Source: Siphonodentalium dalli (taxonomy: Eukaryota; Mollusca; Scaphopoda; Gadilida; Siphonodentaliidae). Taken from it: a stretch of DNA of 64,000 bases. The position numbers were made by a program, and so were the translations under genes. Where the stretch lies: assembly GCA_032622095.1 (NCBI GenBank), contig CP136066.1:93083319-93147318 (forward strand). Direction: 5' to 3'. How positions within the stretch are numbered: position 1 is the stretch's first letter; each line of letters opens with the position of its first letter. The notes below the pieces were generated by a model. That model was given only the letters and a program-made list of their open reading frames with translations, was not told where the DNA came from and searched no databases. Positions 1-64,000 of this stretch are shown here, in pieces.

Positions 1-758
1 AATGCTTGAAAAATACACATCCTCCACATCGAAGGTTCACGAAAAGACGTCTCCATACCCACAACCCTGCATGGAATGACGCCGCGGTCATATAATGGTC
101 TGAGTTAATGAAACTATTCAAAAGGCAAGCATTTTTTTTTCTTCCTGAAGACAGCCGCCTTCGCGGTTTACTTCTTTCGAGTTCATTTCAATGATTTTTC
201 CATAACTATTTAAATATCAGAATAAATGCTTGGAGCATATACACGAATCTTCACAACAAAATTATATTTCAGTTAGGCACTATGTTCTATACTCGATGTA
301 AATTTCCGTGGATACGCTTCTGTATATCTATAGCATCTCAAGCGGAGAGCGATGATATTTAATATACATGCACACGCATCTTTGGGATCGATTAAGAACT
401 GAAAGTTTCATCAAAATTTATACAGGATTTTTTCGAAAATATTTTGTCGTTTTTGAATTCGCGCAGCACGGTGCTCGAATCCAATGTGCGCGAATTTAAA
501 ACTGAGCGTAAGCGAATCCTTGTTGTGACAGTTACCGACATATTAATGATTGTATGGCATTATATGTCATGGAAATGTATTTATGAATTTCAATTCATTG
601 TGGTTTTGCTCCTTAACCATGTATATATGCTAGCAGTTAAATTTCGCCTGACCCACCAGTCACTGCAGTGGGCCCGCTTGGCGTTAGTGATGATTAGGGC
701 ATGATGTGTGTCCTACAAATAGCCGACCGCACCCTACCGCACATCCCTCATGGCAGGG
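1..758. other. Gene-free AT-rich stretch
   Basis: I see no exon, RNA gene or clear repeat here. The open frames are short, have no codon or domain character and no splice context. Confidence 0.4.
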
Positions 759-1756
759 ACGTGGCTAGAGGGTTTCCAACTGCACCCCCTCCCTTGAATC
801 AGAATCAGATCAAACACAAGTTTTTGCATAATTCCATTTGCACCCCCCTTGAACCTCAGTGCTCATGCCTAATCATATTCCTATATATTCACAAACCATG
901 GTTCTATATTCCCGGTATGAGAACATTAAGATATTTTAACCTGAAAAAATACATAAATCTTAACATCTAGTGGTCTAACTCTAGACAAATGCACACGACT
1001 ACCGGCAAGAAACCAGGTCACACCGTGGTTGTTCGGCCCGGTGTGAGAAAATTTTGAAAACTATACAAGAAAATCGCAAATCCTAGCATCTAGACTGGCC
1101 TCAACTGAAGCTCTCCTAGTGTTTCAAACCCCATCCTCCTCCACAGGTTGGAAAATCTCCAACTGATGACCATTTCAGTCCACAAGTTTGACCAAATAAG
1201 CAGTTTTGTATTGGCGACGGGGGAGGGACAATGACACACCGGGCCGACCATGTTTCGGCCGGGTGTGCGAAAATGTTTTAATCTGAACAAGAAAATCGCA
1301 AAATCCTAGCATTTAGACTAGCCTAACCCTTCCTAGAGTTGGAAATTTCAAACCTGATACCCCCACTTAGGTTGGAAAATTTCCAACTGATGACAATTCC
1401 AATGACAATGTTGACCAAATGTATGACAATATTGTTTTCTTAAATTAACTAGCAGTTTTTGACTGGCCACGCGCGGGGGAGGGACCGGACACAAGCTTTC
1501 CAAGTGTTGGAAAATTCCAACCTGTCACCTCCCCGAAGGTTGGATAATTTCCAACTGATGACCATTTCAATCCAAAATTTGGCAAAAATATGCAAATATT
1601 GGTCCAAAAACAATTAATTCCACCAATAAATTGTTTGAAAATCAAACTACAAGAACATTTTCAACCTATTGTTGGTGTGAAATTTCCAACTAATGTTTAG
1701 GCAGGTATGAAATTTCCAACTGTTGAAAATCCCCCAAAACCCCCCTGTCGCCACGT
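759..1756. mobile_element. TIR element, long copy (DNA transposon-like, non-coding)
   Basis: The left end reads ACGTGGCTAGAGGG. The right end, in reverse complement, reads ACGTGGCGACAGGGG, so the two ends are imperfect terminal inverted repeats. The interior repeats a short palindromic phrase of the type GTTGGAAAATTTCCAAC several times between about 1110 and 1730. No transposase frame is visible, so this looks non-autonomous. A shorter relative lies at 2730-3040. Confidence 0.5.
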
Positions 1757-1764
1757 CTCTGTCT

Positions 1765-1908
1765 CAGGGGTCCGAGCGAGATGGGTCATGGGCAAGTAGC
1801 TAGCTGTAGCGGAAGTAAATAAATTAACACACGCTATCGAATTCGCTATGAATGTACGCAAAAAAAAAACGCCGAAAATAACAACCGTTAACCGCACCCC
1901 CACCAGAG
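1765..1908 (-). repeat. Dispersed repeat R1, partial copy
   Basis: The stretch matches the fuller copy at 3481-3755: a CAAGTAGCTAGCT start, a GAATTCGCTATGAATG core, then a long A run and CGCCGAAAATAAC. The inverted copy is at 26213-26500. Strand is relative to the 26.2-kb copy. Confidence 0.55.
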
Positions 1909-2729
1909 TCGTTATTTCGTGGGAGAATCTGGATTCAGATTACGGATTACACTCCGTACGACGTGGTAAACGAACAGACCAGAATCAGTAAGCGAACAGA
2001 CAGTAATCGTTATTTCGTCATAATCTGGATTCAGATTCTGATTCCGCCATCATTACAATCCGTCCTTTGAGTATCAATTATTTTAGAATATAAACGATCC
2101 ATATCGAAGAATTTTAAATGCGGAGACAAATTTGTGTTATTGAGTGTAAACGGGGAGAATTTTACTGAAATTAGCCAAATCATAATGTTATTGATAGTAA
2201 CACTGGGGGAGCAATTCGGTTGATGGTAAACTTGAAGCAAATCCTTGTCATTTTCATTGTCACTTTCGTCATTTTCATTTCATAATTCCACCCATAAAAT
2301 ACTGCCCGAACGCATGTCAATTTCAAATTCGGCGGATAACGTCACCAATGACCGAAGTCACGTGAACCTGCATGGATTCGTCTTCTTCTTTGTTTGTAAT
2401 GATATGTTCCTTCTTATTCAAGAAATAGAAGGATTATATTATATCTATGGACTATCAGATACACGTATGTAATATCTAGTCTTATAACAATTTCATATTT
2501 AAAATGTTCTGTTTCGTTAAATGCAGTCGTTTTGCACAATAGTCTCTGTAGTGCCGAAATTACACGGACACTTTTTGGCCAACGCGCTGTGCAACAGTTG
2601 GAAAATGAAGCTTTGCATCTCCCAATCGCACAAACACAAATGTAAAGCTTATTCTAGGATCGCAGGACTATATGTTGGAAATATCAGTCAATTTATTTGA
2701 TTAAATTTCCACATGTACAAGTTCTATGG
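1909..2729. other. Intergenic stretch without recognisable gene
   Basis: It contains only short open frames and a locally repeated ATAATCTGGATTCAGATT phrase near 1925 and 2021. No exon or structural RNA is seen. Confidence 0.35.
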
Positions 2730-3040
2730 GTGTGGCTAGAGGGTTCTCATGGGTGCACCTTCAATTTTTCAGCCAACTGACCCCCCCCCCCCCCCACCTC
2801 TTGAACCAAACACCACACTCACATAGAATTCCATTTGCACCCCCTTGGAAATATCTGACACACCCTAAGATTGGAAAATTACCAACTATTACTGGTTTGA
2901 AAATCAAACAATGAGAACAATGCCAACCTATATATGGTGTCAGATTAATGTCCAACTAATGTTGTGTCGGTCATGAAATTTCCAACTGTTGGAAATGTAC
3001 CAAAGTTCGGGGGGGGGCCAACCAACCCCTGTCGCCACGT
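2730..3040. mobile_element. TIR element, short copy
   Basis: It begins with GTGTGGCTAGAGGG, ends with CCCCTGTCGCCACGT, and shares the internal CCATTTGCACCCCC phrase with the longer copy at 759-1756. A C-tract follows the left end and a G-tract precedes the right end. About 310 bp, no coding capacity. Confidence 0.5.
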
Positions 3041-3480
3041 CCATGTACAACTGACAAGTTTCGTGTGTTCTCTACAACGTCTTCGGAATTTGATTCAGGA
3101 GATCTAGAGCTGTTAGAAATGCTTTCCCTCGTCAATAAACACACTTTAACTTGAAAAAAAGATGCGATTAAGTCGGATTGGCAGCTAATTATGTGCCATG
3201 TATATACACGTGGAAGAAAAGGATGACTTTCACAACAAACATGAACATTATAAATATAAGATACAAATGATACTTGTACTAAGTACATGAGCCATGTTTG
3301 ACGCTGTGTGAACATTAAACCTAGTACAGGCGACCACGTGGATTTCAAAATCTGACCTAGAATCCGTGTAATCTCGATTTAGCCCCGCCCAGTAATAGAC
3401 CGCACCTCCCCTGGCTACCTGACCACGGAAATGGAAATCATATCATGAAGTGAGTAACCATCTATTTCCGTGTGTGCTCT

Positions 3481-3755
3481 GGCAAGTAGCTAGCTATAGC
3501 GGAAGTGAATAAATAAATCATTGGCTGCTGTCGAATTCGCTATGAATGCTGTACGCAAAAAAAAACGCCGAAAATAACACCCGTCGACCGCACCGCCACC
3601 AGGGGACTAAGCGAGATGGGGCATGCATTTTCGTGCAGAATAGACCTGTATGTACCAAAGGTCCAATCCTCAAGTCGATAGCTGGAGCGGAAACGACACT
3701 TTAACCCTAACTTGCAACCGTTTCCGTCAGGTACGCACAATATAAAAATGCACCG
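3481..3755 (-). repeat. Dispersed repeat R1, fuller copy
   Basis: This stretch is recognisable in reverse complement at 26213-26500 and in part at 1765-1908. A GACCGCACCTCCCCTGGCTACCTGACC phrase just before it (about 3399) recurs in similar form just after it (about 3755), giving an imperfect direct duplication of the flank. Short open frames inside are chance frames shared by copies. Confidence 0.55.
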
Positions 3756-4348
3756 ACCGCAACTCCCCTAACTGTCTGACCACGGAACGGGACAAATACG
3801 GTGTAATATGTCATATTCTAGTGTTTTACCCTTTTCCTCATTTCTGGTCGCGTTTGAGATCTCCTCAGGAAATTTTTAATGCGTGATACTCATAAAGTCA
3901 AAACCATGAGATTCCCATCCGTGAGATTAGCCAAATCTCTCAAAACTGTTAGAAATGTCAAATATGTGCACAAAAGGACTTCAGTAAAAAAAAATACATG
4001 AGGTTGTAAAAAAACGCGTTGTTTTGCCTCTCGGATCAACCAACCACCCCGGCATAACTTCCTGCAAATTTTGTATTACCCACCCCCCTGATTTCGGCAC
4101 AATTATTTGGTATTCCTTCCGTGAACCCCTCCGTGGAGTTTCACACCACTTTAACGCCCATTGATTTCAATTTGACGTATTTTTGTTTAGACCAAATGGC
4201 CGCCCATGCAAGTGACCCGCTAATTTACTTAAACTTATATTAATAATGTCGCTGATAAAACGTCACTATTAACCCAATAACCGGCTTATTCGTTAGAACA
4301 TATATTATTTGTTTTCAACTCTACATGAATTGTCAAATGAAACGTGAG
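3756..4348. other. Intergenic stretch, nothing recognised
   Basis: AT-rich DNA with no coding frame, no RNA gene and no clear repeat that I could pair with another part of the window. Confidence 0.35.
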
Positions 4349-4795
4349 TTTAGAGATGCATTATCCGAATTAAAGCTCCTGAATTACTATTTATTTGGCT
4401 TCGGGGGTAAAAATATTTGATTTGAGTCGAGGAACCAACCCATCAAAACTCAAGAGTGATCAGATATCGAATTTTAAAGTTCGTTATTTGTCGAGATGTG
4501 CAGTTATATGTGGCCCAGAAACACGTGGTCAAACGGACGGTCTCGGACAAAATTGCTGATGAAGATTAATAACTCTAAAATCAAGTGGTAATACGGCCAT
4601 ATTTCGTGATACTTAAATGATAATATGGCCATATTTTGTTGAACAAGATGTTGATAAATAACAAGTTTTGGGAAATTTTATACCAAAGTTGACAGTGGTT
4701 AGCATTATTTTGTTGCAATAAATCCATTCTGATAAATAAAGCGTATTTTGAAGAAATGTTGTTGTTTGTATTCTGATTTGATTGAGTACCTTTAA
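4349..4795 (-). mobile_element. MITE family D, copy 1 (TTAA-flanked)
   Basis: The right end reads GATTGAGTACCTTTAA, the reverse complement of the TTAAAGGTACTCAATC end seen at 58169 and 58557. The interior includes the family's TTGGCTTCGGGGGTAAAAA and ACTCTAAAATCAAGTGGT phrases. No coding capacity. TTAA at the end suggests piggyBac-type target choice. Confidence 0.6.
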
Positions 4796-5964
4796 CGAGA
4801 AAAGAAAAACCTTGTTTATCACATTGTTTACATTAATTCCGTAGAATGCGAACCAGTCTTTTACCAACAATAGCAAACGTGAATATACATCTAATTACAC
4901 AGCGTGATATATCATATACGTGTTTTAACATAAAATCCAGATTACAGCACACCACAAGCTGGAAAACACAGTTCAGTACCCTCGCTATGCTATGTCTGAA
5001 CGCTGCCGGCATGTGTATTTTCTTAATTAAATCTAACATTTTTTATTGAAGTATTTTGTCAGTTACAATTCATTCTGGCTTGATCTAGACCATTTTCAAC
5101 TAAATATGGACAGTTCAGTTTCTCAGAATAATGCAGTATGAATTGTAACATACAAATTAAGTCAAAAATAAATAAATGTTACATTGCGTGTAGGTGCGGG
5201 CAGCGGTAAGTCATGCGCAGGGGACTGAACCATGTATGAGCTTGGGTACACCATTGTCACGTGGGATAAGTAATCACTCGTCTACGTAAACAGCATCGAT
5301 AGAACAATCGATATCACAATTAAGCTGGTTCAAGTCCAAGAAAATTTGGACTATATAGGGTCATGCGTAATAAATAGATGATATCAACACTTTTTTGTTT
5401 GATATTGGAATTATCTCACTCTGCCACGAGTGGAAATTAATTTTTTTGTCATTAACAATTAGATAATTACCATATCCAATCAAACAGTGTAGATATTATT
5501 TTTATTATATGCTCCGCTAAGTTAGCCCATGGCTCAATTCGAAAGAAGAGTACGTTGAAATCAGTCCCGGCGTTTCGGAGAAAAATTACGAAGAGACATA
5601 TTATCCTTGCCATTTGAATGGTCAAAACACCCCTATTCTTGTTATTTCACATTCCCAATGAAACTAAATATCTTTGACAAATCATGGGACACCGTCCCCC
5701 ATACAAATTAAAGTAACAAAACAAAACTCTCATCAAAATGTCATTCCTGCAACACTATCGACTTAAATACACCAGCAGCTGAACGCCAGCGGAGAGGAAG
5801 CTCACTAAGTTTGGTAACTTGTGCTCAGATTCCCTGTGTACCCACAACATTATTTATAAATTCTGTGTTATGTAAAATATTCCATGTAAATGTGGGTCAC
5901 AATCAATATGTTCAAACAAACAATAATTACTGATACATATCATGTTGTGATCGATTCAGTTTTT
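4796..5964. other. Intergenic stretch, nothing recognised
   Basis: It contains several short overlapping open frames on both strands (for example 4833-5049) that lack splice context or domain features. I judge it non-coding. Confidence 0.35.
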
Positions 5965-6145
5965 CACTGGTTTGATTCACGAAAAAGCCTATTTTACCCC
6001 AAAATCAGAAATCGCACAACATTTCACAAGAAGGCAACACCGCATGTTATCTGCTGTACCAATATGAAACTTTTGATAAATAATTAATCTTGTTACTCTT
6101 TCACATGATTCAATTCGTATAAGTGTCGATTCCGGTCCCCGCTAA
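5965..6145 (+). repeat. Direct duplication, unit 1
   Basis: About 180 bp starting near TTTGATTCACGAAAAAGCC is repeated in the same orientation at 6535-6718 with moderate divergence. A shorter partial resemblance lies near 6380. Confidence 0.6.
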
Positions 6146-6534
6146 CAAATGTGTTGGGCCTATATAGAAATATAAGGGGATTTTATTAATTCAAATCAGA
6201 TTACCCTGGTAACCATAGAACCTGCCTTATTCCAATAACGCCTTGTTGGTTTATTACCTACATCTAACACTTAATTTTTTAACATCGAAACTGGGAATGT
6301 TTTATAAAGAATGAACTAATATAATGATGCATATCTTGTTGTGGTGGATTCCAGAATTCTCTAAAAAAAAATTTACAAAAAACGATTTTTACCCCAAAAA
6401 CGAACCCTAGAACATTGACATACTCCAAAAATTCTCCTTCAAATGTGAACATGTCCTCCAACCTCTATTGTTTAGTCGTGTTCGCATCCAGAAATAGATG
6501 TGAATGTTATTTAGGCAGCTGGATTCCATTTCTC

Positions 6535-6718
6535 ACTGGTTTTATTCACGAAAAAGCCTATTTTACCTAAAATAAGAAATCGTACAACACTACACGAAAA
6601 GGTAACACCGGCATGTTATCCACTGTATCAATACGGACATTTTGATATATAATTCAGTTTGTTACTCGTACACGTGGTTGAACTCGAAAATAACGCCCAA
6701 TTCTGGTCCCAGCTGCCC
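6535..6718 (+). repeat. Direct duplication, unit 2
   Basis: Second copy of the 5965-6145 unit, starting TTTTATTCACGAAAAAGCC. The pair is about 570 bp apart. No coding frame is conserved between the copies. Confidence 0.6.
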
Positions 6719-7942
6719 CACTATTACGCCATGTTGGCTTAAAGGTACGGTTGGCCTTGGCGGTGGGTATCCTGTGAAAATATTTCCACCCGTCAAAGAC
6801 CGCCACAAACAGAAAGAACATCAAAATGTAGACAGACTTTGTCCGTATATAAATAAGAAATATCGCATAAACAGTATGTTATTTTCATATGTTTAACCAT
6901 TGTTATGTAAACAAAAGCATACAAAGTTACTTTTCTGGTGTTTGTTTATATTATGATGGTAAACATAAAGAGCGTTCTTTGTTGGTGAATTCCTGATATG
7001 GAACTAATAAAGAGCGTTTATGCCATTTGTGTGTGATTAGCCAGTAGCATTGTGCTGTCCTCTGTAACCCAATCAGGCTCTTGATTAGGTAAAATATAGT
7101 AGGTATTTATGATAACATGCTGTTTGCGCGATGGTCATGGTATATATGAACGAAACTGTATGCGTTTTAATGTTTTTCTGTTTACGGTGTTTGGAACAAA
7201 TATGAATATTTTCGACAATTAAGGCCTCACGTGCCTTTAATGCAGGCCAGGATCGAGATAAGATAGAACAATCCGAAATACTTGTCATGTCGTCTCCACC
7301 GGGGCCATTGCGTGCTGTTACATAAATTATTCTTTCCGTTATGTCGCAGATAAAAAGCAAATTCGAGGCAAATCGTGTGTGGTTGTTCCAATATGTGTCA
7401 CGTACGATTCATACTAGATCACGCCGAAGATTCATATGACGTGTGGTGACGATTGGTTGAGAGCTGTAACATATATGGTGTGCTGAATCAAATTGTTGAC
7501 TCACGCACGCACAGACGAGTTGGACGGTTGGGTCAAATTGGCGATACATGGACGGATAGATAGTTTTTTTTAGGTAACTGATATCCTCTTTGATATCCCA
7601 TGCTACAGCGACAATCTGAATGTGCATCATTTTGAGACAGTCCAATCATCCTACTTATCTGCAGGCCGTATCACAATTTAGTTTTCATATTTCTCACAAC
7701 ATTCACACCGTTTCTGTCAGAAACTGGGTTCAAAGCCAACGCTAAAAAGCCACACAATCCTGCAAAAATGATATCACTGTATCTGGAGGACCGTGCTCCT
7801 TGTGCGTCGACGGACATCGATGACACTTGGGGCGCCGTTCTCCAAAGAACCAGAACGCCACCTTAATTTGCCAGCTCCCGTAAAATAGCCATATTCATAT
7901 TCACTAGCATCTGTTTTCCAGGGAGAGGGGCAGTAGTATTGG
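6719..7942. other. Intergenic stretch without recognised gene
   Basis: Only short frames are present. AATAAAGAGCGTT occurs at about 7003-7020 and recurs at about 33639 and 59955-60010, so it is a small dispersed motif. Confidence 0.35.
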
Positions 7943-8210
7943 CTGCCACTCTGGCCCACCCCAAATCCTGTCGGCCACTCTGGCCCATGGGCCAGAGTGG
8001 CCGACAGGATTTGGGGTGGGCCAGAGTGGCCGTCCCAGGTAAACATAGTGGCCTCCCCCAGGTTTATTCTGGGGGCGGCCACTCTGGCCCATGGGCCAAA
8101 GTGGCCGCCCACAGTAAACAAACTTGCTGGGGCGGCCACTCTGGCCCATGCACCCAGAAAAAACCTGGGGCGGCCACTCTGGCCCATGGGCCAGAGTGGC
8201 CGACAGCGAG
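7943..8210. repeat. GC-rich palindrome cluster with GGCC-ACTCT-GGCC units
   Basis: Positions 7945-8030 form a perfect 86-bp palindrome with no spacer, centred on CCATGG at 7985-7990. Further palindromic copies of GGCCACTCTGGCCCATGG follow at about 8077, 8133 and 8170. The unit is strikingly GC-rich compared with its surroundings and creates repeated GGCC-N5-GGCC sites. The long open frames that cross it on both strands are by-products of the repeat and are not genes. Confidence 0.9.
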
Positions 8211-8310
8211 GGGGAACAGAGTGACCTGCCCAGGGTCGGTCTAGAGGTTGTGCTAGATTCCAAAAGAGTAAGGTGAGCGCTTCGAAGGGATTTCTTGACA
8301 GAAAAGAGCA

Positions 8311-8443
8311 CAATTTACCAATGTATCGATTTTTTCTCGGATTCTAATGCCAGTGTGGTAAGCGAAGGGCGCTGCCCTTCGATGTACACATTGAACTTAG
8401 AATAATACCGAGAAAAAATAGATGTGTTGGTAAATTATGCTAC
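8311..8443. repeat. Inverted repeat (imperfect hairpin)
   Basis: The left arm from CAATTTACCAATGTATCG and the right arm ending in GTGTTGGTAAATTATG are inverted relatives. A smaller GAAGGGCGCTGCCCTTC stem-loop sits between them. It lies between the palindrome cluster and the virus-like gene block. Confidence 0.6.
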
Positions 8444-8578
8444 TTTACCAGTGCATATTTTAACAAAAGCGAAAGTCTTCGAATAAATTCGAAGAGGCTA
8501 GCGCTGTGAAAGTGTGCATGTAAGAGTCATCTGATAGCAGGTTTTGGGTGGCCCTGAAAGGGGCCGTTTTACGTTAGA

Positions 8579-9118
8579 TCACAAGAAAGGTGGATAAGGG
8601 GTCTTTAGGAACTCAAATCCATCCCCTTGATCCAACTCCCGAAACACAAGCGAACCCTCGATGAGAGGTGGAAATATACCTTGCGGTATACTCACACCCT
8701 TCAATGGAGGTACGTCTAATCTGTACTGCTTCTTCTCTCTCCAAAACACGAGCTTTCTCTGCAGAAGGGTTGCCGCCACCGTAAGCAAGACACCTGTTGT
8801 CCCAAGCCATTCGATGTTCTCTGTCTCCTGTCCACTGAACAGTGTAGAATTGCGAGCCCAAGTTGCATTGGCAAAAGTGAATAGTTCAAAGAACTTTTCA
8901 CCTGTACCATACACTGCCCATGAAAGGGTCTCCCATACCGCAATGTCCCTCGGGGCCGATACACGGATGGCTCTGACATAAGATCCGAGATCAATTTTAG
9001 TGTATTCCATCGTGGAGAAATGATATACTCTAAATGGGGTTTTGTTATATGTAAAACGCGCGGACTCATTGGCGACGTTATTGTGATTTTCTACCAATTT
9101 TCCCGAATGATATTTCAA
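8579..9118 (-). CDS. Unrecognised 179-residue protein of a virus-like or Polinton-like block
   Basis: A single open frame of 179 residues lies on the same strand as, and 276 bp downstream of, the cysteine-protease ORF at 9395-9928. I recognise no family. It has no signal peptide. A short hydrophobic stretch follows mid-protein (TTGVLLTVAATLL) and the C terminus is Pro-rich (TPYPPFL). The composition is that of a normal globular protein, unlike the low-complexity exons further along the window. By context it may be a structural or accessory gene of the same element. Overlapping frames on both strands are shadows. The start at 9118 is simply the first ATG. Confidence 0.5.
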   Translation of the reverse strand: MKYHSGKLVENHNNVANESARFTYNKTPFRVYHFSTMEYTKIDLGSYVRAIRVSAPRDIAVWETLSWAVYGTGEKFFELFTFANATWARNSTLFSGQETENIEWLGTTGVLLTVAATLLQRKLVFWREKKQYRLDVPPLKGVSIPQGIFPPLIEGSLVFRELDQGDGFEFLKTPYPPFL

Positions 9119-9394
9119 ATGTGTTTCTTTTTTGGTGAATTAAGATCTTCATCGACATTGCCGAAGACGATCATTAAAAACAGACACTGTTTTTCAATAA
9201 CATAACTTTTATTTTTGAATTAAGAATCAACATATTTACAACTGATCATGAAATTATCATATTTACAATCAATAACTGGTAATGCAATGAACATAATTTA
9301 CATTTGGTAATACATTTCATCATTAACAATCAACATATTTACAAAATGATTATGATTTTAACATGTTCAAACAATTGGTAATGAACACATTTTA

Positions 9395-9928
9395 TCAACA
9401 CTGAAATTCACAGTAAGTCTTACAAGTTTGTGAAATACATGTTTTGGGTAATGTTTCTGATTCTCTTCGTAAGGGTTCATAGTTTCTATGAAACCAGTCA
9501 AATACTTTTCTATCATTTTTGAAGTAGTCACCATCAAAATTCATTTCAACTAATACTTTTATACCATATCCGCTTTTCAAGAAATGTAAAGCAAATATGC
9601 AGTAGATACCACATACGTTTGTACCGTGATGTTGAAACCGCCCAACGTTTATTTTACATTCGATCGAATTTCTTTGAATAAATGATTTGATATATTTATC
9701 AATAACTGGTATCCCAAACGAATCGAAATATGTTGCAATGTTCCCATTGAAGAAAATTGCAACCCAGTGTTCTCCTGGCTTTTCTGACGTATGTGTATTT
9801 ACTATGTATGCTTTTACGTGATGAGGTTTCTCGTGTGGTAACTGATCTTTTGCACACACCACACCATACAATGAACAGATGTATGATGATTTGTCTAGTA
9901 TATGCTGAAGTTCGCTAGTGTTCATCAT
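9395..9928 (-). CDS. Adenain-type (C5/Ulp1-fold) cysteine protease, Polinton/adintovirus-like
   Basis: The 177-residue frame carries the expected order of catalytic elements. A GEHW segment near residue 52 gives the histidine. YFDSFG near residue 67 gives the acidic residue. A glutamine at about residue 99 and NVCGIYCI near 104-111 give the oxyanion glutamine and the nucleophilic cysteine. This is the signature of adenovirus-like maturation proteases, which Polinton/Maverick elements and adintoviruses also carry and which process capsid proteins. It is close to full length, with no internal stop. The start codon overlaps the upstream ORF's stop in an ATGA arrangement (9925-9928), typical of compact viral gene arrays. 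Which element family it belongs to is inference. Confidence 0.75.
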   Translation of the reverse strand: MMNTSELQHILDKSSYICSLYGVVCAKDQLPHEKPHHVKAYIVNTHTSEKPGEHWVAIFFNGNIATYFDSFGIPVIDKYIKSFIQRNSIECKINVGRFQHHGTNVCGIYCIFALHFLKSGYGIKVLVEMNFDGDYFKNDRKVFDWFHRNYEPLRRESETLPKTCISQTCKTYCEFQC

Positions 9929-10221
9929 CGTAGTTTTTTTTTTACTTTTTCACACCACAAGTCAACAAAAACCGAATTAAATTGGATACAGTTTGCATGA
10001 ACAACTTCCTTTATATCTTTCCAAAGTTTGAATGCCTCAAATTTCTCTTGTGGTGTAAATGATTCTATTTCTGGATACCATTGTTCCATAACTCGGTAGA
10101 TGTTCAATTTAAGTAGTGCTATATCAATTAACATATCTACCCATTGTATAGGTGGTGTCCAAAGACAAAGTAAATGTGGTCTCTGACTTGGATGATCTAT
10201 TTTACATCCTTCACAATTGAG
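9925..10221 (-). CDS. Small protein with Cys/His motif, upstream of the protease
   Basis: The frame is open from the stop at 10222-10224 to the TGA at 9925-9927. Its first ATG is at 10134, but the reading continues upstream through a Cys/His-rich segment, NCEGCKIDHPSQRPHLLCL, which looks zinc-binding (C-x2-C-x3-H then H-x2-C). From memory, similar Cys-His-'HPSQ' segments occur in invertebrate and fish transposon or viral ORFs, but I could not check this. The 3' end overlaps the protease start by 4 bp. The 5' part is truncated or frameshifted, so I treat it as a broken remnant that may start further upstream. Confidence 0.5.
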   Translation of the reverse strand, partial: LNCEGCKIDHPSQRPHLLCLWTPPIQWVDMLIDIALLKLNIYRVMEQWYPEIESFTPQEKFEAFKLWKDIKEVVHANCIQFNSVFVDLWCEKVKKKLR

Positions 10222-11402
10222 TCACTCATGACACGAACATTGTGTTAAAACGCTATACCCGTCTGTATAGAGCACTGAAGGGGTAGCCACCCCACTAGAG
10301 TTAATTGGTATTAACAAGAGGTAATTAAACTGACTGTCGGGTCTGTTATTGTCAACGGCGGTTCTGTTTGTGAATGGTATTGACCACAGCATGTTGTTAT
10401 AATTTCCGCATGATTTATATTATTATTTTTGCATGTATCTTGAGTGTTTATTGAATTTTTGCACCAGGTGTTTTATATGCAGTTCGGAGGTTTCTTTTTC
10501 AAACGAAATTGAATCTCTTTTGTGTTTCACGTTTGTTTCTCCGACGATATCTGACATGTACTAACTGTAAATTATTAGTAGGCTACGTGGTCACATACCT
10601 CAGTTTACCTACACAATATTATGCTTGAAAGATGCCAACATTACACAGTCACGGTAGGTTACAGTTATTCATACAACCGGCTTGACATCAAGTTAGATCC
10701 TATTTTCGTGCATTCAACAACAACTGCGAATTTAAAGTCACCCCGGCTGAAATACATGTCATGTTACTAGTATATAAAAGCTGTTTTGTTAAGAAAAATG
10801 TCCAACGATTAAATAGTGTGTATATGTAATTGAAAATGGCTTGTTCATTCAGACTTGAAACCCACATGATGTTCATAAGACGTGCGCTCGAATTTGTATG
10901 GTGGAGGTCTTTGTGCATGAAAATTCCAGAATATTATGTGATTTATATTTTTGTCGACAGCAATATTTATCAATGACTATTCTCTTTATGTGAACTATGT
11001 TACTGTCAATATAACAAAAACACTACTTGCCAATGTCTGCACAGTCTATTCCTATCATCAAAGTCTATTGTTACAGCTATTTCCAATGTAGCCATTTTAG
11101 ACAAGCTATTTCGTACACACCTTATCAGAAATTAACAAACGCTCCTTATTGACCATACTCGAGAAACATCGGGAAATATCAATGATAAACCAATCTAGAT
11201 TTATTTACCATTTTAATTAATCTTTTACAAAAAAAAGTGTAAGATAATTTACAATATTTAGTGAAAAAAAATTTGAGCGATAATTATCAAGATTTCTCCA
11301 TGTAAATTTCATCAATGATTATGTCTCGAAAACAAAATCATCAAAAAAGACATACCTAGAACAGGAACGATGCAACAATTACATATATTGCTGGTAAAAT
11401 AA
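10222..11402. other. Intergenic stretch between virus-like block and satellite
   Basis: AT-rich. I find no further genes of the virus-like element (no polymerase, integrase or ATPase segment), so the element seems to be a short relic. No RNA gene is seen. Confidence 0.35.
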
Positions 11403-13108
11403 TTACCCGCAATAAACATTCTGCGTTCAAACTTTGTACTCAAATATTTCTATAGTGGGGTCGATACCCCTCGTTAGTAATTTGATTTATATGACATGTT
11501 ACTGATGTCCAATCGTCATAAATTTGGTATTGCTAAATCGGCAAATGACTCATCTTGTACCATGCAAAATTTTTCCGTTAAAACTGTTTATAATAATCTC
11601 ACGAAATGTCCCGGAACACAGCCCATAATAAACATTATCCGTTCAAACTGTATACTCAAATATTTCTAGTGGGGTAGATACCCCTTGGTAGTAATTTAAT
11701 TTGTATGACATGTTCCCGATGTCGGATCATAATAAATTTGGTACTGCTAAATCGGCAAATGACTCATCTTGCACCATGCAAATTTTTTTCGTTAAAAATG
11801 TTTTTAGTAATCTCACAAAATGTCCCTGAAAACAGCCCGACAAAGCGCGCCGACCACTATATCCATAATAAACATATCCGTTCAAACTGTATACTCAAAT
11901 ATTTCTAGTGGGGTAGGTACCCCTTGGTAGTAATTTAATTTGTATGACATGTTCCCGACGTCGGATCATAATAAATTTGGTACTGCTAAATCGGCAAATG
12001 ACTCATCTTTCACCATGCAAAACATTTCCATTAAAAATGTTTATAGTAATCTCACAAAATGTCCCGGAAAACAGCCCGTAATTAACATTATCCGTTCATA
12101 CTGTATACTCAAATATTTCTAGTGGGGTAGGTACCCCTTGGTAGTAATTTAATTTGTATGACATGTTCCCGACGTCGGATCATAATAAATTTGGTACTGC
12201 TAAATCGGCAAATGACTCATCTTTCACCATGCAAATAATGTCCGTTAAAAATGTTTATAGTAATCTCACAAAATGTCCCTGAAAACAGCCCGTAATAAAC
12301 ATTATCCGTTCAAACTGTATACTCAAATATTTCTAGTGGGGTAGGTACCCCTTGGTAGTAATTTAATTTGTATGACATGTTCCCGACGTCGGATCATAAT
12401 AAATTTGGTACTGCTAAATCGGAAAATGACTCATCTTTCACCATGCAAAAACTTTCCATTAAAAATGTTTATAGTAATCTCACAAAATGTCCCGGAACAC
12501 AGCCCGTAATAAACATCCGTTCAAACTGTATACTCAAATATTTCTAGTGGGGTAGGTACCCCTTGGTAGTAATTTAATTTGTATGACATGTTCCCGACGT
12601 CAGATCATAATAAATGTGGTACTGCTGAATCGGCAAATGACTCATCTTTCACCATGCAAACATTTCCGTTAAAAATGTTTATAGTAATCTCACAAAATGT
12701 CCCTGAAAACAGCCCGACAAAGCGCGCCAACCACTATATCCGTAATAAACATATCCGCTCAAACTGTATACTCAAATATTTCTAGTGGGCTCGATACCCC
12801 TTGGTAGTAATTTAATTTGTATGACATGTTCCCGACGTCGGATCATAATAAATTTGGTACTGCTAAATCGGCAAATGACTCATCTTTCACCATGCAAAAT
12901 TTTCCGTTAAAAATGTTTATAGTAATCTCACAAAATGTCCCGGAACACAGCCCGTAATAAACATTATCCGTTCAAACTGTATACTCAAATATTTCTAGTG
13001 GGGTAGGTACCCCTTGGTAGTAATTTAATTTGTATGACATGTTCCCGACGTCGGATCATAATAAATTTGGTACTGCTAAATCGGCAAATGACTCATCTTT
13101 CACCATTT
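11403..13108 (+). repeat. Satellite array, ~214-bp monomer
   Basis: Eight head-to-tail copies can be phased on TACTCAAATATTTCTA, found at about 11437, 11653, 11892, 12106, 12320, 12531, 12769 and 12982. The spacings are 216, 239, 214, 214, 211, 238 and 213 bp. The two long monomers (11653 and 12531) share a ~25-bp insert with ACAAAGCGCGCC and lie four units (about 878 bp) apart. Each monomer contains a near-palindromic GGGGTAGGTACCCC and, in most copies, CCGACGTCGG. Short repeated open frames are by-products. Confidence 0.95.
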
Positions 13109-13410
13109 CTTAAGCGCAATTCATTATTAAATGTGAATTTGGCCTCCCATACTATATAGCATATATAGATTGATCTGTTTATGACACTGCCATTTAAAAT
13201 TTATTCAGGGGGGAATCAATGAATATTAATTTTTATTTGCGCTTAAGCGCAAATGATTTGCACTTTTAAAAGTGCAAATGATTTGCGCTTAAGTGCAAAT
13301 GATTTATGCTTAACCGTAAATATTTGCGCTTAAGCGCAAATGATAGAGGTTATTTGCGCTTAAGCGTAAATAAATAATAAATGTGAAAAGGGCCTCCCAT
13401 ACGAGCCATA
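13109..13410. repeat. GCGCTTAAGCGC-rich element abutting the satellite
   Basis: Repeated TTTGCGCTTAAGCGCAAAT palindromic units lie between two copies of AATGTGAA-GGCCTCCCATAC (about 13133 and 13382). A related element with TATGGGAGGC ends is at 32752-33154. Non-coding and probably a MITE relic, inserted at or next to the satellite edge. Confidence 0.5.
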
Positions 13411-14164
13411 GAAAAGGGACTCCCAGTCCCATACAGAACGATTGTTGGACCATCTAACTGATTTTGGAGGAGAATAAATACAAGCAACTACTGAACAAGT
13501 GAAATTAATAAACAATGATTTATTAAATAATCATCAAATTTGAATATCTCAGCAATAGTCCCTTGCTAGCAGAGTTGAAACGCCATCGGCAAAAACACAA
13601 CGAAAATGGGTGATTGACTTCCCAATGTGCATCGCAGTTTTCGAATCTTTTTCCAAAAAGAATGTGTGGATAAACTGCAGACAATGTTCGGCTCGTGGTA
13701 GATGGACATTCCTCTAACACACAAATCTGAATTTCAAATGTGACTTATCCATTGCGAAACGACAGCGTACAGAATCGACAATCAAATATCAAAATTTATC
13801 GAACATTCTAAGTCAAAACAGCGTCCAATGTTCACAGTTCAGCCACGAACGTATAGTGCGTATCCGATAGTAGTTCTACTGGAAGCAGCAACCTGCAAAA
13901 GCAGTCATGTCTTCTTTGTTGGGGGGGTAGTAATTTTATTGTTTAAAGTTCACCCTGTGCTATGTACTATTAAGTGCCAACCAAATAACTGTTTCCGTCA
14001 AAATAGATAATGAGGTGAGGCATCAGGCTATCATCCAGACACACACAGTCGTAAACACTCGTATCTTTCATACAGCGGGGGATTGTTTTCTTAAATAAGT
14101 GTGCATAACTTGATACAAATATGAATAAATGAACATATATTGAGAATTTTCGCGACGGCGACTT
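13411..14164. other. Intergenic stretch, nothing recognised
   Basis: Short frames only (for example 13523-13720). No splice-supported exon and no repeat pairing recognised. Confidence 0.3.
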
Positions 14165-14640
14165 TAAATGTTTCCATGACACAAAGTACAGATGGTTCCA
14201 ATACAGAATAACACATAGAATATTGGGAACCAATAATTTGTTGAAAAACAATTGTTATTTCCGGAGATGAATCGTGTACCTTTTGTAAGACAGATAACGA
14301 AACTATCTTGCACATATTCTACGATTGTAGAATTATTTATGCCTCTGGGCTGAAGTTAAAACATGGATTCCAATATTGCCATAGACCTAACCCCAAATCT
14401 GATCATACATGGTCACGGTATAACAGGAAGAACGTACCCACTTTTATCACTTGTCCGTATAATAATCAAATACAATATATATAGATCAAAACTCAAATTA
14501 CCAAGTATAAAAGCAGAAATATGATTTTATTATAATATTGAAAAGATACATTACTATAAAAACTGCAGACATACGATCTTTGAAAGTCGCTGGTCTAAAT
14601 GGAAAGGTTTACTAGACAAATAATTCATACGGTATATATT
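14165..14640 (+). mobile_element. LINE fragment: zinc-binding end of a reverse transcriptase ORF (zf-RVT-like), decayed
   Basis: Translating the plus strand with frameshifts gives a KYRWFQYRITHRILGT segment near 14185. It is followed in another frame by a C-x2-C ... H ... C cluster (CTFCKTDNETILHIFYDC) near 14277-14330. This is the pattern of the zinc-binding region after the reverse transcriptase of many invertebrate non-LTR elements. Frameshifts and stops show that it is dead. The 5' end of the element is missing. Confidence 0.55.
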
Positions 14641-15419
14641 TCGTCAATCCAAATCGCTTGGTATTCAAACGTGCTCGTAAATATAAATGGTCACCATGTA
14701 CTGTTCATGTGTTTAGTTCGTACATGATCATGAGCAATATTTCATGCACAATTACTCGTATTTGGTCAGTGTACTAACATATTGTTGTCTTCAATTATAC
14801 ACGTTATATTTAAACGATGCAAAAACTCGACAAAACAAATGTGAGATTCACATTTCCTTCATATACGGATTAAACTTTTAGCTTGAACATGAACCTCACA
14901 TTAAAATACAACTAAGATGTTTTGCGTGAAATACCACCATTTTACTTTTCTCAATGAACTCATGTAAAGACTCTATTTTCTCCCAACTATATCCATATTC
15001 TATATCTTATTAACCATCCTTTTATATATATATATTATATATAAATATACCCTTTTCTTTTCTCTTAAAAAAAGAACCAATGTTTTCAGCTAAACTGAAC
15101 GTAGTACAAACCACATACTAGTATATACTATTGAATCATGGTGTACGTATATTATACTTTCAGGTTTAAATTGTATTACATATGTTATGTATATTGCTGT
15201 TTTTCTGGTTCAAATAAAAAAATGTCATATCAATCAATTAGATCTAACTATATATGTGTTGGGGGTGTGAGTGTGTGTGCATGGAGTCTTGGGAACATAT
15301 CAATTACACCGTGGCTCAACTTATATAATTGTATGTGTTACAATCAATAGAGCGATTAGGAATGTGGATAGTTTAAATGTTTGAGTAACACTAGATGTCA
15401 ACATGAAGCGATATATATA
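14641..15419. other. AT-rich intergenic stretch
   Basis: Very AT-rich, with (TA)n runs near 15020-15050. No gene seen. Confidence 0.35.
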
Positions 15420-16250
15420 AAGTAAAACCCAGAATGGTTGCTGGCGGCCATGTTTTTTTTTTTACGAAATTGATGGCTCTATCTAGAGGTCACCCGAAAA
15501 ATCCATATGAAGTTCGGTGACGACGGTGCGGGATGTGGTCTGTAAGATGTACCAAATGATGTAGTCGTGCAAAAAGTGAAATCCTAGATGGCTGCTGGTG
15601 GCCAAGTTTTTCATCGAAAATTGTTCAAATTCGATAGCTCCCATTTAGAGGTGATCCTAAACATGCCTGTAATTTTCAAAACAATTCTCCAATAAATGAG
15701 GGCTGCGGGGTGTCGATGGATTTACATTTGAAATCCAAGATGGTTGCTGAAAGCCATGTTTTAACGATTTTCAGTCAAAATAGAGACTCACATCTAGAGG
15801 TCACCCCGAAGATCCATTTGAAATTTGACGATGATCGGATGTGGCCTGTAAGGTGTGCCGAATGATTTAGTCATACACAGAGTAAAATCCAAGATGGCCG
15901 CTAGTGGCCATGTTTTTCAATAAAATTCGGAAACAATTGTGGCTCCCATCTAGAGGTTACCTCGAAGATTCATATTAATTTTTTTGTGATGATCGGATGA
16001 GGGTTGTGGCCTGGTGGGTGTGGCAACGGATTTAGTCATGCAAAGAGTAAAATCGAAGATGGCTGCCGTCGTCCATGTTTTTGTTAACGAATTTCGGTCA
16101 AAATAGGAGGCTCCCATCTAGAGGTCACCGCGAAGATCCATGTGAAGTTTGGTAAATATGTTTGTCAACTCTAATGCGTGTTAACTCACGATTGAGTTCA
16201 TTAAAGCATAGCATGACGATCGGATGTGAAATGCGAGCTGCCGATGGATT
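15420..16250 (+). repeat. Diverged tandem array, ~150-165-bp unit ('AAGATGGCYGC')
   Basis: Units begin with a phrase of the type AAAATCCAAGATGGCTGCTGG at about 15424, 15580, 15727, 15884 and 16048. Each continues with GGCTCCCATCTAGAGGTCACC and GATCCATATGAAGTTTGGTGACGA-like text. Further diverged units lie at 18740-18900 and 19020-19070. No frame is conserved. Confidence 0.8.
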
Positions 16251-17040
16251 CAAAATTGAAAATTGATCATAAATGTAGCCAGCTTTTCAAGGGCGATCAC
16301 ATTAGTTGTCACGTTTCTTGCCTTATATGGGTCTAATAAACGAGACTAATTGTTTGGCTAATCACGTTCTTTAGTAGATGAATGAAAAACAACTTACCTG
16401 TACCTTTATAAGGGAGGGCATACATGTAGTTAATCATTTCTAGCTACACCTAATGTTGTGAAATTGCTCGAGTTATATTCCGATAACTTAATAATAGGAA
16501 CCCAGTTTTGGAGCATGACGTCGCCATTTTGGTCGCGTATTCACGCGATGACGAATATTGCGTCATAAAACGATATAATTTGAAAAGCTGGCTAATGTTT
16601 GTGATCGATTTGAAAAGCTGGCTACGAATAGGATCGATGCCTTGTTTAAAATTACCCCATATTGCGGCAATTAGTGTGTTCTCTCCCGATCTTGAATGAG
16701 GAGTGAATGGTCTCGATTATCATGTCAAACAATCATACAACGCGATTCTTAGCAAGACACTGGGTATCTACTCCCCGTGCATTAGTACAGCTGCGGGGAG
16801 GTGGTGAAGGAGTCACAATTTATCCTCGGTGATAATTGTGTAATTGCCATGCACTCATCACTAGCTTGTCCAGGTGGGGTGTCCAACCCTCCATCCAGGT
16901 GATTATGTCAACGTGGTTTATCGTGGAATAAACGACTTGAAATAATTCATTCTCAAAGCATAAAAGCACAGTATAATATAGAGCACCATCCCATCGATAT
17001 TATATGAAGTCTCTTGTGTAATTGCCATGCATTTACAAAT
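16251..17040. other. Intergenic stretch, repeat-like but not resolved
   Basis: The phrase TTTGAAAAGCTGGCTA occurs twice (about 16579 and 16609) and is related by inversion to TAGCCAGCTTTTCAA at about 16274. This suggests another inverted-repeat element around 16270-16640. No gene seen. Confidence 0.35.
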
Positions 17041-17725
17041 TGCTGCAGACACACACAGTAGCGTTGGCACAGTAGGTGTGACAATTTATAATGGTGGAGT
17101 TTGGTGACAATTGGCCGTCATAATTAATATGCCATAGCTTGCCATGTCGCCCGCTGCATATTCGCACAGTGAGTCTTCCAGAGTTCGCTATAATAAGCCT
17201 TTTTATTGTTTTGGTCCTTGTATATATTGTTTATTCTAGATACTTTCTCTCAGCTTCATTTCCTCCAACAGTTCCGACACAGCTTCATCGGCCCACATAT
17301 TAATGTTGGCGGAATTATGCGTAGAACAAAACGTCGCAAAAAAAAAATAAACGCAATTGGGGAACTGTCTTAATACCCATACAATTAATATAAGTAGAAA
17401 AACATGCATTGAGATCATATCAATAAAACGGGCATGATATGTGAAATGAGGGATTGCCAGGGTCAAACACAATTCTGGACGGTCGATCGTGCAATTATAT
17501 ATATCGTATACAATGTAGCAAAATGTAATGAGCAGAGATCAACGTTGGTGAAACGCAATGGGTTAATTGGTCCAGTCGACTCATTGTGTGGAAACTCAGC
17601 GGGCAACACGGCTAGCTATGGCACTGAATTATGACGGCCAATTGTCACAAAACTCCACCATAATAAATTATACACCTACTATATGCCATCGCCACTGTGG
17701 TACGTGTGTCCGCAGCCAATGACTT
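17041..17725. mobile_element. Foldback element with long inverted arms
   Basis: Left arm text (TAGGTGTGACAATTTATAATGG, then TTTGGTGACAATTGGCCGTCATAATT, then TGTCGCCCGCTG) reappears inverted at 17590-17690 (CAGCGGGCAACACGG, AATTATGACGGCCAATTGTCAC, CCATAATAAATTATACACCTA). Arms are at least 110 bp and partial complementarity continues inward. Non-coding. Confidence 0.7.
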
Positions 17726-18729
17726 TTTCTAGGTGGTGTGTCCAACCCGTGGTCCAAGTGCTATAATAATGGAATGGCTAATCGCCAGCAATTGAATGGC
17801 ACTGTTAGCGTCGTGTTTTAATGAAAGTTATGGACACCCTCTCAATTAAGGGTCAGGTGACCTCAACTAGCAACTTTCAATGACACAAAATAATGTTGTT
17901 TATGATACTGTTGATAGGAACTAATAACATTTAGCTGCACACACGTTAGCCTGTGTGAGACATGCAACAAAACAGTTAACCTTGTTAAATGCAGATTAGG
18001 CCTATAGTTCAAAATGAACTAGTCTACACGCGACTATTCTATACGTTGTATAGTTCATCTTTATCGGTAATATATGACATATAGAGTTTTTACAAACCCA
18101 GACGAGACACCTGTCAGGCTTTGACACGATTATCATTCAGATAAACATTGATAATATATTTATTCACAATTATTTACCCACCATATACCGTCAAACGAAA
18201 TGTTTTCGCACGAATCGAATATCAATACTTTGACCCATCGATATTTTGTTTGACACCGAGACGATCGAGGCACACTTGTGACACTAACCAGATAGCACAC
18301 ACCGCCCGGCCGATGTCGGCATACATCCGCCGGTACGTATGTCGACGTCGGTCCGATTCTGCCAGGTTAGCTCGTCGGTAAACGCTGCTTGCTGACCAAT
18401 GCATTTTGGTGGGAGTCGTCCGTCGCTATATGCCCATATACCGTCCGCTAGACGGCCAAATGCCGACCAATTGTCGCAATGCATCAAATCTACGTATGTG
18501 TCTGCACATTACATATCATCAGAAATGGTACTTTTGTTTAATACCTCAAAACTATGAATTTGGTCTAAACGTTTGATTTGAAATTTCATGTCACCTATTT
18601 TCAATATAAACATTATTTCTAGTAACATACAAGGGGTGTGCATCGGAAGATGTCGCTCGTCAAGTTTTTTGCCTGAAAGAGTGGATCTGTCGCAAAAGAA
18701 TAATTCGGCCATCCTTTTTTAACTAATTT
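17726..18729. other. Intergenic stretch with a local GC-rich patch
   Basis: About 18240-18490 is richer in CG dinucleotides than its flanks and gives overlapping short frames on both strands. They lack domains or splice sites and I do not call them genes. Confidence 0.3.
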
Positions 18730-18911
18730 CTGAGAAAAGGGGAGGCTCCCATCTACAGGTCACCCCGAAGATCCATATGAAGTTTGGTGACGATTGGATG
18801 ACAAATGTGACCTTTAATGTGTGCTAAACGATTTAGTCGCACAAAGAGTAAAATCAAAGATGGCCATGTTTTTATCATAATTCGGAAAATGGTAAGCACT
18901 CATCTAGATGC

Positions 18912-19020
18912 ACATGGGCTTGGAACTTGATCAATAATTAGCCTAATTAGCAATATTGGCCCAGGGGTGGGCCAAAATGGCTAATTAGCCTAATTATTGA
19001 TCAAGTTCCAAGCTCCTGTG
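18912..19020. repeat. Near-perfect hairpin
   Basis: Arms at 18918-18950 and 18981-19013 are 33 bp with one mismatch (GCTTGGAACTTGATCAATAA and its complement), with a short GGCCC-rich loop. The hairpin interrupts the AAGATGGC-type repeat between two of its units, so it probably inserted into it. Confidence 0.85.
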
Positions 19021-19779
19021 CTAGAGGTCACCCCAAAGATCCATTGAAGTTTGCTGATGATCAGATGAGGGATGTGCACTCTCGTATAAAAGATTGGCAA
19101 ACCTGGTTTCGAACTCGTTCGAGATATTGTTGAAACAGACCAATATACCAAATATGAATGAAATCGGGTGATGCTTGTTTGAGTTATCGCGCTAACGGTC
19201 TGGCGCCCGTCAGTCCTTCCGGAGTTTCCGGGTGAATACTTTATTTTGGGCTATCGGATCGAAACTAAATTTGGTATGTGAATTTATCAGCTCAAAACAC
19301 AGGTTATGTTCCAATATGGGTCCGTTCCGCCCATTTGTTCCGGAGTTATGGTCCCTTTTCGAATTTTGTCGTTTTGAGGTTTCTAGATGATAACTTTAGT
19401 TTTTGTGATCGGATATGAACCAAATTTGGTATGTGAGGTTATAAGCTCGAATATGGGTTCGTTCCGCCCATTTGTGTGGGAATTATGTTCGTTGTCGACT
19501 TAAAAGTTATATGGTTGTTTCAAATTCAGCTGAATCTCTTGATATTTGGTTCGTGGTTCAAAATCATAAGACAAAGGCCAAGTTTGAATTTGGTCCGATG
19601 AACTTTGACAGAGTTTTAAAAAGCTATCCTTGCTAAAAGACCACCTTCTCGGAAGACAATTCTGTTTGTAGCTCGTATAATATGTTCATTTCATCTTTAG
19701 TATTTCCTTATTAAAGTAAATTTTACCAGTGATATCGACGGAACTCCATAGCTGCATTATGTGTGAATGCCATGGCACG

Positions 19780-19985
19780 GCGATACTTTATCATTACGTG
19801 ATGAGACTTTATCATTATGATGATGAGACTTTACCATTACGTGATGATATTTTATCATTATGATGATGAAACTTTATCATTTTGATGATGAAACTTTATT
19901 ATTATGAAACTCTATCATTACGTGATGATACTGTATCATTATGACGATGAGACTACGTCATTACATTACACTTTACTGGCTTCAA
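19780..19985 (+). repeat. Minisatellite of TTATCATTA(C/T)GTGATGAGAC type
   Basis: About ten short quasi-repeats of ACTTTATCATTATGATGATGAG. The same motif builds the larger array at 24962-25960. Confidence 0.85.
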
Positions 19986-20318
19986 CCATAGAACGCCAGT
20001 CAACAATGCAAATGACCACATCCACGAATGTCTTGCGTATACTATCGAATTGACATACATGCCATATGTACAGTTCTCACTATATATAACTGAATATACT
20101 ACAAAGACAGAATGCGACTGCATTATTTACACTTTGAGCATACTCAGTAAAATTCGGAGGTTTATTTGGAAATTTTATCAAAATAGCACGCTAAGGCTGA
20201 ACCATCAAAGTAGCCTGCAATAATGAATGAGGACACCATCAAATGTTCTTCAAAATATCCATTGCGTCTACTCAAACATATAACAAACACAAGATGCTAA
20301 AATTTCAGTTATATGCAT

Positions 20319-20935
20319 GATTTCATTGATATGTTCAATTGGAAGACAACAATTCACTGGCTTCCTGTGCAGTACAGGATTGAATTTAAAATTATGTTAA
20401 CATTTCGAGCGGTCGAAGGAACGGCACCATATTATATAAAGGAATTAGTCAATCTGAGGCAACCAACCGGATCGATGCAAAAGAGATCAGACGGTAAACG
20501 ACTTCTGATACTTCCTAAGTCCAGTCATCGCACGTTGGGGGATAGAGCTTTCTGTGTTGCCGCACCTACCTTGTGGAACAATCTTCCCAACGATCTCAGA
20601 CTTATTAGTGATGTTATAGAATTCCACAAAATTTTAAAAACTCACCTATTTAAAAACGCATATGGAGTTAACTGACTTAATCTTACTGTTAATGGACGTT
20701 TATGATTTTTATTTCTCAGACTGACTTTAACTGCAGATGTATTTTGAGCATCTTTTTAGGATTCGCGTATCTCTTTGATTCAGTCATTTTAACCCTCATG
20801 TATTTCTTATCCAATCTGTTTTTATTGTATATATACTTTTATCGGCTCTTTTATGTAACAGCGCCTGCGAACACAATTCTGATGTGGGTTAGGCGCTATA
20901 TAAATGTTAATAATAATAATAATAATAATAACTAG
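20319..20935 (+). mobile_element. 3' end of a CR1/L2-type LINE, 5'-truncated
   Basis: The 120-residue frame 20313-20675 contains the typical C-terminal tail of a CR1/L2-like reverse transcriptase ORF: HWLPVQYRIEFKI at the start, YIKELV, then LGDRAFCVAAPTLWNNLP and a final LKTHLFKNAY. After the stop there is a ~260-bp 3' UTR ending in GCGCTATATAAATG followed by a TAA microsatellite at about 20909-20932, the usual 3' terminus of these elements. The frame is intact over this short piece but the element is heavily 5'-truncated, so it is inactive. Confidence 0.85.
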
Positions 20936-22129
20936 GAGTTAAATTTCTGAAATACCAGAAATTTGATACTTCCATTGAATATTTAATTTTTAATTAACAC
21001 AATCTTTATATTATATGGAAATTATATATCAAATAATTAAAAGAAATAAATAAGAAAAAACAATATCGTGCACAAGCATGCTCGTGACTACATGTATGCA
21101 CTTTGTGTATGTATCCACCTAGTATATGAACTGGAAGTGATCCCAAACATGCCTGATGTATAAATCATCTTGAACGATATAGTTCTCTACTTATAATATT
21201 AATAGTTGCAATAGTATTACCCGATCATGATGGAGACAGAGTATAATAAAAGCCACGCATCCTTTCTGGTGGTAATAGTATTACTTGATCATGACGGTGA
21301 TAGTATACACTTTTATAACTAATGTGTAGAAACGAATACATATCAAATGTGTAAACCCGATTTATACACACATCAATGTGTAGTTTTGCATATACATGTA
21401 AGTACATGGACCAAGGGCCGTTCTACACATATTGTGTATATTTTGTTACCCACAATTGTGTAAGAATGTAAAGCATGTGCATTGCGGTACTTTCAGTTTC
21501 ATATCGTCTGCTGCAGACGGACGGCCGTATTGTTTGAATTTTTTTTCGGAATACAATCCACAAAGATCGTAGACAAAGAATGTAAGTTCAGAATTTCGAC
21601 ATGTGGGTATATTATTAATGATATATGAGGATTTATTTGTAAAATCTATCATGGCGATTACTACCCTTAGACTCTTAGTTTATTGTTGTAATGATTATAA
21701 TATTATGCAATACGCCACGACACTGGTTGTTAATTTAAAAAAAATTCACAGTACAAAGCAAAAATACTACGTACTATTGTACGCCATGAAAGTTTTAACA
21801 TATATAATTAATACTATACTCATGCACAGGTCTGAGTACTGAACTTTCATTTCTTGTCTACAATCTTTGTGTGTAATAATCTACACAAAATGTGCAAGGG
21901 ATATATGTTGATTATATGCACACAGTTGGGTATAAAAGTGTATAAATTTACCCATTTATTGTGTAAAAATTGTTACAAAATTTGTGTACGTATATGAAAC
22001 TACACATACTGCACACATATGTTTAAGATAAAAAAATGAATGACTGTGTAGCAGGGCTAGATATTTTGTGCAGAAAACCTACACATTAGTGATAAGAGTG
22101 TAATAAACGGCCGTGCAACATTGTATACT
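20936..22129. other. Intergenic stretch with a GTGTA-rich element
   Basis: Between about 21300 and 22110 there are many CACAA-TGTGTA-type words. GGGCCGTTCTACACA at about 21415 faces TGTAATAAACGGCCGTG at about 22100, which suggests an inverted-repeat element. I could not fix its ends and saw no gene. Confidence 0.35.
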
Positions 22130-23915
22130 CGTTCGCTCAAAAAGTTAGAAAATCGCACTAAAGTTGCACATAGATACTACCCACCACATCCACTCGTCAA
22201 TCTAGTTTTATCTGCATTCGCGATTTTTACTCCCTCCCCCGAGTTTCGATGGAATTTGCTAAAAGTCTGAACCCTCCCGAAGCGAGCTCTCCGTTGGGCA
22301 GGTTGCTCTATAGCAGAGGACCGCCTTTGTGTGCGATCCCACAGTATACCGACGTACCCTGGCCCTGCAATAACATCGCTCCTTCGTTCGCCCGTTTTGA
22401 TTAGGCAGGAAAAATAGCCGATTGTTTTGTCCCAGCCATACATCAGTAACGGCTGGGAGAAAACACTTTTCAGTGGAATATTTCGGTCCCAATCACTCTT
22501 CCCATCTGTGAAATGCAATAAATATTCGGCTCCTCTATTAACAATGTTTCCCAATTAGGGAGAGAGATAGGGAGAGAGTGAGAGAGAGAGGGGGTGATTA
22601 ATTTTTTCAACATTCAGGGGCCGGTAACTCGGTCAATGTTCATACCGATTTACAATATGTTCACGGCATCGTATATGTTTAGACCCTCCATTCCATGAAA
22701 GTTTGGTCGCGATCGGAGATAATTTATTTTTTGCGACATTGAACACCCCTCTGATTAAATTGCTCATTTATTTGAAAAGTTAGAAAATTTCACCGAATTT
22801 GCGCGTGGATAGTAACCACCACACCACTCGTCAAATTTGTTCTATCTCGATTCACGATTTCTCCATTTTTTGTTTTCCTTTGTGAGATTTACTCGAATTT
22901 GCCAAAAGCCTCGACACACACCGATGCAAGCTCTCTATTAGACGGATTGCTTTTAAACCACGTCAGTCAAACTTCAAGGATGTATCTATTGTATACCGAG
23001 GCACCTGCTAGCGCATTTCACTCGCTCCTTCATTAGCCTGTTTGAATTTGACGGGAGTTTTGCCATATATCGATGGCAGGCTGTGTTCCTCTGCATGTAG
23101 TACGCATTACGCTATATAGCGTCGCCCCTAGTAAACCCTTTGCTCTGAAACTTAAGAAATCACACCAGAGTTGGGCGTTGATACCCACTATCACACCCGC
23201 TCGTCAGCAAAATTAAATCTCCATTTTGATATTTTGAAGTATTTTTCAACTTGGTTTTTGTTGGAATTTGCCAATTTGAACCCACCTGAACACGAGTTAT
23301 CCGTTGGTCAGGTTGCTTTGTAAGTAGAGCGGTCAAACTTTGGGATATTACCAAATGTATATGGACGTACCTGATCCTGCATTAAGCTCGCTCCTTCGTT
23401 AACCTGGTGGGATTTCGCGAGAAAAATAGGTTTAGTGATACAGCACTTAACAATAATTATTTATATTTTAAAGCCTCGCCACGAGTAAACCTTCGACCTT
23501 AGCGCGAATTAAACAGACACCAATAAGATGCGCTTGGATACTATCTATCATATCCACTACTCAGAATTTTTTTTATCTCGATGTTTGATTTTTAGACAAT
23601 TCCCCCCCCCCCCCCCTTTGATTTTCGTTGGAATTTGCAAAAAGTATGAACCCACCCGAAGCTAGCTCGCCGTTGGGCAGGTTGGTGTTATAGTAGAGCT
23701 ATCAAACTTCAGGGGCCTAGCTACGGGATACCAGCGTACCCGCTCCTGCATTAACCTTGCTCATCAATTAGCCCATTGGAATTGGCGCCAAAAGTAGGTC
23801 ATTTGCTTGTCAATGTTGTAGATCGGTAACGGCTGGGACAAGAAACTTATAAATTGTACATTCCGGTACGAATCACTCTTCCCATCTGGAGCACGCAATA
23901 AAAATATTATATCGC
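22130..23915 (+). repeat. Diverged tandem array of ~370-400-bp units
   Basis: Units share, in order, CTCGTCAAT-like text, GGAATTTGCTAAAAGT, CGAAGC(G/T)AGCTC, CCGTTGGGCAGGTTG and ATACC..CGTACC. They occur around 22140-22520, 22780-23120, 23150-23460 and 23500-23900. CACTCTTCCCATCTG marks the end of the first and last units. A 125-residue minus-strand frame (22177-22554) is a shadow of one unit. Confidence 0.75.
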
Positions 23916-24439
23916 TGGACTTGTTTTGTTTTGTTTTTTGTTTTGTTTTTGTGCTAAATCTGACGTTTACATCCGCTACCGGTCAGTCTGGTCTCACCAC
24001 CCTCGGCCTGGTCTCACCACCCCGACATGGTATCACCACCCGGCATGGTCTCGTCGCTTCCCCGGTATGGTCTCACCCTCTCCCATGCTCCTTCATTAGC
24101 AAAATTATTTAATTTTCGATGTCTGTAACATGGACATTTCTCAACCGATTTACAAAATTCTTTGAGGAGGATCATTAGTACGTCATATAGATACATGGTA
24201 GTAAAAATGGTTGAAATCATCGCAAAAAACAAATTGCGAAAATTTCGCCCCCACCCTAACCAAAAATTGTAAGTCCGACCCTGTCCAAAATATTTTTGTG
24301 TATTATATTGACAACGGCCAGCACTACCATATAAACTAAATCCAGCTATCTTTCTTGTTATGTGAGGACATGCGATCAGAAAGATTTCGAGGTTGACATA
24401 TATATGAGAGAAAACTCTGGAGATAAAAGACGGACACAG
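23916..24439. other. Intergenic stretch with short GGTCTCACCACCC repeats
   Basis: A TGTTTTG run at about 23920-23950 and four short GGT(C/A)TCACCACC repeats (about 23987-24075) are present. The 146-residue minus frame here spans these repeats and has no domain character, so I reject it as a gene. Confidence 0.35.
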
Positions 24440-24780
24440 TTTTGATGTGCTCATGATTCAGTGGATATCAATATGTATCTATCGACCAAATTTCAGTGCT
24501 GTACTCCTTATATTTTCGGAGTTATGAAAACACAAATTTTCACATAAAGGGAGATAACTCTGCAAGTCAAGCGAGGACATGATTCTCAATATGCCTAAGC
24601 ACTAGAGCTTGTATACATATATATACATACAAATTTTCAGCTTTCTAGCTCTTGCTCTTACTGAGCTATGCTCATTATAAAATTGCTAAGAAAAAAGAGA
24701 ATAATAATAACAGAGAAAAATAAAAATCACAAAAACAATATACTTCCATGTAAAACATGGAAGTATAATAAATAAAGTCG
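24440..24780 (+). repeat. Interspersed repeat carrying AAGGGAGATAACTCT
   Basis: The order 'CGACCAAATTTCAGTGCTGTACTC', 'CGGAGTTATGAAAACACAAA', AAGGGAGATAACTCTGCAAG and 'CAAATTTTCAGCTTTCTAGCTC' is of a type I associate with abundant molluscan interspersed repeats. It ends in an A-rich tract with a small ACTTCCATG hairpin near 24745. Confidence 0.45.
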
Positions 24781-24961
24781 AAACATTGCGGAAACAACAT
24801 GGTTTAAACCAACAAACAGCGTGTGGTGATGCGCTTATATTTCACGCAGGTAACTGAAATATTTCTGAAGGTAACTGAGGTGCTGAGTATATCCGTCGTG
24901 GCGCCTCGCCCGGCAGAAAATGCGCCACGGCCGCGAACGCAGCGGGGACCTTATAGAATCA

Positions 24962-25960
24962 CATTTTCACTATACAAACTTCACCATTACATGCTGATAC
25001 TTTACCATCGCGCGTGATGAGACTTTATCATTATGATGAGACTTCACCATTACATGCTGAGACTTCACAATTACATGTTGAGACTTTATCATTACGTGAT
25101 GATAATTTATCATTACGTGATGATACCTTATCATTACGTGATGAGACTTTATAATTACGTAATGAGATTTTATCATTATGATGATGACTTTATCATTGTG
25201 ATGATAGTTTATCATTATGATGATGAGACATTATCATTATGATGATCATACATTATCATTTTGATGATGGAACTTTATCATTGCGCGTTGAAACTTTATC
25301 ATTATATTGATGAGACTTCATCATTACGTGATAATACTTGATAATTATGATGAGACTTCACCATTAAATGATGAGACTATCATTATGTGATGGCACTTTA
25401 TCATTATGATGATGTGACTATCATTTTTTATAATACTTTATCATTATGATGAGACTATCATTACGTGATGAGACTTTATCATTATGATTATACTATATCA
25501 TTATGTGATGGCACTTTGTCAATATGATGGTAAAGATAAATAAATGATGATGAAGTCTCATCGCATAGTGATAAAGTCTCATCATCATCATCATAATGAT
25601 AAAGTGTCATCTCGTAATGGTGAAGTCTTATCATCATGATGATCAAGTCTCGTCGCGTAATGATAAAGTCTCATCGTCATAATGGTAAAGTCTCATCATC
25701 ATAATGGTAAAGTATCATCACGTAATGGTGAAGTCTCCTTGTCATGATAAAGTATCATATGATAAAGTCTCATCGTCATAATGATAAAGTCTAATCATTA
25801 TAATAATAAAGTATCATCACGTATAATGGTGAGTTCTCGTCATGAAAATGACAAAGTATCATCATAATGATAAAGTATCATCAGCATAATGATAAATTTT
25901 CACCACGTGTAGTCTCATCATCATAATGATAAAGTCTCAGCATCATAATGCTAAATGTCT
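24962..25960. repeat. Two-armed TTATCATTA minisatellite (orientation flips in the middle)
   Basis: From 24962 to about 25530 the units read ACTTTATCATTA(C/T)G-TGATGAGA on the plus strand. From about 25540 to 25960 they read TCTCATCATCATAATGATAAAGT, the reverse complement. The whole array is thus a large imperfect inverted repeat of ~20-bp units. Frames read through it are artefacts. Confidence 0.9.
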
Positions 25961-26212
25961 CCAGTCGACTTTGAGTTTAATATGATATCTACAGGGCAGT
26001 TCCTGCTGGTAAACTTTCTTCCAATTCTATAGAATGATAGCAGTTACTCTGGGTTACATTGTGTCATTTTCTTTAAGACACATTTAATTTGTTCTCTGCC
26101 ATATCCTTATACGTTGTTCGCCATTTGTTTGATGACTTTTGGTACATTGACGATCACGTTATTCGTTTGTACTTTCGTTTTCTGTCCGTGGATGGAGAGG
26201 GTATTCGTGGTC

Positions 26213-26500
26213 ATGCAGTCAGGGGAGGTGCAGTCGGTGCCTTTTTTATTTTGCGTACCTGACAGAACCGGCCGAAAGTTAGGGATTAACAGTGCCGTTT
26301 CCGCACGAGCTATCGACTTGGGGATTGGAACTTATATACATACAGGTTTATTCTGCACGATAGTACATGCCCCATCTCGCTCGATTCCCTGGTGGCGGCG
26401 CGGTCGGCGGGTGTTATTTTCGGCGTTTTGCGTACATTCATAGAGATTTCGACAGCAACGTATGGGTTAGTTTATTCACTTCCGCTATAGCTTGCGGGTA
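26213..26500 (+). repeat. Dispersed repeat R1, inverted copy
   Basis: This is the reverse complement of the 3481-3755 copy (GAGGTGCAGTCGGTGCC, GTACCTGACAG, CGAGCTATCGACTTG, TTATTTTCGGCGTTTTGCG, TTTATTCACTTCCGCTATAGC in order). The 109-residue plus-strand frame starting at 26114 is a chance read-through. Confidence 0.6.
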
Positions 26501-27455
26501 TGAGTGGCCTATTCGGCTTCACAACATTTGCCTGCATAATTTTTTCAAAGACCATGCCCATCTTGGAGGTTAGACCAAGGTTCACAACACCTTGAGGTAT
26601 CGATTGATTTGGTTCTGTTTTTTTGGACCGAGTCCCGTCCTGTTACTCTTCAATAACAGACGTTACGCCCAGAATCGTATAGGTGGGAGTCATCTTGCGT
26701 GTGTGTCTTCGGGTTATGTCAAATGGACGTTTTGAACTTAGAGGGAAGCCTTTTCCAAGCATGATGATATCAAACATGCGTATATCACATCCGTTGACTG
26801 TCAAAGCAACGAGATTTATAAGTAAACAGAACCTTGTTTCCAGAAGATGTATGTGAATAATATCCTCACTTTACCTTTTTTATCGCGGATACGTCACATG
26901 ATTATTCACATTCAGGGGTTACGTGAATTCCCGGGCTCCATGTGTAAATGTAGTTCGTCTTTTTAATGAAAGTAAAGGAGTAAAGAGTAAAGGAGCGGGA
27001 CTCTGTCCAAAACAGCGCCAACCCAACCGATATCCCAAGCTATTGTGGTCCGAGAAGACTTGGTCTACTTGGGGGTCTGAGATATGACAAGATAATCTGT
27101 TCCCTCCATGCACATGTACATGTTCTGAAGTGAGTAATTCTACACAATTCTTAATATTAATAGATACCGATGCGATGAGTAACTATTGACGTTCGGTGGA
27201 AAATGTACATATATCCGGCTTTACTTCCAATAACCACGGCGGATTTACAGAATATCTTAAGTTTAGTATTCCTCTGACAAGATTCGGCTTCAGTTTGTTA
27301 CATGTCTTTAGAAATTGCCGTTTCAATCATTAAGTGGTATCTATACATATAGCTCTATCTATATCCCTCTATCGCTATCTCTTTACTTCTTTGATTTATT
27401 TCACTTTCAAAGAGGAACTTTTGGCAACAATACACGGGACTAATACCAGCAATAA
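26501..27455. other. Region downstream (3') of the last terminal exon
   Basis: No exon found. A simple TATCTATCTCTA-rich tract lies at about 27338-27385. Confidence 0.35.
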
Positions 27456-27461
27456 TTTATT
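27456..27461 (-). terminator. Polyadenylation signal AATAAA for terminal exon 4c
   Basis: TTTATT on the plus strand reads AATAAA on the minus strand, 67 bp beyond the TGA of the terminal exon at 27528. Position and sequence fit a normal poly(A) signal. I found no equally clear hexamer close to the other two terminal exons. Confidence 0.5.
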
Positions 27462-27527
27462 TTCAAATCCAAAACCTCGAAGCACTATACTAATAGTGAT
27501 ACATATATACACAAGTTAACAAGAAAT

Positions 27528-29311
27528 TCACACAACTGGTCCAAAGAACTCGTGGACGAAACTCCAGAAATCTGACATGTCTGGTAGGGGCTTAACCACG
27601 TGTTTACTTCCGGGCGGAGGTAAGGTAGGCAGGACCTGTTCCTGCTGGAAATGATTAGTGATGAGGAACACCTTGATGTTGTTCAGTACTGTCATAATGC
27701 TCTCAAATTCCGACGGCATGAATTTCCCAATCTTGACCTGACGTTGCATTAATACCTTCACAAGACGTAGTACCTTCGCAATGGATCTCAGTCCAACCGG
27801 TTTCACTATTGTCAACGGATCGTATGGTGTTGTCGTGGGTCCGGTTACCATGGCGACTGCAGGTAATGGTGGTCGTAGTATTGTCGTAGCCCCAAGCACA
27901 CCAGCAGTATGAACATTTGCCAGCGGTAAAGCAATATGCGCTTGCTGAAGTCCAACTCCACTCACAACTTGAGCAGGCAATGGAGGTGGATTGCCTCTAA
28001 TATTTCCACCAGTGGTAGCATTCCGTGTCATTTCGTTAAAACGTCGTGAAAGACTTGATCGAAAATGTTCCGCTGCCATGTTAATTGCTCTTGTTTGTCT
28101 GTCTAGAGTCAACCACTTTCTAAATCTTTGTTCGCCAAGTAATGACTCTTCTCCGAATCTTGGGAATGCAGTCTTCGCTGGACTGCTTCCTGTTATATTG
28201 GGATTCTTTTCCGACAATAGCATGAAGAGTGCCAATGAGTCGTTGCTATATTCCGCCAGTAGAGACTGGTTACTAGAGTTATATTCCGTCTGAAGAACTT
28301 GTGCGACACCTGCCGAGTTGGTAGTCCCGTTGGAATTTGTACTGTTTAATGGTTCATTGCTTTGGTTCTTCGATTGACCACTCGTTGAAGACGGTTCGGT
28401 TGATTGTGTGCCATTTCCTGTTCCGTCCGCTATTTCGTAAATCACACGAGGATCTGATTGTCTCGCTATTCCCGTCATTTCATATTTCTCATTTGATATT
28501 CCAAGCGTGTTTGCATTGTTATCCGTGTTGCTGCCTGTTGTTGAAGCAATGTGTTTTTCAAGTGTGATATTGTTGTGAGACTGGGATGGTCCGTTTGCCA
28601 TTATCGTTGACTGGGATGCATCGTTGCTTCCCATCGGTAGAGCAACTCCATGTGGTTTGATGCTTTGTGGAGATGAAGCCGTATCACCGTGAGGCGCTGG
28701 TGGGTTTCTCACTGGGAACTCACCAGGTGATGCTCCAAATGGCACGACCTGGATATTAGAAGATAGAGAAAGGTGCCCCTCCAAAGACAGCGGTTCGTTC
28801 GTTTGCGACAAATGCGTTCTCGTCTCGATAAAAGGGGAACCAATTTCTATGACATTTGAATCCATATGGCTATCGGCTGGTGATAACTTAGCTTTCTCAT
28901 TCGTCAATGCAGAAATTTGTGGTTCTGTCATATGGCCCGTCGTCTTATCTGACCCAAACGGCACAACCTGAATATTCGGCGACAGAGCAAATTGCGGATG
29001 TCCCGATCCAAGGTTTGTAGCGTGCTGAGGCTTTGATCCGACATGCTGCCCATTTGTTTGGCTGGCGCTCAGATTCACAACCGTTTCGTTGGTTTCTGCC
29101 ATTTTTGAAATGCCAAACTCCACCATACTGTTAGGATGGTCCGTGATCGGGTCCATTCGGCCATGATCCGCTATGTTCGGGCGTTCCAATTGTGGGACTC
29201 CTGGGTGACCTTCGGTTGTATTGGTTTCGCTTCTGGCATTATGTGAGGTAGACGCTTGTCGTTTCCTCCTCACTGGAGCAGGATTGTTTCCATGTCCTGT
29301 CTGGATCTCTC
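27528..29311 (-). CDS. Terminal exon 4c: secreted low-complexity protein, RRKR site and conserved C-terminal domain
   Basis: The exon starts after an acceptor (TTCAACAG at 29312-29319) in phase 1 and ends with TGA at 27528-27530, giving 594 codons including the stop. Early in the exon comes NPAPVRRKRQ, a furin-type site. About 380 residues of Ser/Asn/Thr/Gly/Pro-rich sequence follow, with a repeated SPNIQVVPFG/SSNIQVVPFG phrase. Then comes a helix-like motif (LDRQTRAINMAAEHFRSS), a Pro-rich linker, and a ~99-residue C-terminal domain beginning YDPLTIVKPVG, with FESIMTVLNNIKVFLITN in the middle and DFWSFVHEFFGPVV at the end. The last two modules are shared with exons 4a and 4b. There is a poly(A) signal 67 bp downstream. 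Exon limits are firm. Which upstream exon it joins is not. Confidence 0.85.
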
Positions 29312-30449
29312 CTGTTGAATCAGAGTAATATTAATTGCGTAACTTTTAAAATAATATCACACTGTTTACCCTTCAGTACAATAGATTTTGCTTTATTGAT
29401 AGTTTGACGTATCAAGATCATAGACCGTAACTTGGTTTGGCCTATTAGTGCAGGTAACGTCGTCGCTTCTGGTGAAATTTAACCCAGAATCTGTCAAAGA
29501 TATATTGCATCTGTGCTCTAACCAAACGTTATAATATGTCATGAATACCACGCCTCAGAAATTTACATGTATACGAAGTTTGACATTGGCATTAACTTAA
29601 TATGGTTAAGACAGGAATGAAGACGTGAACTCATAGGTCGTTGACAATTTAACCACGTATACCGGTTGAGAAAATTAAATATAGATGTATACTGTAGTCG
29701 ACTCAATCTACCTCGGATAGCTACACCCTTTTAAAGATGGTCTATATCTTCCCAGCAAATTTATATAGATTCCATGGTTCAATCTAACTCGGATAGCTAC
29801 ACACTTTTAAAGATGGTCTATCTCTTCAAAGCAAATTTATATAGGTTCCAGGGTATAAAATTATATATATGAATCGAGGACACCTATCCGGAAAATCTAT
29901 CAATTAATATCAATTTACACTCATGGGACAGTTTTAGGGGTTGTTTTTATAACAGAAATCCACAAAACGTTCGGAAGGTACGAAGAGCGTACAAAGAGAG
30001 CACAATATTTTGTCAGCACCCTCAACCAAGTTAGAAATTGAACAAATTAAATCTTCTTTCATAATCTTGAGATATCATACCATGAGTGTATGAACGATTT
30101 TACAGAAGTTCTTGGTACTTGAAAACAGTGAAATTTCAAATATTTTTCATGTCATAAAAGTTTAGTAAATATGACTATAATTCCAACAATTTGGTGGAAT
30201 ACTTTGTCACAAAATGATGGCTTGTAACAAATTTAAAAAAGAAATATCAGACAGATTTATGAGAAAATCCATGTTTGAATACCAAAAATATTTGGTAAAA
30301 CATGTCTGGCTCTCTAATAGTACTTTCTAATAGCAATTACTTTCTTTAACAATTTTAAACATTTTTTATCATTATTTCTTACATTCTTTAACAATTTTTG
30401 TTTTTTTTTCATTTTTCTTACATTTTTTAACAATTCTAAAAATAATACA
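29312..30449. other. Upstream of exon 4c: 76-bp direct repeat, otherwise unrecognised
   Basis: Two tandem units of about 76 bp (about 29700-29777 and 29778-29853) share CGGATAGCTACAC and TTTTAAAGATGGTCTAT. An AT-rich segment of TTAACAATTTT-type repeats lies at about 30340-30440. I found no leader exon with a phase-1 donor here. Confidence 0.5.
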
Positions 30450-30570
30450 AAATTTGTTACGCCAATGCATTCTCTTATATATGCGAGGCGACCTATGGTC
30501 GACTCGCATATATAAGAGAATGTATTGGCAGATGATTTTCGCAAAAATATCAAATGGACGCCACTGTTAG
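30450..30570. mobile_element. MITE family B, partial copy (hairpin core)
   Basis: A palindrome of about 60 bp built from CCAATGCATTCTCTTATATATG and its complement, followed by the family's GATTTTCGCAAAA phrase. The outer TTAACCCTT end is missing. Confidence 0.6.
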
Positions 30571-30665
30571 GTAATTGGACCAGTTCTTGTTTGAGTGTAA
30601 GACAAATGAGTGTTTATCGTATATAAGCGCTGGGCAGCGTGACAAGCATCACATGTTCCATTATG

Positions 30666-30886
30666 TTAACCATTTCTTCACTAAATACTCATTGACGAAA
30701 TGTTCAGATAATATGTTAAACAAACGGTTGTTGAACTTATTATCTGAACATTTCCCACTAATGAAATAGAATTCTTCTGCACTTGTATTATCTTTTGTGA
30801 ACATCCCTCAACATGAATAATAGCCCAATCCAATGTATACTTATATAACTGAGTGAGATAATCCAAATGGTACATAAAGGGTTATT
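30666..30886 (+). mobile_element. MITE family A, copy 1
   Basis: Starts TTAACCATTTCTTCACTAAA and ends near AAAGGGTTAT. It contains the family's internal stem TTATCTGAACATTTCCCA facing TGTTCAGATAATA. No coding capacity. The TTAA at the end fits piggyBac-type insertion. Confidence 0.75.
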
Positions 30887-30906
30887 CTACGCTGATGGTA
30901 TATATT

Positions 30907-31161
30907 TTAACACTTTCTATACTAAATACTCATTGGTTCCCTTATGACATATTCAGATAATAAGTTCAACAAACTACGATAGAACTTATTATCTGAACAT
31001 TTCCCACAAATGAATAGGAATCATTCTGCTCTTGTGTTATCTGTTCGTATATCTGGCATCTGCTTTTATAACATGAACACCCATCCAAATGAATAGTAGA
31101 CCGTTCCAATGTGTACTTTTATAACAGACTGTGAGAATCCATTCAATATAGACAGGGTTAA
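30907..31161 (+). mobile_element. MITE family A, copy 2
   Basis: Bounded by TTAA on both sides (30907-30910 and 31158-31161), with left end TTAACACTTTCTATACTAAA and right end AATATAGACAGGGTTAA. About 255 bp. The internal TTCAGATAATAAGTT hairpin is shared with other copies. Confidence 0.8.
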
Positions 31162-31411
31162 AGCGACTCGTAATCTGTAAGTCTCAAACAAAATAAAGCG
31201 AAGGAATGGTCTTTTGTCTCTAACACAAATAGCGTTTTCTGTTCGTTTCTTGCCGATATGGAAAAAATAAAGGGAGTTCGTGGAATTTCTCTGACTTCAG
31301 CAAGTCAAGTAGTCCTGCCATTTTGGTTAATATGTTGGTGGCTCCGACAGATTCAGCTATCATGTTAATGGGGATAAATGATGCTGTTAAAAAAAAGTAC
31401 AGTTAGGTTTC

Positions 31412-31619
31412 TTAACCCTTTTATGGCGGGAGCTGCGCTGGTGCAGCATTAAATATCTTGAGCCAGTGCATACCTTTATATATGCGATGCTCTCTAAGAG
31501 AATTCACTGACTTACAAGATCAAAGTAAATATTGTTAGGCCAATGCATTAGCTTATATATGCGAAGCGCCCTATAGATATTCGCAAAAATTCGGGAAGCA
31601 CTAGTCATGGAAGGGTTAA
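31412..31619 (+). mobile_element. MITE family B, copy 1
   Basis: TTAA at both ends. Left end TTAACCCTTTTATGGCGGG, right end CATGGAAGGGTTAA. Carries the GAGCTGCGCTGGTGCAGCATTAAAT stem and TATATATGCGA hairpins. Confidence 0.8.
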
Positions 31620-31806
31620 ACATTCATTTTGGAGATCTTTGGCAAATCTATATGATTCAAGACAATGACATTATATGTACGGAGTGTTTAGGTACCCAGC
31701 TATTTGAAAATATTTCAGAAAAATAACAATGGCTGTGAAAATTAATGAAAACCGACCCAAATGTAGGTTGCTATTTTGGTATTTCCGCAACAACGAAAGT
31801 ATCCAT

Positions 31807-31930
31807 TATTTAACCCTGTCTTAACTAAATATTCATTAATGATGAGTTTCCTTGGGAAATATTCAGATAATAAGTTAACTTGTTATTTGAAAATTTCTCA
31901 CCTACATGTCTGCCTGTAAAACTCAACAGA
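31807..31930 (+). mobile_element. MITE family A, 3'-truncated copy
   Basis: Begins TTAACCCTGTCTTAACTAAA and includes CTTGGGAAATATTCAGATAATAAG. The right half is missing and the next inverted-repeat element starts where it ends. Confidence 0.6.
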
Positions 31931-31939
31931 TTATATTCA

Positions 31940-32217
31940 ACAAATGAATGAATTTGAGCCAATGTTAATACAAAATACACTCATGTGCTCTTTTATATGA
32001 ACGATGCAAACAACATGGTAATTATAATGTAAATGGGTCGTCATAAACTCATTTTTAATTATAATTACCATGTTGTTTACATTGTTCATAGAGCACATGA
32101 GTGTATTTTGCATTAATCCATGGCTCAAAATCATTCATTTGTTGCATATATTTTACAAAAGGATATGGTCACATAAATGGCCGGATTTAGTGTACAGTTC
32201 CCATTTAAATGTATTAA
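31940..32217. mobile_element. Foldback MITE (CACTCATGTGCTC arms), copy 1
   Basis: The arms 'AAAATACACTCATGTGCTC...CATGGTAATTATAA' and their complement flank a short loop near 32040. The right side ends in CCGGATTTAGTGTACAG and TTAA. A relative at 34064-34294 shares the right-end text and the inverted phrase. Confidence 0.65.
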
Positions 32218-32751
32218 AATTGATATGTTCTTGTTTCCTACATTGTTGGATTTTCTTCGGATCGTCAATATTTATCAAAGTCCGCGATAAAGACAATTCA
32301 AGGAAAATAACGGTACTTTTTTTTAAGAGCATAATTTTTTCTCCGTGCACCAATATCCATTGCTGGATCAGCAGGACCTAACGCCACATGATCCTAGCAG
32401 GGCCAGTTAACCAGGGGTTAATATATATGACCTACGAAGTTTGGTAATCTACTGACTCCTCAATTATGGACCTACTCCCCCATTCAAACACAAGTTCGCT
32501 GTTATTGATCTACCGTATGGACTGCCTTCCAGAGTAGCTGTCTATATAACACTTGACTAACATAATATGATGAAAATACCCCTTTGCACTAAACCCTGCC
32601 CAGACATTAGTTAAAACGAACAATCAAACAAACTCCACCAAATGTTATAGCAACTAAATCAACCACAACCCATATAACAATAAGCTCCGGAAGGCACTGT
32701 ACCAAACACCATAAAATCACAAAATATTTAACTGAAACCATGTGAAAAATT
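32218..32751. other. Intron or intergenic stretch, nothing recognised
   Basis: AT-rich, with short chance frames (for example 32153-32381 on both strands). No splice-supported exon. Confidence 0.3.
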
Positions 32752-33154
32752 ATGGGAGGCCGTTTTCACATTTATTAATAGTTTGACTTAAGCACAATTT
32801 AATTGCTTAATCGCAATTACTTATACATGTACATATATCTACCCAATTTCGCTTTAGCACAATAACCACCCATCGAAGATCGAATGAGTTTCATAATCAG
32901 GTTTCGCTGGTTGTTTTGTGTTTTCTAAAATAATCTCACCGGATAGTCATACTGCAGAATATTCGATAAGAATTAACGGGATTGTTTTTATGGTGATAAA
33001 TAATTGTGCTTGAGCGCAATTCAATTGCGCTTAATTGTGAGTGAAATTACAGAATTTTAATAGCCCTTAAGCGAAATTGCTGCCCACTTAATGTTAACTG
33101 AATTGCGTTTAAGCTAAGTCCAATTATTTAACAATTGTGAAAATGCCCTCCCAT
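32752..33154. mobile_element. MITE family G with TATGGGAGGC termini
   Basis: The left end TATGGGAGGCCGTTTTCACA and right end TTGTGAAAATGCCCTCCCATA are inverted repeats. The interior is rich in TTGCGCTTAA-like words. It resembles the element at 13109-13410 next to the satellite. Confidence 0.65.
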
Positions 33155-34063
33155 AAAAATTAAAGGGACTGGCGTACGGTATTATCTATTTTATTCATCA
33201 GTGTGTCAGTGTAAGACTTCTAATTACAGGCAAAAATGGCTTGTTATAATGGAAAACCTGTATGAGTATGAAATTTTCTAAACTCTGTAAAAAACTGTAT
33301 GAGTAATCGTTTGAAAAAAAAATTCTGTTGCGTATATGAGAATCCTCGAAAAGTGACACACTAGATACAAAAACGAGCAATTACTAGGCTTGAAGCCACT
33401 TGGTGATCTGCGCTCTAAAATACACCTAATATTAATTCGCTTCTGAATTTTTCCCGGTAACGACAAACACTTGAAATACATGTACATTTCTACGAGCATT
33501 ATATGTCCCATAAAGTCCCATTGAAGTTATAAATAAATACAACTTTGATGGGAACACTACGTTTGGGTCCCAACCATTTACACGACATGGAACAGAAAAG
33601 AGCGTTCCTTGTTAGTGCATTCCTGATAAGGTAGAAATAAAGAGCGTTTTTTTTTCATTTCTGTGCGAAAAAAAATTCAAACAGTTGGAAAATGGCTGTG
33701 ACCATGACAAGTATCATATGAAGCCGGTATATCAATACGTCACGTATTTGTAAACATCTCATACCTCCTTTCAACTTACATAGAGAAAATATTAAAGCTC
33801 GAATGAGCCATGTTTAATTTGATGTTTGAATAGTATACGTCCAGTTAATCTCTTCATATAATGCACCCCACCCAAAGTCAATGCACTAGATATTACATAT
33901 TCACAGATTGACACATAATTATAAGTCCAAAATCGGTAAAACAACAAATGGCCCACCCAATTTGACGCGTCCACGCTGTCTGTGTTAATTATAAAATTGG
34001 TCAATGCATGGTCTATTTTGGATGGGTTAAATGGACAAATAAAATTCTGTCTTATTGGAATCC
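33155..34063. other. Intron or intergenic stretch with small repeats
   Basis: AAGAGCGTT words at about 33597 and 33645 match those at about 7003 and 59955. No exon recognised. Confidence 0.3.
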
Positions 34064-34294
34064 TTAAATGGGTACTGTACACTAAATCCGGCCATTCATG
34101 GGACCCTCTCCTCGAGTCATAAATTCATTTTCATTATAATTACCATGTTGTTTGCATCGTTCATAGAGCACATGAGTGTATTTTGCACTCATCCATGTCA
34201 TCCATGGCTCAAATTCATTCATTTGTGGCATATATTATGTTGTTTAAAAGGAGATAGTCCAATAAATGGCCGAATTTAGTATACAGTACTCATG
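34064..34294. mobile_element. Foldback MITE (CACTCATGTGCTC family), copy 2
   Basis: Left end TTAAATGGGTACTGTACACTAAATCCGG pairs with the inverted GGCCGAATTTAGTATACAGTACTCAT near the right end. The interior repeats the ATTACCATGTTGTTTGCAT phrase of copy 1. Confidence 0.65.
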
Positions 34295-34364
34295 TTATTC
34301 GTTAACAAATAATCAGCATGCTTATTTATCAAAACATTGAGAATTAGTTGCTATAACCGTGTAC

Positions 34365-34964
34365 TTAAAGGGGTACTGTACGCCATTTTCAATAAATTCC
34401 CGGTGATAACAACGATCTATTATCGATACTATATAGAAATATAAGTAATTTGAGTCGAAGATGTATTCTGTAAACGCTCAGGTTAATAGGCTATCTTAAA
34501 ATTTAATAATTTAAAAGTTAATAATTTAATATAAATTGATTTTATGGCTCCAGCCATAAAATGGCGTCTCTTAAAATTCGAATTTCCGTGTACAAAACGT
34601 AATCAAATTATAATTGAGGGATACTGGATTAGGAAAACAATTTCACACACGATCGTTTGAAACATTATGCTTATACGGGGAGAAAACCCAAGCCACTCAT
34701 TGACTAGCGACGGTACACTAACTTAAATGAGTATATGGGACTACTAAGCATATAATATAATGTTTATTTGATTCATTTGGTTGAAAACTTTACAAAAATT
34801 ACTCGACAACGACAATTTGTATTTTTGCATTCCGGTAAATTTGCCATCCGTAACAATACTTCGTACTCAACAGACTTTCAAAAAATGGAAAAGTTGTTAC
34901 CTTATTCTCCGACTCGGGGATTATAGAAACCAACAACAACATCTTGGGTACAGTACCCCTTTAA
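34365..34964. mobile_element. TTAA-flanked element with 17-bp perfect TIR
   Basis: Left TTAAAGGGGTACTGTAC and right GTACAGTACCCCTTTAA are exact inverted repeats including the TTAA. About 600 bp with no transposase frame, so non-autonomous. Confidence 0.8.
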
Positions 34965-35454
34965 TTAAATGAAAATACTTTACTGTATTGTTGTTGTTCA
35001 AAATAAGACATTGTGGGCGAATTAGTGCTTACTCATGTTGATAATATACATTGCCCGATAGATTTATTTAATTTTTTGCGGTTCCCATTGCATATTTCAA
35101 TTACTACTTTTGTCCAGCTCGAAATTTATCAGTTGTTTATGTTCGTGTTTCCATATTTTTATTGTTTTAGTTACGTTTTGCTCGATGATCTCATATTTTG
35201 GTGTTTCAATCTGGCCAAAGTTTCTGAAAATGTCCCCCAAAAAGTCAGAACAGAAATTTCCGGCCAGCGTGACCGAAGCCTTACTGGGTTACAAACGATC
35301 ACATAGACACGAAGATCGCATAAAACCACCGACAGTGATTCGACAAGAATACGCATAAATTGTGTTTTGTTTTAATATTCGCCAGTAATTGGTAATGGAA
35401 TATTAAATGCTCGTTTGCATATGTGGCATATTTACTTTTTGAACGCCCAACTAA
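34965..35454. other. Stretch with a short unassigned ORF
   Basis: A plus-strand frame from ATG at about 35230 to 35358 (MSPKKSEQKFPASV at its start) is a little more GC-rich than its flanks. It has no partner exon or domain, so I do not call it a gene. Confidence 0.25.
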
Positions 35455-35640
35455 AATAAAAAAAAAACTGATCAAGCCAGGGGGGGGGGGGGGGTCGCGG
35501 ATTTTTTTTTACATGTATAGGGCGAAAAAAATGTTTTTGCCCCTCTCGTGGACCCACCACCCCTCTACCTGCAATTTTTTCCTTTTTTTCCGCCCAATTT
35601 TTGGGACCCACCCCCAAAATCTTACAAAAAAACATAAAAT
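35455..35640. repeat. Homopolymer-G dispersed repeat, copy 1
   Basis: CTGATCAAGCC followed by a ~16-G run and TCGCGGATTTTT. The inverted counterpart at 37300-37440 has GCGCGAC, a ~18-C run and CTGATCAAGC. A related G-run element lies at 59380-59480. Confidence 0.6.
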
Positions 35641-36114
35641 ATAAACCAAATCATAGCCTAGCAAAGAATTGTTCCATTACTTATTATTTAATACTATTCC
35701 CAGCATTTTAATAAACCTCTAAACTGCTCTAAGGGAGATAATTATATTAGTATAAAATGTGGAAATGCTGAATGCATGCACTTAAAAACATTGGGCATAA
35801 TGCCATAAAACATAATAATTATGAGGTAATACATTTCCTGATATCCTCAATAACTCCATATTCTTTTATATAACAATAGTATAAGATGTTTTAGAGCTAA
35901 GGCCCAATAGTAATACTGTAGTAATAGGGGTAGAACAAATTTCATCTCCCCTATTTCTGTTATATATATCTGCACATGGGTATGATGGGACCCAAGGAAA
36001 GTCACACTCACAGCAGCTCACAGTCTAAATACATGTATGTATGTCATGTTGGTGTGCAGATTGACATATACCAATATTAGTGAAGAATTGGTAGTATTAT
36101 TAACTTATTATTAG

Positions 36115-36321
36115 AGTATAAAGTTTAGTTTAAAGCCAGCGGAGATATCCAAGTCACGGTCACCTTGTACAAACCGTCCGTATACATGTAGGTGCCCCCT
36201 GTGCAATTTTGTTTACTGGACGTATCACATGGATACCCATTATAAGAACAAGCATCCTGGATCAGACTGTCCAGTTAAGATATGTGACTCTGAGAAAGTT
36301 CGCATGAAGAGAGTTGCATAG
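36115..36321 (+). pseudogene. Isolated C2H2 zinc-finger fragment
   Basis: The frame is open between the TAG at 36112-36114 and the TAG at 36319-36321 (68 residues). It contains CPLCNFVYWTYH then MDTHYKNKHPG, a C-x2-C-x11-H-x4-H pattern ending in KHPG as in many C2H2 fingers, with further Cys residues before it and after it. There is no nearby start with good context and no second finger. It is probably a decayed exon, or a piece of a transposon or host zinc-finger gene that moved here. It lies on the opposite strand to the main locus. Confidence 0.4.
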
Positions 36322-37299
36322 ATTACTTGTGCAGTTTGATCCAGGTTAGTATGATTTATAATTAGTTTCAAGAACAAAGTTCATATTAGTCATGTTTATA
36401 TTCTAGCTTTATGTTGCATATGGAATAAGTTGAGACTTTAATACCAAAAGCTACTTTTATAGTTACATTGCTCTATCCTGCTATATCCTAAATTGAATAT
36501 CAAAGCAACCAATAATGAACAAGCAACTAATAATTACAATACCATATGTATTGGCAGTCAAATAACTGGAACTCCAGATATACCACCTTACTACATGTAT
36601 CTGTACAGTACGTAACTGCTTCGACTTGTGAATAATAACTGTGGTTGAATTAATATCACAAAAGGCTAAGCTTTCATATTGTTATCCAAATAGTATGAAC
36701 TTTTTGTATGAGCTATTTTGTTTTATAGTTTTAAACCAGTGGAATATAGTGGAATTGTTATTTTTGTTTGTATCATCAAGTTTATCTTGATAACAAATAA
36801 TATCCATTATGTGGATTAATAACAGAAGATGGTAATCATTTCATAATTATGCTTATATGCAAGCATTGTCGACTGATTGTGTCTGAGCATATAATTATGT
36901 TATAACAGTTAACAAATTTGTCAAAAGTAATTGCAAATTTCATCTCAGAATTCATCAATATAAACTCAGCTTTATATTTTGTTCAAACCCTTAAAGGGAT
37001 ACACATGTGTATATATATAGCTATAACATACACTTTGACATCCAATTGAAAGGCTATCTTGGATATGCATATTATAAATGTTTGTTCTTGTGTTTTAATG
37101 TTTGTTATATGATTTGTTTATATATATATAATATATCTTTCATCCGTCAAAATCTGGTACATTAATTTTGACATACATCATCATACATACACCCCTAAAT
37201 GGTAGTTAGTTCTGGTTAGTATGTTTTAAATAGCCTAGTGTGTCATATGGTTGATATTAACAGATTACATGGGCGCAAAAACAGTGATTTTAAGTGGAG
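36322..37299. other. AT-rich stretch, nothing recognised
   Basis: No exon, hairpin or repeat partner recognised beyond scattered (TA)n runs near 37125. Confidence 0.3.
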
Positions 37300-37440
37300 G
37301 AAAAAAATAGCATTTTTGGTCATTTACGCATTTTTTCCGGGTCCAAATGACCCACCCACCCCCGCCCTATATATGGAATTTTTGTGCGCGACCCCCCCCC
37401 CCCCCCCCCTGATCAAGCTACAGTTTTTGGAAATCAATAT
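37300..37440. repeat. Homopolymer-C dispersed repeat, inverted copy
   Basis: A run of about 18 C flanked by GCGCGA and CTGATCAAGCT is the reverse complement of the G-run element at 35455-35640. Confidence 0.6.
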
Positions 37441-37774
37441 TTTACCACCAAAACATACAAACAATGGTCGTTTATGTTGGAAACCAGTATGGTATAAAAC
37501 ATACTAAAAATAGCCCCATATTTCAAATCGGATGGGGAATATAGTAGAAGGATGCCACCTAAGATGGCCAACAAGACCGAAGTCTGATTATGATTATTTG
37601 TACATGTGAATTTGGACTACTTCCCCGTTTCCCCGGGATAATAGTATGACAACACCGTTCAGGGTTCAGAACACTTAGGGGAGATAATATAACTGACAGA
37701 AAAGATGCTAAGCACAATTGTTTCTCTGAAATAAATTATGGTAAACACAACAAGTGTAGAATCTTCACATCTAC

Positions 37775-38895
37775 TCAAATAGGGAACCCGAAGTATTCGC
37801 CAATCATTCCCCAAAAGTCTCCTGAAACACGAGGCTCGCCTCCCACTGGAGGCCCCATTGGTATCGGCATGCCTGGCCGATATACGTTGGCGACCAATAA
37901 GTTCGTTGAATCGTTCACTGCCATAAATGCTTCGAGGTATTGCCCTGGATACATTGGACCAACCATCCCTTGTCGTTCTAACAACATTTCCAATAATAGC
38001 AACAACCTTGAAATTGTTGCGAACCCAACGGGTGCAACACGAGACATAGGGTCGTACGGTGTAGTTGTTGTTGGTATTGTGGTAGTGGTTGTTGTTGGTA
38101 TTGTGGTAGTTGTTGTTGTGGTTGTAGTTGACATCGTCGTTGTTGTTGCTGTTGTTGTTGAGGTAGTGCTTGTAGGGTTAACATTATGTCCGGCGTTGAC
38201 TGCATACTGAGGCCCGGTGCCGTGGTTCCCACCAGCAGTTAATGCAATGACGCCAACTCCTGTTGACACTGCCGTTTGTGTGCCTCCGTGCACGTTATGT
38301 TGAGGAATGGCGTGATTACTTGTTCCGGTATGAGTTACGGTATGAGTTCCAGTATGAGTTCCGGTATGCATTCCGGTATGCATTCCTGTGTGCGTAGTTT
38401 GTGCACGAGTGTCTCCATGTAAGGTCTGTTGAGGCACAGCGTGAGTACCTGAAGCAAAATGACTTCCGGTCTGCGCAATTTGAACGTGGGGTGATCCCGC
38501 AAATTGGACGTTACTTCCTTGTCCAATCGGATGTGAAGACGAAGGAACCACGTGGCTGCTGACAACGCCGCCATGTGAGCCGGCTTGGTTATTTTGTAAA
38601 ACTGATCCTGCATGCACACCAGAGACTTGGTGCTGTTTATTCCCCCCAATCGCCGTTGCAGAATTGGTCAACTTGCTAGCGAAGTAAGCGTTTGGATCAA
38701 ATGATGACGTCTGACCTGTACGTGCAGACAGCGTCTGCATATTCTTCATAAATTTTTCCCGAAAGCGTTCGGCAGCTAGGTAAGCAGTGTATGCCATCTG
38801 TTCTATTGATTGGGGAGCTTGCCTCTTCCGTCGCACATGCGTGTTGGGAACAGCTGCATCCATGTGCTGTCCGGGTGCGGGCACATGCGAATCAA
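37775..38895 (-). CDS. Terminal exon 4b: His/Gly/Thr-rich secreted protein, RRKR site and conserved C-terminal domain
   Basis: The acceptor TCTAATTACAG (just above 38895) opens the exon in phase 1 and TGA lies at 37775-37777 (373 complete codons including the stop). Within 30 residues comes NTHVRRKRQ, then directly the helix-like motif (AYTAYLAAERFREKFMKNM). A His/Gly/Ser-rich middle follows with an HTG(M/T)HTGTHTGTHT run. Next is a Thr-rich mucin-like tract of about 45 residues (TTTTTIPTTTT type), then the ~95-residue domain from YDPMSRVAPVG to DFWGMIGEYFGFPI. Unlike in 4a and 4c, almost no spacer separates the furin site from the helix motif. Long antisense frames (Val-rich at 37869-38210) are shadows of the Thr tract. 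Confidence 0.85.
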
Positions 38896-39280
38896 CTGTA
38901 ATTAGACAAAAAACATAACATAAGATGGGACCGAATTTACAAATGGATAACTGGTGGAAGGAACGAATGTTAATTTTACTGCATAGAACCTGGATGTCAG
39001 TTCAAAATATAATCACCGAAGGACGTATATAAGATTCAAATATAATTCTAACAGCATCTAACGTCTCTCTCTCTCTCTCAGTGCAACGCTAGTGTAAGCT
39101 CATTTTATTCTGCGAAAACCGGCCGCAAATACACGTAGCATGCGTCGACGCCATTAAAAAAAACCTTCAGAGTTTTGAGTTAGGGGCGCCCCATATCTGC
39201 CAATCATGTATCCCGCCAAATTGTATAAACAAGTTGTAGACAGAAACTGTCCAATGGATCTATATTGGTCTTGGCTTGAA
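38896..39280. other. Upstream flank of exon 4b
   Basis: Contains a (TC)n microsatellite at about 39065-39080 and no recognisable exon. Confidence 0.35.
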
Positions 39281-39543
39281 TTAACCCTTCCACGAGAGGA
39301 GCTTTGTGAAATTTTGCGAAAACCCTGCGCCAATGTATTCTCTTATATATGCGAGTATCCCATAGGGAGCCTCTTATATATAAGATAATACATAGGCCTA
39401 ACAATATTTACCTTGACCTTGTAAGCCAATGCATTCATGTATATATGCGAAGCTCACTATGAAAGAGTCGCATATATAAGAGAATGCACTGACACATGAT
39501 CTTTAATGCTGCACAAGCGCGGCTCCCGCCATTAAAGTGTTAA
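39281..39543 (-). mobile_element. MITE family B, inverted copy
   Basis: TTAA at both ends (39281-39284, 39540-39543). The right end reads AATGCTGCACAAGCGCGGCTC, the inverse of the family's left end. Two TATATATGCGA hairpins are inside. Confidence 0.8.
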
Positions 39544-39946
39544 AAATAACAAGTGCTGTCTATATTTCAGTACACATTCGTTCGGTTCCCAATTGTGCTT
39601 ATAATTCCAGTTTAGTTGTTGCATGGTTACTATCAATTGTCCTTTTTTGTTTCAGACAAGAAGGTACTGAAAGAAACGTCTGAACGGTCATATTTCCCGA
39701 ATTACTCATGCAATAATACCGCACTTAGACATATATATATTGCGGTAGTGAATACTGAGCTATTGACATACCGCACATGGAGTCACAAGCTGCCATGCAT
39801 TCGTATCATTCAACTGCGGACATTAATTGATCTCCATTTCAAGAGATCCAAATACCAAATGCTGCACTAAGATATTATATGTATGTATAGACCAGGAAAT
39901 ACCGGTTTATTAAATGTTAATGCAAGGTATTTAAATAAGATCTAAC

Positions 39947-40162
39947 TGAACCCTTTCTTTAATAAATACTCATTGACGAATAGTTCCCTTGGGAAATTCT
40001 TGTTAAACTTATTATCTGAATAGTTCATGTCAATACATAGGAATCCGTCTGCACTTGCATTATCTGTTTGTCCGTCTATCGTCCATCCAGAAGAAGAATG
40101 AACCAACCCAATGTATACTTTTATAACTGGTGGGAGAATAGATTCAGTAAAGAAAGGGTTAC
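39947..40162 (+). mobile_element. MITE family A, copy 4
   Basis: Left end GAACCCTTTCTTTAATAAAT, right end TAAAGAAAGGGTTAC, so the TTAA is mutated on both sides. It sits 45 bp from the candidate exon at 40208. Confidence 0.75.
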
Positions 40163-40207
40163 AATTTGTACAACTAGAATTATGAAATTGCGTCAGAAAT
40201 AACATAC

Positions 40208-40342
40208 CTGTCGCAATTCCAACTCCATCACCCACGGACCACGTGACATCTCTAAATATAGAATTCCCATCGGTGAGTAGCTTCTCCGTTATTGTTCTTG
40301 GAAAAATGAACTTGAAAATCCGATATGTCCAGTAAACAAATA
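40208..40342 (-). CDS. Candidate small symmetric exon (phase 1-1), unconfirmed
   Basis: On the minus strand a Y-rich acceptor (CATTTCACCCTCTAAATACACAG) precedes 135 bp without stops, ending GCGACAG before GTATGT, which is almost identical to exon 2's donor (GCAACAG before GTATGT). It would read in phase 1 and leave in phase 1. The encoded 44 residues end DGNSIFRDVTWSVGDGVGIAT, weakly like the end of exon 2 (GGQIFPDN...NAT). It may be an extra exon of the locus or a leader-side exon of a separate 4b gene. The acceptor choice is uncertain. Confidence 0.3.
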
Positions 40343-41045
40343 CTGTGTATTTAGAGGGTGAAATGAATGTTTGGTTCGATATGTCGAATTTGACTTGAAA
40401 CATATGTCCAAAGAACATCCCGAGAACAAGTGAACTATAACTGACAATAAATTATCCGTGGGATCAGTGGCGTTGAAAAATTTCAGTATTTTGAAATGTA
40501 GTACCACATGCATAAAGCTTTTTTCAAATTCGTCAATATGTTGTTACTCTCTTATAATAGGTAATTTTGTATTGTATTCTTTGTTGTTGTTTTTTTTCTA
40601 TTTTCTCTTTGCATTTATCGGTGTATATATATATTCGCGAAACTTCAATTAAAATTGTTTTTTAAAGACATAATCCGGTTATTTTCAAGTGGCATACATT
40701 TGTCAAATTGTATAGAGTCATGTAACTTTAACTAATGTTAACAATCATCAATCCAATTGGGAGTGTTATTACCAGGCCGTCATCGCTATAATTAGAATGT
40801 GCTCGAATTCAACAAATATACAAATTATTTAAAAGTGTGAAGGACCCTATACAATTTGGCCAACTTTATGCCACATGACAATAACAGGACTATTCCCTCA
40901 AATATCAACTACCAGTGATGTGATGATGGATACGCTTATGAATGGGAATGTTGGCTGACACCCAAGGTCCAGGATGGTGGAATTGGAATTTCATTCGCGA
41001 TCATCCGTTATGTTCTTGTCTTGCCTGCCGATATATGCAGTTATG
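40343..41045. other. Intron or intergenic stretch, nothing recognised
   Basis: AT-rich. Plus-strand frames here are T-rich chance frames. Confidence 0.3.
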
Positions 41046-41183
41046 CCCTAAATAATCGACTCCTTAACCACAGCAGAAAGTGGGAGCTTTCCGATGAATG
41101 GCAACAAGCCATATTTCCGACTAAATCCTGAAAAATTACCCATAATTATGCTGTGGTTAAGGAGTCGATTATTTAGGGCATTA
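41046..41183. repeat. Inverted repeat with ~30-bp arms
   Basis: CCCTAAATAATCGACTCCTT plus AACCACAGCA on the left is matched exactly, inverted, at 41150-41180, with a ~75-bp loop. Foldback element. Confidence 0.85.
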
Positions 41184-41220
41184 CTGTATGTTCCAAATCA
41201 ATATGTCTTTGTGTTAGCAA

Positions 41221-41413
41221 TTAACCCTTTCTTTACTAAATACTGGAGTAGTTATCTTAATAACAGTTCAGATCATAACTTCAACAAACGACCATATTGT
41301 TTTGTCTACCGTCTGCTTTTATTACGTAACATCCCTCCAAATGAATAATAGACCATTCAAATGTATACTTTTATAGCTGAATGGGAGAATACATATACTA
41401 TAGAAAGGGTTAA
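41221..41413 (+). mobile_element. MITE family A, copy 5 (clean TTAA ends)
   Basis: TTAACCCTTTCTTTACTAAA on the left and TATAGAAAGGGTTAA on the right, with TTAA on both sides. About 190 bp. Confidence 0.85.
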
Positions 41414-41450
41414 CACATTTCGGCCACGCGTACGGTTATCTGAACATATC

Positions 41451-41690
41451 TTATAACCCTTTATATACTCTATACTCATTGACAAGTAGTTATCCCTTTG
41501 GAAATGTTCAGATAATAAGTTCATCAAATAAATAGGTCGTTTCCCCTCCAATATTTGAACTCCTACTGCCAGTTTAGTATCTGGCGTCTGCTTATTTTTC
41601 CTGCAAACCCCTCCAGATGAACAATATACCATTCCAAATGTATAGTTCTATAACTGAGCGGAAGAATTCTGTTATCGTGGGAAAGAGTTC
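41451..41690 (+). mobile_element. MITE family A, copy 6 (diverged)
   Basis: Starts TATAACCCTTTATATACTCT, contains AAATGTTCAGATAATAAGTTC, and its right end is degraded (GGGAAAGAGTTCATT). Confidence 0.65.
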
Positions 41691-41921
41691 ATTAGGCGAA
41701 TGGTTTATGATCACACCCAGCCACATTTGTTTTACCTCTTTGTGTGTACAAATATACTCAAATAGAAATGTCAATCAGAAATTCACACCAAAGTGTTACT
41801 TTGAACACGTACAGCGCAGGATAACAAAGATTATTCCACAAATAAGTAGAATTACTTAACGCGAACGTATGATTAATCTAAACTTGTTATTCATAACAAA
41901 CATACGTTTTAGATGTGATCT

Positions 41922-42075
41922 CAGTTATAAAAGCATACATTTGGAATGGTACATTGTTCATCTGGATGGGTTTTCGTGAAAAATAAGCTGTCAACAGATA
42001 ATAAGCGTACAGTACGACTCCAAATATTGGAAGGAAAACGACCTATATATGATGAACTAAGTTCAATTCGCGACG
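41922..42075 (-). mobile_element. MITE family A, copy 7 (inverted, partial)
   Basis: CTCAGTTATAAAAGCATACATTTGGAATGG is the reverse complement of the family's right half. It stops about 140 bp beyond the stop codon of exon 4a. Confidence 0.6.
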
Positions 42076-42218
42076 TGAAGATCATGTCCCGCTTTATATC
42101 TCCATATGTATGGTATATCCACACGAGGACTAAGGAGTCAGAATATAAACTCTCCGAATGTGATATTTTAAAAACAAATTTTAACATAGTCTCATACAGC
42201 CACTTCTGCGAACAAAAC

Positions 42219-43402
42219 TCAAACCATCACGCCGAAATTTTCTGGGATAGCCATCCAGAAATCAGTCAAATCGATCGGCTCCCCCATTGGGTCTCCTGTC
42301 CTGGTCATCGGAAACCTCGCAGGTGCCAAGCCAGACTGGTACTGATTTGTCACCAAGAACACCTTCATGCTGTTCAATACAGTCATTACATTTTCAAATT
42401 CCTGACCGATGAAAGGTCCAACTGTTGCTTGCTTCTCTATGAGCAACTTTACCAAACGTAGCAGTTTAGTTATTGGTCCCACTCCAGTCTGCTTGATTAC
42501 CGAGAACGGGTCATATCGTGTTGTTGTTGGGAGTGTGGTGGTTGTAGTTGTCGGTGTTGTTGTGATAGTTGTCGGGATTGTCGTCGTTGTTGTTGTGGCG
42601 GCGGCGGTTGTCGTAGTTGTCGCGACTGGGGGGTTCAGGTTTGGCATCGCCGCGTTATGACCGGCTACAGTATTAGGTGGTCCTATATTGGCCGCCAGGC
42701 TAGGGAGCCCAGATCCACCAATAGATGTCCCAGAATTAGCAGGAATATTCAATATGGAAGGTAAACTGTTTCCAGTGTTGGCCCCACCGGTGGGTTGGGC
42801 TGCGTTAATTGACGTCATACTCTGGCGGAAACGCTCCATGATACTTTTCCTGAACTGTTCCGCAGCCAAATATGCGCCATACGTTTGGCGGTCCATTTGT
42901 ATTCCGTTATGAACTATCATATCAGACGTCGCAGACCCAGAACCAGCCGTATTGCTGACCTGACCAGACACTCCCAATGAACCGGTCGACGCTCCAGGTA
43001 CATGCGCAGATGGAGAATTAATCGCTGGATTGGGCGCATGTCCTGTTCCAGAATTCAACGCAGGAAGTTGAGAAGCAATATTACTGACACTGTTCGTTCG
43101 AGACACGGCGATGTTAGATACGACTGGATTGGGCGCATGTCCTGTTCCGGTATTCATTCCTCCTCCAAATGAAGCCGTCGGTGCAAGAGGCGCGGCGTGA
43201 GAATTAATTTGTGAACTCTGCAAGCCACTCCCAGAATTCAACGCAGGAAGTTGAGGAGCTATATTACTGACACTGTTCGTTCGAGACACGGCTATGTTAG
43301 ATACGACTTCAGCGTTCTTGTTGTTCGACATACCAATGATATGCCGTTTACGTCGTATTTGGGCTTGTGTGTTTGGAGCAGCACTTCCGGGCTGCGCCTC
43401 AG
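42219..43402 (-). CDS. Terminal exon 4a: Asn/Ser/Thr-rich secreted protein, RRKR site and conserved C-terminal domain
   Basis: The acceptor TTTATTCACTTTCAG opens the exon in phase 1 at 43402 and TGA lies at 42219-42221 (394 codons including the stop). It starts EAQPGSAAPNTQAQIRRKRH, giving the furin-type site. A spacer of about 130 residues with duplicated SNIAVSRTNSVSNIA-QLPALNSG blocks follows, then the helix-like motif (MDRQTYGAYLAAEQFRKSI), a Pro/Asn/Gly-rich part and a Thr-rich mucin-like tract. The conserved domain runs from YDPFSVIKQTGVG through FENVMTVLNSMKVFLVTN to DFWMAIPENFGVMV. It is the closest downstream partner of exon 3, at about 4.3 kb. Confidence 0.87.
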
Positions 43403-43697
43403 CTGAAAGTGAATAAAAGTCAGGCGTAATAAATCTGACAAGAAAAACTTAAGAGTGGATCATCCGCTATCATATGTATATCATCGGTGTGAAATTCGCC
43501 GCTGTTCTATGATTTAATTGTGCATGTACGTGACGTGTAAGCATAGGAATTGCGATCACGCATTAACTGATGTTGATCCTGTTAGCTAAAATGTGATATC
43601 TGCCGAAACTTAGGATATACATGCAAGGACGTATTGAAAAGTGTGTGAATTACCATGTTCCCACTTCCTTGTCGAATGCAATATGCGCCATGTGTCG

Positions 43698-43924
43698 TTA
43701 ACCCTTTCATGACAGGAGCTGCGCTAATGCAGCATTAAATATCCTGCATATATAAGAGAATGCACTGTCTTACAAGTTCAAGGTAAACATTGTTAGGCCA
43801 ATGCATTCTTATACATGCGAGGCTCCCTATGGGAGATGGGAGACTCGCATATATAAAAGAGAATGCATTTGCCCAGGGTTTTCGCAAAACATTTGATGAA
43901 GCTCACGTCATGGAAGGCTTAAAT
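43698..43924 (+). mobile_element. MITE family B, copy 3
   Basis: TTAACCCTTTCATGACAGGA on the left and CATGGAAGGCTTAA on the right, with TTAA on both sides. The GCATATATAAGAGAATGCA hairpin is inside. Confidence 0.8.
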
Positions 43925-44337
43925 ACTGTGCTGTAGCCAAAATCTAATTAAACATCGTGGAGTAGCTGTAAACATATGTACTTCTCCAAAAATTGTCGCG
44001 GACTTCCCTTTTCGATTAAAATATGTACATTCTTATTGCGATAAACACATAAATACTAGGAAGATATTTGACAAAACTTGCAAGCAATCTAAACACATCT
44101 TCAAAATGACAGTGCATGCACTAAACTTTACGTTCCATGCGTATTATATTAGGTGTTCATCAAATAATAGATGAAAATTTCGCATGGGACAATGCGTTTC
44201 TCAACCACAAACTATTAATTTCCAAAACACGAGTATTTGATAAAGTATCAAGCTTGCGGTTTCGCCAAATAGCGTCCATAACTGTAAAGTCTCAATAACA
44301 AAGCCCTCTCAAAAGTTACTACTAGTGATCAACTTAC

Positions 44338-44440
44338 TCTGAGTTAGTGGTCTGGTGAATATTTTGATGTCTTCTTCGTTCAAGGCAAGAAACAAAACGA
44401 ATATGAATATCCAAGCGGCCAAAGCTGAATTTTCCAACAG
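44338..44440 (-). CDS. Candidate hydrophobic leader exon next to exon 4a, unconfirmed
   Basis: Minus-strand reading gives LAAWIFIFVLFLALNEE, a signal-peptide-like stretch, then IKIFTRPLTQ and an AGA before GTAAGTT donor in phase 1. That phase fits exon 4a's acceptor 936 bp downstream. No ATG is visible in the frame before it meets a MITE (44443-44694), so the true start may be upstream of the MITE, in another exon, or lost. If real, it would make 4a a separate secreted-protein gene. It could also be chance. Confidence 0.22.
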
Positions 44441-44442
44441 CC

Positions 44443-44694
44443 GTAACCCTTTCTAAACTAAATGTATTCTCCCACTCAGTTATAATAGTATACATTTGAA
44501 TGGTTTATTATTCATCTGGAGTCTTGTTCAGGATCAAATAAGTTGAGGGCTGATAATAAACACACAAAAGCGGTCGTATTTATTGGAGGTAAATGTTCAG
44601 TAATAAGTTCAGCAAAAGGTCGTCTTTTATTCAACTTATTATCTGAACATTTCTTAGTGAACTACTCATCAGTGAGTATTGAGTACTGAAATGC
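44443..44694 (-). mobile_element. MITE family A, copy 8 (inverted)
   Basis: GTAACCCTTTCTAAACTAAATG at the left, then GTTCAGTAATAAGTT facing AACTTATTATCTGAACATTTC inside. The right end GTATTGAGTACTGAAATGCTTAA is diverged. It abuts the candidate leader exon. Confidence 0.7.
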
Positions 44695-44764
44695 TTAATG
44701 ACTCAAGACTGAAGGAATCATAGAAATACATCAAGCACTACGTGATGACGGTTTTTATAGCGTT

Positions 44765-44979
44765 TTAAACCTTTCAGTGCCAAGTCCGATTTTTGTATCA
44801 ACCCATATTTCCTTGATCATTTTTCAAATTTATTGATTATAATAATGTGATACATTGATGGTAAGAGCTCTAAGAGCTCTTTCCATCAATATATCACATT
44901 ATTATAATCAATAAATTTGAAAAATGATCAAGGAAATATGGGTTGATACAAAAATCGGACTTGGCACTGAAAGGGTTAA
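44765..44979. mobile_element. Near-perfect palindromic element with TTAA ends (family C)
   Basis: Two arms of about 100 bp are almost exact inverted copies (CCTTTCAGTGCCAAGTCCGA to CCATCAAT and back), meeting at AGAGCTCTAAGAGCTCT. TTAA flanks both ends (44765-44768, 44976-44979). The CCTTTCAGTG-type end and TTAA suggest a piggyBac-derived foldback MITE. Confidence 0.9.
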
Positions 44980-45896
44980 ACACTCGAAATATGAGTGGCG
45001 TGTCATTATATAAGTTCCCATGGGGCACCTCGTGAAGTAATTACATGTACATTAATCTTAACGAGAGTTGCCTAAACCTCACACGAATTCCCCACCTCCT
45101 CAATTGAACTTATAGATTATCTTTTCATTTTCTTTTTGATATTTCGACAATACTGGTATTTTTCGCTTGGCATGATTAGTAAATTCAAACAAAAATGGTG
45201 TTTACCATGTTGCATATAATACTAACATGGGTTCGTACCGTTTGAGAGGGCTTCATTGTCGAACCGGTTATACGAACTAGATGATATAAGAAATAATACA
45301 GTAGCAGGTAGTGAGTACTTTTGGTATGCAAATAAGCATATACGATGCGGAATTAGAGTACATGGTGTGGGACAATTCTTCTGAAGCCAAAGAGAGTATA
45401 GGTGGAATAACATAACAGTGTGACAACGTCCATTCGTTTCCAAATCAGTTGATTAAACTAACGACCAGTCACCATCCATGCAGCCCAATACCAAAGCGTG
45501 AACCTATATACCTGCGTTCTGTGCATAACTTGCAGTGTCGTTCAGTAGATTGTCATGGGGTCTATGTTCACCGGCTGTCAAAGATAGTATACTATCTAAT
45601 AGGCTACCTCCAAGGACCGCGCTTGTTGTCTGTTGAGTGCTGAAAGGGTCTGAAAGCGGAGCAAATATATTTAACATCCAGAACAAGCAACAGCATATAA
45701 ACTAGAAACAGAAGTGGTGCGTTTAGAGTTTATAAGGCGTGCATTTGTGTGTACTGTGTGTCCCATGCACCAACATCATAGCATCACAGCAGAACAAACC
45801 AACAACAGAGCCCATATAGCAATATAACAGAACAAGCGAACCAGAGTTGTGACAACAACAACATTGATATTTGACATAAGCCAGATAACATAATAA
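44980..45896. other. Intron stretch (between exons 3 and 4a), nothing recognised
   Basis: Only short chance frames on both strands. Confidence 0.3.
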
Positions 45897-46318
45897 GCAT
45901 AATAGTATGGCTGAATAGATCACTGTCGCATGGTTTCGAGCAAAAAGACACCCAGGATCTCTCAAACGGGCAAAAAGACACCCAGGGTGTCACAAACAAG
46001 CAAAATGACACCCAGGATATCAAAGTCTCACCAAACAACGGGAATTTTGTTTAGTCGTCTGCTGTTAATATTGGTCCAATTATCAAGGATACGCGCGGAA
46101 CTGCGCTGCCAGTCAGACTCAAAGCCCATTTAAATTTCGTTGATATTTCACTTCGATCACAACCATATAATTATCATAATACTAATACTAATAACAAAAT
46201 TCCCGTCGTTTGGTGAGACTTTGAGATCCTGGGTGTCATTTTGTTTGTTTGGGAAATCCTGGGTGTCTTTTTGCTCCAAACCATGCGACAATGACCTATT
46301 CAGCAATAGTATGGGTTA
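45897..46318. mobile_element. Foldback element with CACCCAGG-rich arms
   Basis: The left arm contains three GACACCCAGG words (about 45949, 45979, 46009) and CACCAAACAACGGGAATTTTG. The right arm is its inverse with CAAAATTCCCGTCGTTTGG and two CCTGGGTGTC words. The arms are about 120-140 bp around a ~150-bp centre. The right arm has one fewer repeat. Confidence 0.85.
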
Positions 46319-46580
46319 TTAGCGACGACATGCAAGGCCAAGAAACAACGTCACCCACCAAGTCTCTAACCCAAAACTGTTTTTATTTTTTATTTGTAAA
46401 CATATATAAACGTTTGTCTGACGGTATATACTAGGAAGATGAGCTGTGGAAATTCACTATGCACATTCAAAAATCAGTAATCGTTAAAAACTCATATTTA
46501 TTACTAAAATTTACAAGGAAAATAGGTATCGATTGTGCCCGATTTTGAATATCAAGCACACCTCAACCATTTATTAGATC

Positions 46581-46832
46581 AAGCCTTGAAATAGTGTGGT
46601 TGTCATTTGCAGAATGAGGTCCCCAGAGGGTGAATTTAGTGATGCTACCCCGCATAGCGGGCTAGCATCACCAAATTCACCCTCTGGGAACCTCATTCTG
46701 CTGAGGTGTAAGCAGAAGGAGGTCACCAGAGGGTGAATTTGGTGATGCTAGCCCGCTATGCGGGGTAGCATCACTAAATTCACCCTCTGGGGACCTCATT
46801 CTGCAAATGACAGACACACTATTTCAAGGCTT
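46581..46832. mobile_element. Near-perfect 250-bp foldback element
   Basis: AAGCCTTGAAATAGTGTG at the left is matched by CACACTATTTCAAGGCTT at the right. Each arm itself contains a nested palindrome (GAGGGTGAATTT-GTGATGCTA-CCCGC...). The loop is about 15 bp. Confidence 0.9.
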
Positions 46833-47687
46833 GTATTAGATATTCGTCAAATACACAATCCCTTTTATTCGTAAATACAATGACTCCTGCAATAAATATA
46901 TCTAGCTCATTCACCGATTGAGTTCCAGGTAGCAGCTATCCGAACGTCTGCAGCGACGGTTTAGAGATTACATTAGTGACGTATGTTCTTGACCCTGAAT
47001 GTTACGTTCGTACAGATGGTAATTTTTTGGGATTGTTCATGCAAATCGTCACATATAGCTATTTATTGCACACATTTTAGAGATGCTCTTCATAGTTATA
47101 GAAATGTGTGTTCGCGAGTGTCTTATCGGTTATTAGATCTATGGAATTCCACGAGTGATTGCACGGTTTATTCTTTCCAAATATATGAAATAAGAAATGT
47201 CAGTCGATTAATAACTGACACATAATTTATCTTACTATACATGCAGTAATCTGTTGAGGGTATGCATTGTATGAGTAGTTTGTCGTTCATATTATCTATC
47301 CTATAGCAACCTAGATCCCTCTAAGATAAATTGCCTGAAAAACGCCATTCAAATTTTCCAGCAAGTAAATTTATCGTAATTGAAGTGAAACTTTGTTTTT
47401 TCAGAAATACTTGTCTCTCACACAAAATATATCATATATTGGTGTAGTTGACTTACAGTTAGATATAACCCCATTGGCATACAGTCAGAAATGTAACTGA
47501 TGCAATTTGCCAGGTATTGAATGTAACCCAGCATTTCGAAGATTTGATTGTTGAAGTGCACCAGAGCTATATGCATCAATACTACCATTAATCTGAACAC
47601 ACATATTTACTGTGAATTAGAGCCTTTTCATTTTTAATATACAATATCTCTGCTCCCCAACCCAGAGTTTTCTTCTATGACACTAAC
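46833..47687. other. Intron 3, proximal part
   Basis: No repeat or exon recognised. The plus-strand frame 46983-47225 has no supporting splice sites. Confidence 0.3.
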
Positions 47688-49082
47688 CTGTGGTTTGTTG
47701 TCCATGAGCCATGGTCGTCGTAGAACCGGAAAATCCGTGAGCTGCGGTCGTCGTAGAACCGGAAAACCCGTGAGCTGCGCCAGGTATACCTGTTGTTGTA
47801 GACTCTGTGCCGGGTAGAACAGTCGTGGTAGATCCCGTTGACAAACCGAATAGTCCCTGATCCATCGTTGTCCCTCTGGTAGTGGTGCCGGTGCTTAAGT
47901 GTGGATTTCCGGTTGGTTGCATTGTTCCGGTGTGTGCGTTTGCCATTATGGTGGACATTGTGGTTGTAGCTGTGTCCTGGTGAAGATTAGCTGCTGCTGT
48001 TGTCGTTGTCGATTGTGTATTTGGTGCCGTCGATGTCGACTGTGTATTCACAGACGTTGACGAGAATGGGTGACCAGCATGTTCCACTGGTAGCACGTTT
48101 GGTCGTGATGCTGATATCGCCATGACGTCACTACCCTGGGGACGGTTAAGTAAGATAGCATCGTTGCCCACAACTTGAGGAATAATGAGGGTTGTCTTTC
48201 TTGTCGTGAATGGCGTCTCGGTTTCTAGGGGATGGTTATGTGCCACTCCACCGACAATAATCGTACTGTGCGTGATATCGCCGATAGGATTTACTTGGCC
48301 TCCACTGGACGCCACGTTACTTGCATCTGCTGTTCCCATTGAAAGACCACTCAATGGTACGTGACCTGCATCTGCTGTTCCCATTGGAAGACCACCCAAC
48401 GGCACGTGACCTGCATCTGCTGTTCCCATTGGAAGACCACCCAACGACACGTGACCTGTATCTGCTGTTCCCATTGGAAGACCACTCGACTGCACGTGGC
48501 CTGCATCTGCTGTTCCCATCGGAAGACTTGGAATACCACTCAATGGCACGTGGCCTGCATCTGCTGTTCCCATTGGAAGACCAGTCAACGGCACGTGACC
48601 TGCACCTGCTGTTCCCATCGGAAGACCACCCAACGACACGTGACCTGCATCTGCTGTTCCCATTGGAAGACCACTCGACAGCAAGTGGCCTGCATCTGCT
48701 GTTCCTACCGGAAGACTTGGAATACCACTCAATGGCACGTGGCCTGCATCTGCTGTTCCCATTGGAAGACCAGTCAACGACACGTGACCTGCATCTGCTG
48801 TTCCCATCGGAAGACTTGGATGATCACTCAACGGCACGTGACCCGCATCTGCTGTTCCCATCGGAAGACTTGGATGACCGCTCAATGACACGGGGCCTGT
48901 CGCTGCTGCTCCGGGTGAAACATCAACGTTAGCTATACCAGAAGGAAATACACCGTTTATTGGATGATTGTGCAGTTCACCACCGAACATAAATTGGTTG
49001 TTGTTGTTCAGTTCGTTGGTTTGCGGTGCCACACCGTTGAGGCCGTGTTGACTTCCCGTACCGCGATGATCAACCGTCGCGC
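47688..49082 (-). CDS. Exon 3: 15/18-residue tandem-repeat segment of the secreted protein
   Basis: The acceptor TTATTTTCGGTTCGCAG and donor CCACAG before GTTAGTG bound a 1395-bp exon, phase 1 in and phase 1 out. After a short Asn/Gly/His-rich start come 12 tandem units of the form (G/D)(L/H/I)P-(SL)P-MGTADAGHVPLS, of 15 residues or 18 with an inserted PSL. Then a non-repetitive part with NHPLETETPFTTRKTTL, and a Thr-rich tail with repeated STTT-AAHGFSG. Little hydrophobic core is present, so it is likely disordered or fibrous. The exon can be skipped without changing frame. The 203- and 175-residue plus-strand frames across it are mirror images of the repeat. Confidence 0.85.
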
Positions 49083-49659
49083 CTGCGAACCGAAAATAAA
49101 TTTTAGAAAAACATCCAAACGATTGTGCGGAATATATGAGTCAATTTCCGAGAAACGGCGCATACAATCTTTAAATGTGATTCAAGAATTCAAAGTGGCA
49201 AAGATTCTAGAGTCAAGAAGTTTCACGATAATTTTTAGAAATATCAGCTGGAAATATGGGGAAAATGTTTTTTAAACTTCTGTATTTGACTCTAATAATT
49301 AATTCGCAAAATTTCGGCCGCAGTTATAAATTTTATGGTCCTAACATTAAACAACAAAATTCCGATCTTTTTTACCAAAAGGAATATAGTTGCCGGCGAA
49401 ACGCGAGAATCTAGCTCGAACAAAATAGAATATACAACCAAGTAAAATGATATGATAATATGCAAAGTATATAGAACGGCCCCGGCATGATGTTAAGGGG
49501 AAGAACCATGCGAATGATCATGTAAATAGTCATAAAACTATGTATGCATTTATAACACGCCAATTAGCCCTCGACCAATGAAAGTTATCCAATGAAGTTC
49601 GGTGACAGACCTTTATCAAAATCTATATTTGCGAATGTCTGTCTCTCTGCCTGTCTGTC
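49083..49659. other. Intron 2, distal part
   Basis: AT-rich, no exon or repeat recognised. Confidence 0.3.
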
Positions 49660-51010
49660 TGTTTCTATAGAAATTCACGGGGGACCATCCAGATGGCACA
49701 AGAGGGGTCTAACATGAGTAACTTTTGACAATGAAGATCATGGTGCGGTTTAGAATTTTCTAACGTGACGTAGTTGTTGTCAGTGGCGGGAAAGGGGAGG
49801 GGCAGAACAAATATTAGCCGATTTCCACCAAACTTACAAATAATCATCTCCATGATATGAATAATCTAATAGTGTATCTCAAAAGTGGCACCTTTCGAGT
49901 CAGGGGTGCATGGAAGGGGATAGGGGCACCAATATTGATAACAAAATATTTTTAGCTCCGATTTCCACAAAATTGATACACATTCTTCTCCATGATACAA
50001 GGAATCTAATCGTGTGATTTAAAGATTGTGCTGTTTGTAATTGGTGCTGTTTGGGTGAGAGATGTTTCCACCAATTTTATATACAGACATCTTCATAATG
50101 AGTCCTAACTGTGTGGTTTAAAGATGTCAAAAGTGACGCCGCTTGTGTCAGGGATAGGAGGGTATGGTCACGGCAACTAATAAAAATACATACACGTTCT
50201 CCAATGATACAAGGAATCAATTCATTTGAATTTGAATGCCTATATTTGCGAGTGCCTTTATTATTGTCCATGTTCTATATAACTTCACGGGGGACCATCT
50301 AGATAGCACCACGGTAACTTTTTACGAGGAAGATAATAGTGTGGGTTAGAATATTCTAGTGACGCTGTATAGGTGTAGATAATGGGGAGAGGTAGCAAAT
50401 ATGATGAAATATTTTGTCGCCGTTTTCCACCACACTTATTCCTAATATATATCCATGATATTGTGCCGTTCGAGTCAGGGATGCACGGATGGGGGAGGGG
50501 CACAAATTAATACATATTCTTCTCCATGATATGAGAATCTATAATCGTGTGATTTATAAAAAACGGCAAATTGGTGTCGTTTGTGTGAGAGATTGTTTAG
50601 TTGCCGATTACCACCAAAATATAAATAATCATCCTCATGGTATCAGGAGTCTAATGGACGCGGTATAAAATTTGTCAAAAGTATACTAAGGGGGAGAGGT
50701 AGCAAATATGATGAAATATTTTTTCGCCGTTTTCCACCACACTTATACCTAATATATATCCATGATATAGCGCCGTTCAAGTGATGAATGGAGATTGGGG
50801 CGATGAGGGGCATCAAAGCTGATACAAATAATTTTAGCACTAATTTCAACAAATTCGTACACGTTCTCCAATGATACGAGGAATCAAATCATGTGGGTTA
50901 AAGACGCCACCGTTGGTGCCGTTTGGGTCAGGGATGGAGAGAGGAGGGGCACTAACATTGATATCCGCCAAAGTTATGTATATTAATTCTCCATGTTTCG
51001 TTCTAAGGTG
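49660..51010 (+). repeat. Diverged tandem array, CTCCATGATA/GGAATCTAAT units
   Basis: Units carrying TTCTCCATGATA(C/T)-(G)GAATCTAAT-GTGTG-TTTAAAG and GGGAGGGGCA recur roughly every 110-230 bp (about 49845, 49985, 50095, 50200, 50450, 50520, 50635, 50755, 50870, 50985). The phrase TTCACGGGGGACCATC occurs twice (about 49675 and 50284). It lies inside intron 2. No conserved frame. Confidence 0.65.
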
Positions 51011-52599
51011 CTTTTTGGCGTTCGAATTTCATAACCTCGACCGAATTAATTAACTTGAACAATTATATATTCTCAACAGTCATATTTATAGGTGACGGGA
51101 ATCAATGCATTGATATATTGAGCTAGCAAAACAGATACATAGAAGAAAGCATTGAACATATATTTATCGTTATACTAATTAAAGATATATATATTGTAAA
51201 TTCATGCAAAATGAGGGGAACTTGAACCGTCAGATGATGCGAATGGCTCATGCATTATAACTCACTTGAGTCTGTCCCATTTAAGGTATTTTCCACCAAA
51301 AAAAATACAATTTGTCAAGAGATATGAAAGTGTATAGAAGGCCTGTTCAACAGTGTTAATTCAAACATAGTTTCTTTTTTCTGAGATAGAACAAAACGCA
51401 GTCAGTAGCCCAGCTTTTCGGTATAGCTGATAAATAGCAAAATTTCTATTAAACAGAATAATTAGCCAGTTTAGCACCATGAACAGAGGAGCACCTGGAC
51501 ATTTCTTTGAAACATAGGTATCTTCGTGGATATATGATAAACAGGTGCCATCAAAATCTTAGTCTAACCCACTATATTGATTTATACATCTCTCTATGTA
51601 AAACACAATAGTCGTCGTTTATTTTTGCGAAGTAATGTGTTTATGATGTTCATGTTTTGATCCCAATAAAACTATTTTTTTTAAACGTTAATTCCAACCA
51701 CGTAGACTGTACGATTTAAAAACTGATAACGTCTGAATATGCGCAGTTGCAAATAAATAAATAAATAAATACTTCTTTATTGATGGAACAAATTAATCGC
51801 GATAAACAAACTGACAATCACTCCCACAAGGCGTGCCAATATTATAACAAATGTATATACATGTAAAAATGTCGTTTTGTGATATTTGGCATTTGGATAT
51901 ACAATTTATGAGATTACGTGCAACACTTTGAGTAAGTGTATTCTCTAATTCCCACCAAATGACGCAGTAGAGGGTTTCACAGGGGCGACACATCATGCCA
52001 AAGATGTAAACGTTGGTCAGCGAGTTTGCATTGCCGAGTGCGCCATACTTTAACTTCAGATCGGGGGGTATTCGGACGAGTCACATGGATGCTTGCTCTT
52101 TTGTCGAAATCCTGCAGCTACTTTCCTGAACTGTGGCATAGCTGCTAGCCATCCCCAGCACCAACATAATACCCAAATGTAATCAACGACAAACCGTTTT
52201 ACAGCGCAGATATTTAGAGTGTATATATAGGTTGGTAACCGGACCTCATTGGGTAACTTTCATTGGTTGAGAGCTGCATGTGCGTCGTATTATCACAAAA
52301 GAAAACGGCTCCTCATAAGATTTCCTATTATTGTTTAATCCATATCATAGACAAACTTCAGTTGGATCAGCGGGCGATTCGTCATTTATATTCGTTATTA
52401 ACTACTTATAAGCGAACTCACGCACATTTCATAGTATAATCTGAAGTGACTGCATGTAAAATGACTTGATACTTCCTAAGTGTTGTCCACCGGTTGAATC
52501 TCAAAAGTACTGGGTTAGCCACCGCAATAATATACTTAATTGGGAACCGAAACTGATCAATGATTGTAATTTTTCTCTGATTGATATGTTTTTATAAGC
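51011..52599. other. Intron 2, middle part
   Basis: An AAAT microsatellite lies at about 51750-51770. No exon recognised. Confidence 0.3.
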
Positions 52600-52700
52600 T
52601 TGGCGTCCGTTTTGTCCACGAAATAAACACCACGCGCGCCCTTCGGGTGCTTGTGGTATTTATTTCGTGTATAAAGCGCACGCCATGCTTATAACATATA
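52600..52700. repeat. Inverted repeat around CACCACGCGCGCCC
   Basis: CACGAAATAAACACCAC on the left pairs with GTGGTATTTATTTCGTG on the right, with outer ATAAGCTTGGCGTCCG against GCGCACGCCATGCTTAT. The stem-loop is about 85 bp. Confidence 0.75.
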
Positions 52701-53431
52701 TGTATTTAGGCCTAACGCATGGTAACGGCGGGAGTGCTTGATTAATCTTGCAAATCGTGTTGGATCCGAGTAGACTTCGATAATTACGCATGTAAATATA
52801 GCTTATGGTTTAGGCATCGGCCTTTGATATGATTATCATATAATAATATAGCGACTGTTATACAATGTAGGTCTATATAATTATGTCGCTGCGGATAAGC
52901 AGATAATTAAGGATGCCACCTTCAGACCTATAAGTTCCGGCCGTTTCCTTTTTATGGCGTTGGACCATTGCTGATTACGCGCTTTTGCGCAACAACTACC
53001 GGAAGTCACGTGATTTGTTTTCTGAAAATAGTGGTACGATCGCAAATTTATTCGACACGCTGTATAGTCTAGCTCCGCCGTCAGTCGTGGCGTTGCCCGT
53101 TAGCAACAAGTACGCATGCCCGCCCGTTACCTATACGCTAGCCGAGCTCGCCAAGTGGTGTCGCAATTATGTGTGACACGTGTCACAAGAACGCACGCCC
53201 GTTATATACGCGCGCCGAACGGGGGTCATAAATATATACATGTAGCTATTCTTGGAAATAGTATTGCCATCTACATATCTCTATCGGAAACTATAATATT
53301 AAACCATATTCATCGATATGGTACCTAAACAATTGGCACCCCTTCATAGGTAAAATTAGAGGTTTTTTCCTATTCTACAGAAGAAGTTGAATAGATGAAT
53401 TGGTCCCTTTAGGAACGTAGTGCCAACATAC
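52701..53431. other. Intron 2, proximal part, locally CG-rich
   Basis: From about 53070 to 53230 the DNA is CG-rich, unlike its flanks, and gives short frames. No splice-supported exon found. Confidence 0.3.
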
Positions 53432-55556
53432 CTGTTGCATTTGGGATATTGTGGTGAGTGATCGTTGCCAACCCGTTGATATTGTCTGGGAATATCTGTC
53501 CGCCGATATCCATGAATCCGGGAGGTGGTGCTCCCCCAGAAGATTGTGTGATCTGAGAGCCATCCGTCTTGTTGTTAGCTAGCAGCATCTCTTCGATTGA
53601 TGTGGCAATGGCTGCTAGGACTTGACCATCAACCTTTATTCTATCTCTCTGTGCGATGAGTGCCAACATAGTAACCAAGTCAATTTCCGGCGGAAGGTCC
53701 ACGAAAGACGATACTGAAGTCGGAAGAGGAGGTAACCCACCGGCGGCCTGTGTCTGGCCTTGACCAGAACTGATAGAGCCTGGTAAAGCCGGCAATCCGT
53801 GATCGAGAGGTGCCGTATCCACAATTCCACTTTGATGAGTTGCCGATGCGGAGATCGCCGGTAGAGATGGTAGGCCGTGGTCTAAAGCCGGAAGAGCGTG
53901 GTCTAAAGCCGGAAGGGTGCTGCCCATAGGAGGTACAATAGCTGAATGTCCATCGATCGCGCTCAGTATACCCGCTACTCCAGCGTGTGTTCCACTGGGT
54001 GCAGTAATGGAAGCAACACCAGTTGCGCTGGATGGAAGGTGTGCATCGGCTGTGGTTCCACCAGATGATAAATGAGGATCGGCTAGATTGGCCAGATGTG
54101 GGTCATTGCTAGCCAGACGGACGGTTTGACCATGACTTGCTCCACCACCAATTCCTTCGGTAATCGAACTATGTCCGGTTGACGATTGTGGGATCTGTCC
54201 ATGTATTCCAGCACCCTGTGTCTGGCCTTGACCAGAACTGGTAGAGCCTGGTAAAGCCAGTAATCCGTGATCTAATGGTGCCGTATCCACTATTCCACTT
54301 TGATGAGCTACAGAAACAAGAGTGTCTGGGTTGACACCAGTGTGTACCGCGTTGATCTGCGTTGCGGAGCTAGCTACGTCATTTAAGTGTGTTCCTGTAC
54401 CCACAGAGAAACCTGGAATTCCTGTGCCTTCAGAGACACTTTGTGTTCCTGTACGTCCAGATATGCTTTGAGTGCCGATAATCCCTGATGTAATATCAGT
54501 GACACTGCTCCCTGAATTTGATGCTGGTTGAGGGTTTGCACCGGGAGCCGAGACGATAATATCCCCGGCCGTGAGCTCTAATTGCCCAGGCATTACTATG
54601 TCAACAACGGATCCTAATGGACTCAGTGGATCGACCGGAGCACCCAGTACTGGTTCAATGTGAACTTGTGAAATAGTGGATGCAATAGCTGATCCCTGAC
54701 TCCCCGATACTCCAGATGCACTTGTTCCTAGTGGCCCCAGTGGATCGACCGGAGCACCCAGTCCTGGTTCATTATTGCCCTGTGAAATAGTGGATGCAAT
54801 AGCTGATCCCTGACTTCCCGATACTCCAGAGGCACTTGTTTCTAAAGGCACGATCGGGAGAAGTTGTTCAGCTGCGTTGCCTCCTCCTTGTGAACTTTGT
54901 TGAAGTGCGTCTTGAAGATTTATGATGTCGGCGTTTGGTCCAAGATTTCCTATATTCGATACAACCGTTCCTTGAATTGAAGGTAGAGGAGAACTACCTG
55001 GGATGACTTGTTGGTCTGTACCTGCCGCCTCTGGATTTATATCATTGATACCGATTCCAGATGTGCCTATGTTGTTGGATAGTTGTGGGTTAGTTGCACC
55101 ATTTGGCACCTGGTTGGAAGAACCTGGGGTACTTCCGCCTTGTTGTGTAGCATGACCCCCAGTTGATACAGAAGCAGCACTTCCGCTTAACTCTACACCC
55201 GCTGCGTTTTCCAAATTTGGTTGTGCGCCAGCTGCAGAAATAACAGCACCACCAAAGTTAAGTTGACCTGATAGGCTTCCTCCGCTTTGTTGTCCCTCAT
55301 TTGATTGGCTTGGCGTCCCGGAAATCTGAGAAACTGACAGGTCTGTCGCTACTGATGTTGCCTGGCTCCGACCATTGGCTGGCTTCAGAGTGCACGAACA
55401 TTGCTGTCCCCTACATACGAGAAAACCCTTCTTAAAGCAGCTTGCGATCGACTTTACCCTGTTGCGTCTAACTCGCATAAATAGTGTTCTTGGTCTGGCT
55501 TTGACATCGCCATTTGAGCTCTTCTTGGTGACTTCGACCCGCAAGTAAACGACATC
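53432..55556 (-). CDS. Exon 2: basic Cys segment, Ser/Gly/Ala-rich body and a divergent copy of the terminal domain
   Basis: The acceptor AATTCTATTGTCAG opens the exon in phase 0. The donor GCAACAG before GTATGT closes it in phase 1 (2125 bp, 708 codons plus one base). It starts DVVYLRVEVTKKS, then a basic stretch (FMRVRRNRVK) with a furin-like look and four cysteines (CFKKGFLVCRGQQCSC). The long body is rich in S, G, A, T and Q, with duplicated blocks (SASGVSGSQGSAIASTISQ twice; HQSGIVDTAPLDHGL twice). Near its end, PPEIDLVTMLALIAQRD...AAIATSIEEMLLANN resembles the helical core of the domain that ends 4a, 4b and 4c. Phase 0 matches only exon 1's donor. Confidence 0.85.
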
Positions 55557-56299
55557 CTGACAATAGAATTTAAAGGATAGATTTAGTAAAACATTAGATA
55601 TTAAAGGGGTATATATATATAATTTAAGCTCAGTTCCTGTATTATCTTATCTCTACTTTATTCATCTGCAAACGCTACCATATTGACTAATTTTATTTAT
55701 CTTTCAGTTATTATATTCACTAATTTAATTCTATTGTATCGCTCTCTGATACCCAACAATTATCTACCTATTATCTTATCTCTGCTTATACATCTCCAAA
55801 AACTACTATATTTACCATTTATGTTTATCATTCAGTTATTATGTTCATTCAAATTCATATACAATTATTATTATGTGTAACCTGGCGTAATTGGCTCATC
55901 CCATCTCGCGAGAAACAATAAATACAAATATACGATAATTAAATAATCACTGCTTGAAGCAGAAATCTTTGATCACCTGATCATAAAAATGGACGATTTA
56001 GAAACGGAAAACACAAACAATCGCAGGATGTACGAAATAAAGACAAAAATATATTAACTGTTTATTTGCTGCGTCGTGCTTTGCTGGAACGCTCCTAGTG
56101 AGGTGGGTTGTCGTTTGCTTAACAAGTTAATATGTCAATTTCATGATATACTTCTCTCGGGATGGGGTGTTATGTGTAAATGTTCTCGGAAACGACTAAT
56201 ATAAACAGATGTTTGGTGTAGAATCCGTTCCATGAACACATAATTTGTGTACTATTTGCTATACTCGCTGTAATAGTTCATGGAATAAATACTGTTTAA
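55557..56299. other. Intron 1, distal part
   Basis: AT-rich with no exon recognised. Confidence 0.3.
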
Positions 56300-56552
56300 A
56301 CTAAGCTCAGTATATATTCTAAATGCTCATTGATGAGTATTTCCCTTGGGAAATGTGCATACAATATGTTCTGGTCGTGTGTTGAACTTATTATCTGAAC
56401 ATTTCCCACTATTAAATATGAATATACTCTAACTGTTGTATTATCTTTTCGTCTGCTCATTTTTCCTGAACACACGTCCAGATGAATGATAGACCATTCC
56501 AATATATACTTTCATAATTTGATGTGAGAATCCATTTAATATATATAGAAAG
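56300..56552 (+). mobile_element. MITE family A, copy 9
   Basis: Contains CATTGATGAGTATTTCCCTTGGGAAATG and TTGAACTTATTATCTGAACATTTCCCAC. The ends are degraded (right end ATATAGAAAGATC). Confidence 0.65.
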
Positions 56553-56919
56553 ATCAATGTACCTTTTTAGAAGGCTAAAAGCGATTTATGTTTCAAGATA
56601 CAACCGTAACCCGTCTATATATAATATTGGTTATAAGATTTGGGTGTTAAAATTGGGCGGTGATTTAGCAGAAAATATCATATACTATTTTAATTCAAGT
56701 TGACTCGTCATCTATGGTGCTTGCTTAACGCACGGAGTAAATAAACTCGTTGTGTTGCTATTGGCGTACATGTATGTACTGTATGCAGTTGTTACGTTGT
56801 ATTCGAGGGAAAGTAAGACTCAAATCTGGGCGAGGTCGACATATTGAAAAATTGTAGAACATGAACATGAAACGTAATTGACTTTAGACGTAGTGACATA
56901 TAATAATAAATAGAGGATA

Positions 56920-57053
56920 TCTAGTGTTTTGAGTTGATACCGAAAATTATCTCATTAGCGACCGAGACAAATGCCACGATCGAAAAATAAACATTTGTCG
57001 CGTTCATGATTCGTGAATGAGATAATTTTCGGTATCCACTCAAAAACACTAAA
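56920..57053. repeat. Inverted repeat (GATACCGAAAATTATCTCATT arms)
   Basis: TAGTGTTTTGAGTTGATACC and GAAAATTATCTCATT on the left are matched inverted by AATGAGATAATTTTCGGTATCCACTC on the right around a ~55-bp centre with an ACAAATG/CATTTGT pair. Confidence 0.8.
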
Positions 57054-57619
57054 TTTTCTTTTTATTTTACGCGTGCTGTGCATATACCCATTATAACCGG
57101 GTCACAGTCAAATACAAGAATACATTCGCCCTGTCCACCACGCAATATCAAAATCTCAGAAGCTAGAAACACCACAGGTGGCGTAATAATACTTCATAAT
57201 ATAATTATACTAATGATACTATACATGGTTAACATTTTTCAATTCGATGATATTTATTCGAGAAATTCAGTTACGCCATAGACGTCAAACTTCAAAGCTA
57301 TGTACAATGAAACTGTAATTTTCTATATCTTTGCTGCTAGCGATGGATATCGATTATTATCTTTTAGCGAGGTCTTCTATAATCTATTGTTGCGCGTATA
57401 ATAAACATAAAAAACATATCTTAGTACGCCCTTTGGTATTGGTCATTAATGTTTTTGAGTTTTTAAAAGCGCCTAGGCAAAATTCAATCGCCCGCGCGCA
57501 CACCCTCGGACACGAATGTGCTGATATGTATCACCTCTTTGTTTTATTTTCTGTTATAAATAAAGGCTAGGCCTCACTCCCCCGAATAAGGTGTCTTTAT
57601 TTGACGGGTGGTATTTTTA

Positions 57620-57860
57620 GAAAAGAATATCACATGTCGAAAAGGGGGATAACTCTACCAAAAAGAGTCCGACAGACGTCATAATCGCAGGTGCACCGGA
57701 TCCCATGTGGTTGATGTCTGTGCCAAGTTTCACGGAAAACGACTGAGAAAAACTCCGGACAAATTTGTGTCCACGGACGACGGACGACGAACAGACAAAC
57801 TGGTTCCAGTATCCCCACCCCACAACTTCGTTGCGGGGGGGGGGGGGGGTATAACAAAAC
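57620..57860 (+). repeat. Interspersed repeat ending in a G tract
   Basis: The order GGGGGATAACTCTACCAAAA, GTGCCAAGTTTCACGGAAAA, a GGACGACGGACGACGAACAGAC run and CCACAACTTCGTTGCGGGGG is of a type I associate with short repeats common in molluscan genomes. Frames read through it, plus and minus, are artefacts. Confidence 0.5.
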
Positions 57861-58168
57861 ATTCTTATATTAATTTTACCAAATATAAAAGCAAACGGAC
57901 AACCATAACAATAATTATCATCCGAACATAAAAAAATGAACAATTTATTCTGAGTAAACAAAAAGGTGGATTACTTACACAATTTCCATCGAACCATATA
58001 TATTTGAACCTCACCTGTATTCATAGACATATGAACGCATTGATTCAATGTTGTTCATAGGTTCATGAACACATTGACCGCAGAAATATCTGAACATAAA
58101 ATTCTTGCAGAGATTTCCTTGCAATGTTGTAAATTTCTTCCACGACCAAAACTTGTCAGTTTCACATG

Positions 58169-58538
58169 TTAAAGGTACTCAATCCGATCAAAGGGTCCTA
58201 TATTACTATTTCTTTGGCTTCGGTACACTAATTTAGTCTGCCTCGTTGTCAAATTGCGGGTGTAAGGTGGATAACTCTAAAATCAAGTGGTTATTATTGT
58301 TAATAACTAACCACTTGATTTTAGAGTTATCCATCTTACACCCGCAATTTGTCTGTTTGACCACGAGGCAGACTAAATTAGTGTCCCAGATCTCGAGAAA
58401 TTAACGAATTTCAAAAATCGATATCTGATCACTATGAGCTTTGATGTGTGGGTTCCTCGACTCGAATCAAATATTTTTTACCCCCGAAGCCAAAGAAATA
58501 GTAATATATGACCCTCTGATCGGATTGAGTACCTTTAA
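58169..58538 (+). mobile_element. MITE family D, copy 2 (palindromic)
   Basis: TTAAAGGTACTCAATCCGAT on the left and ATCGGATTGAGTACCTTTAA on the right form exact TIRs with TTAA. The centre contains a second inverted pair (GATAACTCTAAAATCAAGTGG). Confidence 0.85.
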
Positions 58539-58556
58539 TAACACGTCTGCACTCAT

Positions 58557-59002
58557 TTAAAGGTACTCAATCCGATTCGGTAGTCCCTAAATAATCAGAT
58601 TCCAATTTTTTTTTAGAAATGCCGCTTTAGTTATCAGAATCGATTAATTGCCCAACAATAATGCTAACCACAGTCAACTATATAATATAAAATTGCCCGA
58701 AACGTGTTATTTATCAACATGTTGCTCGACGAAATTTTGCCTTATTATCAAAGCCTTATTTGCAAAGCCTCTTGATTTTAGAGTAATCCATCTTCGTCGT
58801 AATTTGGTCCGAGATCGTCGGCTCGTCGACTTTACTGCGCCACAAATAAGTCTCGATGGTGAAAAATAATAGACTTCAAAATCGATATCTAATAATATTG
58901 AGCCTTGATAGGTGGGTTTCTCGACTGGAATTAAATATTTTTTACCCCCGAATCCAAATAAATAGTAATTGAGGGGAGCTTTATCCGATTATTCATCTTT
59001 AA
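58557..59002 (+). mobile_element. MITE family D, copy 3
   Basis: Begins TTAAAGGTACTCAATCCGAT only 18 bp after copy 2 and ends ATTCATCTTTAA. The inner phrases are those of the copy at 61589. Confidence 0.75.
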
Positions 59003-59379
59003 AATGAAACCGGACATTTCGTCAATTTGACCAGCAAATTAACAGGACATTAACAGCCTCCACCATGTATAGGTTTACCGATCCAAAATTTGAATGTTTG
59101 TTTTTGTTTTTTCTAAAAAGCGATGATTGAACTGTGTTCAAATTTATGTTGAATATATAGTGGAACATCTATCACGACAGATAATGCAACTCAACTAAAC
59201 CCTCAACCGAACCTTTTCCTCCTAACCCACAGTCGACATACTGAATACATCAAGGACACACAAGACATGATGTGATGACGAGCTCAGAGCACGATTATCA
59301 TCATATCTCGATGATGTGAAACAGATTGCTTCATCAAGGAACGTGTGCGCCTCACAATTTGCTGACTTATACTTCCATA

Positions 59380-59480
59380 ACCAGGGGGGGGGGTGGAAAA
59401 AAGTTTTTTCCGGGCACGTATGTCGGGGTGGTGGGTGGTCGATGGGACGAACAAATTTGTTTTTTCCGCAACTCAAAAAT
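59380..59480. repeat. G-tract repeat
   Basis: A G run at about 59384-59393 and GTGGTGGGTGG text. It resembles in style the elements at 35.5 and 37.4 kb. A related G-rich piece follows at about 59735-59815. Confidence 0.4.
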
Positions 59481-60074
59481 ATTTTTCCTGCAAGTCTTTT
59501 TGACTGTTTTTGCAATGAGTTTGGCTTAAAACACACAAATGACAAATTTCATGATGATCAGACAAACAGAATAGCCTGTAGCCCGTGCTAATGGATTGAA
59601 TTTTTTTTACCGAATTACCCCAAAATGACTTGTTCCTATTTACATGTCAATTTTAACATCCATGACTAGTAGTATGCACAGAAATTCAGCTGTTTACAGT
59701 GAATTTTCCCCCGCAAATCTCTGTTTTAGTGTTAAAAGGGGTGGGTGTCCAAAAATGGTCGGAAAAAACTGCCGAAAACGGAAAAGAATTTGGATGCGGG
59801 GGTGGGTGGGTCCCAACAAGGGTCTAAAGTCAAAAATCAGCATACGTGCCTGTAAAAAAATTCTGACTCCCCCTGCCATAACTAGAATACTGACAGAAAT
59901 TTTCTCGAAAAGAAAAATCCATTCTATGAATTTCTTGTCATGGATAACATGTATAAATAAAGAGCGTTTCTTTTTAGTTTCTTCCTCACATAGTAAAAAT
60001 AAAGAGCGTTATACTCAATAATATGCGGAACTCTGAAATCAGCCAATGAATTTCAAATTCCGCATTTTACTCGT

Positions 60075-60262
60075 TCTTCAATAAATGGTTTCTCCCAACC
60101 AGTTATATTATTCATTTTAAGGGATGTTTGAGAATATAAGCAGACGACAGACAGTCGAAATGATCATACAAGTGCAGAATGATTCCTTTGCATGGGTGGG
60201 AATTGTTCAAACAATAATTATGACCGTTTGTTGAATATTATCTGACATTTTCTAATTAATTA
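60075..60262 (-). mobile_element. MITE family A, copy 10 (inverted, partial)
   Basis: TTCTCCCAACCAGTTATATT and TTGTTGAATATTATCTGACATTTTC are inverse or diverged forms of the family's right half and central hairpin. The ends are lost. Confidence 0.5.
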
Positions 60263-60842
60263 TATCTTGCCATGAATCTCTACTAAGCCCGTATAGATCA
60301 TATTCCACCAGTACAAAACTTGGGAACTTTTTGATGTTTTGACAAGAGAAGTATATAACATTAAAAAACAGTGCAGGTAATATATGTCTTAGTTAATACC
60401 TGTTCCAACTCAAATTTGTACAGGTTAAGTGGCTTTGTGAGAGATTTTGCTTTTCATCGCTTACAATCATGGAATTTCTACCGGGGAATTAATTCAATGT
60501 TTTGCGATAACGGCTCAAAAAAGTCACCAAACAGCATGCAATTCCGAGCTGTGACCACCCCTACCGTGAAGTAGATCATTGATGAACAAGTATTAACATA
60601 TAAATACATTCCCTGCGTTGTTTGTTCAATGTTATCTAGTTCCCTGTCAGGACGGATCAGAACAGCAAAAAGTTCCCAGGTTTTGTAATGGTTGAATATG
60701 ATCTCTACGGGCGTCGCTAGAGTAAGAAGATCTAGAGACACATATGGTGTCACGTGTGCACACAATTCATTTAAAGATTCGTCGTCCGATTTGATGCCGT
60801 TAAACTACTATTCAATTCCTATGTTTTCTATATTTATGTGGT

Positions 60843-61400
60843 GAATAAAGCAATCAAAATCTTAGGAGTAATAAACCGGACATTCAGCCAATTAGATCGA
60901 ATGACCCTCAGGAGACTTTATTATACTACTATGGTGCGGCCGATACTGGAATATTATTGCAACGTTTGGAACCCGCATATGTTAGGCCAATCAATAAAAT
61001 AGAATATGTGCAGCGAAGAGCATGTCGATTATATAGTGAAAGGCCTGTATAAATTTAGTTACGTGGACAGATTTCTCATATTAAATTTGCCATCGATGAA
61101 GAAAGGGAGATGCCGCAGTGACATAATTGAAACGTACATAATTCTGAACAACCACTATGGTATGACGAAGGAAACATTTTTTGACAGGACACTCTATTCC
61201 TATACTCGAGGTCACTCGTGGAAGCTTCAAATAAAAACTATAACTCAAAAGATATCAGAAAATACCTTTTCTCCAACAGAGTCTGTTTGGGGTGGAACAA
61301 CTTATCTAGTTATGTGTTAGAATCGCCAACTCTACTTCATTTCAAGGAAAGTTTAGACCTGGAATGTGCGTGGAGAAGACACGATGTGGATTTCCCACCC
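60843..61400 (+). mobile_element. LINE fragment: C-terminal part of a reverse transcriptase ORF, frameshifted
   Basis: The first frame reads KAIKILGVINRTFSQLDRM then RRLYYTMVRPILEYCNVWNP, the classic post-catalytic region of non-LTR reverse transcriptases. After a frameshift near 61000 the text includes EYVQRRACRLY. Another frame has GRCRSDIIETYIILNNHYG and RGHSWKL. At least two frameshifts or stops separate the pieces, so it is a dead fragment. It sits in intron 1 of the main locus, on the opposite strand. Confidence 0.75.
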
Positions 61401-61588
61401 TAATTGACTATTCGATTTGATTTGATTTGTATTTGTATTATACATATTGTGATGTTGAACTATGAGTCTATAAATGACTTGTTCCGGAATTAAATATATA
61501 TATAACGGAAAAATATTTAGATCGTACCGATGAGCCCATTAATATGAGGTTTTGATGGACCGATATTGACTTTTAAAAGAGGAAGTTT

Positions 61589-62055
61589 TTAAAGGAACTC
61601 AACCCGATCAGACGATCCCCATATCATCAAGATACAACAACAACAACATTTCTTCAAACTACGCTTCAGTTATCAGAATCGATATATTGCAACGATATAA
61701 TGCTAACCGCTGTCAACTATGATATCAAATTTCCCAAAACGTGTTATTTATCAACATTTTGTTCAACGAAATATGGCCGTATTTATCATTTGATTATCAC
61801 GAAATTTGACAGTATTACCTCTTGATTTTAGAGTTATCCATCTTCACCCACCATTTTGTCCGAGACCGTCCGTTTGACGAAGTTTTTCTGGGCCACAAAT
61901 AATTGCACATCTCGAGAAATAACAAACTTCAAAAATCGATATCTGATAACTCTGAGCTTTGATGGGTTGGTTCCTCGACTCGAATCAATTTGTTTTACCC
62001 CCGAAGCCAAAGATATAGTAATTTAGGAGCGTTAATTCGGATAATGTATCTTTAA
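61589..62055 (+). mobile_element. MITE family D, copy 4
   Basis: Starts TTAAAGGAACTCAACCCGAT, ends GGATAATGTATCTTTAA, with TTAA at both ends. The inner GATTTTAGAGTTATCCATCTTC and CCCCCGAAGCCAAAG phrases match the other copies. Confidence 0.8.
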
Positions 62056-62484
62056 TATTTTGTTTGGCGAGCAAAAGTTCTAATCAGAGTCTCTGATAAA
62101 GAACGTCCATGCTTTCGTTTCCCAAAAGCAGTAGATAATAAAGGTTATCAATTATGATAATTTGTACTAGTTAATGTACTGATGAATTTTTTGTGTATTT
62201 TCGCGATTCCTTTTCCATGTGATATGATTGCCATATGATGATGGTGATATAAATTACTGTTTTTCATTTTTCTATTGCCTGGTGAACTGAAAATTAACTT
62301 TTAATTGTTTAATTAAATTGAGTGTCAAATCGTGCATCTTTAAAGCTATTTCACTGTTTATTGCAGAAAAGACGACATATGAACAACACAAATATGTAAA
62401 TATTTCTTCGAGTAGTGTTATTGAAAAAAAAATGGAATTGTTTCGGCAAAAGGCAACATTGGGTTGAGAAGAATATTGTCTCAC

Positions 62485-63279
62485 CTCGTTAGACTTTCGT
62501 TGTGTGGTTGATACTGATTGTTGTTGTTCCTCTTGCTGCTGTTGTCGTTGTTGTTGTCGCCGTTGTTGTTGTTGTTGTTGTTGGAATGCAGGGGTCCCTC
62601 TTTGTATGAGGTCTCTGGCTGATAGTCCACTCGGTCGCCTACGATCTTCACTTATCTGAGATCTACGGGTCTGTATATTATTAACACCTTCTTGCCTACT
62701 GCGGAAGCTTTGTTGATTAACATTATTTGATTGGATAGTGCCTCCTCCTCGACTATTCCCGGATGTCGGTTGTCGGAAACGGTTGTTCGACTCTCGGTTT
62801 TCTCTATCCATGAATACAAACCGATTAGAATTAGATGGTCTTCTCTGAAACCTATTCCCGTTAACTACAGCCCGGCCGCCATTCGGCAAACGAATAGAAA
62901 ACCTCCTGGAATTTGTAAACCCACTTCTCGTTGGTTGAGCAGCCGACTGTCGCTGAAACCTATCTCCTGTTTGTCGACTATTTTGATTGGTTGACTGACC
63001 ATTCCGAACTTGCCCGAACCGTGACGAAGTTTGCGAATTTGCGCTTCGTAATGGCTGTAAGTTCACGCCCGACCTAAACGGTCGTCCAATTAAAGACGGA
63101 TCTTGTCCAGTTCTACTTAAGGTCCTTTCCCGCTCCTGTCGTCGTAATTGTAGCTCTCGTTCCGAAATTAGTCTGTTCAACCCATCTATCGTTTGTACCG
63201 TCAACGGTCCATTTTGATTCAGTTGCTGGCAGAAAGAAGAATGCACGAAAATAATCCAAATCGAAAGTTGCTTCCACAT
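62485..63279 (-). CDS. Exon 1: signal peptide and Gln/Arg/Asn-rich N terminus of the secreted protein
   Basis: The ATG at 63277-63279 has an A at -3. The first 18 residues, MWKQLSIWIIFVHSSFCQ, form a good signal peptide. The rest (265 residues in all) is rich in Q, R, N and S, with no hydrophobic core, an IQTRRSQISEDRRR basic patch and a poly-Gln/Arg stretch (AFQQQQQQQRRQQQRQQQQ) near residues 230-255 encoded by CAA/CAG runs. It ends AACGAG before GTGAGAC, a consensus donor in phase 0. Reading on would give a 335-residue frame ending at 62272, but its tail is unlike the exon, so I place the splice at 62485. A short TTTAAAA word about 50 bp upstream could serve as a TATA-like element. Confidence 0.85.
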
Positions 63280-64000
63280 TATGAGGATTTATGCTGGGTT
63301 GTGTTCGAAAGATCTCTCGAGTTTTAAAGTGCGTTCGTCTTTCTGTTGCGGGTGATCCTTGTTAGTAAACTTTTTAGGACGAAGTGAACGCCAGACAATT
63401 CATGTGGTGACTTATTATCGAACGTCACTTACGGCATTTGTCGTCTTCAATCATTAGCACGTCAATGGATATTGCATATATACACATACACAAAGAACAA
63501 TGACGTGCCCCTAGTTTAAATAACAATATGTATTTTTGCTTTCGTTCGATCATTGATGGTGAGGATATTGTTGTCTTAAAGGTCAACATATATCGTCATT
63601 AAGGGGGCACACTGATATATCATAGTGATTTATCACCGACCCGTTCTCATCTATACGGGGCGCAGTTTCGTCGAATCAACAAATATCCCGTTCATATATG
63701 GGCGATTTTCGCAATATGCACATTCAATGCACAAGCAATTATGTGTGAAGTCAGATTGTTTTTCTTTTGTTCTTTTTTTTGTACATGCAGTGTGTTTATT
63801 TCAACATTTTAATAATCATCATATATTTCATGCAAAACGGGGATACCGGTAAATAGAGCAAACGTGTGACTTCCAAAAATCCACAGACGTGCAATGTTTT
63901 TTTCCGGTGTTATTGTTGCATTTCAATATGATTATTTAGCCACATTCATTGTAATTGAATTTAGGACATAGTTGATGTATAATGCTATTGCTTCTTCAAA
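63280..64000. promoter_or_regulatory. Upstream flank of the main locus (putative 5' UTR and promoter)
   Basis: This is by position the 5' side of the signal-peptide exon. On the minus strand CTTTAAAAC lies about 50 bp before the ATG. No other core-promoter element could be assigned with confidence, and no other gene is visible to the window end. Confidence 0.25.

Follow-up and report, generated by a model that had tools for sequence, protein, structure and literature searches.

In the scaphopod Siphonodentalium dalli, a minus-strand locus carries three homologous terminal exons (4a, 4b and 4c), each of which joins in frame to the same upstream exons. Judged from the DNA alone, the locus may be one gene with alternative last exons, a reading to which we assign a probability of about 0.44. 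The choice between alternative last exons and tandem genes is nearly even. Positions are those of the window, by which we mean the whole 64,000-nucleotide stretch of contig CP136066.1 that was analyzed; all exons of the locus lie on its minus strand.

Exon layout and joined reading frames

The initial exon, e1 (62485..63279, 795 nt), ends in a phase-0 donor and is a good signal-peptide exon. It encodes a predicted signal peptide, MWKQLSIWIIFVHSSFC..., followed by a Q/R-rich segment, and has a hydrophobic score of 2.83 and a donor score of 10.4. The internal exon e2 (53432..55556, 2125 nt; phase 0 in, phase 1 out; acceptor 8.3, donor 10.1) encodes an RRNR basic site at residue 30 and a body rich in G, S and A. 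The internal exon e3 (47688..49082, 1395 nt; phase 1 at both ends; acceptor 10.6, donor 8.8) encodes tandem GLPMGTADAGHVPL-like repeats and a T-rich end. Donors of the strength of those of e2 and e3 occur in the flanks at about 0.08 and 0.25 per kb, respectively, and each of the two lies no more than eight codons from where its open frame ends.

Downstream lie 4a (42219..43402, 1184 nt), 4b (37775..38895, 1121 nt) and 4c (27528..29311, 1784 nt). A preliminary description of this DNA had proposed that each starts at an AG acceptor in phase 1 and ends with its own stop. This is true of all three, with a TGA in each case and only the phase-1 frame open. The donors of e2 and e3 are in phase 1, as it had also stated, and joining each terminal exon to e1, e2 and e3 reproduces its in-frame totals of 5499, 5436 and 6099 nt. 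Every joined frame stays open as far as the conserved stop. Like a gene of the MASP1 kind, with alternative homologous last exons, the locus has homologous tandem terminal exons with their own acceptor and stop, in phase with the donor of the same upstream exon. This agreement in phase is weak evidence, since an exon passes its phase on to its duplicates and the three cases do not count independently. Donor-like sites scoring above 5.5 inside 4a, 4b and 4c are also mostly in phase 1 (10 of 14), and none is needed by any model. On the opposite strand, from e3 to 4c, there is no open frame of at least 150 aa except antisense ones overlapping e3, 4a and 4b.

We found one additional internal exon, e3b (45512..45649, 138 nt; phase 1 at both ends, including the donor), which sits between e3 and 4a and had been overlooked. 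Its score of 27.9 was reached by none of 400 dinucleotide shuffles of the interval and, among 74 control blocks 5 kb in length, by a single one, in which a VWA exon accounted for it; a tandem-repeat stretch of the window (7922-8038, plus strand) also scores 28.1 on this scale. With e3b, the upstream model e1-e2-e3-e3b-4a encodes 1878 aa, and the joins to 4b and 4c are open with or without it. These data support a long head before 4a. The idea that e3b, the tail of e2 and the tail of e3 are divergent copies of the terminal domain was rejected, as no alignment beat shuffles. Even for the highest-scoring pair, e3b and 4a, 102 of 1000 shuffles did as well, and when e2 was compared with a profile of the three aligned tails, the probability was 0.

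Shared features and constraint of the terminal exons

The RRKR site said to be common to the tails is present in all three, at residue 16 in 4a (43355-43344), 21 in 4b (38833-38822) and 14 in 4c (29270-29259). A conserved RxKR in every terminal exon is what a furin-cleaved polyprotein would have, and here it is a predicted cleavage site. The helix motif and C-terminal domain described as common to 4a (domain at 42527-42222), 4b (38068-37778) and 4c (27836-27531) were both found to be shared. Over this domain, identity to 4c is 42% for 4a and 33% for 4b, and divergence among the tails is deep overall (30-42% identity). The open frames of 393, 372 and 593 codons (4a, 4b and 4c) each have P ~2e-10 or less if the sequence is taken as random with 43% GC. 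Within the C-terminal domain, third codon positions vary more than first and second positions in all three pairs (Fisher p 2e-5 to 9e-5). These patterns indicate that 4a, 4b and 4c are under constraint, and therefore they should be expressed, yet none of them has its own start codon, each opening at its acceptor. The bodies of the tails are of low complexity, and the small C-terminal domain is predicted, poorly, as helical (three helices, mean pLDDT 55.8).

When 4a was searched against the whole genome (2.23 Gb), only 4a, 4b and 4c were returned at E <= 0.001. The 4b query returned the same three exons and three weak matches (E 0.03-0.39), two confined to the T-rich linker and one just reaching the C-terminal domain, while e2 matched only itself at E <= 0.001. 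None of the 7985 candidate proteins sharing most words with a profile of the three tails matched it at E <= 0.01, and the one PDB match of 4a (E 0.77) was dismissed as chance. A Pfam scan of e1, e2, e3, 4a, 4b and 4c gave no domain above the cut-off and no VWA or CBM_14, with no match of e1 at E <= 1. The proteins look new. The flank of the locus encodes an innexin.

The polyA signals differ among the three exons. An AATAAA (27456..27461, minus strand) lies 67 nt past the stop of 4c. This is weak evidence because 8031 of 20000 random 300-nt windows contain a polyA signal. No AATAAA or ATTAAA occurs within 670 nt of the stops of 4a and 4b, the first being at +896 and +676, respectively; a TATAAA lies at +121 of 4a.

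Candidate leader exons before 4a, 4b and 4c

Two hydrophobic exon candidates were found between e3b and 4a versus 0.2 expected. The stretch LENSALAAWIFIFVLFLALNEEDIKIFTRPLTQ before 4a (44338..44448, minus strand; phase 1 at both ends) has a donor of 6.8, an acceptor of only 2.8 and no ATG, and among 33 control candidates from 368 kb, one is equally hydrophobic. The stretch may have arisen by chance or may be a signal-peptide exon private to 4a, and at its 5' side it adjoins the end of a MITE-like repeat. Before 4c, a signal-peptide-like ATG start, MVSVKYFVILWCLVQCLPELIVIW... (32639..32741, minus strand), has a hydrophobic score of 3.59, the highest among five intervals scanned. The 368 kb control contains two such starts, and 0.05 are expected in this interval. 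Its phase-1 donor is very weak (2.0), and within 140 nt no donor in any phase exceeds 3.1. This start may be a private leader of 4c, or chance.

The scans found no complete leader exon before 4b or 4c. A stricter scan of signal-peptide-like starts found none with a phase-1 donor in front of either exon. ATG starts with a hydrophobic score of at least 1.8 and a phase-1 donor of at least 5 numbered one before 4b (0.7 expected) and three before 4c (1.8 expected), given a control rate of 0.21 per kb; two of the three before 4c share donors. When both splice sites had to score above 4, the top exon-like score was 12.6 before 4b, reached by 91 of 200 shuffles, and 11.0 before 4c, reached by 119 of 133. 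In simulations, 20-codon exons flanked by good splice sites score at least 18.3 in 83% of trials, an in-sample estimate, and the scans would miss very short first exons and intron-split signal peptides. Nothing before 4b passes the hydrophobic-exon gate; a looser gate admits one short stretch before 4b (41854-41813) and one before 4c (36526-36467). Neither 4b nor 4c is preceded by a conspicuous match to the candidate leader of 4a; the best alignment scores 22, and 54 of 1091 control sites do as well. When e1, e2, e3 and e3b were compared with the DNA before 4b and 4c by tblastn on both strands, the best E was 1.5, and among the matches listed by a blastp of all frames for leader similarity, most were repeats.

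The frame ending at 40208 was rejected as a private leader of 4b. It has a phase-1 donor of 10.1 and an acceptor of 2.9, and under a looser acceptor gate it scores 18.3, a score reached in 13 of 74 control blocks with a stricter acceptor gate and longer, 5 kb blocks. This frame is probably a repeat relic because it has FVYWTY in common with a small zinc-finger-like frame on the other strand (36115-36321; 0 of 500 shuffles). Also set aside were ATG 52167 (MLVLGMASSYATVQE), considered as a possible leader for e3 but with a donor of only 2.8, and ATG 30509/30470 before 4c (donor 6.5), which by eye lies within a palindromic repeat also present before 4a and 4b.

Competing explanations

If the locus is one gene with alternative last exons, two tandem duplications would have copied the last exon of a secreted-protein gene. 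A shared head consisting of e1 (with the signal peptide), e2, e3 and e3b would be spliced via phase-1 junctions to one of 4a, 4b and 4c, and the products would have 1878, 1857 or 2078 residues, respectively. A furin-type protease would cut the RRKR just past the junction, and perhaps the RRNR in e2 as well. Low-complexity matrix proteins that share a conserved C-terminal domain would result, and the choice of last exon would determine which of them is released, possibly for a shell-like role in the extracellular matrix. We consider it rather unlikely that the locus goes as far as a "cartridge" gene, in which a constant head carries one of three tails, the furin cut frees each as a mature matrix protein and tail choice sets the composition of the material.

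The preliminary description offered "one head, several tails" or tandem duplication, and both stay viable: the long head with e3b favors the former, while the leader-like stretches before 4a and 4c and the poor polyA signals after 4a and 4b count against it. As tandem genes, a comparably plausible explanation, 4a, 4b and 4c would be the main exons of separate genes with their own promoters and short phase-1 signal-peptide leaders. The RRKR would then take off a short propeptide, and the e1-e2-e3-e3b gene would end in 4a or have been joined secondarily. Phase-1 introns directly after signal peptides are common, and tandem genes for secreted proteins are in general more frequent than homologous last exons used alternatively. 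Only 14-21 residues separate the RRKR from the acceptor, as in ordinary pre-pro-proteins, and 3.3 and 8.5 kb with repeats separate the terminal exons. The stretch at 44448-44338 resembles the core of a signal peptide and would suit a pre-pro leader private to 4a, but it lacks an ATG and its acceptor is weak. Similarly, the ATG at 32741 is a rare kind of start but has no adequate donor nearby. The strong phase-1 donor of the frame ending at 40208 counts against a shared head, whereas the failure of any stretch before 4b to pass the hydrophobic gate, the lack of a 4a-like leader before 4b or 4c and the position of e3b between e3 and 4a count against separate genes.

Two other explanations appear improbable. 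Only 4a might be used, with 4b and 4c being silenced copies without leaders, and 4b does lack a complete leader and a nearby AATAAA or ATTAAA. However, the frames, acceptors and stops of 4b and 4c are intact despite deep divergence, and sequence change in these exons is biased toward third positions; dead copies that old would be broken. Marginally less probable still is that separately transcribed tails are joined to one head by trans-splicing, for which Drosophila mod(mdg4) is a precedent (PMC12692577). Trans-splicing would account both for the compatible frames and for any promoters located between the terminal exons, but the sequence does not require it. Cis-splicing suffices because all exons are on one strand and in order.

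Comparison with known systems

The architecture had been thought undescribed, but human MASP1 and CAPZB and Drosophila mod(mdg4) all join common exons to alternative 3' exons. The products of mod(mdg4) and CAPZB are intracellular. Common exons are joined to one of several 3' exons in both mod(mdg4) (PMC12692577) and CAPZB (PMC4465641), and to that extent both resemble the locus; mod(mdg4) uses trans-splicing, unlike the cis-splicing proposed here. MASP1 of human complement (MASP-1, MASP-3 and MAp44) is like the locus in having one secreted head with alternative 3' ends. Its protease domain is encoded by homologous alternative exons with <33% identity (PMC4465641), and its three protein products arise via alternative splicing or polyadenylation (PMC10855846). 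The tails of MASP1 are folded proteases and its products are proven, whereas the locus has three low-complexity tails whose alternative splicing we infer.

According to PMC11291548, Pif is cleaved at RMKR, so that a secreted precursor yields an N-terminal and a C-terminal matrix protein. Pif/BMSP proteins (VWA plus chitin-binding) are therefore similar to the locus in having a basic RxKR site in a secreted precursor, predicted in our case, but e1, e2, e3, 4a, 4b and 4c gave no match to the VWA and chitin-binding domains that mark this family. The locus has as neighbors on the other strand an exon for VWA and another with a double CBM_14, and this Pif-like VWA/chitin-binding pair suggests a matrix role.

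Should 4a, 4b and 4c belong to tandem genes, what we describe is a small secreted-protein cluster of an ordinary sort. With alternative tails, by contrast, several diverged matrix proteins would come under a single promoter and a single signal peptide. Splicing, not transcription, would then set the mix, which would be a testable route to tuning matrix composition in the secreting tissue.

A family of three terminal exons

On the minus strand, the terminal exons 4a (43402-42219), 4b (38895-37775) and 4c (29311-27528) each begin at a phase-1 acceptor and end in their own stop. Recomputation agreed with the preliminary description on these acceptors, phases and stops, as well as on the lengths obtained by joining the exons to exons 1-3 (5499, 5436 and 6099 nt). 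Chance cannot account for open frames of such length. The common features it had named are real: all three exons carry an RRKR site (residue 16 in 4a, 21 in 4b and 14 in 4c), the helix motif AAE.FR and, over ~100 residues at the C terminus, a domain in which 23 alignment columns are invariant. AlphaFold2 predicts three helices for this domain at low confidence (mean pLDDT 55.8).

When the whole genome (2.23 Gb in nine contigs, with the window on contig 6) was searched with 4a, the three terminal exons were the sole matches at E <= 0.001. Searching with 4b recovered this trio again, along with three weak matches (E 0.03 to 0.39); two of these stay within its T-rich linker and the third just enters the C-terminal domain. 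A protein search with the alignment of the three tails found no relative among 7985 candidates scored.

An additional exon in the upstream gene model

The head exons described previously, e1 (63279-62485), e2 (55556-53432) and e3 (49082-47688), stand, and we add one absent from that model: e3b (45649-45512, minus strand), which is phase 1 in and out. It scored 27.9 in a small gene-finder whose splice-site weights came from general knowledge and whose codon usage was trained on the same exons minus e3b. This score was reached by 0 of 400 dinucleotide shuffles of its interval and 1 of 74 control blocks, a VWA exon; elsewhere in the window, a stretch of tandem repeats attained 28.1. The model e1 (phase 0)-e2-e3-e3b-4a is open from signal peptide to stop (5637 nt, 1878 aa), and 4b and 4c join in frame with or without e3b. 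Donors are strong at e2 (10.1) and e3 (8.8); the background density of donors is about 0.08 per kb for scores of at least 10 and about 0.25 per kb for scores of at least 8.8. A genome search with e2 found only itself, and a Pfam scan of e1, e2, e3, 4a, 4b and 4c gave nothing above cut-off. In the e3/e3b intron a 103-bp unit is present twice in tandem (46609-46804), each copy palindromic by eye; 46800-46681 within this pair has a coding-like score of 25.4.

A common head or separate leaders

We favor 4a, 4b and 4c as alternative last exons of one gene, tentatively, with a probability of about 0.44. Phase agreement is hardly informative here: tandem copies inherit acceptor phase, so the three agreements count as one. 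Donor-like sites scoring > 5.5 inside the three exons are phase 1 in 10 of 14 cases.

Tandem genes, each with its own leader, are nearly as probable. Taken as a separate gene, 4b or 4c requires its own start and signal peptide. A stricter minus-strand start scan (hydrophobic score >= 2.0, donor >= 4) picked out e1 clearly; across the stretches preceding 4b and 4c it gave three further candidates, all before 4c and none phase 1. Relaxed gates (score >= 1.8, phase-1 donor >= 5) gave 1 start before 4b against 0.7 expected and 3 before 4c against 1.8 expected. With acceptors and donors > 4, the best exon-like scores were shuffle-typical before both 4b (91/200) and 4c (119/133). Simulated 20-codon exons with good splice sites scored >= 18.3 in 83% of cases (in-sample), and signal-peptide exons may score lower. 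Comparing the head exons with the DNA before 4b and 4c yielded a best match of E 1.5.

Two candidates go the other way, toward private leaders. The first, 44448-44338 before 4a, codes for residues whose strong hydrophobicity is equaled by 1 of 33 control candidates (368 kb), and has a phase-1 donor of 6.8; it lacks an ATG, its acceptor is weak, a MITE-like repeat end adjoins its 5' side, and no counterpart stands out before 4b or 4c. The second, ATG 32741 before 4c, opens a frame that closely resembles a signal peptide (score 3.59); the 368 kb control has only 2 starts of this kind, with 0.05 expected before 4c. The best donor after it is 3.1, and the best in phase 1 is 2.0. Each candidate could be its exon's own leader, the remnant of an earlier one, or a chance occurrence.

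AATAAA lies 67 nt past 4c, and the nearest polyA hexamers past 4a and 4b are at +896 and +676 (ATTAAA). This evidence is weak, because 8031 of 20000 random 300-nt windows contain such a hexamer. Codon-position differences among 4a, 4b and 4c indicate constraint in all three pairs, and dead copies are very unlikely; trans-splicing onto the tails is less probable still, and all other explanations together are the least probable.

MITE-like repeats with TAACCCTTTC ends and TTCAGATAATAAGTTC core occur at about 40152-44978, near 30733-30982 and near 56384; a number of these lie between the terminal exons. Frame 40451-40208 (minus strand), upstream of 4b, is probably a repeat relic; it has FVYWTY in common with a small zinc-finger-like open frame between 4b and 4c (36115-36321, plus strand; Sina_ZnF E 0.003, below cut-off). 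A tandem array with 214/239-bp units spans 11411-13106, and the open frame 9395-9949 (minus strand) has a sub-threshold match to adenain-like cysteine proteases (Peptidase_C5, E 0.0065), which occur in large DNA transposons.

Known architectures and a possible matrix role

The arrangement had been thought undescribed; such architectures are in fact known. MASP1 has a secreted head with homologous alternative exons: exons of < 33% identity supply its protease domain (PMC4465641), and it gives three products (PMC10855846). Architectures of like kind are described for CAPZB (PMC4465641) and mod(mdg4) (PMC12692577). We found no paper that brings shell matrix proteins together with alternative splicing and a terminal exon, which does not prove absence.

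If 4a, 4b and 4c are alternative last exons, the product would enter the secretory pathway via the head, and RRKR, 14-21 residues past the splice junction, would be the cleavage site of a proprotein convertase. Each tail would thereby become a separate mature protein with a low-complexity body, helix and C-terminal domain. Cleavage is suggested by the motif; a similar site, RRNR, lies within the head in e2.

Two exons lie ~3 to 14 kb past the low end of the window; they are on the opposite strand, run convergently with the gene described here, and are assumed to belong to one gene. One (window -14264..-13542, L015:5736-6458, plus strand) encodes a VWA domain (E 3e-10), the other (window -3872..-3240, L014:6128-6760, plus strand) two chitin-binding CBM_14 domains (E 6e-20). 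An innexin lies further out and points to a protostome. The Pif/BMSP shell matrix proteins have this same VWA and chitin-binding combination, and Pif is cleaved at RMKR (PMC11291548). Because a Pif/BMSP-like combination lies nearby, a shell or other extracellular-matrix role for the locus is plausible by analogy.
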